Part shown: piece after piece, positions 1 to 64,000 of the stretch | How the letters are laid out: every line of letters starts with the position of its first letter | Numbering within the stretch: the stretch's first letter is position 1 | Assembly: GCA_034620365.1 (NCBI GenBank) | Contig: JAQGEQ010000343.1 | Location: 124,001-188,000 of the forward strand | Length of the DNA stretch: 64,000 bases | DNA from: Pegea sp. RAD2-039 | Taxonomy: Eukaryota > Chordata > Thaliacea > Salpida > Salpidae | Direction of reading: 5' to 3' | The notes under the pieces: generated by a model | The model's input: the letters and a program-made list of their open reading frames with translations, nothing else | Database searches by the model: none | Told to the model about the DNA's origin: nothing | Translations under genes and position numbers: made by a program

Positions 1-57
1 AAGTTAGTCATGCATGAGCGCTCAATCGTGTTTTTACTGACGTCACAACCGCGATAG

Positions 58-3000
58 ATCGGTGGAATTCGTTTCATGTACGACAACATCATCTTAACAC
101 GTCAAGACTTCGTGAAAAGTGATGGTCTTGGATGTATCCTCGCTCATTCGATGGGTTTAGGAAAGACTCTTCAAGTGATCGGATTCACCGAAATTTTTCT
201 GCACCACACTTCTGCAACAACTGTCCTCTGTGTAGTTCCGGTTAGTCCCCCGCCCAAAGTGCCCCACACGCCCCTAAATTGATGACGTCACAGGTAAACA
301 CGTTGATGAATTGGGTGGCGGAATTTGAAAAGTGGTTGCCCGTGACAATCGCGCCCGGAAGTGACGTAATCCCGCGCAAGTTTCCGGTCCATGTACTTCG
401 CGATATCCATAAGACGATTGATGCGAGGTAGCGATGCGCGTTTGTGACGTCATCGCCGCTTTGATGACGTGTTTTTGTTGGTCAGGGCGAAGGTGGTTTC
501 AGAATGGCATCACGGCGGGGGTGTTTTGTTGCTAGGATACGAGATGTTTCGATTGTTGACGACCAGTCGCTCACAAAAACCGCGCAAATCTCGAAAAAAG
601 CCAAAAAAGTCATCGGGTATTGGACCACCAATAGACGTGGACGAAGAAGACCGTAAAGCTAATTTACATAAAGGTGTGTCACGTGGTTTGTACAAAGTGA
701 TGACGTCATGACGCGTAGCGTGGTTCAGGTATCATCAGTATGTTGCTGAACCCTGGTCCGGACCTCATCATATGTGACGAAGGACACCGAATCAAAAATA
801 ACGGGGCCCGGACCTCAGAAAGACTCAAAGAGGTCCGCACTAAACGTAGAGTGGTCCTGACCGGTTACCCCATGCAGGTAAGTGACGTGGTCGATGATGA
901 CGTCATCACTGATGACATAACAACAGAATAATTTGGTGGAATATTGGTGTATGGTGGATTTTGTGAGACCAGATTACCTGGGTTCGAAACGCGAATTCTA
1001 TAATCTGTTTGAGCGACCAATTACTAATGGACAGGGGTCAGATAGTACCAAAGAGGACCGCAGATTGATGAGATGTCGGTCCGATGTCCTTCATAACCTC
1101 CTTAAGGGGTTTGTGCAACGAAGGTAGGACTGTCCCGGAACACAAACCAATTTATATTGGTCCAAATTGTACAGGTCACATTCAGTTTTATGTCACACGT
1201 TACCTGAGAAGAAGGAATATGTTTTGATGGTCCGTTTTTCGAAGATACAAAAACATCTCTACAATTCGTACATGCGGACCAGGTCCAGTACACCTAGTGG
1301 TGAAGAAACCACCTCTAGTTGGACCAGTTGTATTAATCCAATCAGGGCTTTTTCTGTTTGTTGTCGGGTTAGTTTGTGGGACAGTTTGTGGTCGCTTTTA
1401 AATGTTCGTTTTTGGGTAGATATGGAATCACCCGGATGTCTTGTATAAGACCTACCAAGAACAAAATGATCATTCTGATCTTGACATTGATCTCGACTTC
1501 ACTGTTCTTGATTCAAATGGAAAGATGAAAGCGATTTGTCGAGATAAGAAGATGAAGAAACGGAAATTGATTAATGGGTCGGTATCAAAAGGGCTTCAAT
1601 TTGATTATTACTAGTTGACTAGTAGTTGGTAGTTAGCTTAAAGTTATTTTTTCAACAAGAATTTGATGATATAACTCATAAATAACATCTTATTATAAGA
1701 TTTTTATCATTTTAATAAAGAAATAGATCCTTTTAAGTAGTCTAGTTATTCATACGCGCTCTGCAACAAAATGCTAAATTATTTATAATTAATATCTATA
1801 TAGTGATGATAAAAATAATGATTTATTATTGAAGAAACTTTTTTTGATAATAATTCATAAATAATAATATTTATCATAACTAAGTTAATAACAATTATTA
1901 TCAATTCATAAATATTCAAATAATAAATAAATATTAATATTTATAAATATTAATAATATCAAATATTTTTATCATAAATATTTAAATAATAATTCATAAT
2001 AATCATAATAAATTTATAATAATAATAATTTTGTTATTTAAATTATATATTAGTTATAATATAATAATAAATTTATATAATAATAGTAGTAGTAATTTTG
2101 ATTCATAATTTTTATAAAATTTTAATTAATAATTTAAAAGGTTTTTTTGGCGGCTATTTTATTGTAGTAATTTTCATTCATAATTTTTATAGAAATTATG
2201 CTTCTGATGAAGAAGTTGGGACTTCCCCAAGATCGACATCAAGTGATGACAAAGAAAAAGGAGAAAATTATGAATGGGTAAGTTCGATTTACTCACAAAT
2301 ATAATTACTTGATTGTGATTGGACGATATTTTCAGATCAGTAATTTATTTGATGATTATAAAATGGGAGATTTGTATTTATCTGGAAAGATGGTTATACT
2401 TCTTCATCTGATTGATAAATCTATTTCAATTGGAGACAAAATTCTTGTTTTTAGTCAATCTTTAAGCACTCTTTCATTGATTGAAACATTTCTATCAAAA
2501 CGTGAAGTTCCAAGTCCTAACAACACCACTAACAGGTGACTAACCACCTAGTAACTAGCTGCCTAGCAACCAACTACTAGCAACTAACCACCTATCAGCC
2601 AACCACTTAGCAACCAACCACTAGCAACCAACTACTTAGCAACCAACCACTAGCAACCAACCACTTAGCAACCAACCACTAGCAACCAACTACTTAGAAA
2701 CCAACCACCTAGCAACTAACCACTAGCAACCAACTACTTAGAAACCAACCACCTAGCAACTAACCACTAGCAACCAACCACTAGCAACCAACCACCTAGC
2801 AACTAACCACTAGCAACCAACCACCTAGCAACTAACCACTAGCAACCAACCACTAGCAACCAACCACCTAGCAACCAACTACTTAGAAACCAACCACTAG
2901 CAACCAGCTACCTAGCAACCAGCCACCTAGCAACCACTTAACAACCAGCTAATGTTTATATGAAGAAAATGGAGTAAAGGGCATTCTTATCTTCGTCTCG

Positions 3001-5099
3001 ATGGCAACACAGGATCATCAGAACGCGAAAAACTCATCAATCAATTCAACTCACCTGACAACAAGATCACGTGGCTCTTCTTACTATCAACAAAGTGTGT
3101 CTTCATGATCCCCATCAACTCTTGATCATGACGTCACTTCCTACAGAGCTGGATGTCTTGGTATTAATTTGATTGGAGCAAATCGCGTCGTTGTTCTCGA
3201 TGCATCGTGGAATCCTTGTTACGACGCGCAAGCTGTTTGTCGTTGCTATCGTTACGGCCAACAAAAGAAGAGCTTCATCTACAGACTCGTTGCGGATCAA
3301 TCGATGGAGAAGAAGATTTATGAGAGGCAGGTTTCAAAGCAGGGAATGTCTGGTGAGATTTCGAAGCTTCTTTGCTCTTTACTCACTTGTGATTGGTTGA
3401 TAGATCGCGTCGTCGACAAGTTGAACCCAACACAAGTGTTCACGAAACGCGAAGTGGTTAGTTTGCTCGAATTCAGCGACCACGAGCTTCCACAGGTTGA
3501 TTTCAGTGAAGATCAGGATCATATTGATGATCCGGTGTTAGCGAGTCTCTGTCAGGTGAGAGATCACCACCAGGTGGCGTAGTTGTTGATGATGTATTGC
3601 TAGGAGCACGGTGATTGGTTGACGAAGAAACCGTTTACACATGAGTCACTACTTCTTGATTGTAAAGATCAGCGATTGACGAAAGCTGAACGTCGTGAAG
3701 CGCTCAAAAATTACGAACAAGATAAAAGAGCATCACTCACTCTTAACTACACGTAACTAAGCAACGAGTCGACTCGGTTGCCATGACAACCGATCTCTTT
3801 TCAGCCGCCCGTCTTACATCAACTACTACAGCAGTCATCACCGAAGCAGCAACTCGACAAATTCCATCACGTTGCCAAGCAACCGGTCAGTTTCCGGTTT
3901 TTTTCTAACTTCTCTTTTCAAACTTTTCTATTTTAGACCGGATTACGGTGATAGCCGCAAACTGACCAGACCAGTGGCCAGCGTCCAACCCTACAAAACC
4001 AGTTCCTCGTCGTCAAGAGTGATGACGTCATCAAATGTAAGTGAAAACAAACAACCAATCAGCGACGAGTATTTGTTGCCGGCAGAAAACAAGTTTCCCG
4101 CCAAATCTGGAAACTGACCAACGAAATCAAATTGTCCCAGCACCAGGTGTCGCTTGTCATATGGTGGTCGCGACCACTGATATACCAATACCGACCGCAA
4201 GTACATTTACAATGTCCTCTGGAAGTGGTCAGACGACCACCAGTTCATCTTCATCAGATCGTGATAGGATCAGAGCTGGTAACATCATCATCTTCATCTT
4301 TAAAATCTTCAATTGTTGATTTTTAGGAGAAGAAATTATGATTATGACAACAAAAAAAGGGACTTATATAAGAACCTCTGAAAATCGTATTTTTACTGTA
4401 AAGATGAACGATAATTCATCATCAGTTTGGAGTCCTAAAAGTGATCTTTCAAGTTTGAATAGTGGAAACTCTAATAAGATCAGATCTTCCATTCCTTATA
4501 GGACCCCTCAGCCAGCAACTTACAATTTGAATCACAATGTGAGTTTCTCCTAACTGCTTTTCTCCTAACTATTTCATCAATTCAATTATTAGGATGATAA
4601 ATCAGCTGAGATGTATCAACAACAAGCAAATTATTTCAATCAAACCTCAAACTCATGGACGACAAACACAACAGCACCATCTATATCAAACACACAACCA
4701 ATCCAACAACAACCAAATTTTGCTTATAAAAACCAATATAACCCGATTACACCAGTATTTGAACCATCTGGAAGCGGAAATTACCATAACAACCAACTGA
4801 TGCAGACAAATAATGATCTTCAAAGTCATGCTCATCCAATGAGCTTTCAGATGCAGCAATCATCTAATCTACAACTACAAAATGGACAACAAATAAACAA
4901 TCAAACAGAAAATCGATACTATCAACAACAAACATATAAACAACGTACAAATTCAACAACAACAAACACAAACACAAGTGTCTTCACCGGTAAAAATACA
5001 TCTCTCCCTCCTAACAAGGAACTTTATCTCCAACAACTTTGTCAGCAGCAAAAAATGATATTTGAATCTATAAATAAGACCTCTGCTAATCAAGATTAG
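58..5099 (+). CDS. RAD54L2: RAD54L2/ARIP4-like SNF2 ATPase, 5'-partial
   Basis: SNF2-family chromatin remodelling ATPase of the ARIP4 branch (nuclear, androgen-receptor-interacting in vertebrates). Visible exons: 58-240, 294-427, 486-673, 729-877, 927-1123, 1175-1367, 1420-1577, 2193-2277, 2336-2535, 2966-3094, 3147-3352, 3404-3555, 3604-3752, 3805-3885, 3937-about 4040, about 4141-4278, 4327-4538, 4593-5099. Exon 1 opens with IGGIRF and carries the ATP-binding loop [15 protein letters not shown] lies in exon 4 and LTGYP at its end. The helicase C lobe is in exons 9-11 (LVFSQSLSTL, GANRVVVLDASWNP, AVCRCYRYGQ). The ARIP4-specific C-terminal motifs ATTDIPIP and KGTYIRTSENRIF are kept. The last exon is Gln/Asn-rich and ends at TAG 5097-5099. 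Upstream exons lie outside the window. The junction of exons 15/16 is not firm: the perfect GTAAGT at 4037 gives the wrong phase, so GTGAAA at 4041 may be used. Introns are mostly 45-60 bp. Confidence 0.93.
1578..2192 (+). other. AT-rich long intron of RAD54L2
   Basis: Intron between the exon ending HHP-type region and the acidic exon starting at 2193. The donor GTCGGT at 1578 is chosen because it gives the phase needed by the acceptor TATAG at 2192. Most of it is simple AT sequence rich in AATAAT and TATTAT runs. No gene is seen in it. Confidence 0.55.
2539..2955 (+). repeat. Intronic minisatellite, CTAGCAACCAACCA-type
   Basis: More than 25 tandem copies of a 14-16 bp unit built from TAGCAACCAACCAC and variants (CTACTTAGCAACCAA, CACCTAGCAACTAAC). 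It fills almost the whole intron between donor 2536 and acceptor 2965 of the RAD54L2 gene. Unit variants alternate in a higher-order order, which suggests repeated local duplication. Confidence 0.9.
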
Positions 5100-5630
5100 A
5101 AAAAAAACTTATTTTTTTTGTATACTGCCTGATTTTTCATGACTTTTTAAGATGTACAAATCTTATTGAAAGATAGTTTTGTAAAAATATTCATCTTTAA
5201 CTTCGGTGTATCAGTAAATGTAGAAAAAAAGAGATTTCTGCCGCTTCTTATTCCCTTCCGATCGTGAAATTGTAAATATTTATAGTTACAAAAGTTGACT
5301 TTTTTTACTTTTTGTCAAAATGGCCGATGATTCATTTTATAATACAAAACTCATACCGACATCATCCCAATAATTTAAGATTTAAGAGATGCAGAAGACG
5401 TGTTTATGATTAACAAAGTAGTCTAGCTGATAAAAAGAAATTAATTATTAATTAAGTGATCAGATTTTAATTAACAAATAATAATTATTAATAACCAATT
5501 ATTAATTAATAATTAATTAATAAAACGGTAAATTATCATCTTAAAAACCCCAAATTATTGGATTTAGATTTTTAAATATTATTAACTTTCTATCTAAGTT
5601 ATATTCTTGAGTTATATATTTTAGGGGATT
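5100..5630. other. Intergenic, AT-rich 3' flank of RAD54L2
   Basis: Downstream of the RAD54L2 stop. Contains T-rich stretches and TTAATTAATAA runs at about 5440-5525. No coding gene is seen. The polyadenylation site is not identifiable with confidence. Confidence 0.5.
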
Positions 5631-6750
5631 TTAATAAAATTGATTGGAATAACCCGAATTTAGCATTTAGTGGAAAATCGTTTAACTTGGATAGCGATAA
5701 TACTAATTCAGTTTTTCTAAGCTTCCTCGATACCAATAATCTATCTCAGATGGTTACTTTTCCAACCCAAGTTAGTGGTAATACTTTGGATCTTCTCATC
5801 ACATCAAAACCTGATAACGTTATCTACGTTAATCAAAATGAACCTTTTGCTTTGACATGCGATCACAATATGATTGAATTCAAACTCCATCAAACTTTTT
5901 TTACGAACGTTAAAACTTCAAGCAAAAGGAATTTCTACTGTGGAAATTATGATGGCATTAACAAGTTTCTATCAGATGTTGACTGGATTTCTGTTTCAAC
6001 TCTTCCGAAGACATCAATACTATTTGCTCAATGTTTACTAACATCGTTAAAGAGTCAATCAAAGAATTCAAATCTTTTTATAAAATCAACAAAAACCAAA
6101 TTTACCCAAATTATTTAAAGAATTTACAAAATTTAAAAACCTCCTAGACAAATAAACTAAAACAAACCCTTCCATTAAATCTCTATACAAAGATCTTTGT
6201 ATAGTTTACAAGAAATCTATTTCTAATTTCTATTTAGGAAGAGAAACTGCAGTTTTATTTTCACCTAGCAGGAAAACGTTTTTTGGTTTCATAAATCGCA
6301 AGCTTAAGACGAGATCTCAAATACCTCCCCTAATTGATAACAGCGACCAGCTTGTGATGGAACCAGAAAATAAAACTGAATTGCTAAACAATCAATTTAT
6401 TAACCGATGATGGCAATACTCCTTCGTTCTCCTACTCCACTATTCATACAAATGTCTCTGAGATGGTAGATCTTGACATAACGATCAATATGGTATCCAA
6501 GGCTATTTCTTCTTTAAAATCATCAGTTTCCAACACCCCAGATCAGATCCCAGCATTGTTTTTAAGAAAAACTACTTCATCTATATCACTGCCTTTATCG
6601 CTTTTCTTTAACATGACTCTGAGGCGAGGAAGGGTTCCACAAATTTGGAAGAAAGCTATTATTACTCCAATTCATAAAAAATGTTCCAGAAACACCGCAC
6701 TTAACTACAGAACAGTTTCGTTGACTTCAGTTATCTGTACAGTTTGATGA
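5631..6750 (+). mobile_element. Decayed non-LTR retrotransposon (CR1/L2/Jockey-like), endonuclease plus RT start
   Basis: Broken frames read first as the C-terminal part of an apurinic-type endonuclease (GDFNKIDW at about 5634; later LDLLITSKPDNV and SDHN-like CDHNMIEF), then as the linker and N-terminal reverse transcriptase region (TPDQIPALFLRK, PQIWKKAIITPIHKK, LNYRTVSLTSV at 6520-6740). Stops and frameshifts separate the blocks and the RT catalytic region is absent. It is a relic and cannot encode an active enzyme. Confidence 0.8.
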
Positions 6751-7792
6751 ATTCTACCTCAATCTTGTATCTTTAGGAAAATGTTAAAAGTTTGCTGATA
6801 AACTTAAGGTTTGTATTTTACGAATAAATTTAAGGATTGCATTTTACGTGGTTAAACTTAATTGTAATACTAATACTAAATAGTAATACTTCTGATTAGT
6901 TTCTGCATTTTATGATTAATTGCCAAATTGTTAATTTGTAATTTTATCTTCATCTAACTTGAATTAATCTTCGAATTTTCAGAATAATTGATTATAGTTA
7001 CCCAACATTTTTTCAGTTTAAATATTTTTTATTCTTATTTATTTATTTCAATAAATGCGAAGAAGGGTGCTTCTTTTTCTGAACAAGCAAAATTATTAAA
7101 TTTACTTCATTCAATGAATTATTAAAACTTTCAGATAATTTATTTTTCATTAAATTTTATGTAGTTCTGTTAAACTTTTTTGAAAACTTAAAAACATATT
7201 AATTTGTTTAAAAAAATTACTTTAAAAATTAGTACAGTAACAAAAGTGATTACAAAAATTACTGATAAAAATTAATTGAAATTTTATTTCTAATTTTTGA
7301 TTTGTAAAACCGTTTAAAGAAAATGAAAAAAGTCTTTTACAAAGAAATCTAAAAAGACACTAAATAAAGAACCAAATGACGACTTATTCAATACTATAAG
7401 TACATTACTAAAAATTATTTAAAATTAAAAGATTGAAATAATCTTGTAATCTATTTATTATGCATTTATTATTCATAAACAAGAAGAATAATATCAATTT
7501 TTTACTGATTAAAATAATATATTAAAATCAAATACAGTGAAAATAGTTTTTAATTTTTGTACTTGGTTCCATTTTGTTCAAAAGCCAATTAATTCTGTTG
7601 ATCTAAACAAAACAAATATTGTAAAAAATTATAGTTTTTATCATTCACTTAATATAAGTTTTTATTTTAAAAAGTAAAGGTTTATTTAAATTAAATTATT
7701 TTTATAAATTTTTGAAAGTATTTTAATCTAACAACAGTTTTAATCAAATATTTTCCTTAAATTTATATATTTTTTATAAACAGAAATTACAA
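6751..7792. other. Intergenic AT-rich sequence with LINE-tail relic
   Basis: No gene seen. At 7040-7075 the words TTTATTTCAATAAATGCGAA and GAAGGGTGC match the reversed 3' tail of the LINE family that recurs elsewhere in the window. The last bases (ATAAACAG just before 7785) form a good splice acceptor 13 bp before the next start codon. Confidence 0.5.
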
Positions 7793-9832
7793 ATGTTTAA
7801 AAATCTTAAAATTTTATTTTCTAAAAACCAAATTAATTTTTTCAAATATAATTATATCAAGTCAATAACAAGACATCAAAGTACATCTATAAGAATCGGT
7901 TGTTCATCAGGGTTTTGGGGAGATACTCCAACATCAAATCACCAACTTATACATCATGGAGACATCAATTACCTTGTATCCGATTATTTATCTGAAATAA
8001 CAATGTCTCTACTAACAGCTGCTAAGAATAAAAACCCAGAATTAGGATATGCTCCAGACTTTGTTCATTTTGCAATTACTCCTCTATTAAAAGAGATTAA
8101 AGAAAAGAAAATTAAAGTAATTAGTAATGCAGGAGGTACTAACCCAAAAGCATGTGCAAACGAGTTATTAAAAGCTTGTGATAAAATTGGAATTGATTTA
8201 AAAGTTACTGTTGTCACTGGAGATGATTTAATGCCAAAGATTAAGAGTTTAAGAAATGAAAATATTAAAGAAATGTTTGATGGAAGTTGTCTTCCTGATA
8301 AATTAATGAGTTTGAACGCTTATTTTGGAGCAGAACCTATAAAAGTAGCTTTAGATGAAGGCGCTGATATTGTTGTGACAGGGCGTTGTGTAGATAGTGC
8401 CCTAGTCCTGGCTCCTTTGATTCATGAGTTTAAATGGAGTCCAACTGAGTTTGATAAGTAAGTTTTTTATTCTAATAAATCGACAGAAATACATTTTATT
8501 GTTAATTAGACTTGCTTGTGGTAGTTTAGCTGGCCACTTACTTGAATGTGGGGCTCAAGTCACTGGTGGTATTTTAACTGATTGGAAAAAGGTTCCGGAC
8601 TGGGACTCGATCGGATTCCCAATCGCAGAATGTCTTCCAGATGGTCAATTTATGATCACAAAACCTAGAAGCACTGGAGGTTTGGTTTCAACTCAAACTG
8701 TCGCTGAACAATTAGTTTATGAAATCGGGGACCCATCTTCATATAAACTCCCGGATGTTGACTGTGATTTCACTCAAGTGAAGATCAAAGAAGTTGATGA
8801 AGATTGTGTCTTAGTAACAGGAGCACGCGGTAATCCACCTAGCAACCACTTTAAGGTTTGTGCCACTCATTTAGAAGGTTTTAGATGTACTGCCGTCTTT
8901 CTGGTTGGTGGAAAAAACGCGATAGCGAAAGGTAATGATGACGTCATCGACGCTACGAAATTGATTTGCATTTTTTAGGTCGACGAACCGCTGAAAGTAT
9001 CTTGAAGCGTGTCCGGATGCTCTTTAAGATGTTAGGACTTCCGGATTTTATTCGTGTTAATATACAAGTGATTGGTGATGAACAGATGTACGGATCCAAC
9101 GCGCGATCTTATGACCTTCGTGAGACGATGACGTGGATCGCTGTAGAGCACGAGAACAAAAAAGCTCTTCAAATCTTCACACGAGAAATAGCGGCCGCGG
9201 GAACAGGTATGATCTTCATCTTCTAGCTCTTCTTCATCAAATCTTTGTTAGGAATGGCTCCGGGTCTTTGTGCATTTGTCGGTGGGCGACCCAAGATATC
9301 TCCGGTCCTTAAGCTCTTTTCATTTCTATATGATAAGTCCAAGCTACCTGCCCAAGTCCACTTGCCCCACTCTATTATCGACTGTCCACATCAATTACAT
9401 GATTGTGACGTCATCAAGGAGTGTGTTGAACCGCGAAGTGATGACGTCACTCACGGAGACGCTTCGTGTATTTTAGAAGACTTAGTGATTGCTCGAAGCG
9501 GGGATAAAGGAAACTGGGCAAATATTGGAGTGGTTTGTCGGCATCCTGACTTTGTGCCCTATATCCGCCACAAATTGACCACAGAGGTGGTCCACAAATA
9601 TTTCGAACATTTGTTTGAAGACAGCGACCCGGAAACCGCGGTACAGCGCTACGAGTTGCCTGGTATCAACGGATTTAATTTTGTGATGAGAGATTGCTTA
9701 GGAGGAGGCGGAGTTGCTTCGTTGAGAACAGATCCTCAAGGAAAGTCTTTTGCTCAGATGCTCTTGGATTTAGAGCTGACAGATCTTCCAGAAGATGTGG
9801 TCCAACTCGCGAAACAGTTGAAAGAAAATTAA
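7793..9832 (+). CDS. AtuA-like / DUF1446 protein, probably mitochondrial
   Basis: Four exons: 7793-8457, 8510-8931, 8979-9206, 9252-9832, giving 631 aa with all phases consistent. Residues 1-30 are rich in Lys, Arg, Phe and Asn with no acids, as in a mitochondrial presequence. The body is the acyclic terpene utilisation AtuA N-terminal family: IGCSSGFWGDTP, a Gly-rich NAGGTNPKAC, VTGDD, VVTGRCVDSALVLAP, ECGAQVTGG. The C-terminal AtuA-like domain holds ARSGDKGNWANIGV and DCLGGGGVASLR. In bacteria AtuA acts in citronellol/geraniol breakdown; the animal substrate is not known. Start chosen at the first Met, 13 bp after an AG acceptor, which suggests a 5'UTR intron or trans-splicing. An AATAAA follows the stop at about 9867. 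Coding GC is far above the flanks. Confidence 0.9.
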
Positions 9833-12045
9833 ATTTCATAAATTTGATGTAAAAGTGAATTTTAGAAAATAAAAAAATTCAAGATGTTGATTTTGATTCT
9901 AAATATAAATTTAGTTGAAGATATTTGATTCTTTTAGAGGTAAAAAAGTTCCTTGAATTTAAAATCTTTTAAGAAATTAAAGTTTTAAAGTCGATAAAAG
10001 TTTATCATTTATTATTAAAAGAATTTAAAATTTGAAAAATATTTCTAAAACTAAAATAATTTGATGTTTTTTTAAATGTTAAAAGTTGTTAATAAGAAAG
10101 TTGTTTCAAACTGAATTAGAAGATTTAAAAAAAAAATATGTGTCAAGTTTCATAGTTTGTTCAGTTTAAGTTAAAACCAAAATGCTTAAAAAACTAAACT
10201 TTTAAAAACTTCAATAAAAACTTATTTTTTAAATAATTATTATTTATTTTTAAATGTTTAATTTAGGAAATTTTTTAATTAAAGATTAATGAATTTCTAT
10301 TTATTAACTGTCTGTTTTCAACTTTGTTAAAGATTTATTAAAGATCAAAGTTTAACTTTTTAGGTTGATTGTTAGAAGATAAAAATAAACCTTTTTAAGA
10401 TGATAAGATAAACAAATAATTAGAGATATTTCAATAGAAGTTTAAAAGATTATCTAAAATTCATTTCAAATGTGTTTTTGAAATCTATTATCTTTTTCTT
10501 AGGTAAGTATTGACAGATTTTAAAAGACGACGCCAAGAATTTTTATCATTTTGTAAATTTTAAAATTATCTTTAACTCTACATATAAGATCATATTTTTA
10601 AACAACTAAATATTTAAATTTTTATTAATATTTTATTATAATATTTAATTTCCTTAAAAATTTCAAGACTTTTATAATAATTTTTTTCATAAAAAATCTC
10701 TTTCTAACTAACTAAATGAAAATTTATTTTCTATAAATTCAAAAATATTTTAGACTTTTAGATTTCGTTAATTGTAATTATCAATTATTTTCACAAAAAG
10801 AAGTTAAAAAATAAAATTTGTAAATTTTATAATCGCTTTTTCTTTAATATGATGATTAAAAGAAATTTTGAAAAACATAAAAAGCAAGATAATCTGTTTT
10901 ATTTATTTATTTATTCACCTGTAATTTAATAAAATTTAAAAAATTAGATTTACTTTATATTTATTATGTTGAAACGTAAACACGAAAAAGACTTTAAAAA
11001 ACACAAATTTCAAAATGTTAGTTGATAACTTGAATATTTAAAAAAGGAGTAAGTTTTTAAAAAGCATTGAAACTTGGAGTTAATTCGAACACTGACGTCA
11101 TACAAGGTGATAAAAATCTTCGATTATAAGTAGAATGTTGAAATGATAACAAACCACGTGATTAGAAAAGTGATTTAAGATGATATATAATGAAAAGCAC
11201 ATAACCAAAATTAGATATAAATTGAATGAGTTATTCTGTGTCAGGATTACGACTTACTTTACTTTGGGGGTGTTTTCTCAAGATTTAAAAAGTTTATCTG
11301 ATCCTAACACAGAATATCATTTCTTATCAACATATAGTTCAAGAAAAAATGTTTTTATCCAGTTATGATTCAGTTAGTATTTTTTGTTTTAAGTATTTAT
11401 TTTCTTTGATATTTTAAGCCAAAGAAAATACTTCTTAACAAAAACAACTAAGCTGAACGAACTCTGTAAAAGTTAAATTTATTTCTCAAGGTATTCTGAT
11501 CATTCTTTGGACTTATAATAATAGATTACTTAAATTCTGAAGATTTAAAATCTTTTTTTAATTTTTTGTTGATTTATATTTGAGTTAGTATATTCGCAGT
11601 TTTGTTCTTAAAAAATTTCTCAAAAATTAAATTATTTGAGTTGATATTTTATTATTTAAATAAAATTATAAAAAGTAAAAATTGAGGTGGTTTTAGATTA
11701 AAATTATTTATTTCATAATAATCTTACAACAGAGTGAATATTGAAAAAGTGAAAAGCATAATTGAAAATTTGAGTTGTTAAAATCGTTTCTACATAATTT
11801 TTTTAATAAAATATTTGGTTAGATAGTTTTCTTCTGCTTTTAGCTTTCAGTTATTGTACGAAATCGGAAATACAAAGAAAAATTGAAAATTATGTTTTAA
11901 TTCTTTCAAGTTGAACTTGTTTTCCATAATTATTTCCTACAATTAAAGTTTGCATAAAATACAAATTGTAGAATCTTTTAGTCATTTGTTTTTCCATCTG
12001 TATAACATCTAAAGCATTAAAGAGTATATCATTTTATTTAGAAAT
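9833..12045. other. Intergenic AT-rich stretch
   Basis: No gene is supported. It contains A/T homopolymer runs, one TGACGTCA at 11093 and two imperfect inverted repeats (11233-11318 and about 11380-11450), noted under findings. A short open frame at 11180-11368 has no recognisable composition or family match and is left out. Confidence 0.5.
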
Positions 12046-12047
12046 AA

Positions 12048-12708
12048 TTTATTTATTTATTTATTTATTACAATAAATGTGAAGGAGGGTGCCTAAAGAG
12101 AGCACCTCTCGCTAACACACATTCTCACAAATTAGATCTATTTGACGTGTAAACGAAAAAGCATATGACAGTGAAGAATTGCACAGAATCATAGTATTGT
12201 AAAAGAGAAAAATTCACAGTTTAGAAATGGCAATGTTGGCGATATTATAACAATTCAGCTTTTTCTTGAACAACATAAGTGATTTTGACATGACAATCTC
12301 TGATGGCAGATTGTTCCATGTACTGATTGTGCGGTATGAGAAAAAACTTAATCTGGTTAACGTAGCTGGTGGAGTGGGCTTATTAAGATGTAATTTATGT
12401 CTTCTAAGTTGATATAACTTGAGGGAGGGACTAATGGAGAAAAGGTCATCAAACTGAAGATCAATTAGGTTGTGAATAATTTTAAAAATCAGAATAAGGT
12501 CGTATTTAATTCTTCGGATTTCCAAAGTATCTAGATTGAAGAAGCTGAGAATAATGATACTTAAAAAATAAAAAAAGCTTTCAAATTTAAGTAAACTATA
12601 ATTATTATTTCTAAAAACTTTAAAAATGGTCTTTCCTATTTTCAAAAAAATATTTTTGGACAATTTATCGCGGGAAAATTTAATTACGGTCAAAAGAAAA
12701 AAATCCAT
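12048..12708 (-). mobile_element. 5'-truncated LINE, RT C-terminus and 3' tail
   Basis: On the minus strand a 164-codon frame (12214-12708) reads as the C-terminal end of a LINE reverse transcriptase protein (NLDTLEIRRIKYDLI, then YRTISTWNNLPSEIV). It is followed towards 12048 by the family tail with GTGTGTTAGCGAGAGGTGCT and a terminal TTATTGTAATAAATAAA-like run. It matches the + strand copy at 22850-23775. The insertion lies only about 75 bp upstream of the RAD54L start codon. Confidence 0.85.
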
Positions 12709-12784
12709 TTTAACCGCGAATTCAAAATCATTGTTTACATTTTAGTTTTCCTATAGTTTGCTTTATCCGAATTAAAATCTTATA

Positions 12785-17279
<4,495 letters not shown>

Positions 17280-19080
17280 TGACGTCATCATCTCGCGATA
17301 TTTTTGTCTTTATTTTTTGATAATAAAATAAAAAAAATGAAAATTTAAATTTTGTGTGAAATTTTTTTTTTATGTTTTTTGAGTTGTAAACACTGTTTTA
17401 CGATTTTGTTCCGCTTCAATGAATCTCTTTTTTCACTAATCTCTCGAATTGTTTAATTCTTGTTGAAAATTTCTGTTTTTTATTTGGAAGCTTTAAAAAG
17501 TTTCTGCGCAGTTCTAGAGAAAGACCAAAATTGGCCGAAATATTTATTTTCTCAATTCTAAATGTTTTTTTAACAATTTTTTTAAAGAACAGTTTTTATA
17601 TAAAAGTTTCAAATTAAATCTTTTTTTATGCAAACAAACAGGATATATTTTTATTTAAAGTCAAATTTATTTTAAACTTTGATGTTCTTCTTGATATTTT
17701 ACTTTTTTTAGTTCTTTTCAATTCTATAGTTTAAATACTTTTTTTATTTTGATAGGTTTTTGATTTGAAATATTTAGATATTATAATTCATATTTATTAT
17801 TTACAGTTTTTGTAAGTTGAATTTATAAAAAGTTTTTTTAAATAAAGTACTATTAAAAATTTATTTATTTTTTTTACTTAAAATGTCAAAAGTTTATGTT
17901 GAAATGAATTAAATTTCAATAATTATTTGTAATTTTGAAATTATGTTTCATACTAAATAAAATTTCTTTGAAAGTTATTACAAAATTCTATTTAAAATTT
18001 CTTCTATAAGTTTTTCTAATCATACTTTACAATATCTTTTTTTAAAAGCTTTTAACTTTGAAATTGAAAGGGCGTAATCACCTTATATTGACTAATATTA
18101 AGAAAATTTAAGGTATTGTCAAAGAATTATGTGAAAAACTTACCGTATAGTTATGAGAAAGTTTGTGTTGCGTAATTTTTCATTAATTCTATTTCTAAAT
18201 TATGTATGAATTGAAAGCTGCTTACTAAGTAAATGTTGAAATGTTTTGAATTATTATTTATTTTAATAAGTAACTTTTAAAAAAAGCCATTTTGTTGGGT
18301 GTTGGTTTGTTTTTCTTCCTCTATAACTCGCACTGAAATCATTGAACCGTGACGAATTGGCGAATATAAAAGTATTGAAATTTAAAAACAATAATTTTGC
18401 AATTTAAAAAAAAATGTTTTAGTTTAAGAAGGCTAAAAAATCTTTTGTGTATTTTTACATGTTTTTAAACATAAGTATTTATCAAAAATGTCATTGTTCT
18501 TTGTTTAAAAAATTTCACGACTATTTGTTTATAGTTAGCTAGAATTTTTCTTTTTTTAAAAAAAACGTTTTATTTTATTATCTAATTTACTTTGCATACA
18601 TTTAGATTAAATTATTTATAAATTGAATTAGCTTGTAATTATTAGTTATAATTAAATATTTCGATCTGAAATAAAATTTTTGTGGTTTTTGAAAAAATTT
18701 ATTTCTGTCTTGTCATTTGATGACGTCATAGTTTTTTTTCTTTTTTAAATTCTTTGAAATATAGAATTTTGAAGAAAAAAATGAATCTTAAAAAGATGTT
18801 TTTTTTCAGATATTATTTTTGGTTAGTTGGTTTTTGTAGAACTTCAAAAAAATTCACTTTTTAGGGTTCACAAATAATTTTTTTTTAAATTGAAATTTTT
18901 ATGAGAATATTATTTGTTATAACAATTTTAAATTAAATAAAATAAACAATTTGTTTATATTATAAAAGTATTATATAAGTATTATTATACAAATAGATTT
19001 AACTTTTATTTATTTGTTTATTTTATAAAAGATGTTTTTTTTTAACAACTGTTTTATGTTAACATTTCAATAATTTAGAT
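17280..19080. other. RAD54L downstream flank, source of dispersed copies
   Basis: Non-coding AT-rich sequence after the RAD54L stop. GATGACGTCATC immediately follows the TGA and an AATAAA cluster lies at about 17322-17335. The stretch up to about 18310 (ending GCCATTTTGTTGGGTGTTG) recurs on the minus strand at about 35815-36660, 40270-41100 and 44390-45230 and on the plus strand at about 55010-55870. No gene is seen. Confidence 0.75.
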
Positions 19081-19102
19081 TAAAATTTTTTTATGAATTC
19101 AA

Positions 19103-19145
19103 TGACGTCATACTCAAAGAGAAAAGGGCGAGAAGTATGACGTCA
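19103..19145. promoter_or_regulatory. Paired CRE/ATF palindromes upstream of LITAF-like gene
   Basis: Two perfect TGACGTCA sites (19103-19110 and 19138-19145) sit in mirror arrangement: ATGACGTCATACT on the left and AGTATGACGTCAT on the right, 130-170 bp before the start codon. This is the consensus bound by CREB/ATF bZIP dimers. Regulatory use is inferred from sequence and position only. Confidence 0.5.
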
Positions 19146-19274
19146 TTTATTTCTCATAATTTCATAGACAACAGGAAAAAACAATAAAAAAATAATAAAG
19201 TACAAAAATGGCTTTTTTAATGTTGGCTTTTCAAATATTTTCTTTTTAGATTCAATTTAAATAGTAAATAAAAA

Positions 19275-19811
19275 ATGACTGAAAAATCTGCACCTTATCC
19301 AACTGGGCAGCCTGTCCCACCACCATATTCTCAACAAGGTGGTCCACCTGTGTTTACAGGACAGCCACCAAATGCACCTGCTTACCCACCACAGCAACCA
19401 GGGACTTTTTACCCACCGCAGCAACCAGGGACCATTTACCCACCGCAGCAACCAGGGACTTTTTACCCGCCACAGCAACCAGGTACATTTGTTCAACAAC
19501 CACCTGGTTACCAGCCCCTGCCTGGTCAAACTGGTGTCCCAATGGTTGGAACCACAATTTTAGTAACCACTGGTCCACAAAACTCAAGGGCACCAACTAA
19601 TTGTATTTGTCCTAAATGCAACCAAAATATAGTGACCCAAGTGTCCTATGAGACCGGGTCATCTGCCTGGATTCTGTTTGGAATTATATGTCTACTTGGT
19701 GGTTGGGTCTTTTGTTTATGTTTGATCCCATTTTGCATTAATGATCTTAAAGATGTCCACCATCTATGTCCCAAATGTAAGCATCTTATCGCTATTTGTA
19801 AGCGTTCTTAG
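19275..19811 (+). CDS. LITAF-domain protein with proline-rich N-terminus
   Basis: 178-aa protein in one exon. Residues 1-100 are Pro/Gln/Gly-rich with four tandem YPPQQPGT[FI] repeats (about 37-72), typical of LITAF/CDIP proteins that bind WW domains and ESCRT partners. The C-terminal LITAF zinc domain has CPKC at 112-115, a hydrophobic membrane-inserting stretch at about 131-155, and HxCPKC at 163-168. The family acts at late endosome/lysosome membranes. The sequence TTTTCTTTTTAG about 25 bp before the ATG looks like a splice acceptor, so a non-coding 5' exon or trans-spliced leader is likely. AATAAA at about 19869 can serve as the poly(A) signal. Confidence 0.93.
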   Translation: MTEKSAPYPTGQPVPPPYSQQGGPPVFTGQPPNAPAYPPQQPGTFYPPQQPGTIYPPQQPGTFYPPQQPGTFVQQPPGYQPLPGQTGVPMVGTTILVTTGPQNSRAPTNCICPKCNQNIVTQVSYETGSSAWILFGIICLLGGWVFCLCLIPFCINDLKDVHHLCPKCKHLIAICKRS

Positions 19812-22800
19812 AAAGTGGAATTCTTGTAAATTATTTGTTGTAAATAAGTTTGATGTTTTATTAACCATGAATAAATGTTAGATTCTTTTTAAAATTTTGT
19901 CGAAATCTTTATTTTTTGCTTTCTATGTTTCTTTCTAAGCATCTATTCAATAAAAGTGAAATATACTCTATTGTATTCAGTTTATACAATAAAAATAAGG
20001 ATTTTTTAATCAGTAATCAGTTGATGCAAATCAATTTAATTAACACTTTTAACTGTGAAATGTTTTTTTTGAATATTTTTAACTCTTAAACTATTTGCAA
20101 TATCAATAAATATTAATAAAAATATGTTTTGTAACTTCATTTAAAGAATTTTAGTTTTATCATTGACAGGGAAGTTTAAAAACTAATAAATTTGTAAAGT
20201 TGTTATTTTAAAATAAAATTCAAAAGCGAAAAAATAATGTTTTATTTATGGTTTTGTTTGATAAGAGAGTTTGTGAAATTTGAATTTTTGTAAATAATAT
20301 TTTTTGTTTTATGGAAACAATTAAATGATATTTCCACTAATACTGGAAACTACAAAATGCTTCAGGGAATATTATTCTGATTTCACTTCAACCTAAAAAT
20401 ACTTTTAAACTTTCAACAAATTTTTCGACTACTACCTTTTAAAAAAACGATTTGATATAATTTCAAGTTTTTAGAGTTTCATAACTTTAATAAGTTTGCT
20501 TGAGAAATAAACAAATTCTTTATAAAGTTAAGAAACGATTTCTTTCCAATTTTGTTTATTTCAAAATATTTTTAATTAAAACTATCTGTTGCTAAGTTCC
20601 AATAACGCCAAAACCGAACTGGAAAACTTAATTATTTCAATAATGATTTCTTCAAATAATTTATTCAGATTTAGTTTCTATGTTTTTAATTAAATCAATT
20701 TCGAAGTAGAAAGTTATTTTGATGCTGAAAAACTTTGAAATATTTCATCAAAACTTCTTTAGATGTGAAGTTCTCTTACAATTATTAATTAAATTTTTTT
20801 TAATAAATCTGAAATATTTTTGTCAAAAGTTTTGATTGGCATTTTAATGGAATTTAAAACATATAAGTCAGCTTTTTTACAATTTATTAGCGACCCAGTG
20901 ACCTTTATTTATAAAATAGTTGAATAAAATTTTAAACAAGAAGTTTCTGATAGGAAATATAAATTTGCATAATTTAAAAGCGTTTTTATTTCTCATCTGA
21001 CCTTTAATCTTTATTTAGCTTATTTATTGTTTAAAAGCTTTTTTAGTGACAATAAAACACAGAATTCAATTTGTAAATTTCTATAAGAAATAATTCTATA
21101 AGCTTTATAAGGAGCTTAAATTAATAATCTTAAAAACATTATAAAATACTAAAATTGTTTATTTCAAAATATTCATATAATTATTCAAAATCAAAAATCC
21201 ATTAAATAATTAATAATTAAATCTTTTTAAATTTACAAAAATTCAGTTCATAAATTCTAGGAATGCTTTTATTGTTTTTCTTCATATTTATGACGTTTTA
21301 TTTAAGAAATGTTAAATTTCAGCATTTTTAGGTTATAAATGTCAAGAACCACGTGCCGTGTGCAAAGTATGCTTGCTTACGTAACGTTTGGTCTGAAATA
21401 AATATTTTTGAAAACATTTTAGACATGATCATACGAAAAGTATGATTTATTTTCGTTTAAAACAAGGTTTAGTTTTGACTTTTAAATTGATTAAATGTTT
21501 ATAATAGTTTAGTTTCCAAAAATTTACGTTTAATATGAAATATTCAAATTCTTGAAAAGTAGCTAACAAAACATAAACTAAAACGAACTGATAAAGAATT
21601 TGTATCAAGTTTTTTTTAATTACCAATAATATTATTATATCAACGATATCTAAAAATATTTTTTTTTTCGAGTAAACTTTATGAATACTTTGATAAAAAA
21701 GTTTTTAAAATATTTTAGCTGTAAATTGACTGTGGAAAATTTAAGTAATTTTTTTTTAGTTTGACGTAATTTTTTTATGATTGATTAAACCTTAAAACTT
21801 ACATTTAATTTTGAGGTAAAATTTACCTAAATCAATAAACTAAGCAATAAAAGAATAAATTCATTTCATATCAAGTCACACACTAGATAAATATATTTCT
21901 TAAATCCTAATGTTTGAACAATTTTAAAGAATTATTTACTTTTTCATTTTAAGCAAATATTTTCTTTGCCTTATAAGCTGTAAACCTATAAATACAAATA
22001 ATAAAAATTTAAAAATTAATCAATGAAATAAAGTTTGATTGTAGCTAAAAATAAATAAAATTTAAATGTTTTTTTTTTATTCTAAAAATCTAAATGCTAA
22101 AAAAGTTTGTTATCCAATTTTTATAATATATTCTTTGTCTTTTTAAATGAGTTAAAAACTTTCTAGTTAAGTTTAAACAATTTTATTTAAAGCTATTCCT
22201 TTTTAAAGGTTATTAAAACATTTCGAATGTTTGAAAAAAACTTTTATTATTGTAAAAAGGTTTTGATTTTTAATGTTATAGAAAATATTCTTTATAGTTT
22301 ACAAAATATTTTTTATAGTTTACAAAATTAAGTCAAATAATTTTTTAACAAACGCTAGATGTCACAAGAGAGCCACAAGCTACAAATTTTAAGGTTAAAA
22401 CTAAAGTTATACTTATCAAAAATCATCAGCTAATAAGCTTGAATCAATAACTTCTTTATTTAGCTTTACCTTCAGGTTATAAATTATTGAGATAAATCGT
22501 TATTCAAGCTCTTTTAAAAGTTTACAATTGAACAGCTGTAACCTTAATTTAATATTTCTTAATTACAAAGCTGAATACTTTACATGATTTAAATCATTTA
22601 GAAACTTTTAAATTTATTTTTTAAAAGTTTTTGTAGTAAACAAAATCAGATACTCTTTAAATATTAAAGAAAATATTCCATAATTGATTGAGAGACTTTA
22701 TTAATCAATTACCAATTAATCAACTAAATTTATCTTCTATAAAATCATCGGTATAATCAATTATTAAGTTTCTTTTTATAAAATATTCTTTTTTAAAATA

Positions 22801-22849
22801 TTCATCGAAATGTTTAGAATTAGTGATGATATATCGATCCAAAGACGAG
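19812..22849. other. Intergenic AT-rich stretch
   Basis: Three kilobases of low-GC sequence with many T and A runs. One small GC-richer patch at about 21335-21385 (CACGTGCCGTG, TACGTAACG). I see no gene, RNA or complete repeat in it. Confidence 0.5.
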
Positions 22850-23775
22850 TCAGACCGTAAACCAGCTGCACTTTCACTAAACCAATACTCCATCAATAGA
22901 TTTATTATTCAACGAATATCTTCGGTCCTAGACGTTGGCATTACTCTATCATCTGACTTTAAATGACACATTATTTGACTTTAAATGGCGCAATTATGTT
23001 TCCAAAATCTTTGGAAAATCAATCAACCTTTTCTTCCTCATTATAAAGACCTTTAATTCTAAGGATCCATACTTCTTTATCAATCTTTTCAAACTGTATC
23101 TATGTCCAATTCTTGAATACAATGTCAGTGCATGTATGTCATATCAAGTTAGTGATATCAAAAAAATCGAATCTGTTCAGGCCACATTTACAAGATTAGT
23201 ATGCAGGAAACTTTATATTAAATATGATGGTTATAAACATCGTCTCTGTTTCTTCAATTTAGATACTTTGAAAATTCGACGGATTAAATACGACTAAATT
23301 CTTATTTTTAAAATTATCCACAATTTAATTGACATTCAGTTTGATGATTTCTTTTCCATTAGTACTTTCCTCAAGTTATATCAACTCAGACGACACACAT
23401 TACATCTTGATAAGCCTATATCACCTGGTACGTTAATCAGAACGAATTTTTTATCATACCGCACAGTTAGTACTTGGAACCAGCTGCCATCAGACATTGT
23501 CATGTCAGAATCACTCGCTTTGTTCAAGCAGAAGTTGAAGCGTTATAATATTGCCAACATTGTCATTTCTAAACTACGATTTTTTCCTTTTTTATATTAT
23601 TAACATTCTATGTAATTGTTCACTGTTATATGCTTTGAGGACTACTGAAATGCCATGTGTTACATCTTTTACTTTCTATATTTTTATCTAAATAGATGTT
23701 ATTTGTGAGAATGTGTGTTAGCGAGAGGTGCTCTCTTCAAGCACCCTCCTTTGCGTTTATTGTAATTAATAAAAT
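22850..23775 (+). mobile_element. 5'-truncated LINE (CR1/L2-like)
   Basis: Reads, with two frame changes, as the C-terminal part of a LINE RT protein: LDVGITLSSDFK, YLCPILEYNVSA, RRIKYD, then QLRRHTLHLDKP and SYRTVSTWNQLPSDIVM, ending at about 23605. The untranslated tail (23605-23775) contains GGACTACTGAAATGCCATGT and GTGTGTTAGCGAGAGGTGCT and ends TTATTGTAATTAATAAAATT. This is the longest 3' end of the family here and the reference for the other tails. The insertion is dead. Confidence 0.88.
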
Positions 23776-24144
23776 TTAAGGTTGAAATATTAATTCAATG
23801 GTTTTGTTAATAAGAAATCATTTAAACTTATATCAAAAAACTTTTGATAAAAATGATTTATCTCAACTCTATTTACTTTCAAAGAATTCTTTCATCAAAT
23901 TTCCCAAGAGACTAACTAAAGCAATCAGCTGTTATTAAAAGTTTGTAGAATCAGTAATTTTATTTTCATCGACGAGTAATAAACAGTGTTAGAAACAAAT
24001 TGTGCAAAAAACTGATCATCAAAATTTTAGGTAAAAAATCATTTAGTACTTCACAACAATTTTGCAACTAAAAAAATCCTCAAAAAATTTGCTTCAAATT
24101 TTCAAAAACTATCAAAAAAATCTCCTATTTTTTTATAAATTTTT

Positions 24145-27100
24145 TCATTTTCCTGTTTTTAACTTTCCAACTGACTTTGCTGGTACTAAATCAACCACAA
24201 GTCGCTTCAGGTGGGCTCGAAGAACCAATTCCTGCCACTGACGCGGGTTTTCGCCCTCATAAGGGCCTTCTTTGAGCGATCGACACATCTGATCGAGCCT
24301 GCGAGCAACTCCGGCGGGAAAAAGTGTCTCCTTACCCGGCAGAAATTTAGAAAAATGTACGAGTGCTTGAGCGGCCGCTAATTTGACCGGCAATTGTTTG
24401 TCGTTAAGTACAGTGTCCGCGAGAAGACCTGACAGACCAGCAGTGGTCGCGGACTGCTGCATGGACTGATCAATGGTCAACAAATAATTAAAAATAGTGC
24501 AGCCACATATCCGAACACGTGACTCTGGACTCGCTAACAACAACTTCAACAACGTCATCACGTGATGCAGTGACGTCAGAGTAGATGGCGCGAATCTACC
24601 CGATTGGTCAGCACCTATTTGCAACGCTGCTATGACAACGGGCGCTAGAGAATCGAGAGCTTCGTCAGGGTCACGTGACAACCGCTTTTCAGCATCTACT
24701 AGTGATAGGATCGCGCAGAGAACTTCGATGCAGCCAATCTGCACGATGACGTCATCAGAAGCGAGAAGTGACGTCATCGCAGATGTCGCGTTAGCAGGTG
24801 GATGAAGAAAGATGTTGATGACGTGAGGCGCAGCGGCGATGACGTCAATATTCATCGCGTGTGAGAAGAGACGAAGGATTTGAGATCGGGAAGAAGAAGA
24901 AGTCTTTGAAGATGAGAGAAGATGTTGGAATTTGAGGAGGATTTTGGGATCAGAGAAAAGTTGGAAGAGTCGATAAAGAGATGAGGAATGGTGGATGCAA
25001 ATCGAAGTGATGAGAGAGATCGCAGATGAGCAACGATCTTCATTTATCATTTGACAACAATTGACCACTAGAGGGAGTAAGTCAAGTTGAGCATATGATG
25101 AAGTGATTGGGATTAGAAGATGAGAACTAATCTCTAAGATAAAAGGAAAATTTAAACAATTAATTGCTGAAATTATTAACTTCTCGACTACATCGCGTGT
25201 TTGGTTACCATGACAACGTTGTAAGCTGTCGCTAGTGGCGAATTCCGGCGTTAGCAACCGTACAAGCGTTGGCAAGGCAACTCCGTTGACGTTACACAGC
25301 ATCGTGATGCATTCTTCGGTTTCCCAGGCAACCACAGCGCGCGTAGTGCTGAGTAGATGCAGGATCGCTCTCGTAGACATCAGCATCGGATCGTAGGCGT
25401 CTGTGACGTCACGTTGTGGACCAGTTATTGGTCGCGCAGATAAATTACGATCGGTTTCCATGGCAACATCTGAGATTTCTACTCTCAAAGTGTGGCCCAG
25501 TCGATACCATAAAGCCATCCATACACCGCTGGCCAGGAAGCGACGTACTGGTCCATACTCGCCGGTCAGGACTATTTGCTTGACCATAAATACTGCTCCG
25601 TCCAAGAGACCGCGTCCTGGCGGTGGTAGGGTGTCCACCTCAGTGAGATTGGCCACTGCAAAACTTAGGACCTCAAGGATGCGGTCCAGTTCTAGTTCAA
25701 AGTTGAAACCAAGATCACTGAGTTCAGAGATCAACGCAGCGGCCGCGAGACTATGAGTCGGTTGATGAGCGTCACATAAAACGCGCGATAATAAAGTTGT
25801 GACGCCATCTAGTGGTATCTTTGATTTCGACTTTAAAGTATCAACTGAAGTGATGAGAAGGTTGAGGATAATGTCAACTGTTTGTGATGAAGCTTCATCT
25901 GGATCATCTATCAGTTGATTTAGTGTCTTCATCAACAACTGGATGTTGTTCTTCGTCATCAGTTGATTGGTTAACAGTGGGTTTCCTTGGCAGCATGACG
26001 TCATCACTTTGAGAGCATTTAGTTGGGTTTTTGGGTTTGTGGTGGATTGAATAATTTGATTAAAAAATGATTTATTTGTCGTGAAGAAGTCTATGATCTT
26101 AGAGGAGGTTTGGTGTTTGTGGGACTCTATTGGAAGAGCAACTACTGGAATGTAGCTGAGAGCAGCAAGACATGAGATGCAGACTGCTTGGAGGCTATTG
26201 GTTTGTTCTGCAACTTCCTGTGAGTCTTTGCAGCTCTCTTCAAGTACAAAGTTGATGTAAGGACTTTTAGAAAGCTCTTTGTAAACTGTGTGAGCTACAT
26301 CAGGGTTTTGACCATGATCGCAGCTCTCACAGATGAAGATGATGCAGAGTAAAGATTGTGTGTGAACTGCAACCTGATCAAGGGATTTATGAGACACAAT
26401 CTTCGCGAGAAGATGAAGAAGATCAACTGCTTGTTTGGCAAAAACTGACATTGTGTCTTGGTTTTGTTTGTTGGTGATGTTTGTGATGTTAAAATCACTA
26501 GCTGCCCATGCAGTCAGCATAGCGATGACGTCAGTGACGATTTGCGCGAACCAGGGTCTTCTAGTGATTGAGTCTTGTTGAATAATCTCATGAAGAAGAT
26601 CAATAAAACGAGAAGGAATATGTAAGTGACAGCAAAAATCCCATAACATAACAACATCACATTTAGTAGTAAGTAGATTTGCAATTACTTTTAGCAAAGA
26701 TCTCATACGAGACACACCACTAAGTTTACCGCTAAGAAGTTGATTTTTCGAGGAGTTAATCTGTTGAAGAAGACGTTTTTTAAAATCTTCATCTGATAGA
26801 AGAACCATCGGAGTAGTTAGCTGCATACTATTAGGATCTGTTGCTTCTATAATTTCTTGCCAGTCATCTTCTGATCCTGTTTTATCTTCATCACCATGAT
26901 TGTGTTTTGTTCCCTGATTTCTAGATCCATTTGATAAAGACTTTGAAAGATTCTTTCTATCTTTTGAAGGGCGTGTCGTGCTGGTAACTTCTTTAGGTTT
27001 AGTTTTCTGGGCACTTGAAGTCATCTTCTGTCTAGCTTTTCGTAAGATTTTTGATCCACTACCTTTAGATGTTGCTTTAAGGAAGACTTTTTGTTTTGCT

Positions 27101-27939
27101 TCCGTCACTTCAGGCGTCGGTTCTTCTGTAAAAGGATCAACTCCTGGATTTTCGTCGACCACCACAACTTTACCTCTAACAAAAGGATGATTTAAAAGAT
27201 AAGGCCAAGTGAGTCTTTTACGAGGATCTTTTGTAAGCAGACCCCTCAGAAAACTTCTGAAATCTTCACTCATTGATTTCGGCCATTTAATATCATCTTT
27301 TATGATAAGACTAACTAATTGAAAGATACTATTAGTGTAGAAAGGTGGTTTGCCTGTATATAACTCATATAAGATACAACCAAGTGACCATAAATCTGCG
27401 TTATGATCATATGGTTTTTCCTCTACGAGTTCAGGTGACATATACAAGGGAGTACCTTTAATAGACGTGAGTACAAGGGTGTTGACACTCATAGCGCGAG
27501 CAAATCCAAAATCACATAACTTTACGACACCACCTTTTCCAATCAAGACATTTTGTGGTTTCATATCTCTATGAAGTATTCTATGAGAATGGAGATAAAA
27601 AAGGGCTGAAAGTAATTGGCAAGTGATGTCATTGACTTGATCTTCTGAAAGCTTTCCATCATCTTCAAGAATTTGGAAGAGTTCTCCTTCTGCAAATTCA
27701 GTTACAACAACAACTTCTTTATCTGTTTCATAACTATCTAACATCTCAATGATATTTGGATGTTTTAAATCTGACATTATTTCAATTTCTTTTTTTAAGT
27801 TTTTTAAGTCTTTAGGGGATTTACCAGCCTTGGGAATGAACTTTAGAGCAACCACGTGACCTGTATAACGTTTGCGACCTTTATAGACTTTCCCAAAAGA
27901 CCCTTCACCAATAACATCTAAGACATGATAACTTTCCAT
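24145..27939 (-). CDS. STK36: Serine/threonine kinase 36 (Fused homologue)
   Basis: One open frame of 1264 codons. Start set at the second in-frame ATG (27939): it matches the family start [16 protein letters not shown] and has a good context (A at -3, G at +4); a longer frame starts at 27957. Kinase domain, residues 1 to about 255: P-loop GEGSFGKV, catalytic Lys33 in ALKF, helix-C Glu about 51, HRDMKPQN with Asp125, DFG at 143-145, SPE at 168-170. All key residues are present, so it should be active. The acidic WQEI segment after a basic linker and the long helical ARM-like C-terminal region (about 390-1264) match STK36, which acts in Hedgehog signalling and central-pair assembly of motile cilia. 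The absence of introns is unusual for this gene. A TTTTCCAG acceptor about 55 bp upstream of the ATG fits a 5'UTR intron or trans-splicing. Confidence 0.96.
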
Positions 27940-29042
27940 TGTGATTTTGAAGATCAAAATAATTTACATTACATGAGCAAGTTGTATAAATCTGGAAAAT
28001 ATTTTAAGAATAAATTTTGATGATAAAAAATAAAAAGAAATTATTTAGTTAACTTTATAAAATTATTTCTTAAAAAATAGTTTTGAATTTATTATTATAA
28101 AAAATAAAATAATTTGTTTAAGAATTATTTTTTTATTAAACTGTTTAAAACACAAATTTGATGATAAATAAATATTTAAAAACCAATTTATAAAGTAATA
28201 AGTTAATAATTATTCTATTTAAACTCATAAAACTAAATTCTAGAAGATTGAATTAAATTAATATTTAATCATAAAAATAAGATTCTTTCAAAAATGATTT
28301 AGTTAAATGCAAAAAAATAAAATTTATAAATCTAATCTAAAACTTAAAATTTAGAAACAAAATAAAATACTTAATTTTGAATGAAAAAATTTATTACAAA
28401 ATATTTATTAAATATAAAACAAATTAAAAAAGTATAATTTTGAAAAGTAAAAAATAAATATTTTAATTACAAAAATTATAAATAAAAAATTATTTTCTAC
28501 TTTATTTAGTAAATTTAAAACAACTTTGTAAATAATAATAATTAAATAATATACTTAATTAGAAATAAATATATTATTTAATCAATAATATAATAAAATT
28601 TAGTGATTGCGAATTTATTAAAAAAAGTTATTTTCTAAAATAAAAATTATTTATTCAAATTTTAACCGAATGGCTTGTAGTGTTTCTAGGCTATACGAAC
28701 GTTAAAAAGTGTTACCAATTTAATTTTGGGATAAATTCAAAGTCAAACGGATATTCAATTGTTTTTATAATTTAAATTTGGTATTATTTTTTTAATCTTA
28801 AGCAAGCAAAAAAAAGACTAGTAATTATTAATTTAATATGATCCAATAAAATTAATCTGCAGTAGACGGTAAATCATATTATAGAAAAAAATTAAAAGCT
28901 TTACGATTTTAGATAAACTTGAATTAAATTTAAATAACTGACAATTTTAGCTTTACAGCTTAATTTTGATTAAAATCTTTAAAGCATAGAACGTTAGTCT
29001 GATAAGAGGATTTACATAAAATTAAATTATAAAATTAAACGG
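27940..29042. other. Intergenic AT-rich 5' flank of STK36
   Basis: Very AT-rich DNA without recognisable genes. It must contain the STK36 promoter but no clear motif stands out beyond the acceptor-like site close to the start codon. Confidence 0.45.
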
Positions 29043-29572
29043 AATATATATAAACTATAATAGTTTATATAGTATTTTGTAATATTTATTTAACTATTTC
29101 AATAAACGCGAAGGAGGGTGCCTGAAGAGATTACCTCTCGCTAACACACATTCTCACAAATAACATCTATTTAGTTAGAAATATAGAAAATAAAAGATGC
29201 AAAACATGGCATTTCAGTAGTCCTCAAAGCATATCTATCTCAATAAATGCGAAGGAGGGTAACTGAACAGAGTACCTCTTGCTAACACACATTCTCATAA
29301 TTAACATCTATGTAGTCAAAAAAATAGAAAATAAAAGATGCAACACATGGCATTTCAGTAGTCCTCAAAACATATAGCAGTGAACAATTACAAAGAATTT
29401 TAATAATAAAAAAAAAGTCACAAGTATTGCTTTCGTAATGGGCAGTAAGTTCATTAAGAAAAGTGAGATGTTGAGTCAGGGAAGATCTCCGTTTCACAAA
29501 GCCATGCTGGACACCAGATATTATATGGTGCTCCATAATATATATAAACTATAATAGTTTATATAGTATTTT
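29043..29572 (-). mobile_element. Internally deleted LINE with 36-bp target-site duplication
   Basis: The identical 36 bp (29043-29078 and 29537-29572; core TAAACTATAATAGTTTATAT) flanks a minus-strand insert. Next to the right copy the insert reads as an RT fragment (SGVQHGFVKRRSSLTQHLTF), then jumps directly to the family 3' tail. A second 3' tail (29095-29226) follows the first (29227-29390), so either one element landed on another or a tail duplicated. Both tails carry the reverse of GTGTGTTAGCGAGAGGTACT-like sequence. Confidence 0.85.
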
Positions 29573-30443
29573 ATGATATAACTTTTAATGTATTTTTTCA
29601 TAGAGTTAAAATAAATACATTATATCGAGCATTTTAGCTGTAACATAATAAAGTTTAAAATATTCATTAAGAAGTTTAAAGTTTAAGCAGTGACTGTTTC
29701 GTATCTGTAATCAAAACAGATCTTTAATAAGCTTGTTCTATTATCTAATTATTATAACTTAGTTTTAATTCATCATCAAATTATAAATAAATTTGTTGCA
29801 ATAAATGTTATTTCGATATTTTAACATTTTTTAAGACGATTAAAATATCTAGTTTATGTTAAAGTAGAAAACTTCGTTAAACACTCAGATGTTTTATATC
29901 ACTTATTTAATAAAAATGTTTTTATTTCAAAGACTTTAATTATTTCATGAAAAATTTCTTTCTAATAAAATATTTCTTAATTATTTTTGACATTGAAGCT
30001 ACAAAAAAAAAAGTTTAAATTTTAATTAATCGTCGAAATTTTTTTAATCTTTCTGAAAAATCAAAATATTGACTTCTTATTTCTAAATAAACCTAAAAAA
30101 AACAGAATTTATTTTTCATTGTTTTTTATTAATCTTTTGGTTAAAGCTCAATTCTTTAGCAAGCTATTTTATTTTTAAATGATAATCATTCATATTCCAG
30201 GAAAAATGCACTTTTAATTTTTTGTTTATTTCTATTAAATTTTTTTTTGATAATTTTGATTATAGCAACTTTTTTCTCCAAAGTAACTGCACAACTAATA
30301 AATAAAAAAACTGATATTAACTTTTGGTTAATAACAAAAAATTAAACGTAATAAACTTCATTTTTAATATAAAAAAATATTTATAAACTTAAAAAACAGT
30401 ATAAAAATTATTCTCAAATAAATAATTTTACATAATAACTTAC
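29573..30443. other. Intergenic or 3' intron of the EndoU gene
   Basis: AT-rich, no recognisable exon. A last EndoU coding exon would be expected on the minus strand here or beyond, because the exon ending at 30444 stops before the usual family C-terminus; I could not find it. Confidence 0.4.
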
Positions 30444-32117
30444 GTTTCTTCTTCTTCTTCTTTTTCTTTTTTCATATGGCTAAAACAATAAGTATAAATA
30501 GCAAATTCATATGCAGGGTCTAGGCCAACCATAATTGAATCAGATAATTTTTTAGCTTGTTTCCAATAGAAATCAACTTTGCACAAAAGTGGCTGAAAAC
30601 ATTTAAATTAATTAAACTATTTTGATTACAACATAAACCAAAAATTAAACTAATTAATAGTTAATAGCCAAAAATGTTTATCAAAACTTACTTTATGCTT
30701 TGCGCCATTCACTTTGCTGTTAGTTAATTTAATGTTGGTTATATTTTTTTCTCCATTTAATCGATTGAATTGAATCCAGTTATGCATCCCATTAACTATT
30801 TCCAGGGTCGTATTAATGGAACCATAAAACACATGCTTAAAACTGAAATAATAAATTAACGCTTGAACTTAATTAATACAAATTTATTTACCTATGACTT
30901 GTAGTTCTATCTGGATGTCGTTCAAACCAAATTTTTTTGATATAAGTCCTAACAGCATCGTGCCCACTTTCTAAAAACAAACTTTTTGATAAATTTGTCA
31001 AGAAGGAAACATAAAGGTAAGAATGTAAAGCACTTATTTGGTTGCCCAAAGTTTGCCGCAAGTAAACTTCCAGTTTTTTTCCGACTTTTGTTTTCAGGAA
31101 TCTACCCATGAATTCGTCAATCAAATAATTTGTTGGTTGTTTGTTTTGATCATACGCCTTAAAAAGATTTTCAAAAGAATCAAGGAAATCTTTATCATAT
31201 AATCGTTTCTCTAATTCAGTCCAAATATCTTTAGTTGGTCTATAAAGAAGTTCAAAAAAATTATTTTAGAAATTTTACTAGCAAATTTTATTTGTTTAAA
31301 CTTTATTATTGTTTCAATAATAATAATTATGCATTCAAAGTTAGATAAATATTATTAAGATGATATCACTTAAAAATTAATTTATATATTTCAATAAACG
31401 TTAAAGAGGGTGCCTGAAGAGAGCACCTCTCGCTAACACACATTCTCACAAATAATATCTATTAAGTTAGAAATATAGAAAGCAAAAGATGTGACACGTG
31501 ACATTTCAGTAGTCCTCAAATCATGTAACCAATGATATTAGATAACTTAATAATAATAATATTATGGGCCTTCTTTGCTGTAAGCAAAAGAAGAAGTGAA
31601 TGTCTAGTTGTTGCCAATGCAGCAGGATTCCACTCTCTACGCCATCTAGGTGTGCAGCGGAACAGAAGGACTGATGCAGCTGGCGTCGTAGGAGCTTCTG
31701 GAAAGACACTGAGTACAGCGACAAACTGCCTACGAGGCTCCAACTCCGGTTTTAAATTCGGAGTTTTGCATTTCTTAGAAGTGTTTTTATTAACCAGACT
31801 AACAAGGCCCTTCTACCCGGGTTTCTTATAGACGTTTCCTTGTCGCAAATATGTGTCCGCCCGAGACTTGCGGGTCAGTTGGGCGTGTGACCAGTAAACT
31901 ACGGTGACAGACAACTTAATTAAATAACAAACCAGAAAACCACAAAAATGAAAAGTACTTACTTAGGATTGTTTATAAAATCTTTACAACTGTCCCACTT
32001 ATCTATAAATCGGGATTCTTTCCACAATTCTCCAGTGATTGGTAGTGGAACTGAATCTGACCAAGTCTGTTGAAAGGACACAAACTGAATGATTAAAACA
32101 CCAAGAAATATCTTCAT
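30444..32117 (-). CDS. Secreted EndoU-family endoribonuclease, 3' end unresolved
   Basis: Exons in transcription order: 32117-31963, 31239-30892, 30842-30692, 30592-30444, all phases consistent. The first 17 residues (MKIFLGVLIIQFVSFQQ) are a signal peptide. The rest matches the EndoU/XendoU poly(U)-preferring endoribonuclease fold: WFERHPDR, FKHVFYGSI, NGMHNWIQFNRLNGE, CKVDFYWK, and the closing YEFAIYTYCF. The two catalytic His (in KHVF and MHNW) are present; the residue before the first is Lys where XendoU has a catalytic Glu. At 30444 a perfect GTAAGT donor overlaps a TAA, so either a short C-terminus is used or another exon exists downstream. Intron 1 carries a composite retroposon. The first exon lies in an inverted repeat whose other arm holds a second copy. 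Confidence 0.85.
31375..31925 (-). mobile_element. Composite retroposon: GC-rich head plus LINE tail
   Basis: Inside intron 1 of the EndoU gene. The part at 31375-31535 is the reversed LINE tail (reads CTACTGAAATGTCACGTG and GTGTGTTAGCGAGAGGTGCT on the minus strand). It is joined to a GC-rich 370-bp head (31545-31920) unlike the AT-rich surroundings. The head has an open frame on each strand but no recognised domain. It may be the LINE 5' region after internal deletion, or the head of a SINE-like element using the LINE tail. Confidence 0.6.
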
Positions 32118-33871
32118 TGTTTCCAACTGAACTTGAAAACCTAAATTTGGAACAGAAAAGTGATCAGAACAGTTACTAATGATAATTACATATTATTTGA
32201 TTCTAAAGGAAAATATTTTATATAAAATCATTAAATTTTTAACTTATTTTAACATAATTGAATTAACTAGTTTTTATCATAAGAAAACCTTAACTTAAGT
32301 TAGAAGAACTTTAATTTAAAATAATTCTGTACCGAAGCTTTACGTTTATATATATTAGGGAATCTATAAATAAAAGTTATTTAAAAGCTTTGAATGAAGC
32401 TATTAAAAGAAGTGTATTTTAGGCCGTAAAGAAAACGGAAAGCTTTTGTTGAAAGCCTTTGATGGAAATAATTTAAATTGAAAGTTAATTTAAAACGATG
32501 AAAATAAGATTCCGTTTATTAATTTCTTTATTATTCACTATGAAATGATTCGTGAACAATTCTTCAATTTAAAATAAATTATAAAATTAACTCTTGAAAA
32601 AATAAAGAATAAAGCCACGTAATATTCATTTTAATCTCTTTCTATTATTAGCTCAAAAATTTCATAATTTTTTAGTCACTGATGAAATTTAAAATCATTT
32701 TAAAGAAAAACTGAGTTTTATTTACAATATAAATTAGAAGAATATCTGATGACAATAAACCATTTCGAGAAGAGTTCAGCGTGAGTCCGAAAGATGTAGA
32801 TGACTCGAGATTAAATTTGATTAGTTTAGAGTTTACCAATAGGAAAAGGACTTCGAAGTCAAGGAGAGAAACCTCAAAACAAAGATAAGAACAGATAGAC
32901 AAATATCATTCCATGTAAGATACTTGTTGATGAGACTACATCATCTGATCTTCTTGATCTTCAGATGATCATTCTAGAGTTGTCCTCCCGAAATCAACAA
33001 ATACAAGTGAAAGTGATTATAAAAACGCATCTTTTGTGGATGTGAGTCTTTATCTTCATCTTTTTACTGACTGAGTTTCGAAGCAGTAGACGTAAAGTAG
33101 AGTTAAATCAGTTTACCTAAAATGTCGCCAAATAAAACCTCAGTTAGTAGTAGAAGAAGTTGTTGTATAGGGATCCGATATTATGAACCAAACCCTGACT
33201 AGATTACCATCAACAAAACATTGATTGAAAAAATGTTTAAAACACTTCAGTCAGTTGTTGGAAGCAGTTAAAAGTTTTAACGTTGTGTGTAAAGGTACAA
33301 ATTGAAAACTACTAAATTTTGATTCAGCAAATAATCTTTGCTATCGAATTAAAGAAGAAATTTAGAATAATTATTGAAATAATTTGTTGAAACTTGTTCA
33401 ACTCCAAAAATTAAATGTTCGAAATATTAGCAGAGTAATTTTACGCAGTTATTTTCCTTTATATAGATTTATATTAGTTTAGTGTTTGTGGTGTAAATTT
33501 GCTGATAAATTATATCGTTATAAAAATATTTTCTGAATTGACTCCTTTTAGCGACTTTTTACATAAAAGTTTTTATTTAAATTATCTAAGTACTATTTTT
33601 TTTAGCAAATATTTGATTTAATATAAATGGATAAGAGATAAGAAATTAGGAAGATGATGCAAGTTTGAGACTAGCGGTTAGAGAGTTTGACGATCAAAAT
33701 AACAAGAAGATAAAATTAAATTTGAATCTTTAAATCAAGATATATTCCTATTATTACGAAAGGCACTGTGAGAAGCAACACAAAAATATTGTGAAAAAAA
33801 GAAGCTCCCAGACCGGGAATCGAACCCCGGCCGCGTGCGTGAGAGCCAAGAATCCTAACCACTAGACCACT
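32069..33871. repeat. Left arm of large inverted repeat
   Basis: Reverse-complement match to 62202-64000 over about 1.8 kb with only scattered differences seen by eye. It contains the first codons and upstream region of the EndoU gene, one snRNA-like unit (RNA about 33382-33436) and most of a tRNA-Glu relic, where the similarity stops. Arms are separated by about 28 kb. Since the right arm runs off the window end, the full arm may be longer. Confidence 0.93.
33382..33436 (-). ncRNA. snRNA-like unit 1
   Basis: Promoter element 33475-33505, TATA 33458-33465, Sm-like site 33404-33412 (AATTTTTGG on the minus strand), perfect hairpin 33386-33402. The variable segment contains TACTCTGCTAATATTTCGAA, shared with units 6, 12 and 19. 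Ends are predicted from TATA distance and hairpin position, not measured. Confidence 0.5.
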
Positions 33872-33876
33872 TTTCC
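33805..33876 (-). pseudogene. tRNA-Glu (CTC) pseudogene at arm edge
   Basis: Keeps A box, anticodon loop CTCTCAC and T arm, but the 5' acceptor strand reads GGGAAAAG and no longer pairs with TCTGGGA, and the anticodon stem (CTTGG/GCACG) has mismatches. The inverted repeat ends within this gene. Confidence 0.85.
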
Positions 33877-34071
33877 CATCTCTTCAATTATATTAAATCA
33901 TAAATTTCCAAAAAAAATATATTTAGATAATTCAAGTAAAAACTTTTATGTAAAAAGTAGCTAAAAGAAGTCATTACAGAAAAATTTTTTGACGACAATT
34001 TATTAGCAAATTCACACCACAAACACTAAACTACAAGAAATTTATATAAAGAAACAAATCAGCGTACAACC

Positions 34072-34135
34072 GATTTTGAAATTTTTATTGGCGATATATT
34101 TTTCAATTTTTAGAGTTGAACAAGTTTCAACGAAC
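34072..34135 (+). ncRNA. snRNA-like unit 2
   Basis: Promoter element 34003-34033, TATATAAA 34043-34050, leader ATCAGCGTA, Sm-like AATTTTTAG 34105-34113, hairpin 34115-34131 perfect. Variable segment contains CCGATTTTGAAATTTTTATT, unlike the other units. Confidence 0.55.
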
Positions 34136-34674
34136 TAATTCAAAATTAAACTTAAATTATCTTCCTTTATTTAAAAGATAGGATTATTTGCTAAATCAAC
34201 ATTCAGTAGTTTTTAATTGGTACGTTTACACAACGTTTAACGATAAAATAATATTTTCTTTAAATTTTATAATAAAAATTAAAATTAGTTTGATTGATTT
34301 AACAAATATTAAAGTTAAATAAAAAAGTTAGATAATTAAAAAGTATTTTAAATATTTTAAGTGAAAAAAAACTATTTTCTATTCTATATAATAACTATTT
34401 AGATATTTCATAAAACCAGAAGAATTAAAGTAAACAGACAAATTGTCACTAAGTATTGATAACCAACTATCTAACATCCCTCTTATGACTTTTATGAGCT
34501 TTAACTACCTCTTTTATTTTATATCTAATTTACAAGTTTAATTTATATGAATATCAAAATAAATAAAAATAAAATACAAGTAAATTCTAACTATTCAAAA
34601 TTTCAAAATTCAATATTCCAAAATTTTTGACGTAAAACAAAAAATAATTAAAAAGCTTAAAATTATATTTTTTA

Positions 34675-34722
34675 GGAAACCGATTGCAGAGAAACCAACA
34701 ATAATTTTGTGAATCTATTTTA
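34675..34722 (+). pseudogene. Exon relic, ETDC family
   Basis: 48-bp block after a TTTTTAG acceptor, reading ETDCRETNNNFVNLF-type residues. The donor region has become TTTTAGGTAAAT, one base longer than in the sister copies. Same small exon recurs at 43034-43081 (-), 53920-53967 and 57675-57722. Confidence 0.45.
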
Positions 34723-35045
34723 GGTAAATATTAATTTGATTCTAAACTTAAATTCTTTTGTTTTATCAAGTATCTAAATTGTTATTCTATAGAAAACGAA
34801 ATACTTTTTTTCACTTGAGATATTTGAAAAAATTTGTACAGATCTTACTTTTTTATTTAACTTAAATTTTGCTGTTAAATCAATCAAACTAATTTTAACT
34901 TTTACTAAAGATTTTAAAATCTAAAGGAAACATTATTTTATTGTTAAATGTTGTATAAATGTACAAAATAAAATCCAAATGTTGATTCAACAAATAATCC
35001 TTTCTAGCAAATAAACAAAAATAATTTAAGTTTAATCTTAAATTA

Positions 35046-35102
35046 GTGAGTTGAAACTTGTTCAACTCCAAAATTTAAGAAAATTTATATATTTATTGAT
35101 CG
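35046..35102 (-). ncRNA. snRNA-like unit 3
   Basis: Promoter element 35141-35171 (with two changes, CACTACAAGCAC), TATA 35124-35131, Sm-like AATTTTGG 35068-35075, perfect hairpin 35050-35066. The leader reads GTCAGCGACTTA. Variable segment contains GCGATCAATAAATATATAAA. Confidence 0.5.
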
Positions 35103-35336
35103 CTTAAGTCGCTGACGTTTTACTTTATATAAATTTCTAGTAGTTTAGTGCTTGTAGTGTAAAATTGCTAATAAATTAGTTGGTCAAAGGAAAATTTTCT
35201 GAATTTCCTTCAATTAGATACGTTTTTCTTTAAAGTTTCTATTTAAGTCATCTAAATATCAAAAGACACAAATTAAAAACTAATAAATGTTTTGTTTTAA
35301 ACAGAAAAAGATACTTTTGATTTAATAATTAAAATA

Positions 35337-35391
35337 GTCTGTTGAATCGTATTCAACTCTAAAAATAACAACATTTCCAAATGAAGAAGAC
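35337..35391 (-). ncRNA. snRNA-like unit 4
   Basis: Promoter element 35430-35460, TATA-like TGTATAAA 35413-35420, Sm-like 35359-35367, hairpin 35341-35357 with a changed loop (TACGA) but an intact six-pair stem. Variable segment contains GCGTCTTCTTCATTTGGAAA. Confidence 0.5.
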
Positions 35392-35814
35392 GCTTTTACG
35401 CTGATTTGTTTCTTTATACAAAATTCTATTAGTTTAGTGTTTGTGGTGTAGAATTGCTAATAAATTATTTCGTCATAAAAATATTTTCTGAATTGACTCC
35501 TGTTAGCTACTTTTGACTTTAAAGTTTTTATTTGAATAATCTAAATAAGATTTTTCAATCAATTTTCTTACTTAATAAAATAGAAGAGATACGAAAATAT
35601 CAGAATGTGCAACTTTGAGACAAGTGAATAGAAAGCTTGAAGATAAAATTTATATTATATTATATATTATATTTGAATCTTTAAATTGAGAGATGTTTAT
35701 AATCTTAATAAAGGCACTAGAAAAATCTAGCAACACATTTTCGTATGCAGTAAAATTTTACTAGATTCAGCTTCCTGCTTTACTACTTGTTTGTCAACCA
35801 AACAAAAAACTAGT

Positions 35815-37770
<1,956 letters not shown>

Positions 37771-37959
37771 CGCTAAAATTTATATCAAGAATTTATTCAA
37801 CAAAATGTTTGGATTTAACTTAAAATAAAGAAATTATTAAACGATGCTAAAAAAATAATTTAAAATTGTTGCAAATTTTGAATTTTTACAAATGCTTCAC
37901 CAAAGACAATAAAAACGATAATTCTTTTGGTTTTATCCATTTATCTAAGTAGCGTGAGT

Positions 37960-38075
37960 AATTCTTGTAATTAAATCTTATCTTGTTTTATGTAAGCACA
38001 CATCAAGAGCTGGTTCTAAATCCAAATTTGCATTGTAGTCATCTGTTTTGGATAGTAAATTTTTAAGAGTTGAAT
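37960..38075 (-). pseudogene. Exon relic, DDYNANLDLE family
   Basis: On the minus strand reads KTDDYNANLDLEPALDVCLH before a stop. The same block on the plus strand at about 57112-57220 reads DDYNINLDLETALVVCLHK. Family unknown; it lies in the same repeat mosaic as the other small exons. Confidence 0.35.
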
Positions 38076-38349
38076 CAGCTTTACCTAAAATGTCGCCAAA
38101 TAAAACCTCAGTTAGTAGTAGAAGGAGTTGTTGTATTTGGAGTCGATTTTATTAACTAAACCCTGACTAGATTACCCTCAACAAAACATTGTTTGAAAAA
38201 ATATTTAAAACACTTCAGTCAGTTGTTGGAAGCAGTTAAAAGTTTTAACGTTGTGTGTAAAAGTACAAATTGAAAACTACTAAATTTTGAATCAGCAAAT
38301 AATCTTTGCTATCGAAATAAAGAAGAAATTTAGTATAATTATTGAAATA

Positions 38350-38405
38350 ATTTGTTGAAACTTGTTCAACTCTAAAAATTAAATGTTTGAAATATTAGCA
38401 GAGTA
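38350..38405 (-). ncRNA. snRNA-like unit 6
   Basis: Promoter element 38443-38473, TATA 38427-38434, Sm-like AATTTTTAG 38372-38380, perfect hairpin 38354-38370. Variable segment contains TACTCTGCTAATATTTCAAA, nearly the same as units 1 and 19. Confidence 0.52.
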
Positions 38406-38479
38406 CTTTTATGCAGATTTGTTCCATTATATAAATTTTTATTAGTTTAGTGTTTGTGGTGTAAATTTGCTAATAAATT

Positions 38480-39263
38480 ATTTCGTCAAAAAATATTTTC
38501 TGAATTGAATCCTGTTAGCTACTTTTTACTTAACAGTTTTTATCTAATAAATGAAATAAATTATTTGATTTTTTAAAAGATTTTCAAATATTTAATTAAA
38601 TAATTTTACTTTTGAATAAAATTATAACTAAAAAAGGTATATATAAAATTTAATAAGCAAAATGGCTAATCACTTAAATCAAAAAATCCTAATTTATAAA
38701 AAAACTTACATTAAACCTTAATTTAAAGTAAACTAAACTTATAATATTTGTATTTTCTTAAGACATCATAGCTAGATGGAAAACTGATTTTTATAAGTTT
38801 TTGATACATTTTATTTGAGTTTTTTATTTTGTGTTTTTGTATAGTTGTTATTATTGTTTAATTTTTACAAAACTGAAATTATTAATATTTCATAAAATAA
38901 AGCAAAAGACACTCAAATTATATAAATGCAAGTGAAGAAGCAAAAGAAGTAATATTTTGTTTCACATCAATTGTTAAAATCAATTTAACAAACAAATTAT
39001 AACTTGGTAATAGTCTTACCATCGAAGATACTGATGTAAGTGAAAACATCTTACTTGTATTATCTTCTACATTGTCCGGTTACAAATAAATGATTTAAAT
39101 AAAAGTTTTATTAAAATATTTTTCAATCTATATTTTGTTGATGGTAATCTAGTCAGGGTTTGGTTCATAATATCAGCTCCATACCCAGCAGCTCCTTCTA
39201 CTACTAACTGAGGTTTTAGTTGGCGACATTTTAATCAAAATGATTTAACTCCTAAAATTTTAC
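38480..39263. other. Repeat-mosaic DNA without gene
   Basis: AT-rich sequence. At 39140-39235 it holds the reversed version of the recurring block GTCGCCAAATAAAACCTCAG / CCTGACTAGATTACCATCAA that accompanies many snRNA-like units on their 3' side. Confidence 0.5.
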
Positions 39264-39471
39264 TATCCAAAGATCAATTATAGTGTTGCCCACAGCAGCT
39301 TTTTATTGGCTCTTTTTTTCGTTTACACCACAAGTGTGAAATAAGAGAATGAAACTCATAACCGTTTGAAACCCCTTAACTGTTAATAGTCTGAATCATA
39401 CCTGTGGTGTAAAGCAAGAAAAGAGCCAATAAAAAGCTGCTGTGGGCAACACTATAATTGATCTTTGGATA
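39264..39471. repeat. Foldback element with about 70-bp inverted ends
   Basis: The left end TATCCAAAGATCAATTATAG continues through GTGTTGCCCACAGCAGC; the right end is its reverse complement and finishes CTTTGGATA. Arms are about 70 bp, the loop contains AACCGTTTGAAACCCCTTAA. Half copies (one arm plus loop) lie at about 51889-52000, 53385-53475 and 56665-56790. No protein is encoded; MITE-like. Confidence 0.85.
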
Positions 39472-39754
39472 TTAAATCTTTAAAAGTTAAATCAATTTAC
39501 CTAAAATGTCGCCAAATAAAACCTCAGTTAGTAGTAGAAGGAACTGCTGGATATGGAGCTGATATTATGAACCAAACCCTGACTAGATTACCATCAACAA
39601 AACATTGATTGAAAAAAACTTAAATCATTTACTGTAAGCAGTTAAAAGTTTTTAAGTGCTGTGTAAAGGTACAAATAAAAAACTACTAAATGTTGATTCT
39701 ACGAATAATCCTTTCTAAAATAAAGAAAGATATTTTAGATTTAATATTCAAATA

Positions 39755-39809
39755 ATCCGTTGAAACTTGTTCAACTCCAAAAATTTACAACAAGATTTGA
39801 ATTAGCAAT
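39755..39809 (-). ncRNA. snRNA-like unit 7
   Basis: Promoter element 39846-39876, TATA-like GTTATAAA 39831-39838, Sm-like AATTTTTGG 39777-39785, perfect hairpin 39759-39775. Variable segment contains GCTAATTCAAATCTTGTTGT. Confidence 0.5.
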
Positions 39810-40269
39810 TTTAAGGCTGATTTTTTCGATTTTATAACTTTCTATTAGTTTAGTGTTTGTGGTGTAAATTTGCTAATAAATTATTCATCATATAAAATTT
39901 TCTATGTTGACTCCTGTTAGCTACTTTTTACTAAAAATTTTTTATCTAAATTATCAAAATAAGAATTTTCTAGCAAATTTATGATAAGTGTAAATGGATA
40001 AGAAATGGGAAATTATTTGGTTTAATATAATTGAAGAGATGGGAAAATAGCAAGATGAAGCAACTTTGAGACAAGCAGTTAGAGAGTTTGAAGATAAAAT
40101 AACAAGATGATAAGATTAAATTTGAATCTTTAAACCAAGAGATGTTTATAGTATTAATAAAGGCGCTAAATAAACTTCGCAACAAATTTACGATGCGGTG
40201 AAATTTTACTAGATTTAGCCTCCTGCTTTACTACTTGTTCGTCAACCAAACAAACAACTAGTGTAGCAA

Positions 40270-42165
<1,896 letters not shown>

Positions 42166-42647
42166 AATATTTGTGAGGATAAAGCTGAACTACTAGACCA
42201 TTATTACTCTTGTATCTTAGATTGAACATTTTCAATTTTAAAATAGATGAAAAGCTGTGTTGTTTGAACTACATATCAGAAGTGTATTTTACCGCATACG
42301 TAAATGTGTTGCTAAATTATTATAGTGCGTTTATTAATACTATAAACATCTCTTGATTTAAAGATTCAAATTTAATTTTATCTTCTTGTTATTTTGATCT
42401 TCAAACTCTCTAACCACTTGTCTCAAATTTGCATCATTCTGATATTTTCCCATCTCTTCAATTATATTAAATCATAGATTGATTATAAAAATATTTTTAG
42501 ATAATTTAGATAAAAACTTTTAAGTAAAAAGTAGCTAGCAGAAATCAATTCAGATAATTTTTTTTGACGAAATTATTTCTTAGCAAATTTACACCACAAA
42601 CACTAAACTAGTAAAACTTATATATAGCAACAAACCATCGTAAAAAT

Positions 42648-42704
42648 GTTTAATAAATACATTGAATAGTTGTTAATTTTTGAGTTGAACAAGTTTCAAC
42701 GAGC
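42648..42704 (+). ncRNA. snRNA-like unit 8
   Basis: Promoter element 42580-42610, TATATATA 42619-42626, leader CATCGTAAAA, Sm-like AATTTTTGA 42675-42683, perfect hairpin 42684-42700. Variable segment contains AATAAATACATTGAATAGTT. Confidence 0.52.
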
Positions 42705-43033
42705 TAATTCAAAATTAAATATTAAAATAATTTCCTTTGTTTAATAGAAAGGATTATTTGCTGTATCAACATTCAATAGTCTTTATTTTGTACATTTACA
42801 CAACATTTAACAATAAAATAATGTTTGCTTTAAATTTTTAAATCTTTAGTAAAAGTTAAAATTAGTTTGATTGATTTAACAGCAAAATTAAAGTTGAATA
42901 AAAAATTTACATCTGTAAAAATTATTTTCAATGTTTTATGTGGAAAGAAAATTATTTAGTATTCTATAAAATTACAATTTAGATACTTCATAAAAATGAA
43001 AGAAATTAAGTTTAGAATCAAATTAATATTTAC

Positions 43034-43572
43034 CAAAACTAGATTTACCAAATTATTGCTGGTTTCTCTGCAATCGGTTTCCTAAAAAATATAATTTTAA
43101 GCTTTTTAATTATTTTTTGTTTCACGTCAAAAGTTTTGATTCAAATGAAAGTTTGTTTTAATAGTTAATTTAAATAGCATTTGAATAAAAATCGAAGTTA
43201 AATCTAAAAGTTTTAAATCTGAAAAACTTATTTCAAATCATTTAAATGAATATAATGTTTTATCTTCTAATGTATAAATATGACAATTTAGTAAGTTCTT
43301 GAAAAGAAATTAAATAGTTTACTCTTTGTTTGATAGCAATCAAACCAGTTTCAATCCAATTATCTTCTAAATCCTGCAAAATTTCATTAAATAATTACAT
43401 CAGTAACTGGTATTTAAATCTTTAATAACTATATTTATACCACTCTTAACATTTAAATTCAAATGAATTTGTTTTTAGATAAAAGAAGAAATAGAAATAA
43501 TCATTTTTCACTTACTGTATCAGGCTCTGAAAATATCGAAGTTACTTCACTTTTTATTTCATCATTTTCAAT
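43034..43572 (-). CDS. Three small phase-0 exons of an unknown gene family
   Basis: Exons on the minus strand: 43572-43516 (57 bp, IENDEIKSEVTSIFSEPDT), 43373-43323 (51 bp, DLEDNWIETGLIAIKQR), 43081-43034 (48 bp, ETDCRETSNNLVNLVL). Each has an AG acceptor and a GTAAGT, GTAAAC or GTAAAT donor, and each length is a multiple of three. The same exons recur in order at 53644-53967 (+) and 57400-57722 (+). I do not recognise the protein. A real gene, a decayed gene or a repeat carrying exons are all possible. Confidence 0.45.
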
Positions 43573-43913
43573 CTAAGATTATAAATAAATACTTTAAATT
43601 TGTTATCAGAAGAAATTGTAAGAAGGCAAACCTCTATCTAAAAACATAATAAATTAGGTTTAGCATCAAATTAAGAATTACCAAAACCGGATTCACCAAA
43701 TTATTGAAAATTACAAGGTAAAAACTGATATAAAACCAAAGTACAGCAACATAATAAAAAAAAGAGAAATTCTGCTTAAACAGCTGAAAAAATAAAGTAT
43801 TAAAATGATGAAATAAAAATATAATACTATTATCCTACTTTATAAAAAAACTGTTTGAAAAAATACTTAAATTAAAATCAATTTTAAATAAATCTAGGTT
43901 TAATCTAGAAATA

Positions 43914-43951
43914 GTCTGTTGAAACTACTCCAACTCCCATAATTCACTACA
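43914..43951 (-). ncRNA. snRNA-like unit 9, degenerate
   Basis: Promoter element 43990-44020 with several changes, TATA 43973-43980, but the Sm-like site is AATTATGGG and the region between TATA and hairpin (43918-43934) is 20 bp shorter than in the others. Probably a dead copy. Confidence 0.35.
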
Positions 43952-44389
43952 ATGGCGACTTCAAGTATTTTCTTTATATAAATTTCGATTAGTTTAGTGT
44001 TTGCGGTGAAGATTCGTTAATAAATTATTTCGTTATAAAAAATTTTCTGAATTGACTCCTGTTACCTAATTTTGACTTTATTGTTTTTATTTAAAATATT
44101 CAAATTTTTAAATAATTTATGATTTAATATAATTGAAGAGATTGGAAAATATCAGAATGATGCAACTTTGAGACAAGCAATTGGAGAGTTTGAAGATCAA
44201 GATAACAAGATGATAAAATTATATTTGAATCTTTAAACCAAGAGATATTTATAGTATTAAGAATGGCACTATAAAAATCTAGCAACATATTTACACATTT
44301 TCGTATGCTGTAAAATTTTACTAGATTTAGCCTCCTGCTTTATTGCTTGTTCGTCAACCAAACAAATAACTAACGTAGCAACACCCAAC

Positions 44390-45525
44390 AAAATGGCTTT
44401 TTCTAAAAGTTACTTATTAAAATAAACAATAATTCAAAACATTTCAGCATTTACTTAGTAAGCAGCTTTCAACTCATACATAATTTAAAAATGGAATTAA
44501 TGAAAAATTACGCAACGTAAACTTTCTCATAACTATACGGTAAGTTTTTCAAATAATTCTTTGACAATACCTTAATTTTTTTAATATTAGTCAATATAAA
44601 TTGATAACATCTTTTCAATTTCAAAGTTAACAGCTTTTTAAAAAATATATTGTAAGGAACGATTGGAAAAACTTTTAGAAGAAATTTTAAATAGAATTTT
44701 GTTAAAACTTTCAAAGAAATTTTATTTAGTATTAAACATAATTTCAAAATTACTAATTATTATTGAAATTTAAGTCATTTCAACATAAACTTTAGACATT
44801 TTAAGTAAAAAAATCAATAAACTTTTAATGATACTTTGTTTAAAAAACATTTTAAAAATTCAACTTACAAAAACTGTAAATAATAAATATAAATAATAAT
44901 ATCTAAAAATTTCAAATCGAAAACCTATTAAGATAAAAAATATATTTAAACTATAGAATTGAAAAGTACTAAAAAAAGTAAAATATCAAGAAGAACATCA
45001 AAGTTAAAAATAAATTTGACTTTAAATAAAAATATATCCTGTTTGTCTGCATAAAAAAGATTTCATTTGAAACTTTTATATAAAAACTCTTTTTTAAAAG
45101 AATAGTTAAAAAAAACATTTAGAATTGAGAAAATAATTATTTTGGCCAATTTTGGTCTTTCTCTAGAACTGCGCAGAAACTTTTTAAAGCTTCCAAATGA
45201 AAAACAGAAATTTTCAACAAGAATTAAACAATTCGTTCTACGATTTTATATATTTTTTTAATAGTCATACTTCCATCTAATCTTACATATCCGTATCTGA
45301 CAACAAAATGTTGATTGAAATTCATCATCATCAAGTTCTCTACCTCCTCATACGGCACAATTTTTCACATAAATCGAGCGTTTGCGTGTAATTTGATACA
45401 ATCACGTATTTATCATCATTTAGTGAACGAGTTGCTGCCATCAATAAATCCACTAACATCATTTTACCAGATAAATCCGGCTGAAAAAAAATTGTTTAAA
45501 AGAAAAGCTCCCAGACCGGGAATAT
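44390..45525 (-). pseudogene. RAD54L partial copy C (exon 9, start of exon 10, flank)
   Basis: Contains exon 9 and the start of exon 10 (up to the codons for IVER), joined directly to a point about 170 bp after the RAD54L stop (17446 equivalent) at the shared letters CGA. It begins at about 45525 with only the last bases of the tRNA-Glu T arm. It shares this exact deletion with copy D. Confidence 0.88.
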
Positions 45526-45895
45526 CAGAGGTGTATTTTACCGCATACGTAAATGTAATGCTAAATTATTTTAGTGCCCTTCTTATAAATATAAATCTCT
45601 TGATTTAAAGATTCAAATATAATTTTATCATCTTGTTACTTTGATCTTCAAACTCTCTTACCGCGTGTCTCAAAGTTGTATCATTCTGATATTTTCCCAT
45701 CTCTTCAATTATATTAAATCATAAATTTATTACAAAAATATTTTTAGATAATTTAGATAAAAACGTTTAAGTAAAAAAGTAGCTAGCAGAAATCAATTCA
45801 GAAAATTTTTTTTGACGAAATAATTTTTTAGCAAATTTACACCACAAACACTAAACTAGTAAAACTTATATAAATAGACAAATCGGCGTAAAAAT

Positions 45896-45953
45896 GTTCA
45901 AGGAATATAATGTACCATTCATAATTTTTGGAGTTGAACAAGTTTCAACGAGC
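45896..45953 (+). ncRNA. snRNA-like unit 10
   Basis: Promoter element 45828-45858, TATATAAA 45867-45874, leader GGCGTAAAA, Sm-like AATTTTTGG 45923-45931, perfect hairpin 45933-45949. Variable segment contains CAAGGAATATAATGTACCAT. Confidence 0.55.
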
Positions 45954-46305
45954 TAATTCAAAATTAAACATAAAATAATTTCAATTGTTTAAAAGAAACG
46001 ATTATTTGCTGTATCAACATTTAGTAGTCTTTATTTTGTACATTTACACAACATTTAACAATAAAATAATGTTTCCTTTAAATTTTTAAATCTTTAGTAA
46101 TAGTTAGAATTAGTTTGATTGATTTAACAGCAAAATTAAAGTTGAATAAAAAAGTTACATCTGTAAAAATTATTTCAAATATTTTATATGGGAAGAATAA
46201 TATTTAGAATTATATAAAATAACAATTTAGATATTTCATAAAAACAAAAGAAATTAAGTATGTTATTTTTCTATCATTTAACTTTAATTGAAAATAATTT
46301 TTTTT

Positions 46306-46425
46306 ATATATATAAATGCAAAGGAAGGTATATCTCGCTAACACACATTCTAACGAGTTTCTTATGGTTTTTCTCAGGAGTTTATAAGTATGTCTCCATC
46401 CGGGGTCAAACTCGGTACTTCAGCA
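46306..46425 (-). mobile_element. SINE copy, truncated
   Basis: Reverse of the element at 52338-52511: on the minus strand it reads GAGTTTGACCCCGGATGGAG, then AGAATGTGTGTTAGCGAGAT and ends in a TATATATA run. The 5' head is cut. Confidence 0.7.
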
Positions 46426-46477
46426 AATAATCTTTGCTATCGAATTAAAGAAGAAATCTAGGATAAATATTGAAATA

Positions 46478-46533
46478 GTCTGTTGAAACTTATTCAACTT
46501 CTAAAATTAAATGTTTGAAATAATAGTATGGTA
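46478..46533 (-). ncRNA. snRNA-like unit 12
   Basis: Promoter element 46571-46601 (CACAAATGCTAAACTA), TATA-like TTTATAAA at about 46556, Sm-like AATTTTAG 46501-46508, hairpin 46482-46498 perfect. Variable segment contains ACCATACTATTATTTCAAAC, a diverged relative of units 1, 6 and 19. Confidence 0.45.
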
Positions 46534-47209
46534 CTTTAAAGCAGATATTTTCTATTTTATAAATTTCGATTAGTTTAGCATTTGTGGTGTAAATTTGCTA
46601 ATAAATTATTTCGTCAAAAAAATATTTTCTGAATTGATTGCTGTTAGCTACTTTTTACTTAAAAGTTTTTATTTAAATTTTAGTAAATAGATGATTTAAT
46701 ATAATTGAAAAGATGGGAAAACATCAAAATGATGAGTCTTTGAGACAAGTGGTTAGAGAGTTTGAAGATCAAATTAACAAGATGATAAAATTATATTTGA
46801 ATCGTTAAATCAAGAGATTTTTATAGTATTAATAAACGCATTATAATAATTTAGTATCACATTTACCTATGCGGTAAGATACACTTTTGATGTGCAGTTC
46901 AAACAACACAGCTTTTCATCTATTCTTAGATTGAAAATGTTCAATCTAAAAGACAAGATTAATATTAATAGGTTAAATTTGCTTTTAAATCTTCATCTTT
47001 ATTAGTTAATATGATGTCATGACTTCAACTTGACAACTTTTGATTATATTATACAGGTCATATAAAGTTATAAACATTTACTAAGTATTTAACTACCTTA
47101 CATGCTCTCAAACGGAAATTTTTTTTCTGATAATTTAATTCATTAGCAAATATACACCACAAACACTAAACTACTAGATATATATATAATGGAAAAACTC
47201 AGCGTTTGA

Positions 47210-47266
47210 ATATCTACATAAACAAATAATCTGTTAATTTTTGGAGTTGAACAAGTTTCAACAGAC
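47210..47266 (+). ncRNA. snRNA-like unit 13
   Basis: Promoter element 47143-47173, TATATATAA 47181-47189, leader CTCAGCGTTT, Sm-like AATTTTTGG 47236-47244, perfect hairpin 47246-47262. Variable segment contains TATCTACATAAACAAATAAT. Confidence 0.55.
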
Positions 47267-47599
47267 CATATCAAAATTAAACCTAAATTATCTTCCTTAA
47301 TCAAATTGAAAGGATTATTCGCTAAATCAACATTTAGTACTTTTAAATTTGTACTTTTTCACAGAATTATTTAAACTTTAACAATAAATTAATATATTCT
47401 ATTGTATCAAAACTTCTAATAAAATTGAAAATTAGTTTGATTAATTTAACAAAAAATTAAAGATAAATAAAAAAGTTTTATCAGCACAATTTATTTCAAA
47501 TGTTTTAATTGAAAAAATAAATATTTTTGTATTTTTTTATAACAATGTTGATATTTCATACAAACAAAATAAATCAGGCCTAAATAGGCAGACAGGTAA

Positions 47600-48125
47600 G
47601 TTTAGTTATTTAATTTTTGTTTATCAGTTACATATAAAACTGATTGAAATTGATGTTAATATATTAATATTTATATTAAAATTTGATGCTTCTCAAATTA
47701 AGTAGTAAATTGTTCAATGCAGGCCAACGTAGTTAAAACAATCAAGAAAGATTCCATCAAAAAACTATCTGTAAATGAAGACAAATACATGATGTTAAAT
47801 ATAAATTAAAATATTTAATACTACACTATACAATATACCTTGATAATAATACATGATGTTAAATTTAAATTACAGAAAATTAAAGCAATTAATTTCTATT
47901 CAACAACATTTTGATTTCTCTTAATTTCTTTTTATTAAATTAATAATATTGGCTTTTATATCTTGAAATAAGTCAAACAATATTCAGAATATAATTTTTT
48001 GCTGAAGGAAAAGATAATTATAAACTTTCTGATTCGAGTTCTAATTTTTGGATGCGTTAGTAAATGTAAATTAAAAGTTTATTTTTTATATGATTTACTT
48101 ATTTTAATAATATTTAAATTTGGAA
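47600..48125. repeat. Inverted repeat partner of 52615-53040
   Basis: Contains the 48-bp exon and a region ending TTGGATGCGTTAGTAAATG whose reverse complement appears at about 52675-52700. Together with the SINE copies at 46306-46425 and 52338-52511 it forms a second, smaller inverted pair nested inside the large one. Confidence 0.7.
47723..47770 (+). CDS. 48-bp phase-0 exon, unknown gene family
   Basis: Acceptor GCAG, then codons for ANVVKTIKKDSIKKLS, then donor GTAAAT. An inverted copy at 52974-53021 (-) reads ANIVNRIKKDAIKKLS with the same splice signals. Substitutions between the copies keep the frame. Parent gene unknown. Confidence 0.35.
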
Positions 48126-48858
48126 ACCTTACCTTCGTGAAAATTTATAAAATATAAATAATAAAAATTATAAACAGTTACTCAGTTTTTAACTACCTTA
48201 CAAATACTCAAACATGAATTAAATGTAATTGGCCTCAATAATATATAAAAATCAACAATTATTTCCATTGAAAAATTATAGTGTATAAAAAGTTAAAGTT
48301 TATACAACATAATATTTTATTATAAATCTAATGTTTAAAAAAAGTGAGAATTGTTTCAGTAATTAATATAAGTAATTTTTCAAATAAATGTTTTATGAAG
48401 TAAGATGATAGTATTGAGTTTTAATTTCATCATTTTAATAATTTACTTTTTCAACAAAGTTATTATTTTCCTTGTTATGTTTTTGTAATTTATTTTTATA
48501 TCAGTTTTTAGCTCGTAGTTTTCTACCGTATACAGATAAAAAAGTAGATAAAAAACAACTTATTATGGCAAAAATAATTGGGTAACTGACTTAATATAAT
48601 CAATTGTAATTCACTTTTGGTAAAAAAAGATAACATCAAAGACACTAATAGTTATAGAAAACAAGGTTTATAACTCTATTCATCATCAAGTCATGTTTAG
48701 TATTCTCTGTATTTCTTGTTTGATGTTTTAAACAAAACATCAAAACTACTTTTAAACGAAGTTAATAATCCCACAGATTTATTTCTAATTTTTTACAAAA
48801 TAAAAATTAATTTTAACTTTTAAATTTAATATTCAATCTGATTAAAAACTTTGATGAT

Positions 48859-49260
48859 TTAACCAACTGCTGATAAAATGCCTTCTGAACACGGACCTCC
48901 AGTTTCTTTATTGGTAACTTGGCTGGTACATTCTTCCAAATTGTAATAAACAACACAAATAGAAAATGAGATGAAATAGGTCGGAATTCTGTTTGTAATT
49001 AATGTATATTTACATCCACCAATCAAATAAGTGGAAGCAAACAATAGATCAATTACAACTTAACTTACCTTGTACAGCAGTTCATACGTTTTATTTCTTC
49101 AACAAACTCAACAATCGTGGAAGGTTATAATGAAGATACAAAACGACATCTAAACCTCTTGTTTTGTTTTACTGAGTCCACATGTTTTGGTTTTACAACA
49201 ATAACCTTTCTTCTTCTGGCGTACTTTGCACTTTTACAAAATTTCTAAAATGAATCTTCA
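48859..49260 (-). CDS. Possible small cysteine-rich gene, fragments only
   Basis: The minus-strand frame 49044-48859 contains CVVYYNLEECTSQVTNKE and GGPCSEG before TAA. Upstream, spliced at GTAAGT near 49073, lies EEIKRMNCCT, and further up KGYCCKTKTCGL (about 49215). Cysteine spacing and length suggest a small secreted protein, but exon joins are guesses and no start was found. It could be a relic. Confidence 0.25.
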
Positions 49261-50141
49261 ACATATTAAAAGATTTAATATAAACATTGTAGCTTCCTAG
49301 TAGTCGTTGTTACACTCGAAAAAACTTTCTTTACAACTAGCAGTCAGCCAAATGTCACCATAATTATACTCATTGAAATAAGTTTATTTATAATCTCTTT
49401 TTTATATTCTAAAATCATAAACAAATGAGAAAAAAACGGACAATATCTTTAATGTAGAAACAAACAAATATGCTTTTAGAGTATTTATTAAGCTGAGTAC
49501 CATCAACTATAGAAAAACTTGTATTTACAAACCAACTTTGCTGCTAGCAGGACGCAACTAATTACCTACTTTGATAGAATGGTGGACGCTTGTGTAGAAA
49601 AAGTAATCTTAGATGTTTAATAGCTATAAGCTATCATAATTTTACCAAATTGTTGCTGTTTGTATTTACTTACTAGTGTTTATAATTTTGAAAATCTAAA
49701 AGTTATTAATAAAACTATCACCAACCGTTTTCAAACAAACTTTCATTTACTACTCATATAGGTGCTTCACCGTGCGTGACCGGTTTATGCTAATTTATTT
49801 ATACTAAAAGTATTTCAAGAGAGACTAGAGACTGATTATCAAATTTTGAGAACCAGCAACCTTAAAATTAGAGGTAAGCTCTTTAACCTACTGTTTGTAA
49901 ACACATTATTAGTTTTGTCTTTACTAATTATTATTATGAAAAATTTATTTAAATTTTTTAATTAAATGATTAAAAGTTAAATCACTTTACTTAAAATGTC
50001 GCCAACTAAAACCTCAGTTAGTAGTAGTAGAAGGAGCTGTTGTATATGAAATCAATATTAAGAACCAAATGCTGACTAGATTAACATCAACAAAACATTA
50101 AATGAAAAATTGTTTAACAATTTCACTATTTTGCTGGAAGC

Positions 50142-50202
50142 AGTTGGTTAGAGTGTCGTGCTAATAACGCGAATGTCGTGGGTTCGATCCCCGTACTGGC
50201 CA
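50142..50202 (+). pseudogene. tRNA-Ile (AAT) pseudogene, 5' truncated
   Basis: Matches the tRNA-Ile at 59356-59429 from the D loop to the 3' end, loop CTAATAA, but the first 13 nt including the 5' acceptor strand are replaced by unrelated sequence. Confidence 0.9.
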
Positions 50203-50211
50203 TGTTCTGTG

Positions 50212-50283
50212 TCCTCGTTAGTATAGTGGTGAGTATCCCCGCCTGTCACGCGGGAGACCAGGGTTCGATTCCCCGACGGGGAG
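50212..50283 (+). tRNA. tRNA-Asp (GTC), one T-stem change
   Basis: 72 nt with perfect acceptor (TCCTCGT/ACGGGGA) and anticodon loop CTGTCAC. The T stem reads CAGGG against CCCCG, with one A-C mismatch compared with the copy at 59439. May be functional or a recent pseudogene. Confidence 0.8.
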
Positions 50284-50621
50284 TTTATTGATACTTATAA
50301 TATTAATACTATAAACATCTCTTGATTTAAAGATTCAAATATAATTTTATCTTCTTGTTATTTTGATCTTCAAACTCTCTAACCACTTGTCTCAAAGCTG
50401 CATCATCTTCCTATTTTCCCATCTCTTATCCATTTATGTTATATCAAATATTTTCTAGAAAAATTAAATTTAGATAATTTAAATAAAAACTTTTATGTAA
50501 AAAGTAGCTAAAAGGAGTTTACACAGAATTTTTTTTATAACAAAATAATTTATTAGGAAATTCACACCACAAACACTAAACTAATCGAAATTTATATAAA
50601 GTGAAAAATCAGCGTACAAGA

Positions 50622-50681
50622 AATACTTTATATGTTCAGATATGTTTTCAAATTTTTGGAGTTGAACAGCTTCCAACAAAC
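50622..50681 (+). ncRNA. snRNA-like unit 14
   Basis: Promoter element 50553-50583, TATATAAA 50593-50600, leader ATCAGCGTAC, Sm-like AATTTTTGG 50651-50659. Hairpin 50661-50677 reads GTTGAACAGCTTCCAAC with one mismatch. Variable segment contains AAATACTTTATATGTTCAGA. Confidence 0.5.
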
Positions 50682-51532
50682 TAAATCAAGAGTAAACTCT
50701 AATTATCTTTCCTTATTTAAAAGGAAGGATTATTTGCTGAATCAACATTCAGTAGTTTTTAATTGGTACGTTTACACAACATTTAACAATAAAATAATAT
50801 TTTCTTTAAATTTCAAAATTTTTAATAAAAATAAAAATTAGTTTGACTGATTTAAAAGAAATTAAAGTTAAACAGAAAAAGTTAGATCATTAAAAATTAT
50901 TTTAAATATTTTAAGTGAAAAAAAACTATTTTCTATTCTATAGAATAACTATTTATATATTTCATATAACCAAAAGAAATAAAGTAAAGAGACAAATTGC
51001 CACTAAGTATTGATAACCAACTATCTAACATCCCTCTTATGACTCATAATTCATCTTTCAAAAGACAGCTTTATGAAACATAACAAAAGTTAAAGTGATT
51101 TTCTTGATACACACAGGAATTTGTTTATGGGGTTTTTGAAATCACTAATACAAAAAGAGATAGCAATGAAAGTAATAAAATTCTATAAATAATATTAAAA
51201 AAAATTTGTCTATACAGTATTGAGGCTATTGATTCAAAAGGCTAAAGATTCAAATATAATTTTATCATCTTGTTACTTTGATCTTCAAACTCTCTAACCA
51301 CTTGTCTCAAAGTTGCATCATTCTGATATATTCCCATCTCTTCAATTATATTAAATCATAAATTTAATATAAAAATATTTTTAGATAATTTAGATAAAAA
51401 CGTTTAAGTAAAAAGTAGCTAGCAGAAATCAATTCAAAAAATTTTTTTTGACGAAATAATTTTTTAGCAAATTAATACCACAAACACTAAACTAATACAA
51501 ATGTATATAATGAAACAAATCAGCGTAAAATT

Positions 51533-51595
51533 ATTCGATGTAATCATTGACTTCCATAAGATTCAAATTTTAGAGTTGAATAAGTTTCAACAGAC
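51533..51595 (+). ncRNA. snRNA-like unit 15
   Basis: Promoter element 51464-51494, TATATAAT 51504-51511, leader ATCAGCGTAAAA, Sm-like AATTTTAG 51566-51573, perfect hairpin 51575-51591 with loop TAAGT. Variable segment contains TCGATGTAATCATTGACTTC. Confidence 0.52.
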
Positions 51596-51888
51596 TATCT
51601 CAGAATTAAACTTAAATTATCCTCCTTTATTTGTTAAAAAGGATTTTTCATCAAATCAACACTTGTTAATTTTGTATTTGTGCTTTTACACGGCACTTAA
51701 AAACTTTTAACTGCTTACAGTAAATGATTTAAGTTGTTTTTTTCAATCAATTTTTTGTTGATGGTAATCCAGTCAAGGTTTGGTTCATAAATTCGACTCC
51801 ATATCCAGCAGCTCCTTCTACTACTAACTGAGGCTTTAGTTGGCGACATTTTAGGTAAAGTGATTTAACTCTTAACAATTTACTATCC

Positions 51889-52000
51889 AAAGATCAATTA
51901 TAGTGTTGCCCACAGCAGCTTTTTATTGGCTCTTTTCTTCGTTTACACCACAGGTATGATTCAGACTATTAACAGTTAAGGAGTTCAAACGGTTATGAGG
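51889..52000. repeat. Half copy of foldback element
   Basis: Left arm (TATCCAAAGATCAATTATAG) plus loop with AACAGTTAAGGAGTTCAAAC; the right arm is absent. Compare 39264-39471. Confidence 0.8.
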
Positions 52001-52337
52001 TTCTTTCAATTATTTATATAAACTTATATTATAAGTATATTTATTATATATTTATATACTTATTATTATATTTTATATACTTATATTCACTTATTTCTAA
52101 ATAGTTTTTTATAAAAACAATTTTTATTTATATAATGGAGTAGCTTTCTAATTTGAATTGAGTTGAAGAAAAACATTTATTTCTAAACGAGAAATCCATT
52201 CACAAACAACAATACAAGAAATACAACTTCTGAAATAACAAGAAATTTGTTTATTTGTTTATCAGCAGATTTACAAAACATATTTTCAATTTCATCACTC
52301 GATTAAAGTTTCTGAAAATGAAAAATTAAATAAAGAA

Positions 52338-52511
52338 GTCCTGATTGGTGGCTAATCGGTTACTACACCTACCTTCTAGCTAGGAAGTACCGAGTTTGAC
52401 CCGGATGGAGACATATTTATAATTTCCTGAGAAAAACCATAAAAAACTCGTGAGAATGTGTGTTAGTGAGATATACTCTTCTTAGGTACCTTCATTCGCA
52501 TTTATATATAT
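52338..52511 (+). mobile_element. tRNA-headed SINE with LINE-like tail
   Basis: Head with A-box-like TGGCTAATCGG and B-box-like GAGTTTGACCC at tRNA spacing, followed by a body with CCTGAGAAAAACCATAAAAA and a tail AGAATGTGTGTTAGTGAGAT resembling the LINE 3' tail, ending in TATATATA. This is the standard layout of a SINE mobilised by a partner LINE. Confidence 0.7.
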
Positions 52512-52614
52512 AGAAAAAGTTTTATTTTCGATTAAAGTTAAATGATAACAGCAGAAATTTTATAAAATGATACAATTTGTTTTTATATATATAAAATGAT
52601 ATTTCACAAAAATA

Positions 52615-53040
52615 TGGCTTCCAAATTAATATAATTGTAAAATAAGTAAATCATATAAAAGATAAACTTTTAATTTACATTTTCTTACGCATCCAAAAGT
52701 AAAAACTCGAATCAGAAAGTTTATAATTATCTTCTCTTTCAGCAAAAAAATATATTCAGTTTATTATTTGACTTATTTCAAGATATAAAAGCCAATATTG
52801 TTAATTTAATAAAAAGAAATTCAGAAAAATTAAAATGTTGTTGAATAGCAATTAATTGCTTTAATTTTCTTTAATTTAAATTTAACATCATGTATTAGTA
52901 TCAAGTTTTATTGTATAGTGTAGTATTTGATATTTTAATTTATATTTAACATCATGTATTAGTCTTCATTTACAGATAGTTTTTTGATGGCATCTTTCTT
53001 GATTCTGTTAACTATGTTGGCCTTCAGTAAACAATTTACT
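52615..53040. repeat. Inverted repeat partner of 47600-48125
   Basis: Minus-strand match to 47600-48125, including the small exon at 52974-53021 and the ACGCATCCAAAAG block. Divergence is higher than in the 32/62 kb arms. Confidence 0.7.
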
Positions 53041-53499
53041 ACTTAACTGTTTTGCTTTAAACATTTTGAATATTTTTATTCAAAATTTTTATTACATCTA
53101 CGCTTTGTTTTTGAGAAAGATAATATAATAATTATTCTTTTTTGCAAACGCTATATTAAAAGCAGCAGAATTATAAACATTAAATTATTACGTAATATTT
53201 TCTTCTCTATTACTTATAATAAAATTGATGATTAGTTTGACTAATTTAACAACAAATTGAAGTTGTATAAAAAAGCTACTAAAAGAAAAATTGGTTGATA
53301 ATTAAGAAAACTTGTTTATAAAGTATAAAAATTAAGTAATATAAAAGTGGTTTTTATAAAAAACTATATAGAAATAAGTGCATGAAACTCATAACCGTTT
53401 GAACCCCTTAACTTTTAATAGTCTAAATCATACCTGTGGTTTAAAGGAAGATAAGAGCCAATAAAAAGCTGAAGACACTTTGATATTTTCAGAATCTGA

Positions 53500-53967
53500 T
53501 ACAGTAAGTGAAAAATTATATTTCTATTTTTTCTTCTATCTAAAAATGTTTGTTCTGATTTTAATTGTTTCCAGTGGTATAATTATAGTTATTTAAGATC
53601 TAAATACCAGTTTCTGATGTTATTATTTAATAAAATTTTGCAGGATTTAGAAGATGATTGCATTGAAACTGGTTTGATTGCTTTAAGACAAAGAGTAAAC
53701 CATTTTAATTTATTTTTAAGAACTTACTAAATTGTCATATATATACACAAGAAGATAAAATATTATATTCATTTAAATGATTTGAAATAAGTTTTTCAGA
53801 TTTAAAACGTTTTATTTAACTTTGATTTTTACTTAAATAATTAAACCAAACTTTTATTTGTATCAAAAGTTTCAACATAAGAGAAAACATAATTTAAAAA
53901 CTTAAAATTATCTTTTTAGGAAACCGATTGCGGAGAAACCAGCAATAATTTTGTGAATCTAGTTTTA
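53500..53967 (+). CDS. Small phase-0 exons of the unknown family, + copy
   Basis: A truncated first exon ends at 53513 with ESDT before GTAAGT. Then 53644-53694 (51 bp, DLEDDCIETGLIALRQR) and 53920-53967 (48 bp, ETDCGETSNNFVNLVL), all with intact splice signals. The left end abuts a half foldback element (53385-53475), which has replaced the start of the first exon. Confidence 0.4.
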
Positions 53968-54295
53968 GTAAATAACATGTTGATCCTAAACTTAAATTCT
54001 TTTGTTTTTATGAAATATCTAAATTGTTATTTTATATAATTCTAAATATTATTCTTCCCTTATAAAATATTTGAAATAATTTTTACAGATGTAAATTTTT
54101 TAATTAACTTTAATTTTGCTGTTAAGTCAATCAAACTAATTTTAACTTTTACTAAAGATTTAAAAATTTAAAGGAAATATTATTTTATTGTTAAATGTTG
54201 TGTAAATGAACAAAATAAAGACTATTAAATGTTAATACAGCAAATAATCCTTTTTTTTAAATAAAGGAAATTATTTTATGATTAATTTTGAATTA

Positions 54296-54351
54296 GCTTG
54301 TTGAAACTTGTTCAACTCCAAAAATTAAAATGTTCACAATGTTTTTCTCAA
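54296..54351 (-). ncRNA. snRNA-like unit 16
   Basis: Promoter element 54391-54421, TATA 54374-54383, leader ATCAGCATAAAA, Sm-like AATTTTTGG 54318-54326, perfect hairpin 54300-54316. Variable segment contains GTTTGAGAAAAACATTGTGA. Confidence 0.55.
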
Positions 54352-54723
54352 ACAATTTTATGCTGATTTGTTATTATATATAAATTTTACTAGTTTAGTG
54401 TTTGTGGTGTAAATTTGCTAGAAAATTATTTAGTCAAAAAAATTTTCTGAATTGATTTCTACTAGCTACTTTTTACTTAAACGTTTTTATCTAAATTATC
54501 TAAAAATATTTTTATATTAAATTTATGATTTAATATAATTGAAGAGATGGGAAAATATCAGAATGATGCAACTTTGAGACAAGTGGTTAGAGAGTTTGAA
54601 GATCAAAATAACCAGATGATAAATTATATTTGAATCTTTAAATCAAGAGATTTATATTTATAAGAAGATTATTAAAATAATTTAGCAACACATTTACGTA
54701 TGCGGTAAAATAAACTTTTGATA

Positions 54724-55870
54724 TTCCCGGTCTGGAAACTTTTTTTTTAACAATTTTTTTCAGCCCGATTTATCTGGTAAAATGATGTTAGTGGATTTAT
54801 TGATGGCAGCAACTCGTTCAATAAATGATGATAAATACGTGATTGTATCAAATTACACGCAAACGCTCGATTTATGTGAAAAATTGTGCCGTATGAGGAG
54901 GTAGAGAACTTGATGATGATGAATTTCAATCAACATTTTGTTGTCAGATACGGATATGTAAGATTAGATGGAAGTATGACTATTAAAAAAAGATATAACA
55001 TCGTAGAACGAATTGTTTAATTCTTGTTGAAAATTTCTGTTTCTTATTTGGAAGCTTAAAAAAGTTTCTGCGCAGTTCTAGAGAAAGACCAAAATTGGCC
55101 GAAATATTTATTTTCTCAATTCTAAATGTTTTTTTTTAACAATTCTTTTAAAGAACAGTTTTTATATAATTGTTTCAAATGAAATGTTTTTTTATGCAGA
55201 CAAACAGGATATATTTTTATTTAAAGTCAAATTTCTTTTTAACTTTGATGTTCTTCTCGATATTTTGCTTTTACAGTTCTTTTCAATTCTATAGTTTAAA
55301 TATCTTTTTTATTTTAATAGGTTTTTGATTTGAAAATTTTAGATATTCTAATTTATATCTATTATTTACAGTTTTTGTAAGTTGAATTTATAAAAAGTTT
55401 TTTTAAACAAAGTATCATTAAAAATTTATTGATTTTTTTTGTCTTAAAATGTCAAAAGTTAACTTTGAAATGACTTAAATTTCAATAATTATTAGTAATT
55501 TTGAAATTATGTTTAGTACTAAATAAAATTTCTTTGAAAGTTATTACAAAATTCTATTTAAAATTTCTTCTATAAGTTTTTCCAATCGTTCCTTACAATA
55601 TCTTTTTTTAAAAGCTTATAACTTTGAAATTGAAAAGATGTAATCACTTTATATTGACTAATATTAAGAAAAAATAAGGTATTGTCAAAGAGTTATTTGA
55701 AAAACTTACCGTATAGTTATGAGAAAGTTTGCGTTGCATAATTTTTCATTAATTCCATTTTTAAATTATGAATGAATTGAAAGCTGCTTACTAAGTAAAT
55801 GTTGAAATGTTTTGAATTATTATTTATTTTAATTAGAAACTTTAAAAAAAGGCCATTTTGTTGGGTGTTG
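54724..55870 (+). pseudogene. RAD54L partial copy D (exon 9, start of exon 10, flank)
   Basis: Starts with the last 15 bases of the tRNA-Glu T arm, then exon 9 and exon 10 up to IVER, fused after CGA to the RAD54L downstream flank exactly as in copy C, and continues to GCCATTTTGTTGGGTGTTG. Opposite orientation to copy C. Not translatable as a motor. Confidence 0.9.
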
Positions 55871-56327
55871 CTTCACTAGTTGTTTGTTTGGTTGACGAAC
55901 AAGTAGTAAAGCAGGAGGCTAAATCTAGTAAAATTTCACCGCATACGTAAATTTGTTGCTAAATTTATTTAGTGCCTTTATTAATACTATAAACATCACT
56001 TGACTTAAAGATTCAAATATAATTTTATCTTCTTGTTATTTTGATCTTCAAACTCTCTAACTGCTTGTCTCAAAGTTGCATCATCTTCCTATTTTCCCAT
56101 CTCTTCAATTATATTAAACCAAATAATTTCCCATCTCCTATCCATTTACACTTATCATAAATTTGCTAGAAAATTCTTATTTTGTCTAGATAAAAAAATT
56201 TAAGTAAAAAGTAACTAACAGGAGTCAACATATAAAATTTTATATGATGAATAATTTATTAGCAAATCTACACCACAAACACTAAACTAATAGAAAGTTA
56301 TATAAAGGAAAAAATCAGCCCTAAAAT

Positions 56328-56381
56328 TGTTCATTTAAAATATTGTTGTTAATTTTTGTAGTTGAACAAGTTTCAACGGAT
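56328..56381 (+). ncRNA. snRNA-like unit 17
   Basis: Promoter element 56259-56289, TATATAAA 56299-56306, leader ATCAGCCCTAAAA, Sm-like AATTTTTGT 56351-56359, perfect hairpin 56361-56377. Variable segment contains TTCATTTAAAATATTGTTGT, distantly similar to unit 7. Confidence 0.52.
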
Positions 56382-56664
56382 TATTTAAATATTAAATCTA
56401 AAATATCTTTCTTTATTTTAGGAAGGATTATTCGTAGATTCAACATTTAGTAGTTTTTTATTTGTACCTTTACACAGCACTTAAAAACTTTTAACTGCTT
56501 CCAGTAAATGATTTAAGTTATTTTTCAATCAATGTTTTGTTGATAGTAATCTAGTCAGGGTTTTGGTTCATAATATCCACTCCATATCCAGCAGCTCCTT
56601 CTACTACTAACTGAGGCTTTATTTGGCGACATTTTAGGTAAAGTGGTTCAACTCTTAAAAATGT

Positions 56665-56790
56665 ACTATCCAAAGATCAATTATAGTGTTGCCCACAGCA
56701 GCTTTTTATTGGCTCTTATCTTTATTTACACCACAGGTATGATTCAGACTATTAACAGTTAAGGGGTTCAAACGGTTATGAGGTTCATTC
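56665..56790. repeat. Half copy of foldback element
   Basis: Left arm and loop of the foldback element, ending AACGGTTATGAGGTTCATTC. The right arm is missing, as at 51889-52000. Confidence 0.8.
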
Positions 56791-57111
56791 ACTTATTTCT
56801 AAATACTTTTTCATAAAAACAATTTTTTTATTATATAAACAAGTTTACTTCATAATCTACCGACCAATTTCTCTTGTAGTAGCTTCTATTGAATCTTCAA
56901 ATGATTATTTTTTTAATTTTAGACTCCATCTTTCAAAATTTTCTTTTTTCACATCAATTTGAATTTCTTTTTCAAAAATCTCCCAGTGATCAGTTGTTGT
57001 CCTATCTCCATCAATGGTTGTATTTCTCAATCAAGTCTCATTAACATCCTGATACAACAGATAAATATGAAACGCCGATGTGTCTTGAAAGATGCATACA
57101 TGATGATCAAC

Positions 57112-57722
57112 ATTCAGATGACTACAATATAAATTTGGATTTAGAAACAGCTCTTGTTGTGTGCTTACATAAAACAGGAAAAAATTTAATTACAAGAATT
57201 ACTCACCCTACTTAGCTAAATGGATAAAACCAAAATTATCGTTTATCAAGAAAACTGATTATTTCTATTTCTTCTTTTATCTAAATTTTAATTTAATTTG
57301 GTTTTAAGTTTTAGACTAAAGTATTTATTATAATATAGAATTGATTATTTAAGATCTAAATACCAGTTACTGATGTAATTATTTAATAAAATTTTGTAGG
57401 ATTTAGAAGATAATTAGATTAAAACTGGTTTGATTGCTTTCAGTCAAAGAGTAAACCATTTTAATTTATTTTTAAGAACTTACTAAACTCTCAGATTTAT
57501 ATACAAGAAGATAAAATAGTTTATTCATTTAAATGATTTGAAATAAGTTTTTCAGATTTAAAATTTTTGATTTAACTTTGATTTTTACTTAAACTATTAA
57601 AACAAACTTTCATTTATACAAAAGTTTTAACATAAGAGAAAACATAATTTAAAAACTTAAAATTATCTTTTTAGGAAACCGATTGCGGAGAAACCAGCAA
57701 AAACTTTGTGAATCTAGTTTTG
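57112..57722 (+). pseudogene. Small-exon family, decayed + copy
   Basis: Blocks DDYNINLDLETALVVCLHK (about 57112-57170), then 57400-57450, where DLEDN is followed by TAG, then 57675-57722 (ETDCGETSKNFVNLVL). The in-frame stop shows decay, while splice signals remain. Confidence 0.45.
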
Positions 57723-58052
57723 GTAAATATTAATTTGATCTTAAACTTAATTTCGTTTGTTTTTATGAAATATCTAAATTGTTATTCTATAGAATACAAA
57801 ATACTTTTTTTTTCACTTGAAACATTTTATGAAATTTGTACAGATCTTACTTTTTTATCTAACTTTAACTCTGTTGTTAAATCAATCAAACTAATTTTAA
57901 TTTTCATTAAAAATTTTAAAATTTAAACGAAATATTATTTTATTGTTAAATGCTGTGTAAAAACGTACAAATTAAAAACTACCAAATGTTGATTCAGGTA
58001 ATATTCATTTCTTAAAACTAAAAAGAGATAATTTAGGTTCAATCTTGAATTT

Positions 58053-58105
58053 GTTTGTTGAAACTTGTTCAATCTCAAAATTTAATTGAAAAAATCTTGA
58101 ATAAA
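58053..58105 (-). ncRNA. snRNA-like unit 18, degenerate TATA
   Basis: Promoter element 58144-58174 good, TATA replaced by TTTCTATAGA (about 58127-58134), leader ATCTGCGTAAAG, Sm-like AAATTTTG about 58077-58083, hairpin 58057-58073 with one end mismatch. Variable segment contains TTTTATTCAAGATTTTTTCA. Confidence 0.4.
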
Positions 58106-58608
58106 ACCTTTACGCAGATTTTTTAGTCTATAGAAATTTCTACTAGTTTAGTGTTTGTGGTGTAGATTTGCTAATAGATTTTCATCAAAAAAATAAATAA
58201 AAATAAATTGTGTTGTTCGAACTGCATATCAGAAGTGTATTTTGCCGCATACGTAAATGTGTTGCTAAATTATTATAGTGTCCTTCTTAATACTATAAAC
58301 ATCTCTTGATTTAAAGATTCAAATATAATTTTATCTTCATGTTATTTTGATCTTCAAGCTCTCTAACCGCTCGTCTCAAAGTTGCTTCATCTTGCTATTT
58401 TCCAATCTTTTATCCATTTATATTATATCAAAAAAATTTTCTAAAAAAATGGTATTTAGATAATTTAAATAAAAGCTTTTATGTAAAAAGTAGCTAACAG
58501 GAGTCAATTCAGAAAATATTTTTATAACGAAATGATTTATTAGCAAATTTATACCGCAAACACTAAACTAATAGAAATTTATATAAAGGAACAAATCAGC
58601 GTAAAATT

Positions 58609-58666
58609 GTATTTCATGTCAGTAGCCATTACTATAATTTTTAGAGTTGAACAAGTTTCAACAGAC
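58609..58666 (+). ncRNA. snRNA-like unit 11
   Basis: Promoter element 58540-58570, TATATAAA 58580-58587, leader ATCAGCGTAAAA, Sm-like AATTTTTAG 58636-58644, perfect hairpin 58646-58662. Variable segment contains ATTTCATGTCAGTAGCCATT, the least AT-rich in the set. Confidence 0.55.
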
Positions 58667-59355
58667 TATTTCAGTAATTATTCTAGCTTTCTTCTTTAAT
58701 TCGATAGCAAAGATTATTTGCTGAATCAAACTTTAGTAGTTTTCAATTTGTACCTTTACACAGAACTTTAAAACTTTTAACTGTTTCCAGTAAATGATTG
58801 AAATGTTTTAAACATTTTTTTCAATCAATATTTTGTTGATGGTAATCTAGTCAGAGTTTGGTTCATAATATCGACTCCAAATACAACAGCTCAATAGCAA
58901 TAATTCAAAAATATTATCAATATTATTGCTAATTCTTATGAAACTATTACAATCTTCAGTAAACTGAAATGTTTAAAATTTAACAAGAATCAGTAAAAGA
59001 AAACCAAAATATTGAACTTAAAACCATTAAATCTGCTTGAAAAGGTACTGAATAAAGTTTAAAAAAAAAATTGGAATATTTTTAGTATTAAGAAACAGAA
59101 TAAGATAAGCCTTAAAATTAGAAATTTATAAAATAGATTGTCTTAATAATATAAAGTTATCTACTTCATATAAAGTAAGTAATTATTAAACCAATAATTG
59201 TTTATTTATGTCACTTAAAAATATATTAAATTGAATAAAATCAGAGAATTCAAGAAAACAATTTCTACTTTTCTATTTAATTTCCTAGAGAGAAAAAGTT
59301 TCAAATAAAAATAAAGAAATTTGGAATAAACAACAAATTTGAGATGTTCTTTCTT

Positions 59356-59429
59356 GGCCGGTTAGCTCAGTTAGTTAGAGCGTCGTGTTAATAACGCGAA
59401 TGTCGCGGATTCGATCCCCGTACTGGCCA
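59356..59429 (+). tRNA. tRNA-Ile (AAT)
   Basis: 74 nt. Acceptor GGCCGGT/ACTGGCC, A box TAGCTCAGTTAG, anticodon arm TCGTG-TTAATAA-CGCGA with anticodon AAT, B box GATTCGATCC. One T-stem pair (A-C next to the loop) is non-standard, so function is likely but not certain. Confidence 0.85.
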
Positions 59430-59438
59430 TGTTCTGTG

Positions 59439-59510
59439 TCCTCGTTAGTATAGTGGTGAGTATCCCCGCCTGTCACGCGGGAGACCGGGGTTCGATTCCC
59501 CGACGGGGAG
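59439..59510 (+). tRNA. tRNA-Asp (GTC)
   Basis: 72 nt with all stems perfect: acceptor TCCTCGT/ACGGGGA, anticodon loop CTGTCAC, T arm CGGGG-TTCGATT-CCCCG. Recalled as identical to the common vertebrate tRNA-Asp sequence. Lies 9 bp after tRNA-Ile in the same orientation. Confidence 0.96.
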
Positions 59511-60960
59511 TTTATTTTGGCAACTTAAAATCTCATCATTGTTAATAGTAAAGATATTTTTTAGAATATTTTATTTGATTTTTAGTTATTTTATTGATGT
59601 ATTTGTGGATGATTTTAATTCTTTTCAAAAAATTATTTATATTTTACTTCAAATACTTATTTATTGTATTTCCTTCTTATAATTTGTTAATAATTCTTGT
59701 TGTTTTCGTGGATTTAATTATAAACAATTTACTTTTATGGGAAACCTACAATTTGCAATAACTACAAATTTAATTCGTATAACTGCTTTATAGATATAGA
59801 AATTTTGTTGATGATTTGTTAAACCTTTTTATCAATAAGATTAAAGTCAAAGCACGTACCATCTTGTATGACATGAGCAAATGACGAATTTAATTTCAAT
59901 TCAGGATTACACACTTCCATAAGATATTAGTATGTTACTAACAATGTAATTCAAGATATAGGTAGTTCAACAATGTGGTTCCTTCCCAGTTTTTTCAGTT
60001 CAATAAATCTTGAACAAGTTAACATTTCTAATAATAAACTGAAGCATCTCTCTAATGAAATCAAATGTTTGAGCACCGAAGAATAACTACCTATTCTAAT
60101 TAACTAATATATTTGCCACCCGGCATATTGAATTTATTGATTCTGAAACTGAGTAGTTTTTTAAAAAATCTCTTATACGAGTTTGGCAACCAGTCAACCC
60201 ATCCAAGTCTATCATGATGACATCTTTGTATGACATGAGCCATAACGTAGCTTACAGGAACAGTTTGTTATCTGCTAAGATACCTGTACTCTTGAAATTA
60301 TTTAGTTTTGTTGATGAAAAAGAGACTCTTTCGGGTGATGACAAGATTTTTACAGAATTACGAAAAGCAATCGTGCAAGTAACTAGACGAGGATCATTGA
60401 AAACAGCCAGAATGAGGATTTATCCCAGAAACCTTTCCTGTTAAAGTTGTATCCTGCTCTAAGCGATGTTTTCTGAAGCAATTGCAAGAAATAACAAAAA
60501 ATAATTATCTTCAAGTCTAATAATTCATAACAAGAAAGTTTCTATTTGCAAATTGAGAAAATCGATTGTATTTTTTCTACGTATATTTTCTTGCCTTACC
60601 TTAATCATACTTCTTTTAAAAGAAATCTCAATTTCTTAGGTGGATTATTTGATTCTGAAATCTATTCTCTTCTAGAACAATCAAAATTTATTTTTTACAA
60701 ACTGCTGAGTTTATTTTTTGTGTTGAAAATTAAATATTTTCCAGTGAATTAAGGATAGACAGATTTAAACAACTTAAACAGATTTGCTTGAACAAGTTAT
60801 TGACAACATTATCTAATACACTATCATTATTTTCAAATAGTTTACATAAACTACAATTCATTTTCACATCAATAACCTCAGTATTTTATAAACAAAATTT
60901 TTATATATTTGTTATAGTCATTTATTACTTTCATTATTATCTCTTTTTGTATTAGTGATT
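59511..60960. other. Possible leucine-rich-repeat gene relic in AT-rich DNA
   Basis: At about 59970-60085 the plus strand reads LEQVNISNNKLKHLSNEIKC, a leucine-rich-repeat pattern, before a stop. At 60214-60444 an open frame contains SLYDMSHNVAYRNSLLSAKI and DDKIFTELRKAIVQVTRRG. Neither has splice signals I can connect. Could be remains of an LRR signalling protein; the remaining sequence holds nothing recognisable. Confidence 0.25.
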
Positions 60961-61414
60961 TCAAAAACCCCGTAAACAAATTCCTGTGTATCAAGAAAAT
61001 CACTTTAACTTTTGTTATGTTTCATAAAGCTGTTTTTTGAAAGATGAATTATGAGTCATAAGAGGGATGTTAGATAGTTGGTTATCAATACTTAGTGACA
61101 ATTTGTCTATTTACTTTATATCTTCTGGTTTTATGAAATATCTAAATAATTATTATATAGAATAGAAAAAAATTTTTTTTTCTTAAAATATTTAAAATCA
61201 ATTTTATTGATCGAACTTTTTTATTTAACATTAATTTTTGTTAAATCAATCAAACAAATTTTAATTTTTATCAAAAAATTTAAAATTTAAAGAAAATATT
61301 ATTTGATTGTTAAATGCTGTGTAAACGTAACAATTAAAAACTACTGAATATTGATTTAGCAATTAATCCTATCTTTTAAATAAAGGAAGATAATTTAAGT
61401 TTAATCTTGAATTA

Positions 61415-61468
61415 GATCGTTGAAACTTGTTCAACTCCAAAAATTGAAAGATGTACAGCCAAATTCAA
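61415..61468 (-). ncRNA. snRNA-like unit 5
   Basis: Promoter element 61507-61537, TATA 61490-61497, leader ATCAGCGACTTA, Sm-like AATTTTTGG 61437-61445, perfect hairpin 61419-61435. Variable segment contains GAATTTGGCTGTACATCTTT. Confidence 0.55.
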
Positions 61469-61924
61469 AATAAGTCGCTGATTTGTTCTTTTATATAAAT
61501 TCCTTGTAGTTTAGTGTTTGTGGTGTGAATTTGCTAATAAATTGTCGTCAAAAAATTTTTCTGTAATGACTTCTTTTAGCTACTTTTTACTTAAAAGTTT
61601 TTATCTAAATTATCTAAAAATATTTTTATAGCAAATTTATGATTTAGTATAATTGAAGAGATATCAAAATATCAGAATGATGCAACTTTGAGACAAGTGG
61701 TTAGAGAGTTTGAAGATCAAAATAACAAGAAGATACAATTAAATTTGAATCTTTAAATCAAGAGATGTTTATAGTATTAATAAACGCACTATAATAATTT
61801 AGCAACACATTTACGTATGCGGTAAAATACACTTCTGATATGTAGTTCAAACAACACAGCTTTTCATCTATTTTAAGATTGAAAATGTTCAATCTAAGAT
61901 ACAAGGATAATAATGGTCTAGTAG

Positions 61925-62267
61925 TTCATCTTTATCCTCACAAATATTCAAACAAGATTTTATAACTTTTTATCTGAGATTTTTTCGCAATTATATTTCA
62001 ATATAGAAATAATTAATTTCTAAAAAGTTGATTTTTTGCATCTTTTTTGACACTTTAAAGTAACTTTTTAGAAATGAGTTGAAATTTGCAACAATTTTAG
62101 ATTATTATTATAGCATCGTTTCATAATTTTTTTATTTTTAAGTTAAATTAGAACATTTTGTTGAATAAATTCTCAATAAAAATAGTAAACACAAGTCCCA
62201 GGTGATCTGGTGGTTAGGATTCTTGGCTCTCACGCACGCGGCCGGGGTTCGATTCCCGGTCTGGGAG
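61925..62267 (+). pseudogene. RAD54L partial copy E (exon 8 end, intron 8, tRNA)
   Basis: Matches RAD54L 15920-16254: the end of exon 8 (now TTTTATAACT at the splice donor, so unspliceable), intron 8 and the tRNA-Glu, then stops and switches to repeat sequence. The large inverted repeat starts inside the tRNA. Confidence 0.88.
62196..62267 (+). pseudogene. tRNA-Glu (CTC)-like, right arm copy
   Basis: Acceptor stem intact (TCCCAGG/TCTGGGA), but the A box is TGATCTGGTGG and the anticodon stem CTTGG/GCACG has two mismatches, the same changes as the left-arm relic. Likely inactive. Confidence 0.75.
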
Positions 62268-62633
62268 CTTTTTTTTCACAATTTTTTTGTGTTGCTTCTC
62301 ACAGTGCCTTTCTTAATAATAGGAATATATCTTGATTTAAAGATTTAAATTTAATTTTATCTTTTTGTTATTTTGATCTTCAAACTCTCTAACCGCTAGT
62401 CTCAAACTTGCATCATCTTCCTAATTTCTTATCTCTTATCCATTTATATTAAATCAAATATTTGCTTAAAAAAATAGTACTTAGATAATTTAAATAAAAA
62501 CTTTTATGTAAAAAGTAGATAAAAGGAATCAATTCAGAAAATATTTTTATAACGAAATAATTTATCAGCAAATTTACACCACAAACACTAAACTAATATA
62601 AATCTATATAAAGGAAAATAACAGTGTAGAAGT

Positions 62634-62688
62634 ACTCTGCTAATATTTCAAACATTTAATTTCTAGAGTTGAACAAGTTTCAACAAAT
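62634..62688 (+). ncRNA. snRNA-like unit 19
   Basis: Arm partner of unit 1. Promoter element about 62565-62595, TATATAAA 62605-62612, Sm-like AATTTCTAG 62658-62666 (one change from unit 1), perfect hairpin 62668-62684. Variable segment contains TACTCTGCTAATATTTCAAA. Confidence 0.48.
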
Positions 62689-63951
62689 TATTTCAATAAT
62701 TATTCTAAATTTCTTCTTTAATTCGATAGCAAAGATTATTTGCTGAATCAAACTTTAGTAGTTTTCAATTTGTACCTTTACACAGAACTTTAAAACTTTT
62801 AACTGCTTCCAACAACTGACTGAAGTGTTTTAAACATTTTTTCAATCAATGTTTTGTTGATGGTAATCTAGTCAGGGTTTGGTTCATAATATCGGCTCCC
62901 TATACAACAACTCCTTTTACTACTAACTGAGGTTTTTTTTGGCGACATTTTAGGTAAACTGATTTAACTCTACTTTACGTCTACTGCTTCGAAACTCAGT
63001 CAGTAAAAAGATGAAGATAAAGACTCACATCCACAAAAGATGCGTTTTTATAATCACTTTCACTTGTATTTGTTGATTTCGGGAGGACAACTCTAGAATG
63101 ATCATCTGAAGATCAAGAAGATCAGATGATGTAGTCTCATCAACAAGTATCTTACATGGAATGATATTTGTCTATCTGTTCTTATCTTTGTTTTGAGGTT
63201 TCTCTCCTTGACTTCGAAGTCCTTTTCCTATTGGTAAACTCTAAACCAATAAATTTAATCTCGAGTCATCTACATCTTTCGGACTCACGCTGAACTCTTC
63301 TCGAAATGGTTTATTGTCATCAGATATTCTTCTAATTTATATTGTAAATAAAACCCAGTTTTTCTTTAAAATGATTTTAAATTTCATCAGTGACTAAAAA
63401 ATTATGAAATTTTTGAGCTAATAATAGAAAGAGATTAAAATGAATATTACGTGGCTTTATTCTTTATTTTTTCAAGAGTTAATTTTATAATTTATTTTAA
63501 ATTGAAGAATTGTTCACGAATCTTTTCATAGTGAATAATCAAGAAATTAATAAACGGAATCTTATTTTCATCTTTTTAATTTAACTTTCAATTTAAATTA
63601 TTTCTATCAAACGCTTTCAACAAAAGCTTTCCGTTTTCTTTCAGGCCTAAAATACACTTCTTTTAATAGCTTCATTCAAAGATTTTAAATAACTTTTATT
63701 TATAGATTCCCTAACATATATAAACGTAAAGCTTCGGTACAGAATTATTTTAAATTAAAGTTCTTCTAACTTAAGTTAAGGTTTTCTTATGATAAAAACT
63801 AATTAATTCGTTTATGTTAAAATAAGTTAAAAATTTAATGATTTTATATAAAATATTTTCCTTTAGAATCAAATAATATGTAATTATCATTAGTAACTTT
63901 CCTGATAACTTTTTTGTTCCAAATTTAGGTTTTCAAGTTCAGTTGGAAACA

Positions 63952-64000
63952 ATGAAGATATTTCTTGGTGTTTTAATCATTCAGTTTGTGTCCTTTCAAC
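63952..64000 (+). CDS. EndoU-family gene, second copy, first codons only
   Basis: Begins MKIFLGVLIIQFVSFQ, the same signal peptide as the gene at 30444-32117, in mirror orientation. The rest lies outside the window. The upstream sequence GTTCCAAATTTAG about 25 bp before the ATG is an acceptor-like site shared by both copies. Confidence 0.85.
   Translation, partial: MKIFLGVLIIQFVSFQ

What the first reader, a model, noticed from the sequence alone, without database searches (positions are those of the whole stretch)
33382..62688. Array of 19 snRNA-like genes with interchangeable 5' segments
Seen: 19 copies on both strands share, in fixed order, a 31-nt element with CACCACAAACACTAAACTA, a TATA box 8-9 bp later (in the copies where I measured it), a leader around AATCAGCGTAAAA, a 25-40 nt segment that differs between copies, AATTTTTGG, and hairpin GTTGAACAAGTTTCAAC. 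Known: snRNA genes use a proximal sequence element plus (for some polymerases/species) TATA; Sm rings load on RAU4-6GR followed by a 3' stem-loop; U7 has this size and a targeting 5' end. Inference: these encode roughly 50-65 nt Sm-class RNAs whose 5' ends act as different guides or baits, an undescribed multigene small-RNA system. Alternatives: a repeat family derived from one snRNA gene, or SL RNA relatives.
Basis: partly seen in the sequence, partly recalled or inferred. Interest (0 to 1): 0.95.

Follow-up and report, generated by a model that had tools for sequence, protein, structure and literature searches.

The report
Hypervariable sea-squirt Sm-RNA gene array
A sea-squirt-like genome carries an array of over a hundred small gene copies that use the same on-switch as the cell's splicing RNAs but whose RNA front ends mostly differ and seem to change faster than the DNA around them, which looks like an undescribed repertoire of small guide RNAs, though no RNA or target has yet been shown.

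Summary
The array runs far beyond the window: 130 exact promoter elements in the assembly, reversed control 0, and 120 copies with element and hairpin in the sequence I could read; some may be alleles. The genome is most likely an ascidian: it carries the Ciona spliced leader 272 times, including a tandem SL array elsewhere.

The promoter element is this genome's own snRNA element, shared by the U1, U2, U5 and U6 loci read. Its TATA spacing matches U1/U2/U5 (Pol II), not U6, and puts the RNA 5' end at the start of the variable segment. Predicted RNA, about 55 nt: variable 5' segment (mostly 20-35 nt), Sm-like site, hairpin.

In disjoint paralogue pairs the segment diverges about 2 to 2.6 times faster than flanks. 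I read this as a diversifying repertoire of Sm-class guide RNAs. Guide function is inferred: the one guide tested genome-wide had one off-array near-complement (expected 0.02 at its 2 mismatches, about 0.5 at the 3 allowed). Expression is untested.

The parts
33386..33493 (-). copy 1: PSE to hairpin; predicted RNA 33434 to about 33386; variable segment 33413-33434
34015..34131 (+). copy 2; predicted RNA 34074 to about 34131; variable segment 34074-34104
35050..35159 (-). copy 3; predicted RNA 35100 to about 35050; variable segment 35077-35100
35341..35448 (-). copy 4; predicted RNA 35389 to about 35341; variable segment 35368-35389
38354..38461 (-). copy 5; predicted RNA 38402 to about 38354; variable segment 38381-38402
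39759..39864 (-). copy 6; predicted RNA 39805 to about 39759; variable segment 39786-39805
42592..42700 (+). copy 7; predicted RNA 42651 to about 42700; variable segment 42651-42673
43918..44008 (-). copy 8: degenerate, 5 nt of predicted segment and no AT3-6 at the Sm position; probably a pseudogene
45840..45949 (+). copy 9; predicted RNA 45899 to about 45949; variable segment 45899-45922
46482..46589 (-). copy 10; predicted RNA 46530 to about 46482; variable segment 46509-46530
47155..47262 (+). copy 11; predicted RNA 47214 to about 47262; variable segment 47214-47235
50565..50677 (+). copy 12; predicted RNA 50624 to about 50677; variable segment 50624-50650
51476..51591 (+). copy 13 (family 12); predicted RNA 51535 to about 51591; variable segment 51535-51564; the one guide tested genome-wide
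54300..54409 (-). copy 14; predicted RNA 54350 to about 54300; variable segment 54327-54350
56271..56377 (+). copy 15; predicted RNA 56330 to about 56377; variable segment 56330-56350
58057..58162 (-). copy 16; predicted RNA 58103 to about 58057; variable segment 58084-58103
58552..58662 (+). copy 17; predicted RNA 58611 to about 58662; variable segment 58611-58635
61419..61525 (-). copy 18; predicted RNA 61466 to about 61419; variable segment 61446-61466
62577..62684 (+). copy 19; predicted RNA 62636 to about 62684; variable segment 62636-62657

Best explanation
The array is a large family of true snRNA-type genes in an ascidian. SHOWN BY SEQUENCE: each unit has this genome's snRNA PSE and, in most copies, a TATA box at the spacing of its Pol II snRNA genes, then a hypervariable stretch of mostly 20-35 nt, an Sm-like site and a hairpin. 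INFERRED: Pol II with the SNAPc-type factor starts transcription at about position 57-58 from the PSE, so the RNA begins with the variable segment; it receives an Sm ring and a 3' hairpin end, giving a capped RNP of about 55 nt. The variable segment evolves faster than flanking DNA. I take this as diversifying selection on a base-pairing 5' end: a repertoire of U7-sized Sm-class antisense RNAs that bind, mask or mark changing target RNAs. My confidence by step: snRNA-type genes 0.95; Sm-class RNAs are made 0.85; diversification beyond neutral 0.75; guide or antisense action 0.42. The confidence below is for the whole chain, so it cannot exceed its weakest step; I lowered it from a draft 0.5 for that reason and after stating the target test at its full threshold.
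For: Same PSE, within 0-3 mismatches, in the 8 U2, 8 U6, 6 U1 and 1 U5 loci read. Spacing from CCAC: U1/U2/U5 TATA at 27-29 (none recognised in one of eight U2 loci), mature 5' end at 57-58; U6 TATA at 32-34, 5' end at 63-64; array TATA at 26-29 in 93 of 120, at 19-25 in 14, none recognised in 13. Information falls to about 0.1-0.6 bit from about the predicted start and rises again at the Sm site, using one copy from each of 35 families. In 46 disjoint closest pairs mean divergence is flank 0.046, promoter 0.035, variable 0.121, Sm+hairpin 0.030; variable exceeds flank in 34 of 46 (p = 1.3e-5); ratio 2.60, family bootstrap 1.96-3.24. Because those pairs were chosen for close flanks, I re-paired by one flank and measured on the other: 0.125 against 0.066 (31 of 46, p = 0.0012) and 0.130 against 0.049 (35 of 46, p = 3e-6). 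Indel events per site 0.0144 against 0.0055. Example: two copies with flanks 96.9% identical differ at 10 of 24 aligned segment positions. AT3-6 at the Sm position in 111 of 120, RAT4-6GR in 62. One guide tested genome-wide: 9 array hits and one off-array site with 2 mismatches, control 0; expectation 0.02 at 2 mismatches or fewer.
Against: No RNA data at all. Its pairing does not extend past the 24-nt core better than with shuffled flanks (59.5% of shuffles as good), and it lies in an open stretch with frame breaks and no significant known family. Guides pair with single U1, U2, U5 and U6 RNAs no better than reversed guides (means differ by 0.3 kcal/mol or less), and with the SL RNA less well. 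No target stood out in the array contigs (best 17 nt; no chance control run). 12 of 46 closest pairs do not show faster segment evolution; some families keep nearly fixed segments. Restricting to the 35 pairs with low segment divergence gives 0.072 against 0.040, p = 0.011. Slower change of Sm+hairpin and promoter is significant in two of three pairings only (p = 0.11 and 0.08 in the third). Raised rates are not strictly limited to the segment: one 3-nt bin 25 nt before the start (0.148) and the last 13 nt before it (0.06-0.09) are raised too. A transition/transversion difference (p = 0.013) is not significant in low-divergence pairs (p = 0.51). The segment is modelled as partly paired (mean 0.41, hairpin 0.65). 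Some copies may be alleles: three copies of a neighbouring kinase gene are about 99% identical.
Confidence: 0.4

Rival explanations
1. The RNAs are an Sm-class RNA family whose job lies in the Sm site and hairpin (for example an Sm-ring or snRNP helper in trans-splicing, as SmY is in nematodes). The 5' segment is an idle spacer that mutates fast because transcription starts there.
For: Animals with SL trans-splicing can carry a second Sm-RNA family (SmY, 12 genes in C. elegans; PMC11229312, passages), and this genome has a Ciona-type SL. Start-site mutation hotspots exist in humans (PMC12658150, passages); abstract starts in a listing tie R-loop regions and snRNA genes to excess new variants (listing only). 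Indels rise as much as substitutions in the segment, and bins just before the start are somewhat raised, as mutation would do.
Against: The human start-site hotspot spans several hundred bp both ways, whereas here 15-nt bins over 400 bp on each side stay at 0.02-0.10 against 0.153 in the segment (235 pairs). DNA just past the hairpin is not raised (0.03-0.06 in 5-nt bins 25-69 nt from the Sm start, 0.07-0.09 in the next two). SmY has two stem-loops with a conserved first one, not seen here.
Confidence: 0.33
2. They are spliced leader RNAs or relatives with variable leaders.
For: SL RNAs are short Pol II Sm RNAs; the Ciona SL RNA is 46 nt with a 16-nt leader (PMC7986045, passages).
Against: This genome's SL genes are a separate tandem array of about 199-bp units with exon ATTCTATTTGAATAAG followed by GTAAGT. 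The listed segments share no exon and no common GT position by eye, and family 31 has no GT in its segment.
Confidence: 0.03
3. A decayed or amplified repeat derived from one snRNA gene, kept alike by duplication and gene conversion, without function.
For: Units are clearly duplicated and recombined: nearest upstream and nearest downstream neighbours agree in only 29% of 119 copies. At least one window copy is broken. Slower evolution of the shell is significant in two of three pairings only.
Against: Promoter and Sm+hairpin diverge less than flanks (p = 0.02 and 0.003) and the segment more, which passive duplication does not give. Exact 19-mers on contigs C1-C246 occur only on C102, so the exact element is not dispersed like a mobile repeat.
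Confidence: 0.14
4. Pol III small RNAs (U6-like promoter) rather than Pol II Sm RNAs.
For: PSE plus TATA is the Pol III arrangement in vertebrates (recalled).
Against: In this genome the U1, U2 and U5 loci read have TATA too (one U2 locus excepted), and the array has their spacing, not U6's. The T4-6 run in the Sm site would stop Pol III early (recalled rule).
Confidence: 0.03

Closest known systems
U7 snRNA (Rfam RF00066)
   Same: Size, order (targeting 5' end, Sm-type site, 3' hairpin), Pol II snRNA-type promoter (U7 features recalled)
   Different: Canonical-type T4-6 Sm-like site instead of U7's special one (recalled); over 100 diverse copies rather than a few alike; no U7 match over cut-off in this genome, nor found in Didemnum in print (PMC8704543, passages)
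Dictyostelid Class I RNAs
   Same: Many short RNA genes behind an snRNA-type upstream element about 60 nt from the start, often clustered, with a variable part (PMC7919456, passages)
   Different: Class I RNAs have a stem joining 5' and 3' ends, a conserved 11-nt motif, are mainly cytoplasmic and possibly Pol III; here an Sm-like site, a 3' hairpin only, and the 5' end itself varies
Nematode SmY RNAs
   Same: Small multigene family of Sm-site RNAs in an animal that trans-splices (PMC11229312, passages)
   Different: SmY has two stem-loops around the Sm site and a conserved first loop; 12 genes in C. elegans
Ciona spliced-leader RNA
   Different: Fixed 16-nt exon with splice donor; its genes lie elsewhere in this genome

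Membership tests
Pol II snRNA-type genes | The genome's own snRNA PSE upstream | tested here: met
   CCACAAACACTAAACT shared, within 0-3 mismatches, with the 8 U2, 8 U6, 6 U1 and 1 U5 loci read
Pol II snRNA-type genes | Pol II rather than Pol III PSE-TATA-start spacing | tested here: met
   TATA at 26-29 in 93 of 120 copies (19-25 in 14, none in 13); U1/U2/U5 27-29, U6 32-34
Sm-class RNA | Sm site followed by a 3' hairpin | tested here: met
   AT3-6 in 111 of 120, RAT4-6GR in 62 of 120; by sequence only
Sm-class RNA | RNA exists, is TMG-capped and binds Sm proteins | not testable with these tools
   no RNA or protein data
U7 snRNA | Match to RF00066 | tested here: not met
   Window scan lists only tRNAs; best in genome 23.1 bits, cut-off 34, not on C102 or C247
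U7 snRNA | 5' end complementary to the histone downstream element | not tested
   106 distinct leader+segment strings among 120 copies make a single histone target unlikely
Spliced leader RNA | Constant leader exon with GT donor | tested here: not met
   Segments differ; SL genes found elsewhere
SmY RNA | Two stem-loops around the Sm site, conserved first loop | tested here: not met
   No common 5' stem by eye in the 40 folds shown of 101 distinct predicted RNAs folded; no Rfam match
Dictyostelid Class I RNA | 5'-3' closing stem and conserved 11-nt motif | tested here: not met
   5' end is the variable part; features

The most novel reading that the evidence does not exclude
A chordate carries a genomically encoded, diversifying repertoire of over a hundred Sm-ring antisense RNA genes, each an independent snRNA-type unit with its own guide of mostly 20-35 nt. 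It would act as an Sm-based counterpart of piRNA or CRISPR-like repertoires against changing RNAs such as selfish elements or viruses, or on rapidly evolving host mRNAs.
Probability: 0.28. Interest if true: 0.96.

Novelty: categorically new. Interest (0 to 1): 0.85.

Why it matters
Known Sm-class RNAs are mostly near-invariant housekeeping parts (recalled). A large Sm-RNA family whose conserved shell holds a fast-changing 5' end would be, as far as I know, the first diversified repertoire built on the snRNP chassis, and in the sister group of vertebrates. It is directly testable by small-RNA sequencing and Sm immunoprecipitation. If the segment is only an idle spacer, it is still an unannotated Sm-RNA family (new member of a known kind) and a natural record of mutation at snRNA start sites. 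The 'categorically new' mark is for the repertoire, not for its parts. Ten literature searches over open-licence PubMed Central showed nothing like it among the titles and abstract starts listed.

Tried and rejected
SL RNA: rejected. U7: no match over cut-off. Known Rfam family: only tRNAs at gathering score in the window; a lax scan of one copy gave only matches far below gathering scores. Pairing with U1/U2/U5/U6/SL RNA: no better than reversed guides, worse for SL (90 distinct guides). Targets inside the array contigs: best 17 nt, top 60 of 1053 hits looked at, no chance control, not pursued. Taxon by COX1: no hit. Transition/transversion test for selection: difference in all 46 pairs (p = 0.013), none in the 35 low-divergence pairs (p = 0.51), so not used as evidence. 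Extension of the family-12 guide/C71 pairing past its 24-nt core: no better than shuffled flanks. Joined-guide BLAST and its shuffled control found nothing, not even the guides' own genes, so they say nothing. One search printed only locus lengths because its search strings did not match. One search failed on a script error and was rerun.
Full report
WHAT IS THERE. The element CACCACAAACACTAAACTA occurs 19 times in the window at up to 3 mismatches (expected 0.03) and the hairpin GTTGAACAAGTTTCAAC 19 times (expected 0.61), paired one to one on both strands. The window is C247:124001-188000 of a 105.7-Mb genome in 387 contigs, which holds 130 exact copies of the 19-mer and none of its reversed control. 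The 100 places listed, in contig order, are 86 on C102 and 14 on C247, so contigs C1-C246 have the exact element only on C102; the other 30 were not listed. A DNA search with one copy listed 40 scored matches of 198 candidates, all 40 on C102 or C247, up to C247:290,395. I fetched C102:1-200000.

COPIES. In C102:1-200000 plus the window, 166 places resemble the 16-nt PSE core at up to 4 mismatches. 120 of them, 101 on C102 and 19 in the window, pass the joint rule of element (3 mismatches or fewer) plus hairpin; the other 46 lack the hairpin or are 4-mismatch matches with a poor one. The 120 hold 106 distinct leader+segment strings in 35 families at edit distance 10. A caution on number: a kinase gene next to the array is present three times, once by the window array and twice on C102, at 1267 of 1270 and 903 of 909 identical residues in the two comparisons made. 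C102 and C247 may therefore partly be alleles or very recent duplicates, and the count per haploid genome may be smaller.

WHICH ORGANISM. One piece reads ATTCTATTTGAATAAG followed by GTAAGT, a leader with its splice donor. The Sm motif that the paper gives for Ciona SL RNA is not in that piece. I infer an ascidian with a Ciona-type leader; the species is not known to me. A COX1 search was empty.

PROMOTER. U2, U6, U1 and U5 genes were found by Rfam models. Upstream of the loci read (8 U2, 8 U6, 6 U1, 1 U5, fewer than the models found) lies the same element, within 0-3 mismatches of CCACAAACACTAAACT. Measured from its first C, TATA starts at 27 or 29 and the mature 5' end at 57-58 in U1, U2 and U5 (no TATA match in one U2 locus, L031), but at 32-34 and 63-64 in U6. 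In the array TATA starts at 26-29 in 93 of 120 copies (27 in 66), at 19-25 in 14, and was not recognised in 13. So most of the array has Pol II snRNA-type promoters.

THE RNA. A profile over one copy from each of the 35 families shows conservation from about 40 nt before the element to about 4 nt before the predicted start (the last 8 nt of that at 0.5-1.0 bit), then 0.1-0.6 bit over the start of the segment, then high values at the Sm site, the hairpin and, less strongly, about 60 nt beyond. The segment, from predicted start to Sm site, is 20-27 nt in 96 copies, 30-35 nt in 22, 45 in one and 5 in one. The Sm window matches RAT4-6GR in 62 of 120, AT4-6RR in 39 more and AT3-6 in 10 more; 9 have none of these, some of them with CTTTT instead, among them window copy 43918-44008, which I take as a pseudogene. 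The 101 distinct predicted RNAs average 55 nt (35-75); mean pairing probability is 0.41 in the segment, 0.45 in the Sm site and 0.65 in the hairpin.

EVOLUTION. 119 of the 120 copies have full flanks; of 416 pairs passing a k-mer screen, 353 have flanks at least 85% identical, with substitution divergence 0.074 (far upstream), 0.061 (promoter), 0.189 (segment), 0.039 (Sm+hairpin), 0.081 (3' part) and 0.087 (far downstream). In 46 disjoint closest pairs: flank 0.046, promoter 0.035, segment 0.121, Sm+hairpin 0.030, 3' part 0.054; the segment exceeds the flank in 34 of 46 (p = 1.3e-5). The ratio is 2.60 (family bootstrap 1.96-3.24). Choosing pairs by close flanks favours this result, so I paired by one flank and measured on the other: 0.125 against 0.066 (31 of 46, p = 0.0012) and 0.130 against 0.049 (35 of 46, p = 3e-6). 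In the first of these promoter and Sm+hairpin are slower than flank (p = 0.0009 and 3e-5); in the second not significantly (p = 0.08 and 0.11). In 235 pairs with flanks of 90% or more, 15-nt bins over about 400 bp on each side lie at 0.02-0.10, against 0.153 in the segment. In finer bins one 3-nt bin 25 nt before the start is at 0.148 and the last 13 nt before the start at 0.06-0.09. The segment outranks at least 90% of same-length windows in 21 of 46 pairs, mean rank 0.73. Against: 12 of 46 closest pairs do not show the excess, and with only the 35 low-divergence pairs it is 0.072 against 0.040 (23 of 35, p = 0.011; this choice favours low values). One flank cluster of 15 copies carries seven segment families, one of 8 five, one of 6 three; many carry one. 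Mosaics are common: of 7021 pairs, 287 are alike in both flanks, 222 only upstream and 370 only downstream.

WHAT IT MAY DO. The pattern of a fixed promoter, a fixed Sm-hairpin shell and a fast-changing 5' end fits a guide repertoire. The one guide that I tested by a genome-wide pattern (family 12, in the window at 51535-51564) gave ten matches at up to 3 mismatches: nine array copies and one other, C71:15324-15347, with 2 mismatches; control 0. Composition predicts 0.02 sites at 2 mismatches or fewer, and 0.3-0.5 at the 3 that I had allowed, so the evidence lies in how close the match is, not in its being found. The opposite strand there lies in an open, Leu/Gly-rich stretch with frame breaks. 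Pfam and PHROGs gave no significant family for its four pieces; for the last piece, a relative search in viral contigs found none and a structure-sequence search gave only weak matches. Pairing beyond the 24-nt core is no better than with shuffled flanks. I call this a lead, not a demonstration. Over 90 distinct guides, pairing with one U1, U2, U5 and U6 RNA each is not meaningfully better than reversed controls, and with the SL RNA it is weaker.

RIVALS. The strongest rival is an Sm-class helper RNA with an idle, mutation-prone start. I weigh against it that the excess is concentrated in the segment, while a reported human start-site hotspot spans several hundred bp (PMC12658150, passages), and that DNA just past the hairpin is not raised. 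Polymorphism data would decide.

KNOWN SYSTEMS. It works most like U7 (recalled), but the U7 model finds nothing over its cut-off and the Sm-like site is of the canonical type. It is not an SL RNA, does not show the SmY layout (passages) nor that of dictyostelid Class I RNAs (passages). In Didemnum, a U7 gene was likewise not found by homology (PMC8704543, passages). The literature listings that I read show no such array; only open-licence papers are held, and only the best-ranked titles are listed.

Noticed in passing
window 24145-27957; C102:4051-7856 (L009); C102:155804-159616 (L024): A 1270-aa uninterrupted protein-kinase ORF (resembles STK36/Fused by eye; Pfam Pkinase) sits beside the array. 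C102 holds a second 1270-aa ORF (1267 of 1270 identical) and a third copy whose 920-aa ORF is 903 of 909 identical and is followed by a 344-aa ORF. Recent duplicates or uncollapsed haplotypes: open.
   Followed up: partly
window 37693-62268; C102:35672-198889: tRNA-Glu, tRNA-Asp and tRNA-Ile genes are interspersed in the array (7 in the window, one of them outside the array at 16183; 19 in C102:1-200000). A tRNA-Ile lies about 0.8 kb downstream of 8 of the 10 family-20/21 copies, so they duplicate together.
   Followed up: partly
C4:1134950-1135470 (L052): Spliced-leader gene array with units of about 199 bp, without the AGCTTTGG Sm motif reported for Ciona; single and doubled copies of the 16-mer are scattered over other contigs, perhaps from reverse-transcribed trans-spliced mRNAs.
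   Followed up: partly
C71:15324-15347 (L054:589-612): Off-array near-complement of the family-12 guide in an open but frame-broken Leu/Gly-rich stretch.
   Followed up: yes
window about 5600-6000: Looks by eye like part of a LINE-type ORF (read only); not tested.
   Followed up: no
about 45-75 nt after the hairpin start in the array copies: A moderately conserved TTTATTTAAAAGAAAGGATTATTTG-like stretch that resembles the recalled metazoan snRNA 3' box; not compared with the U1/U2 3' flanks systematically.
   Followed up: no
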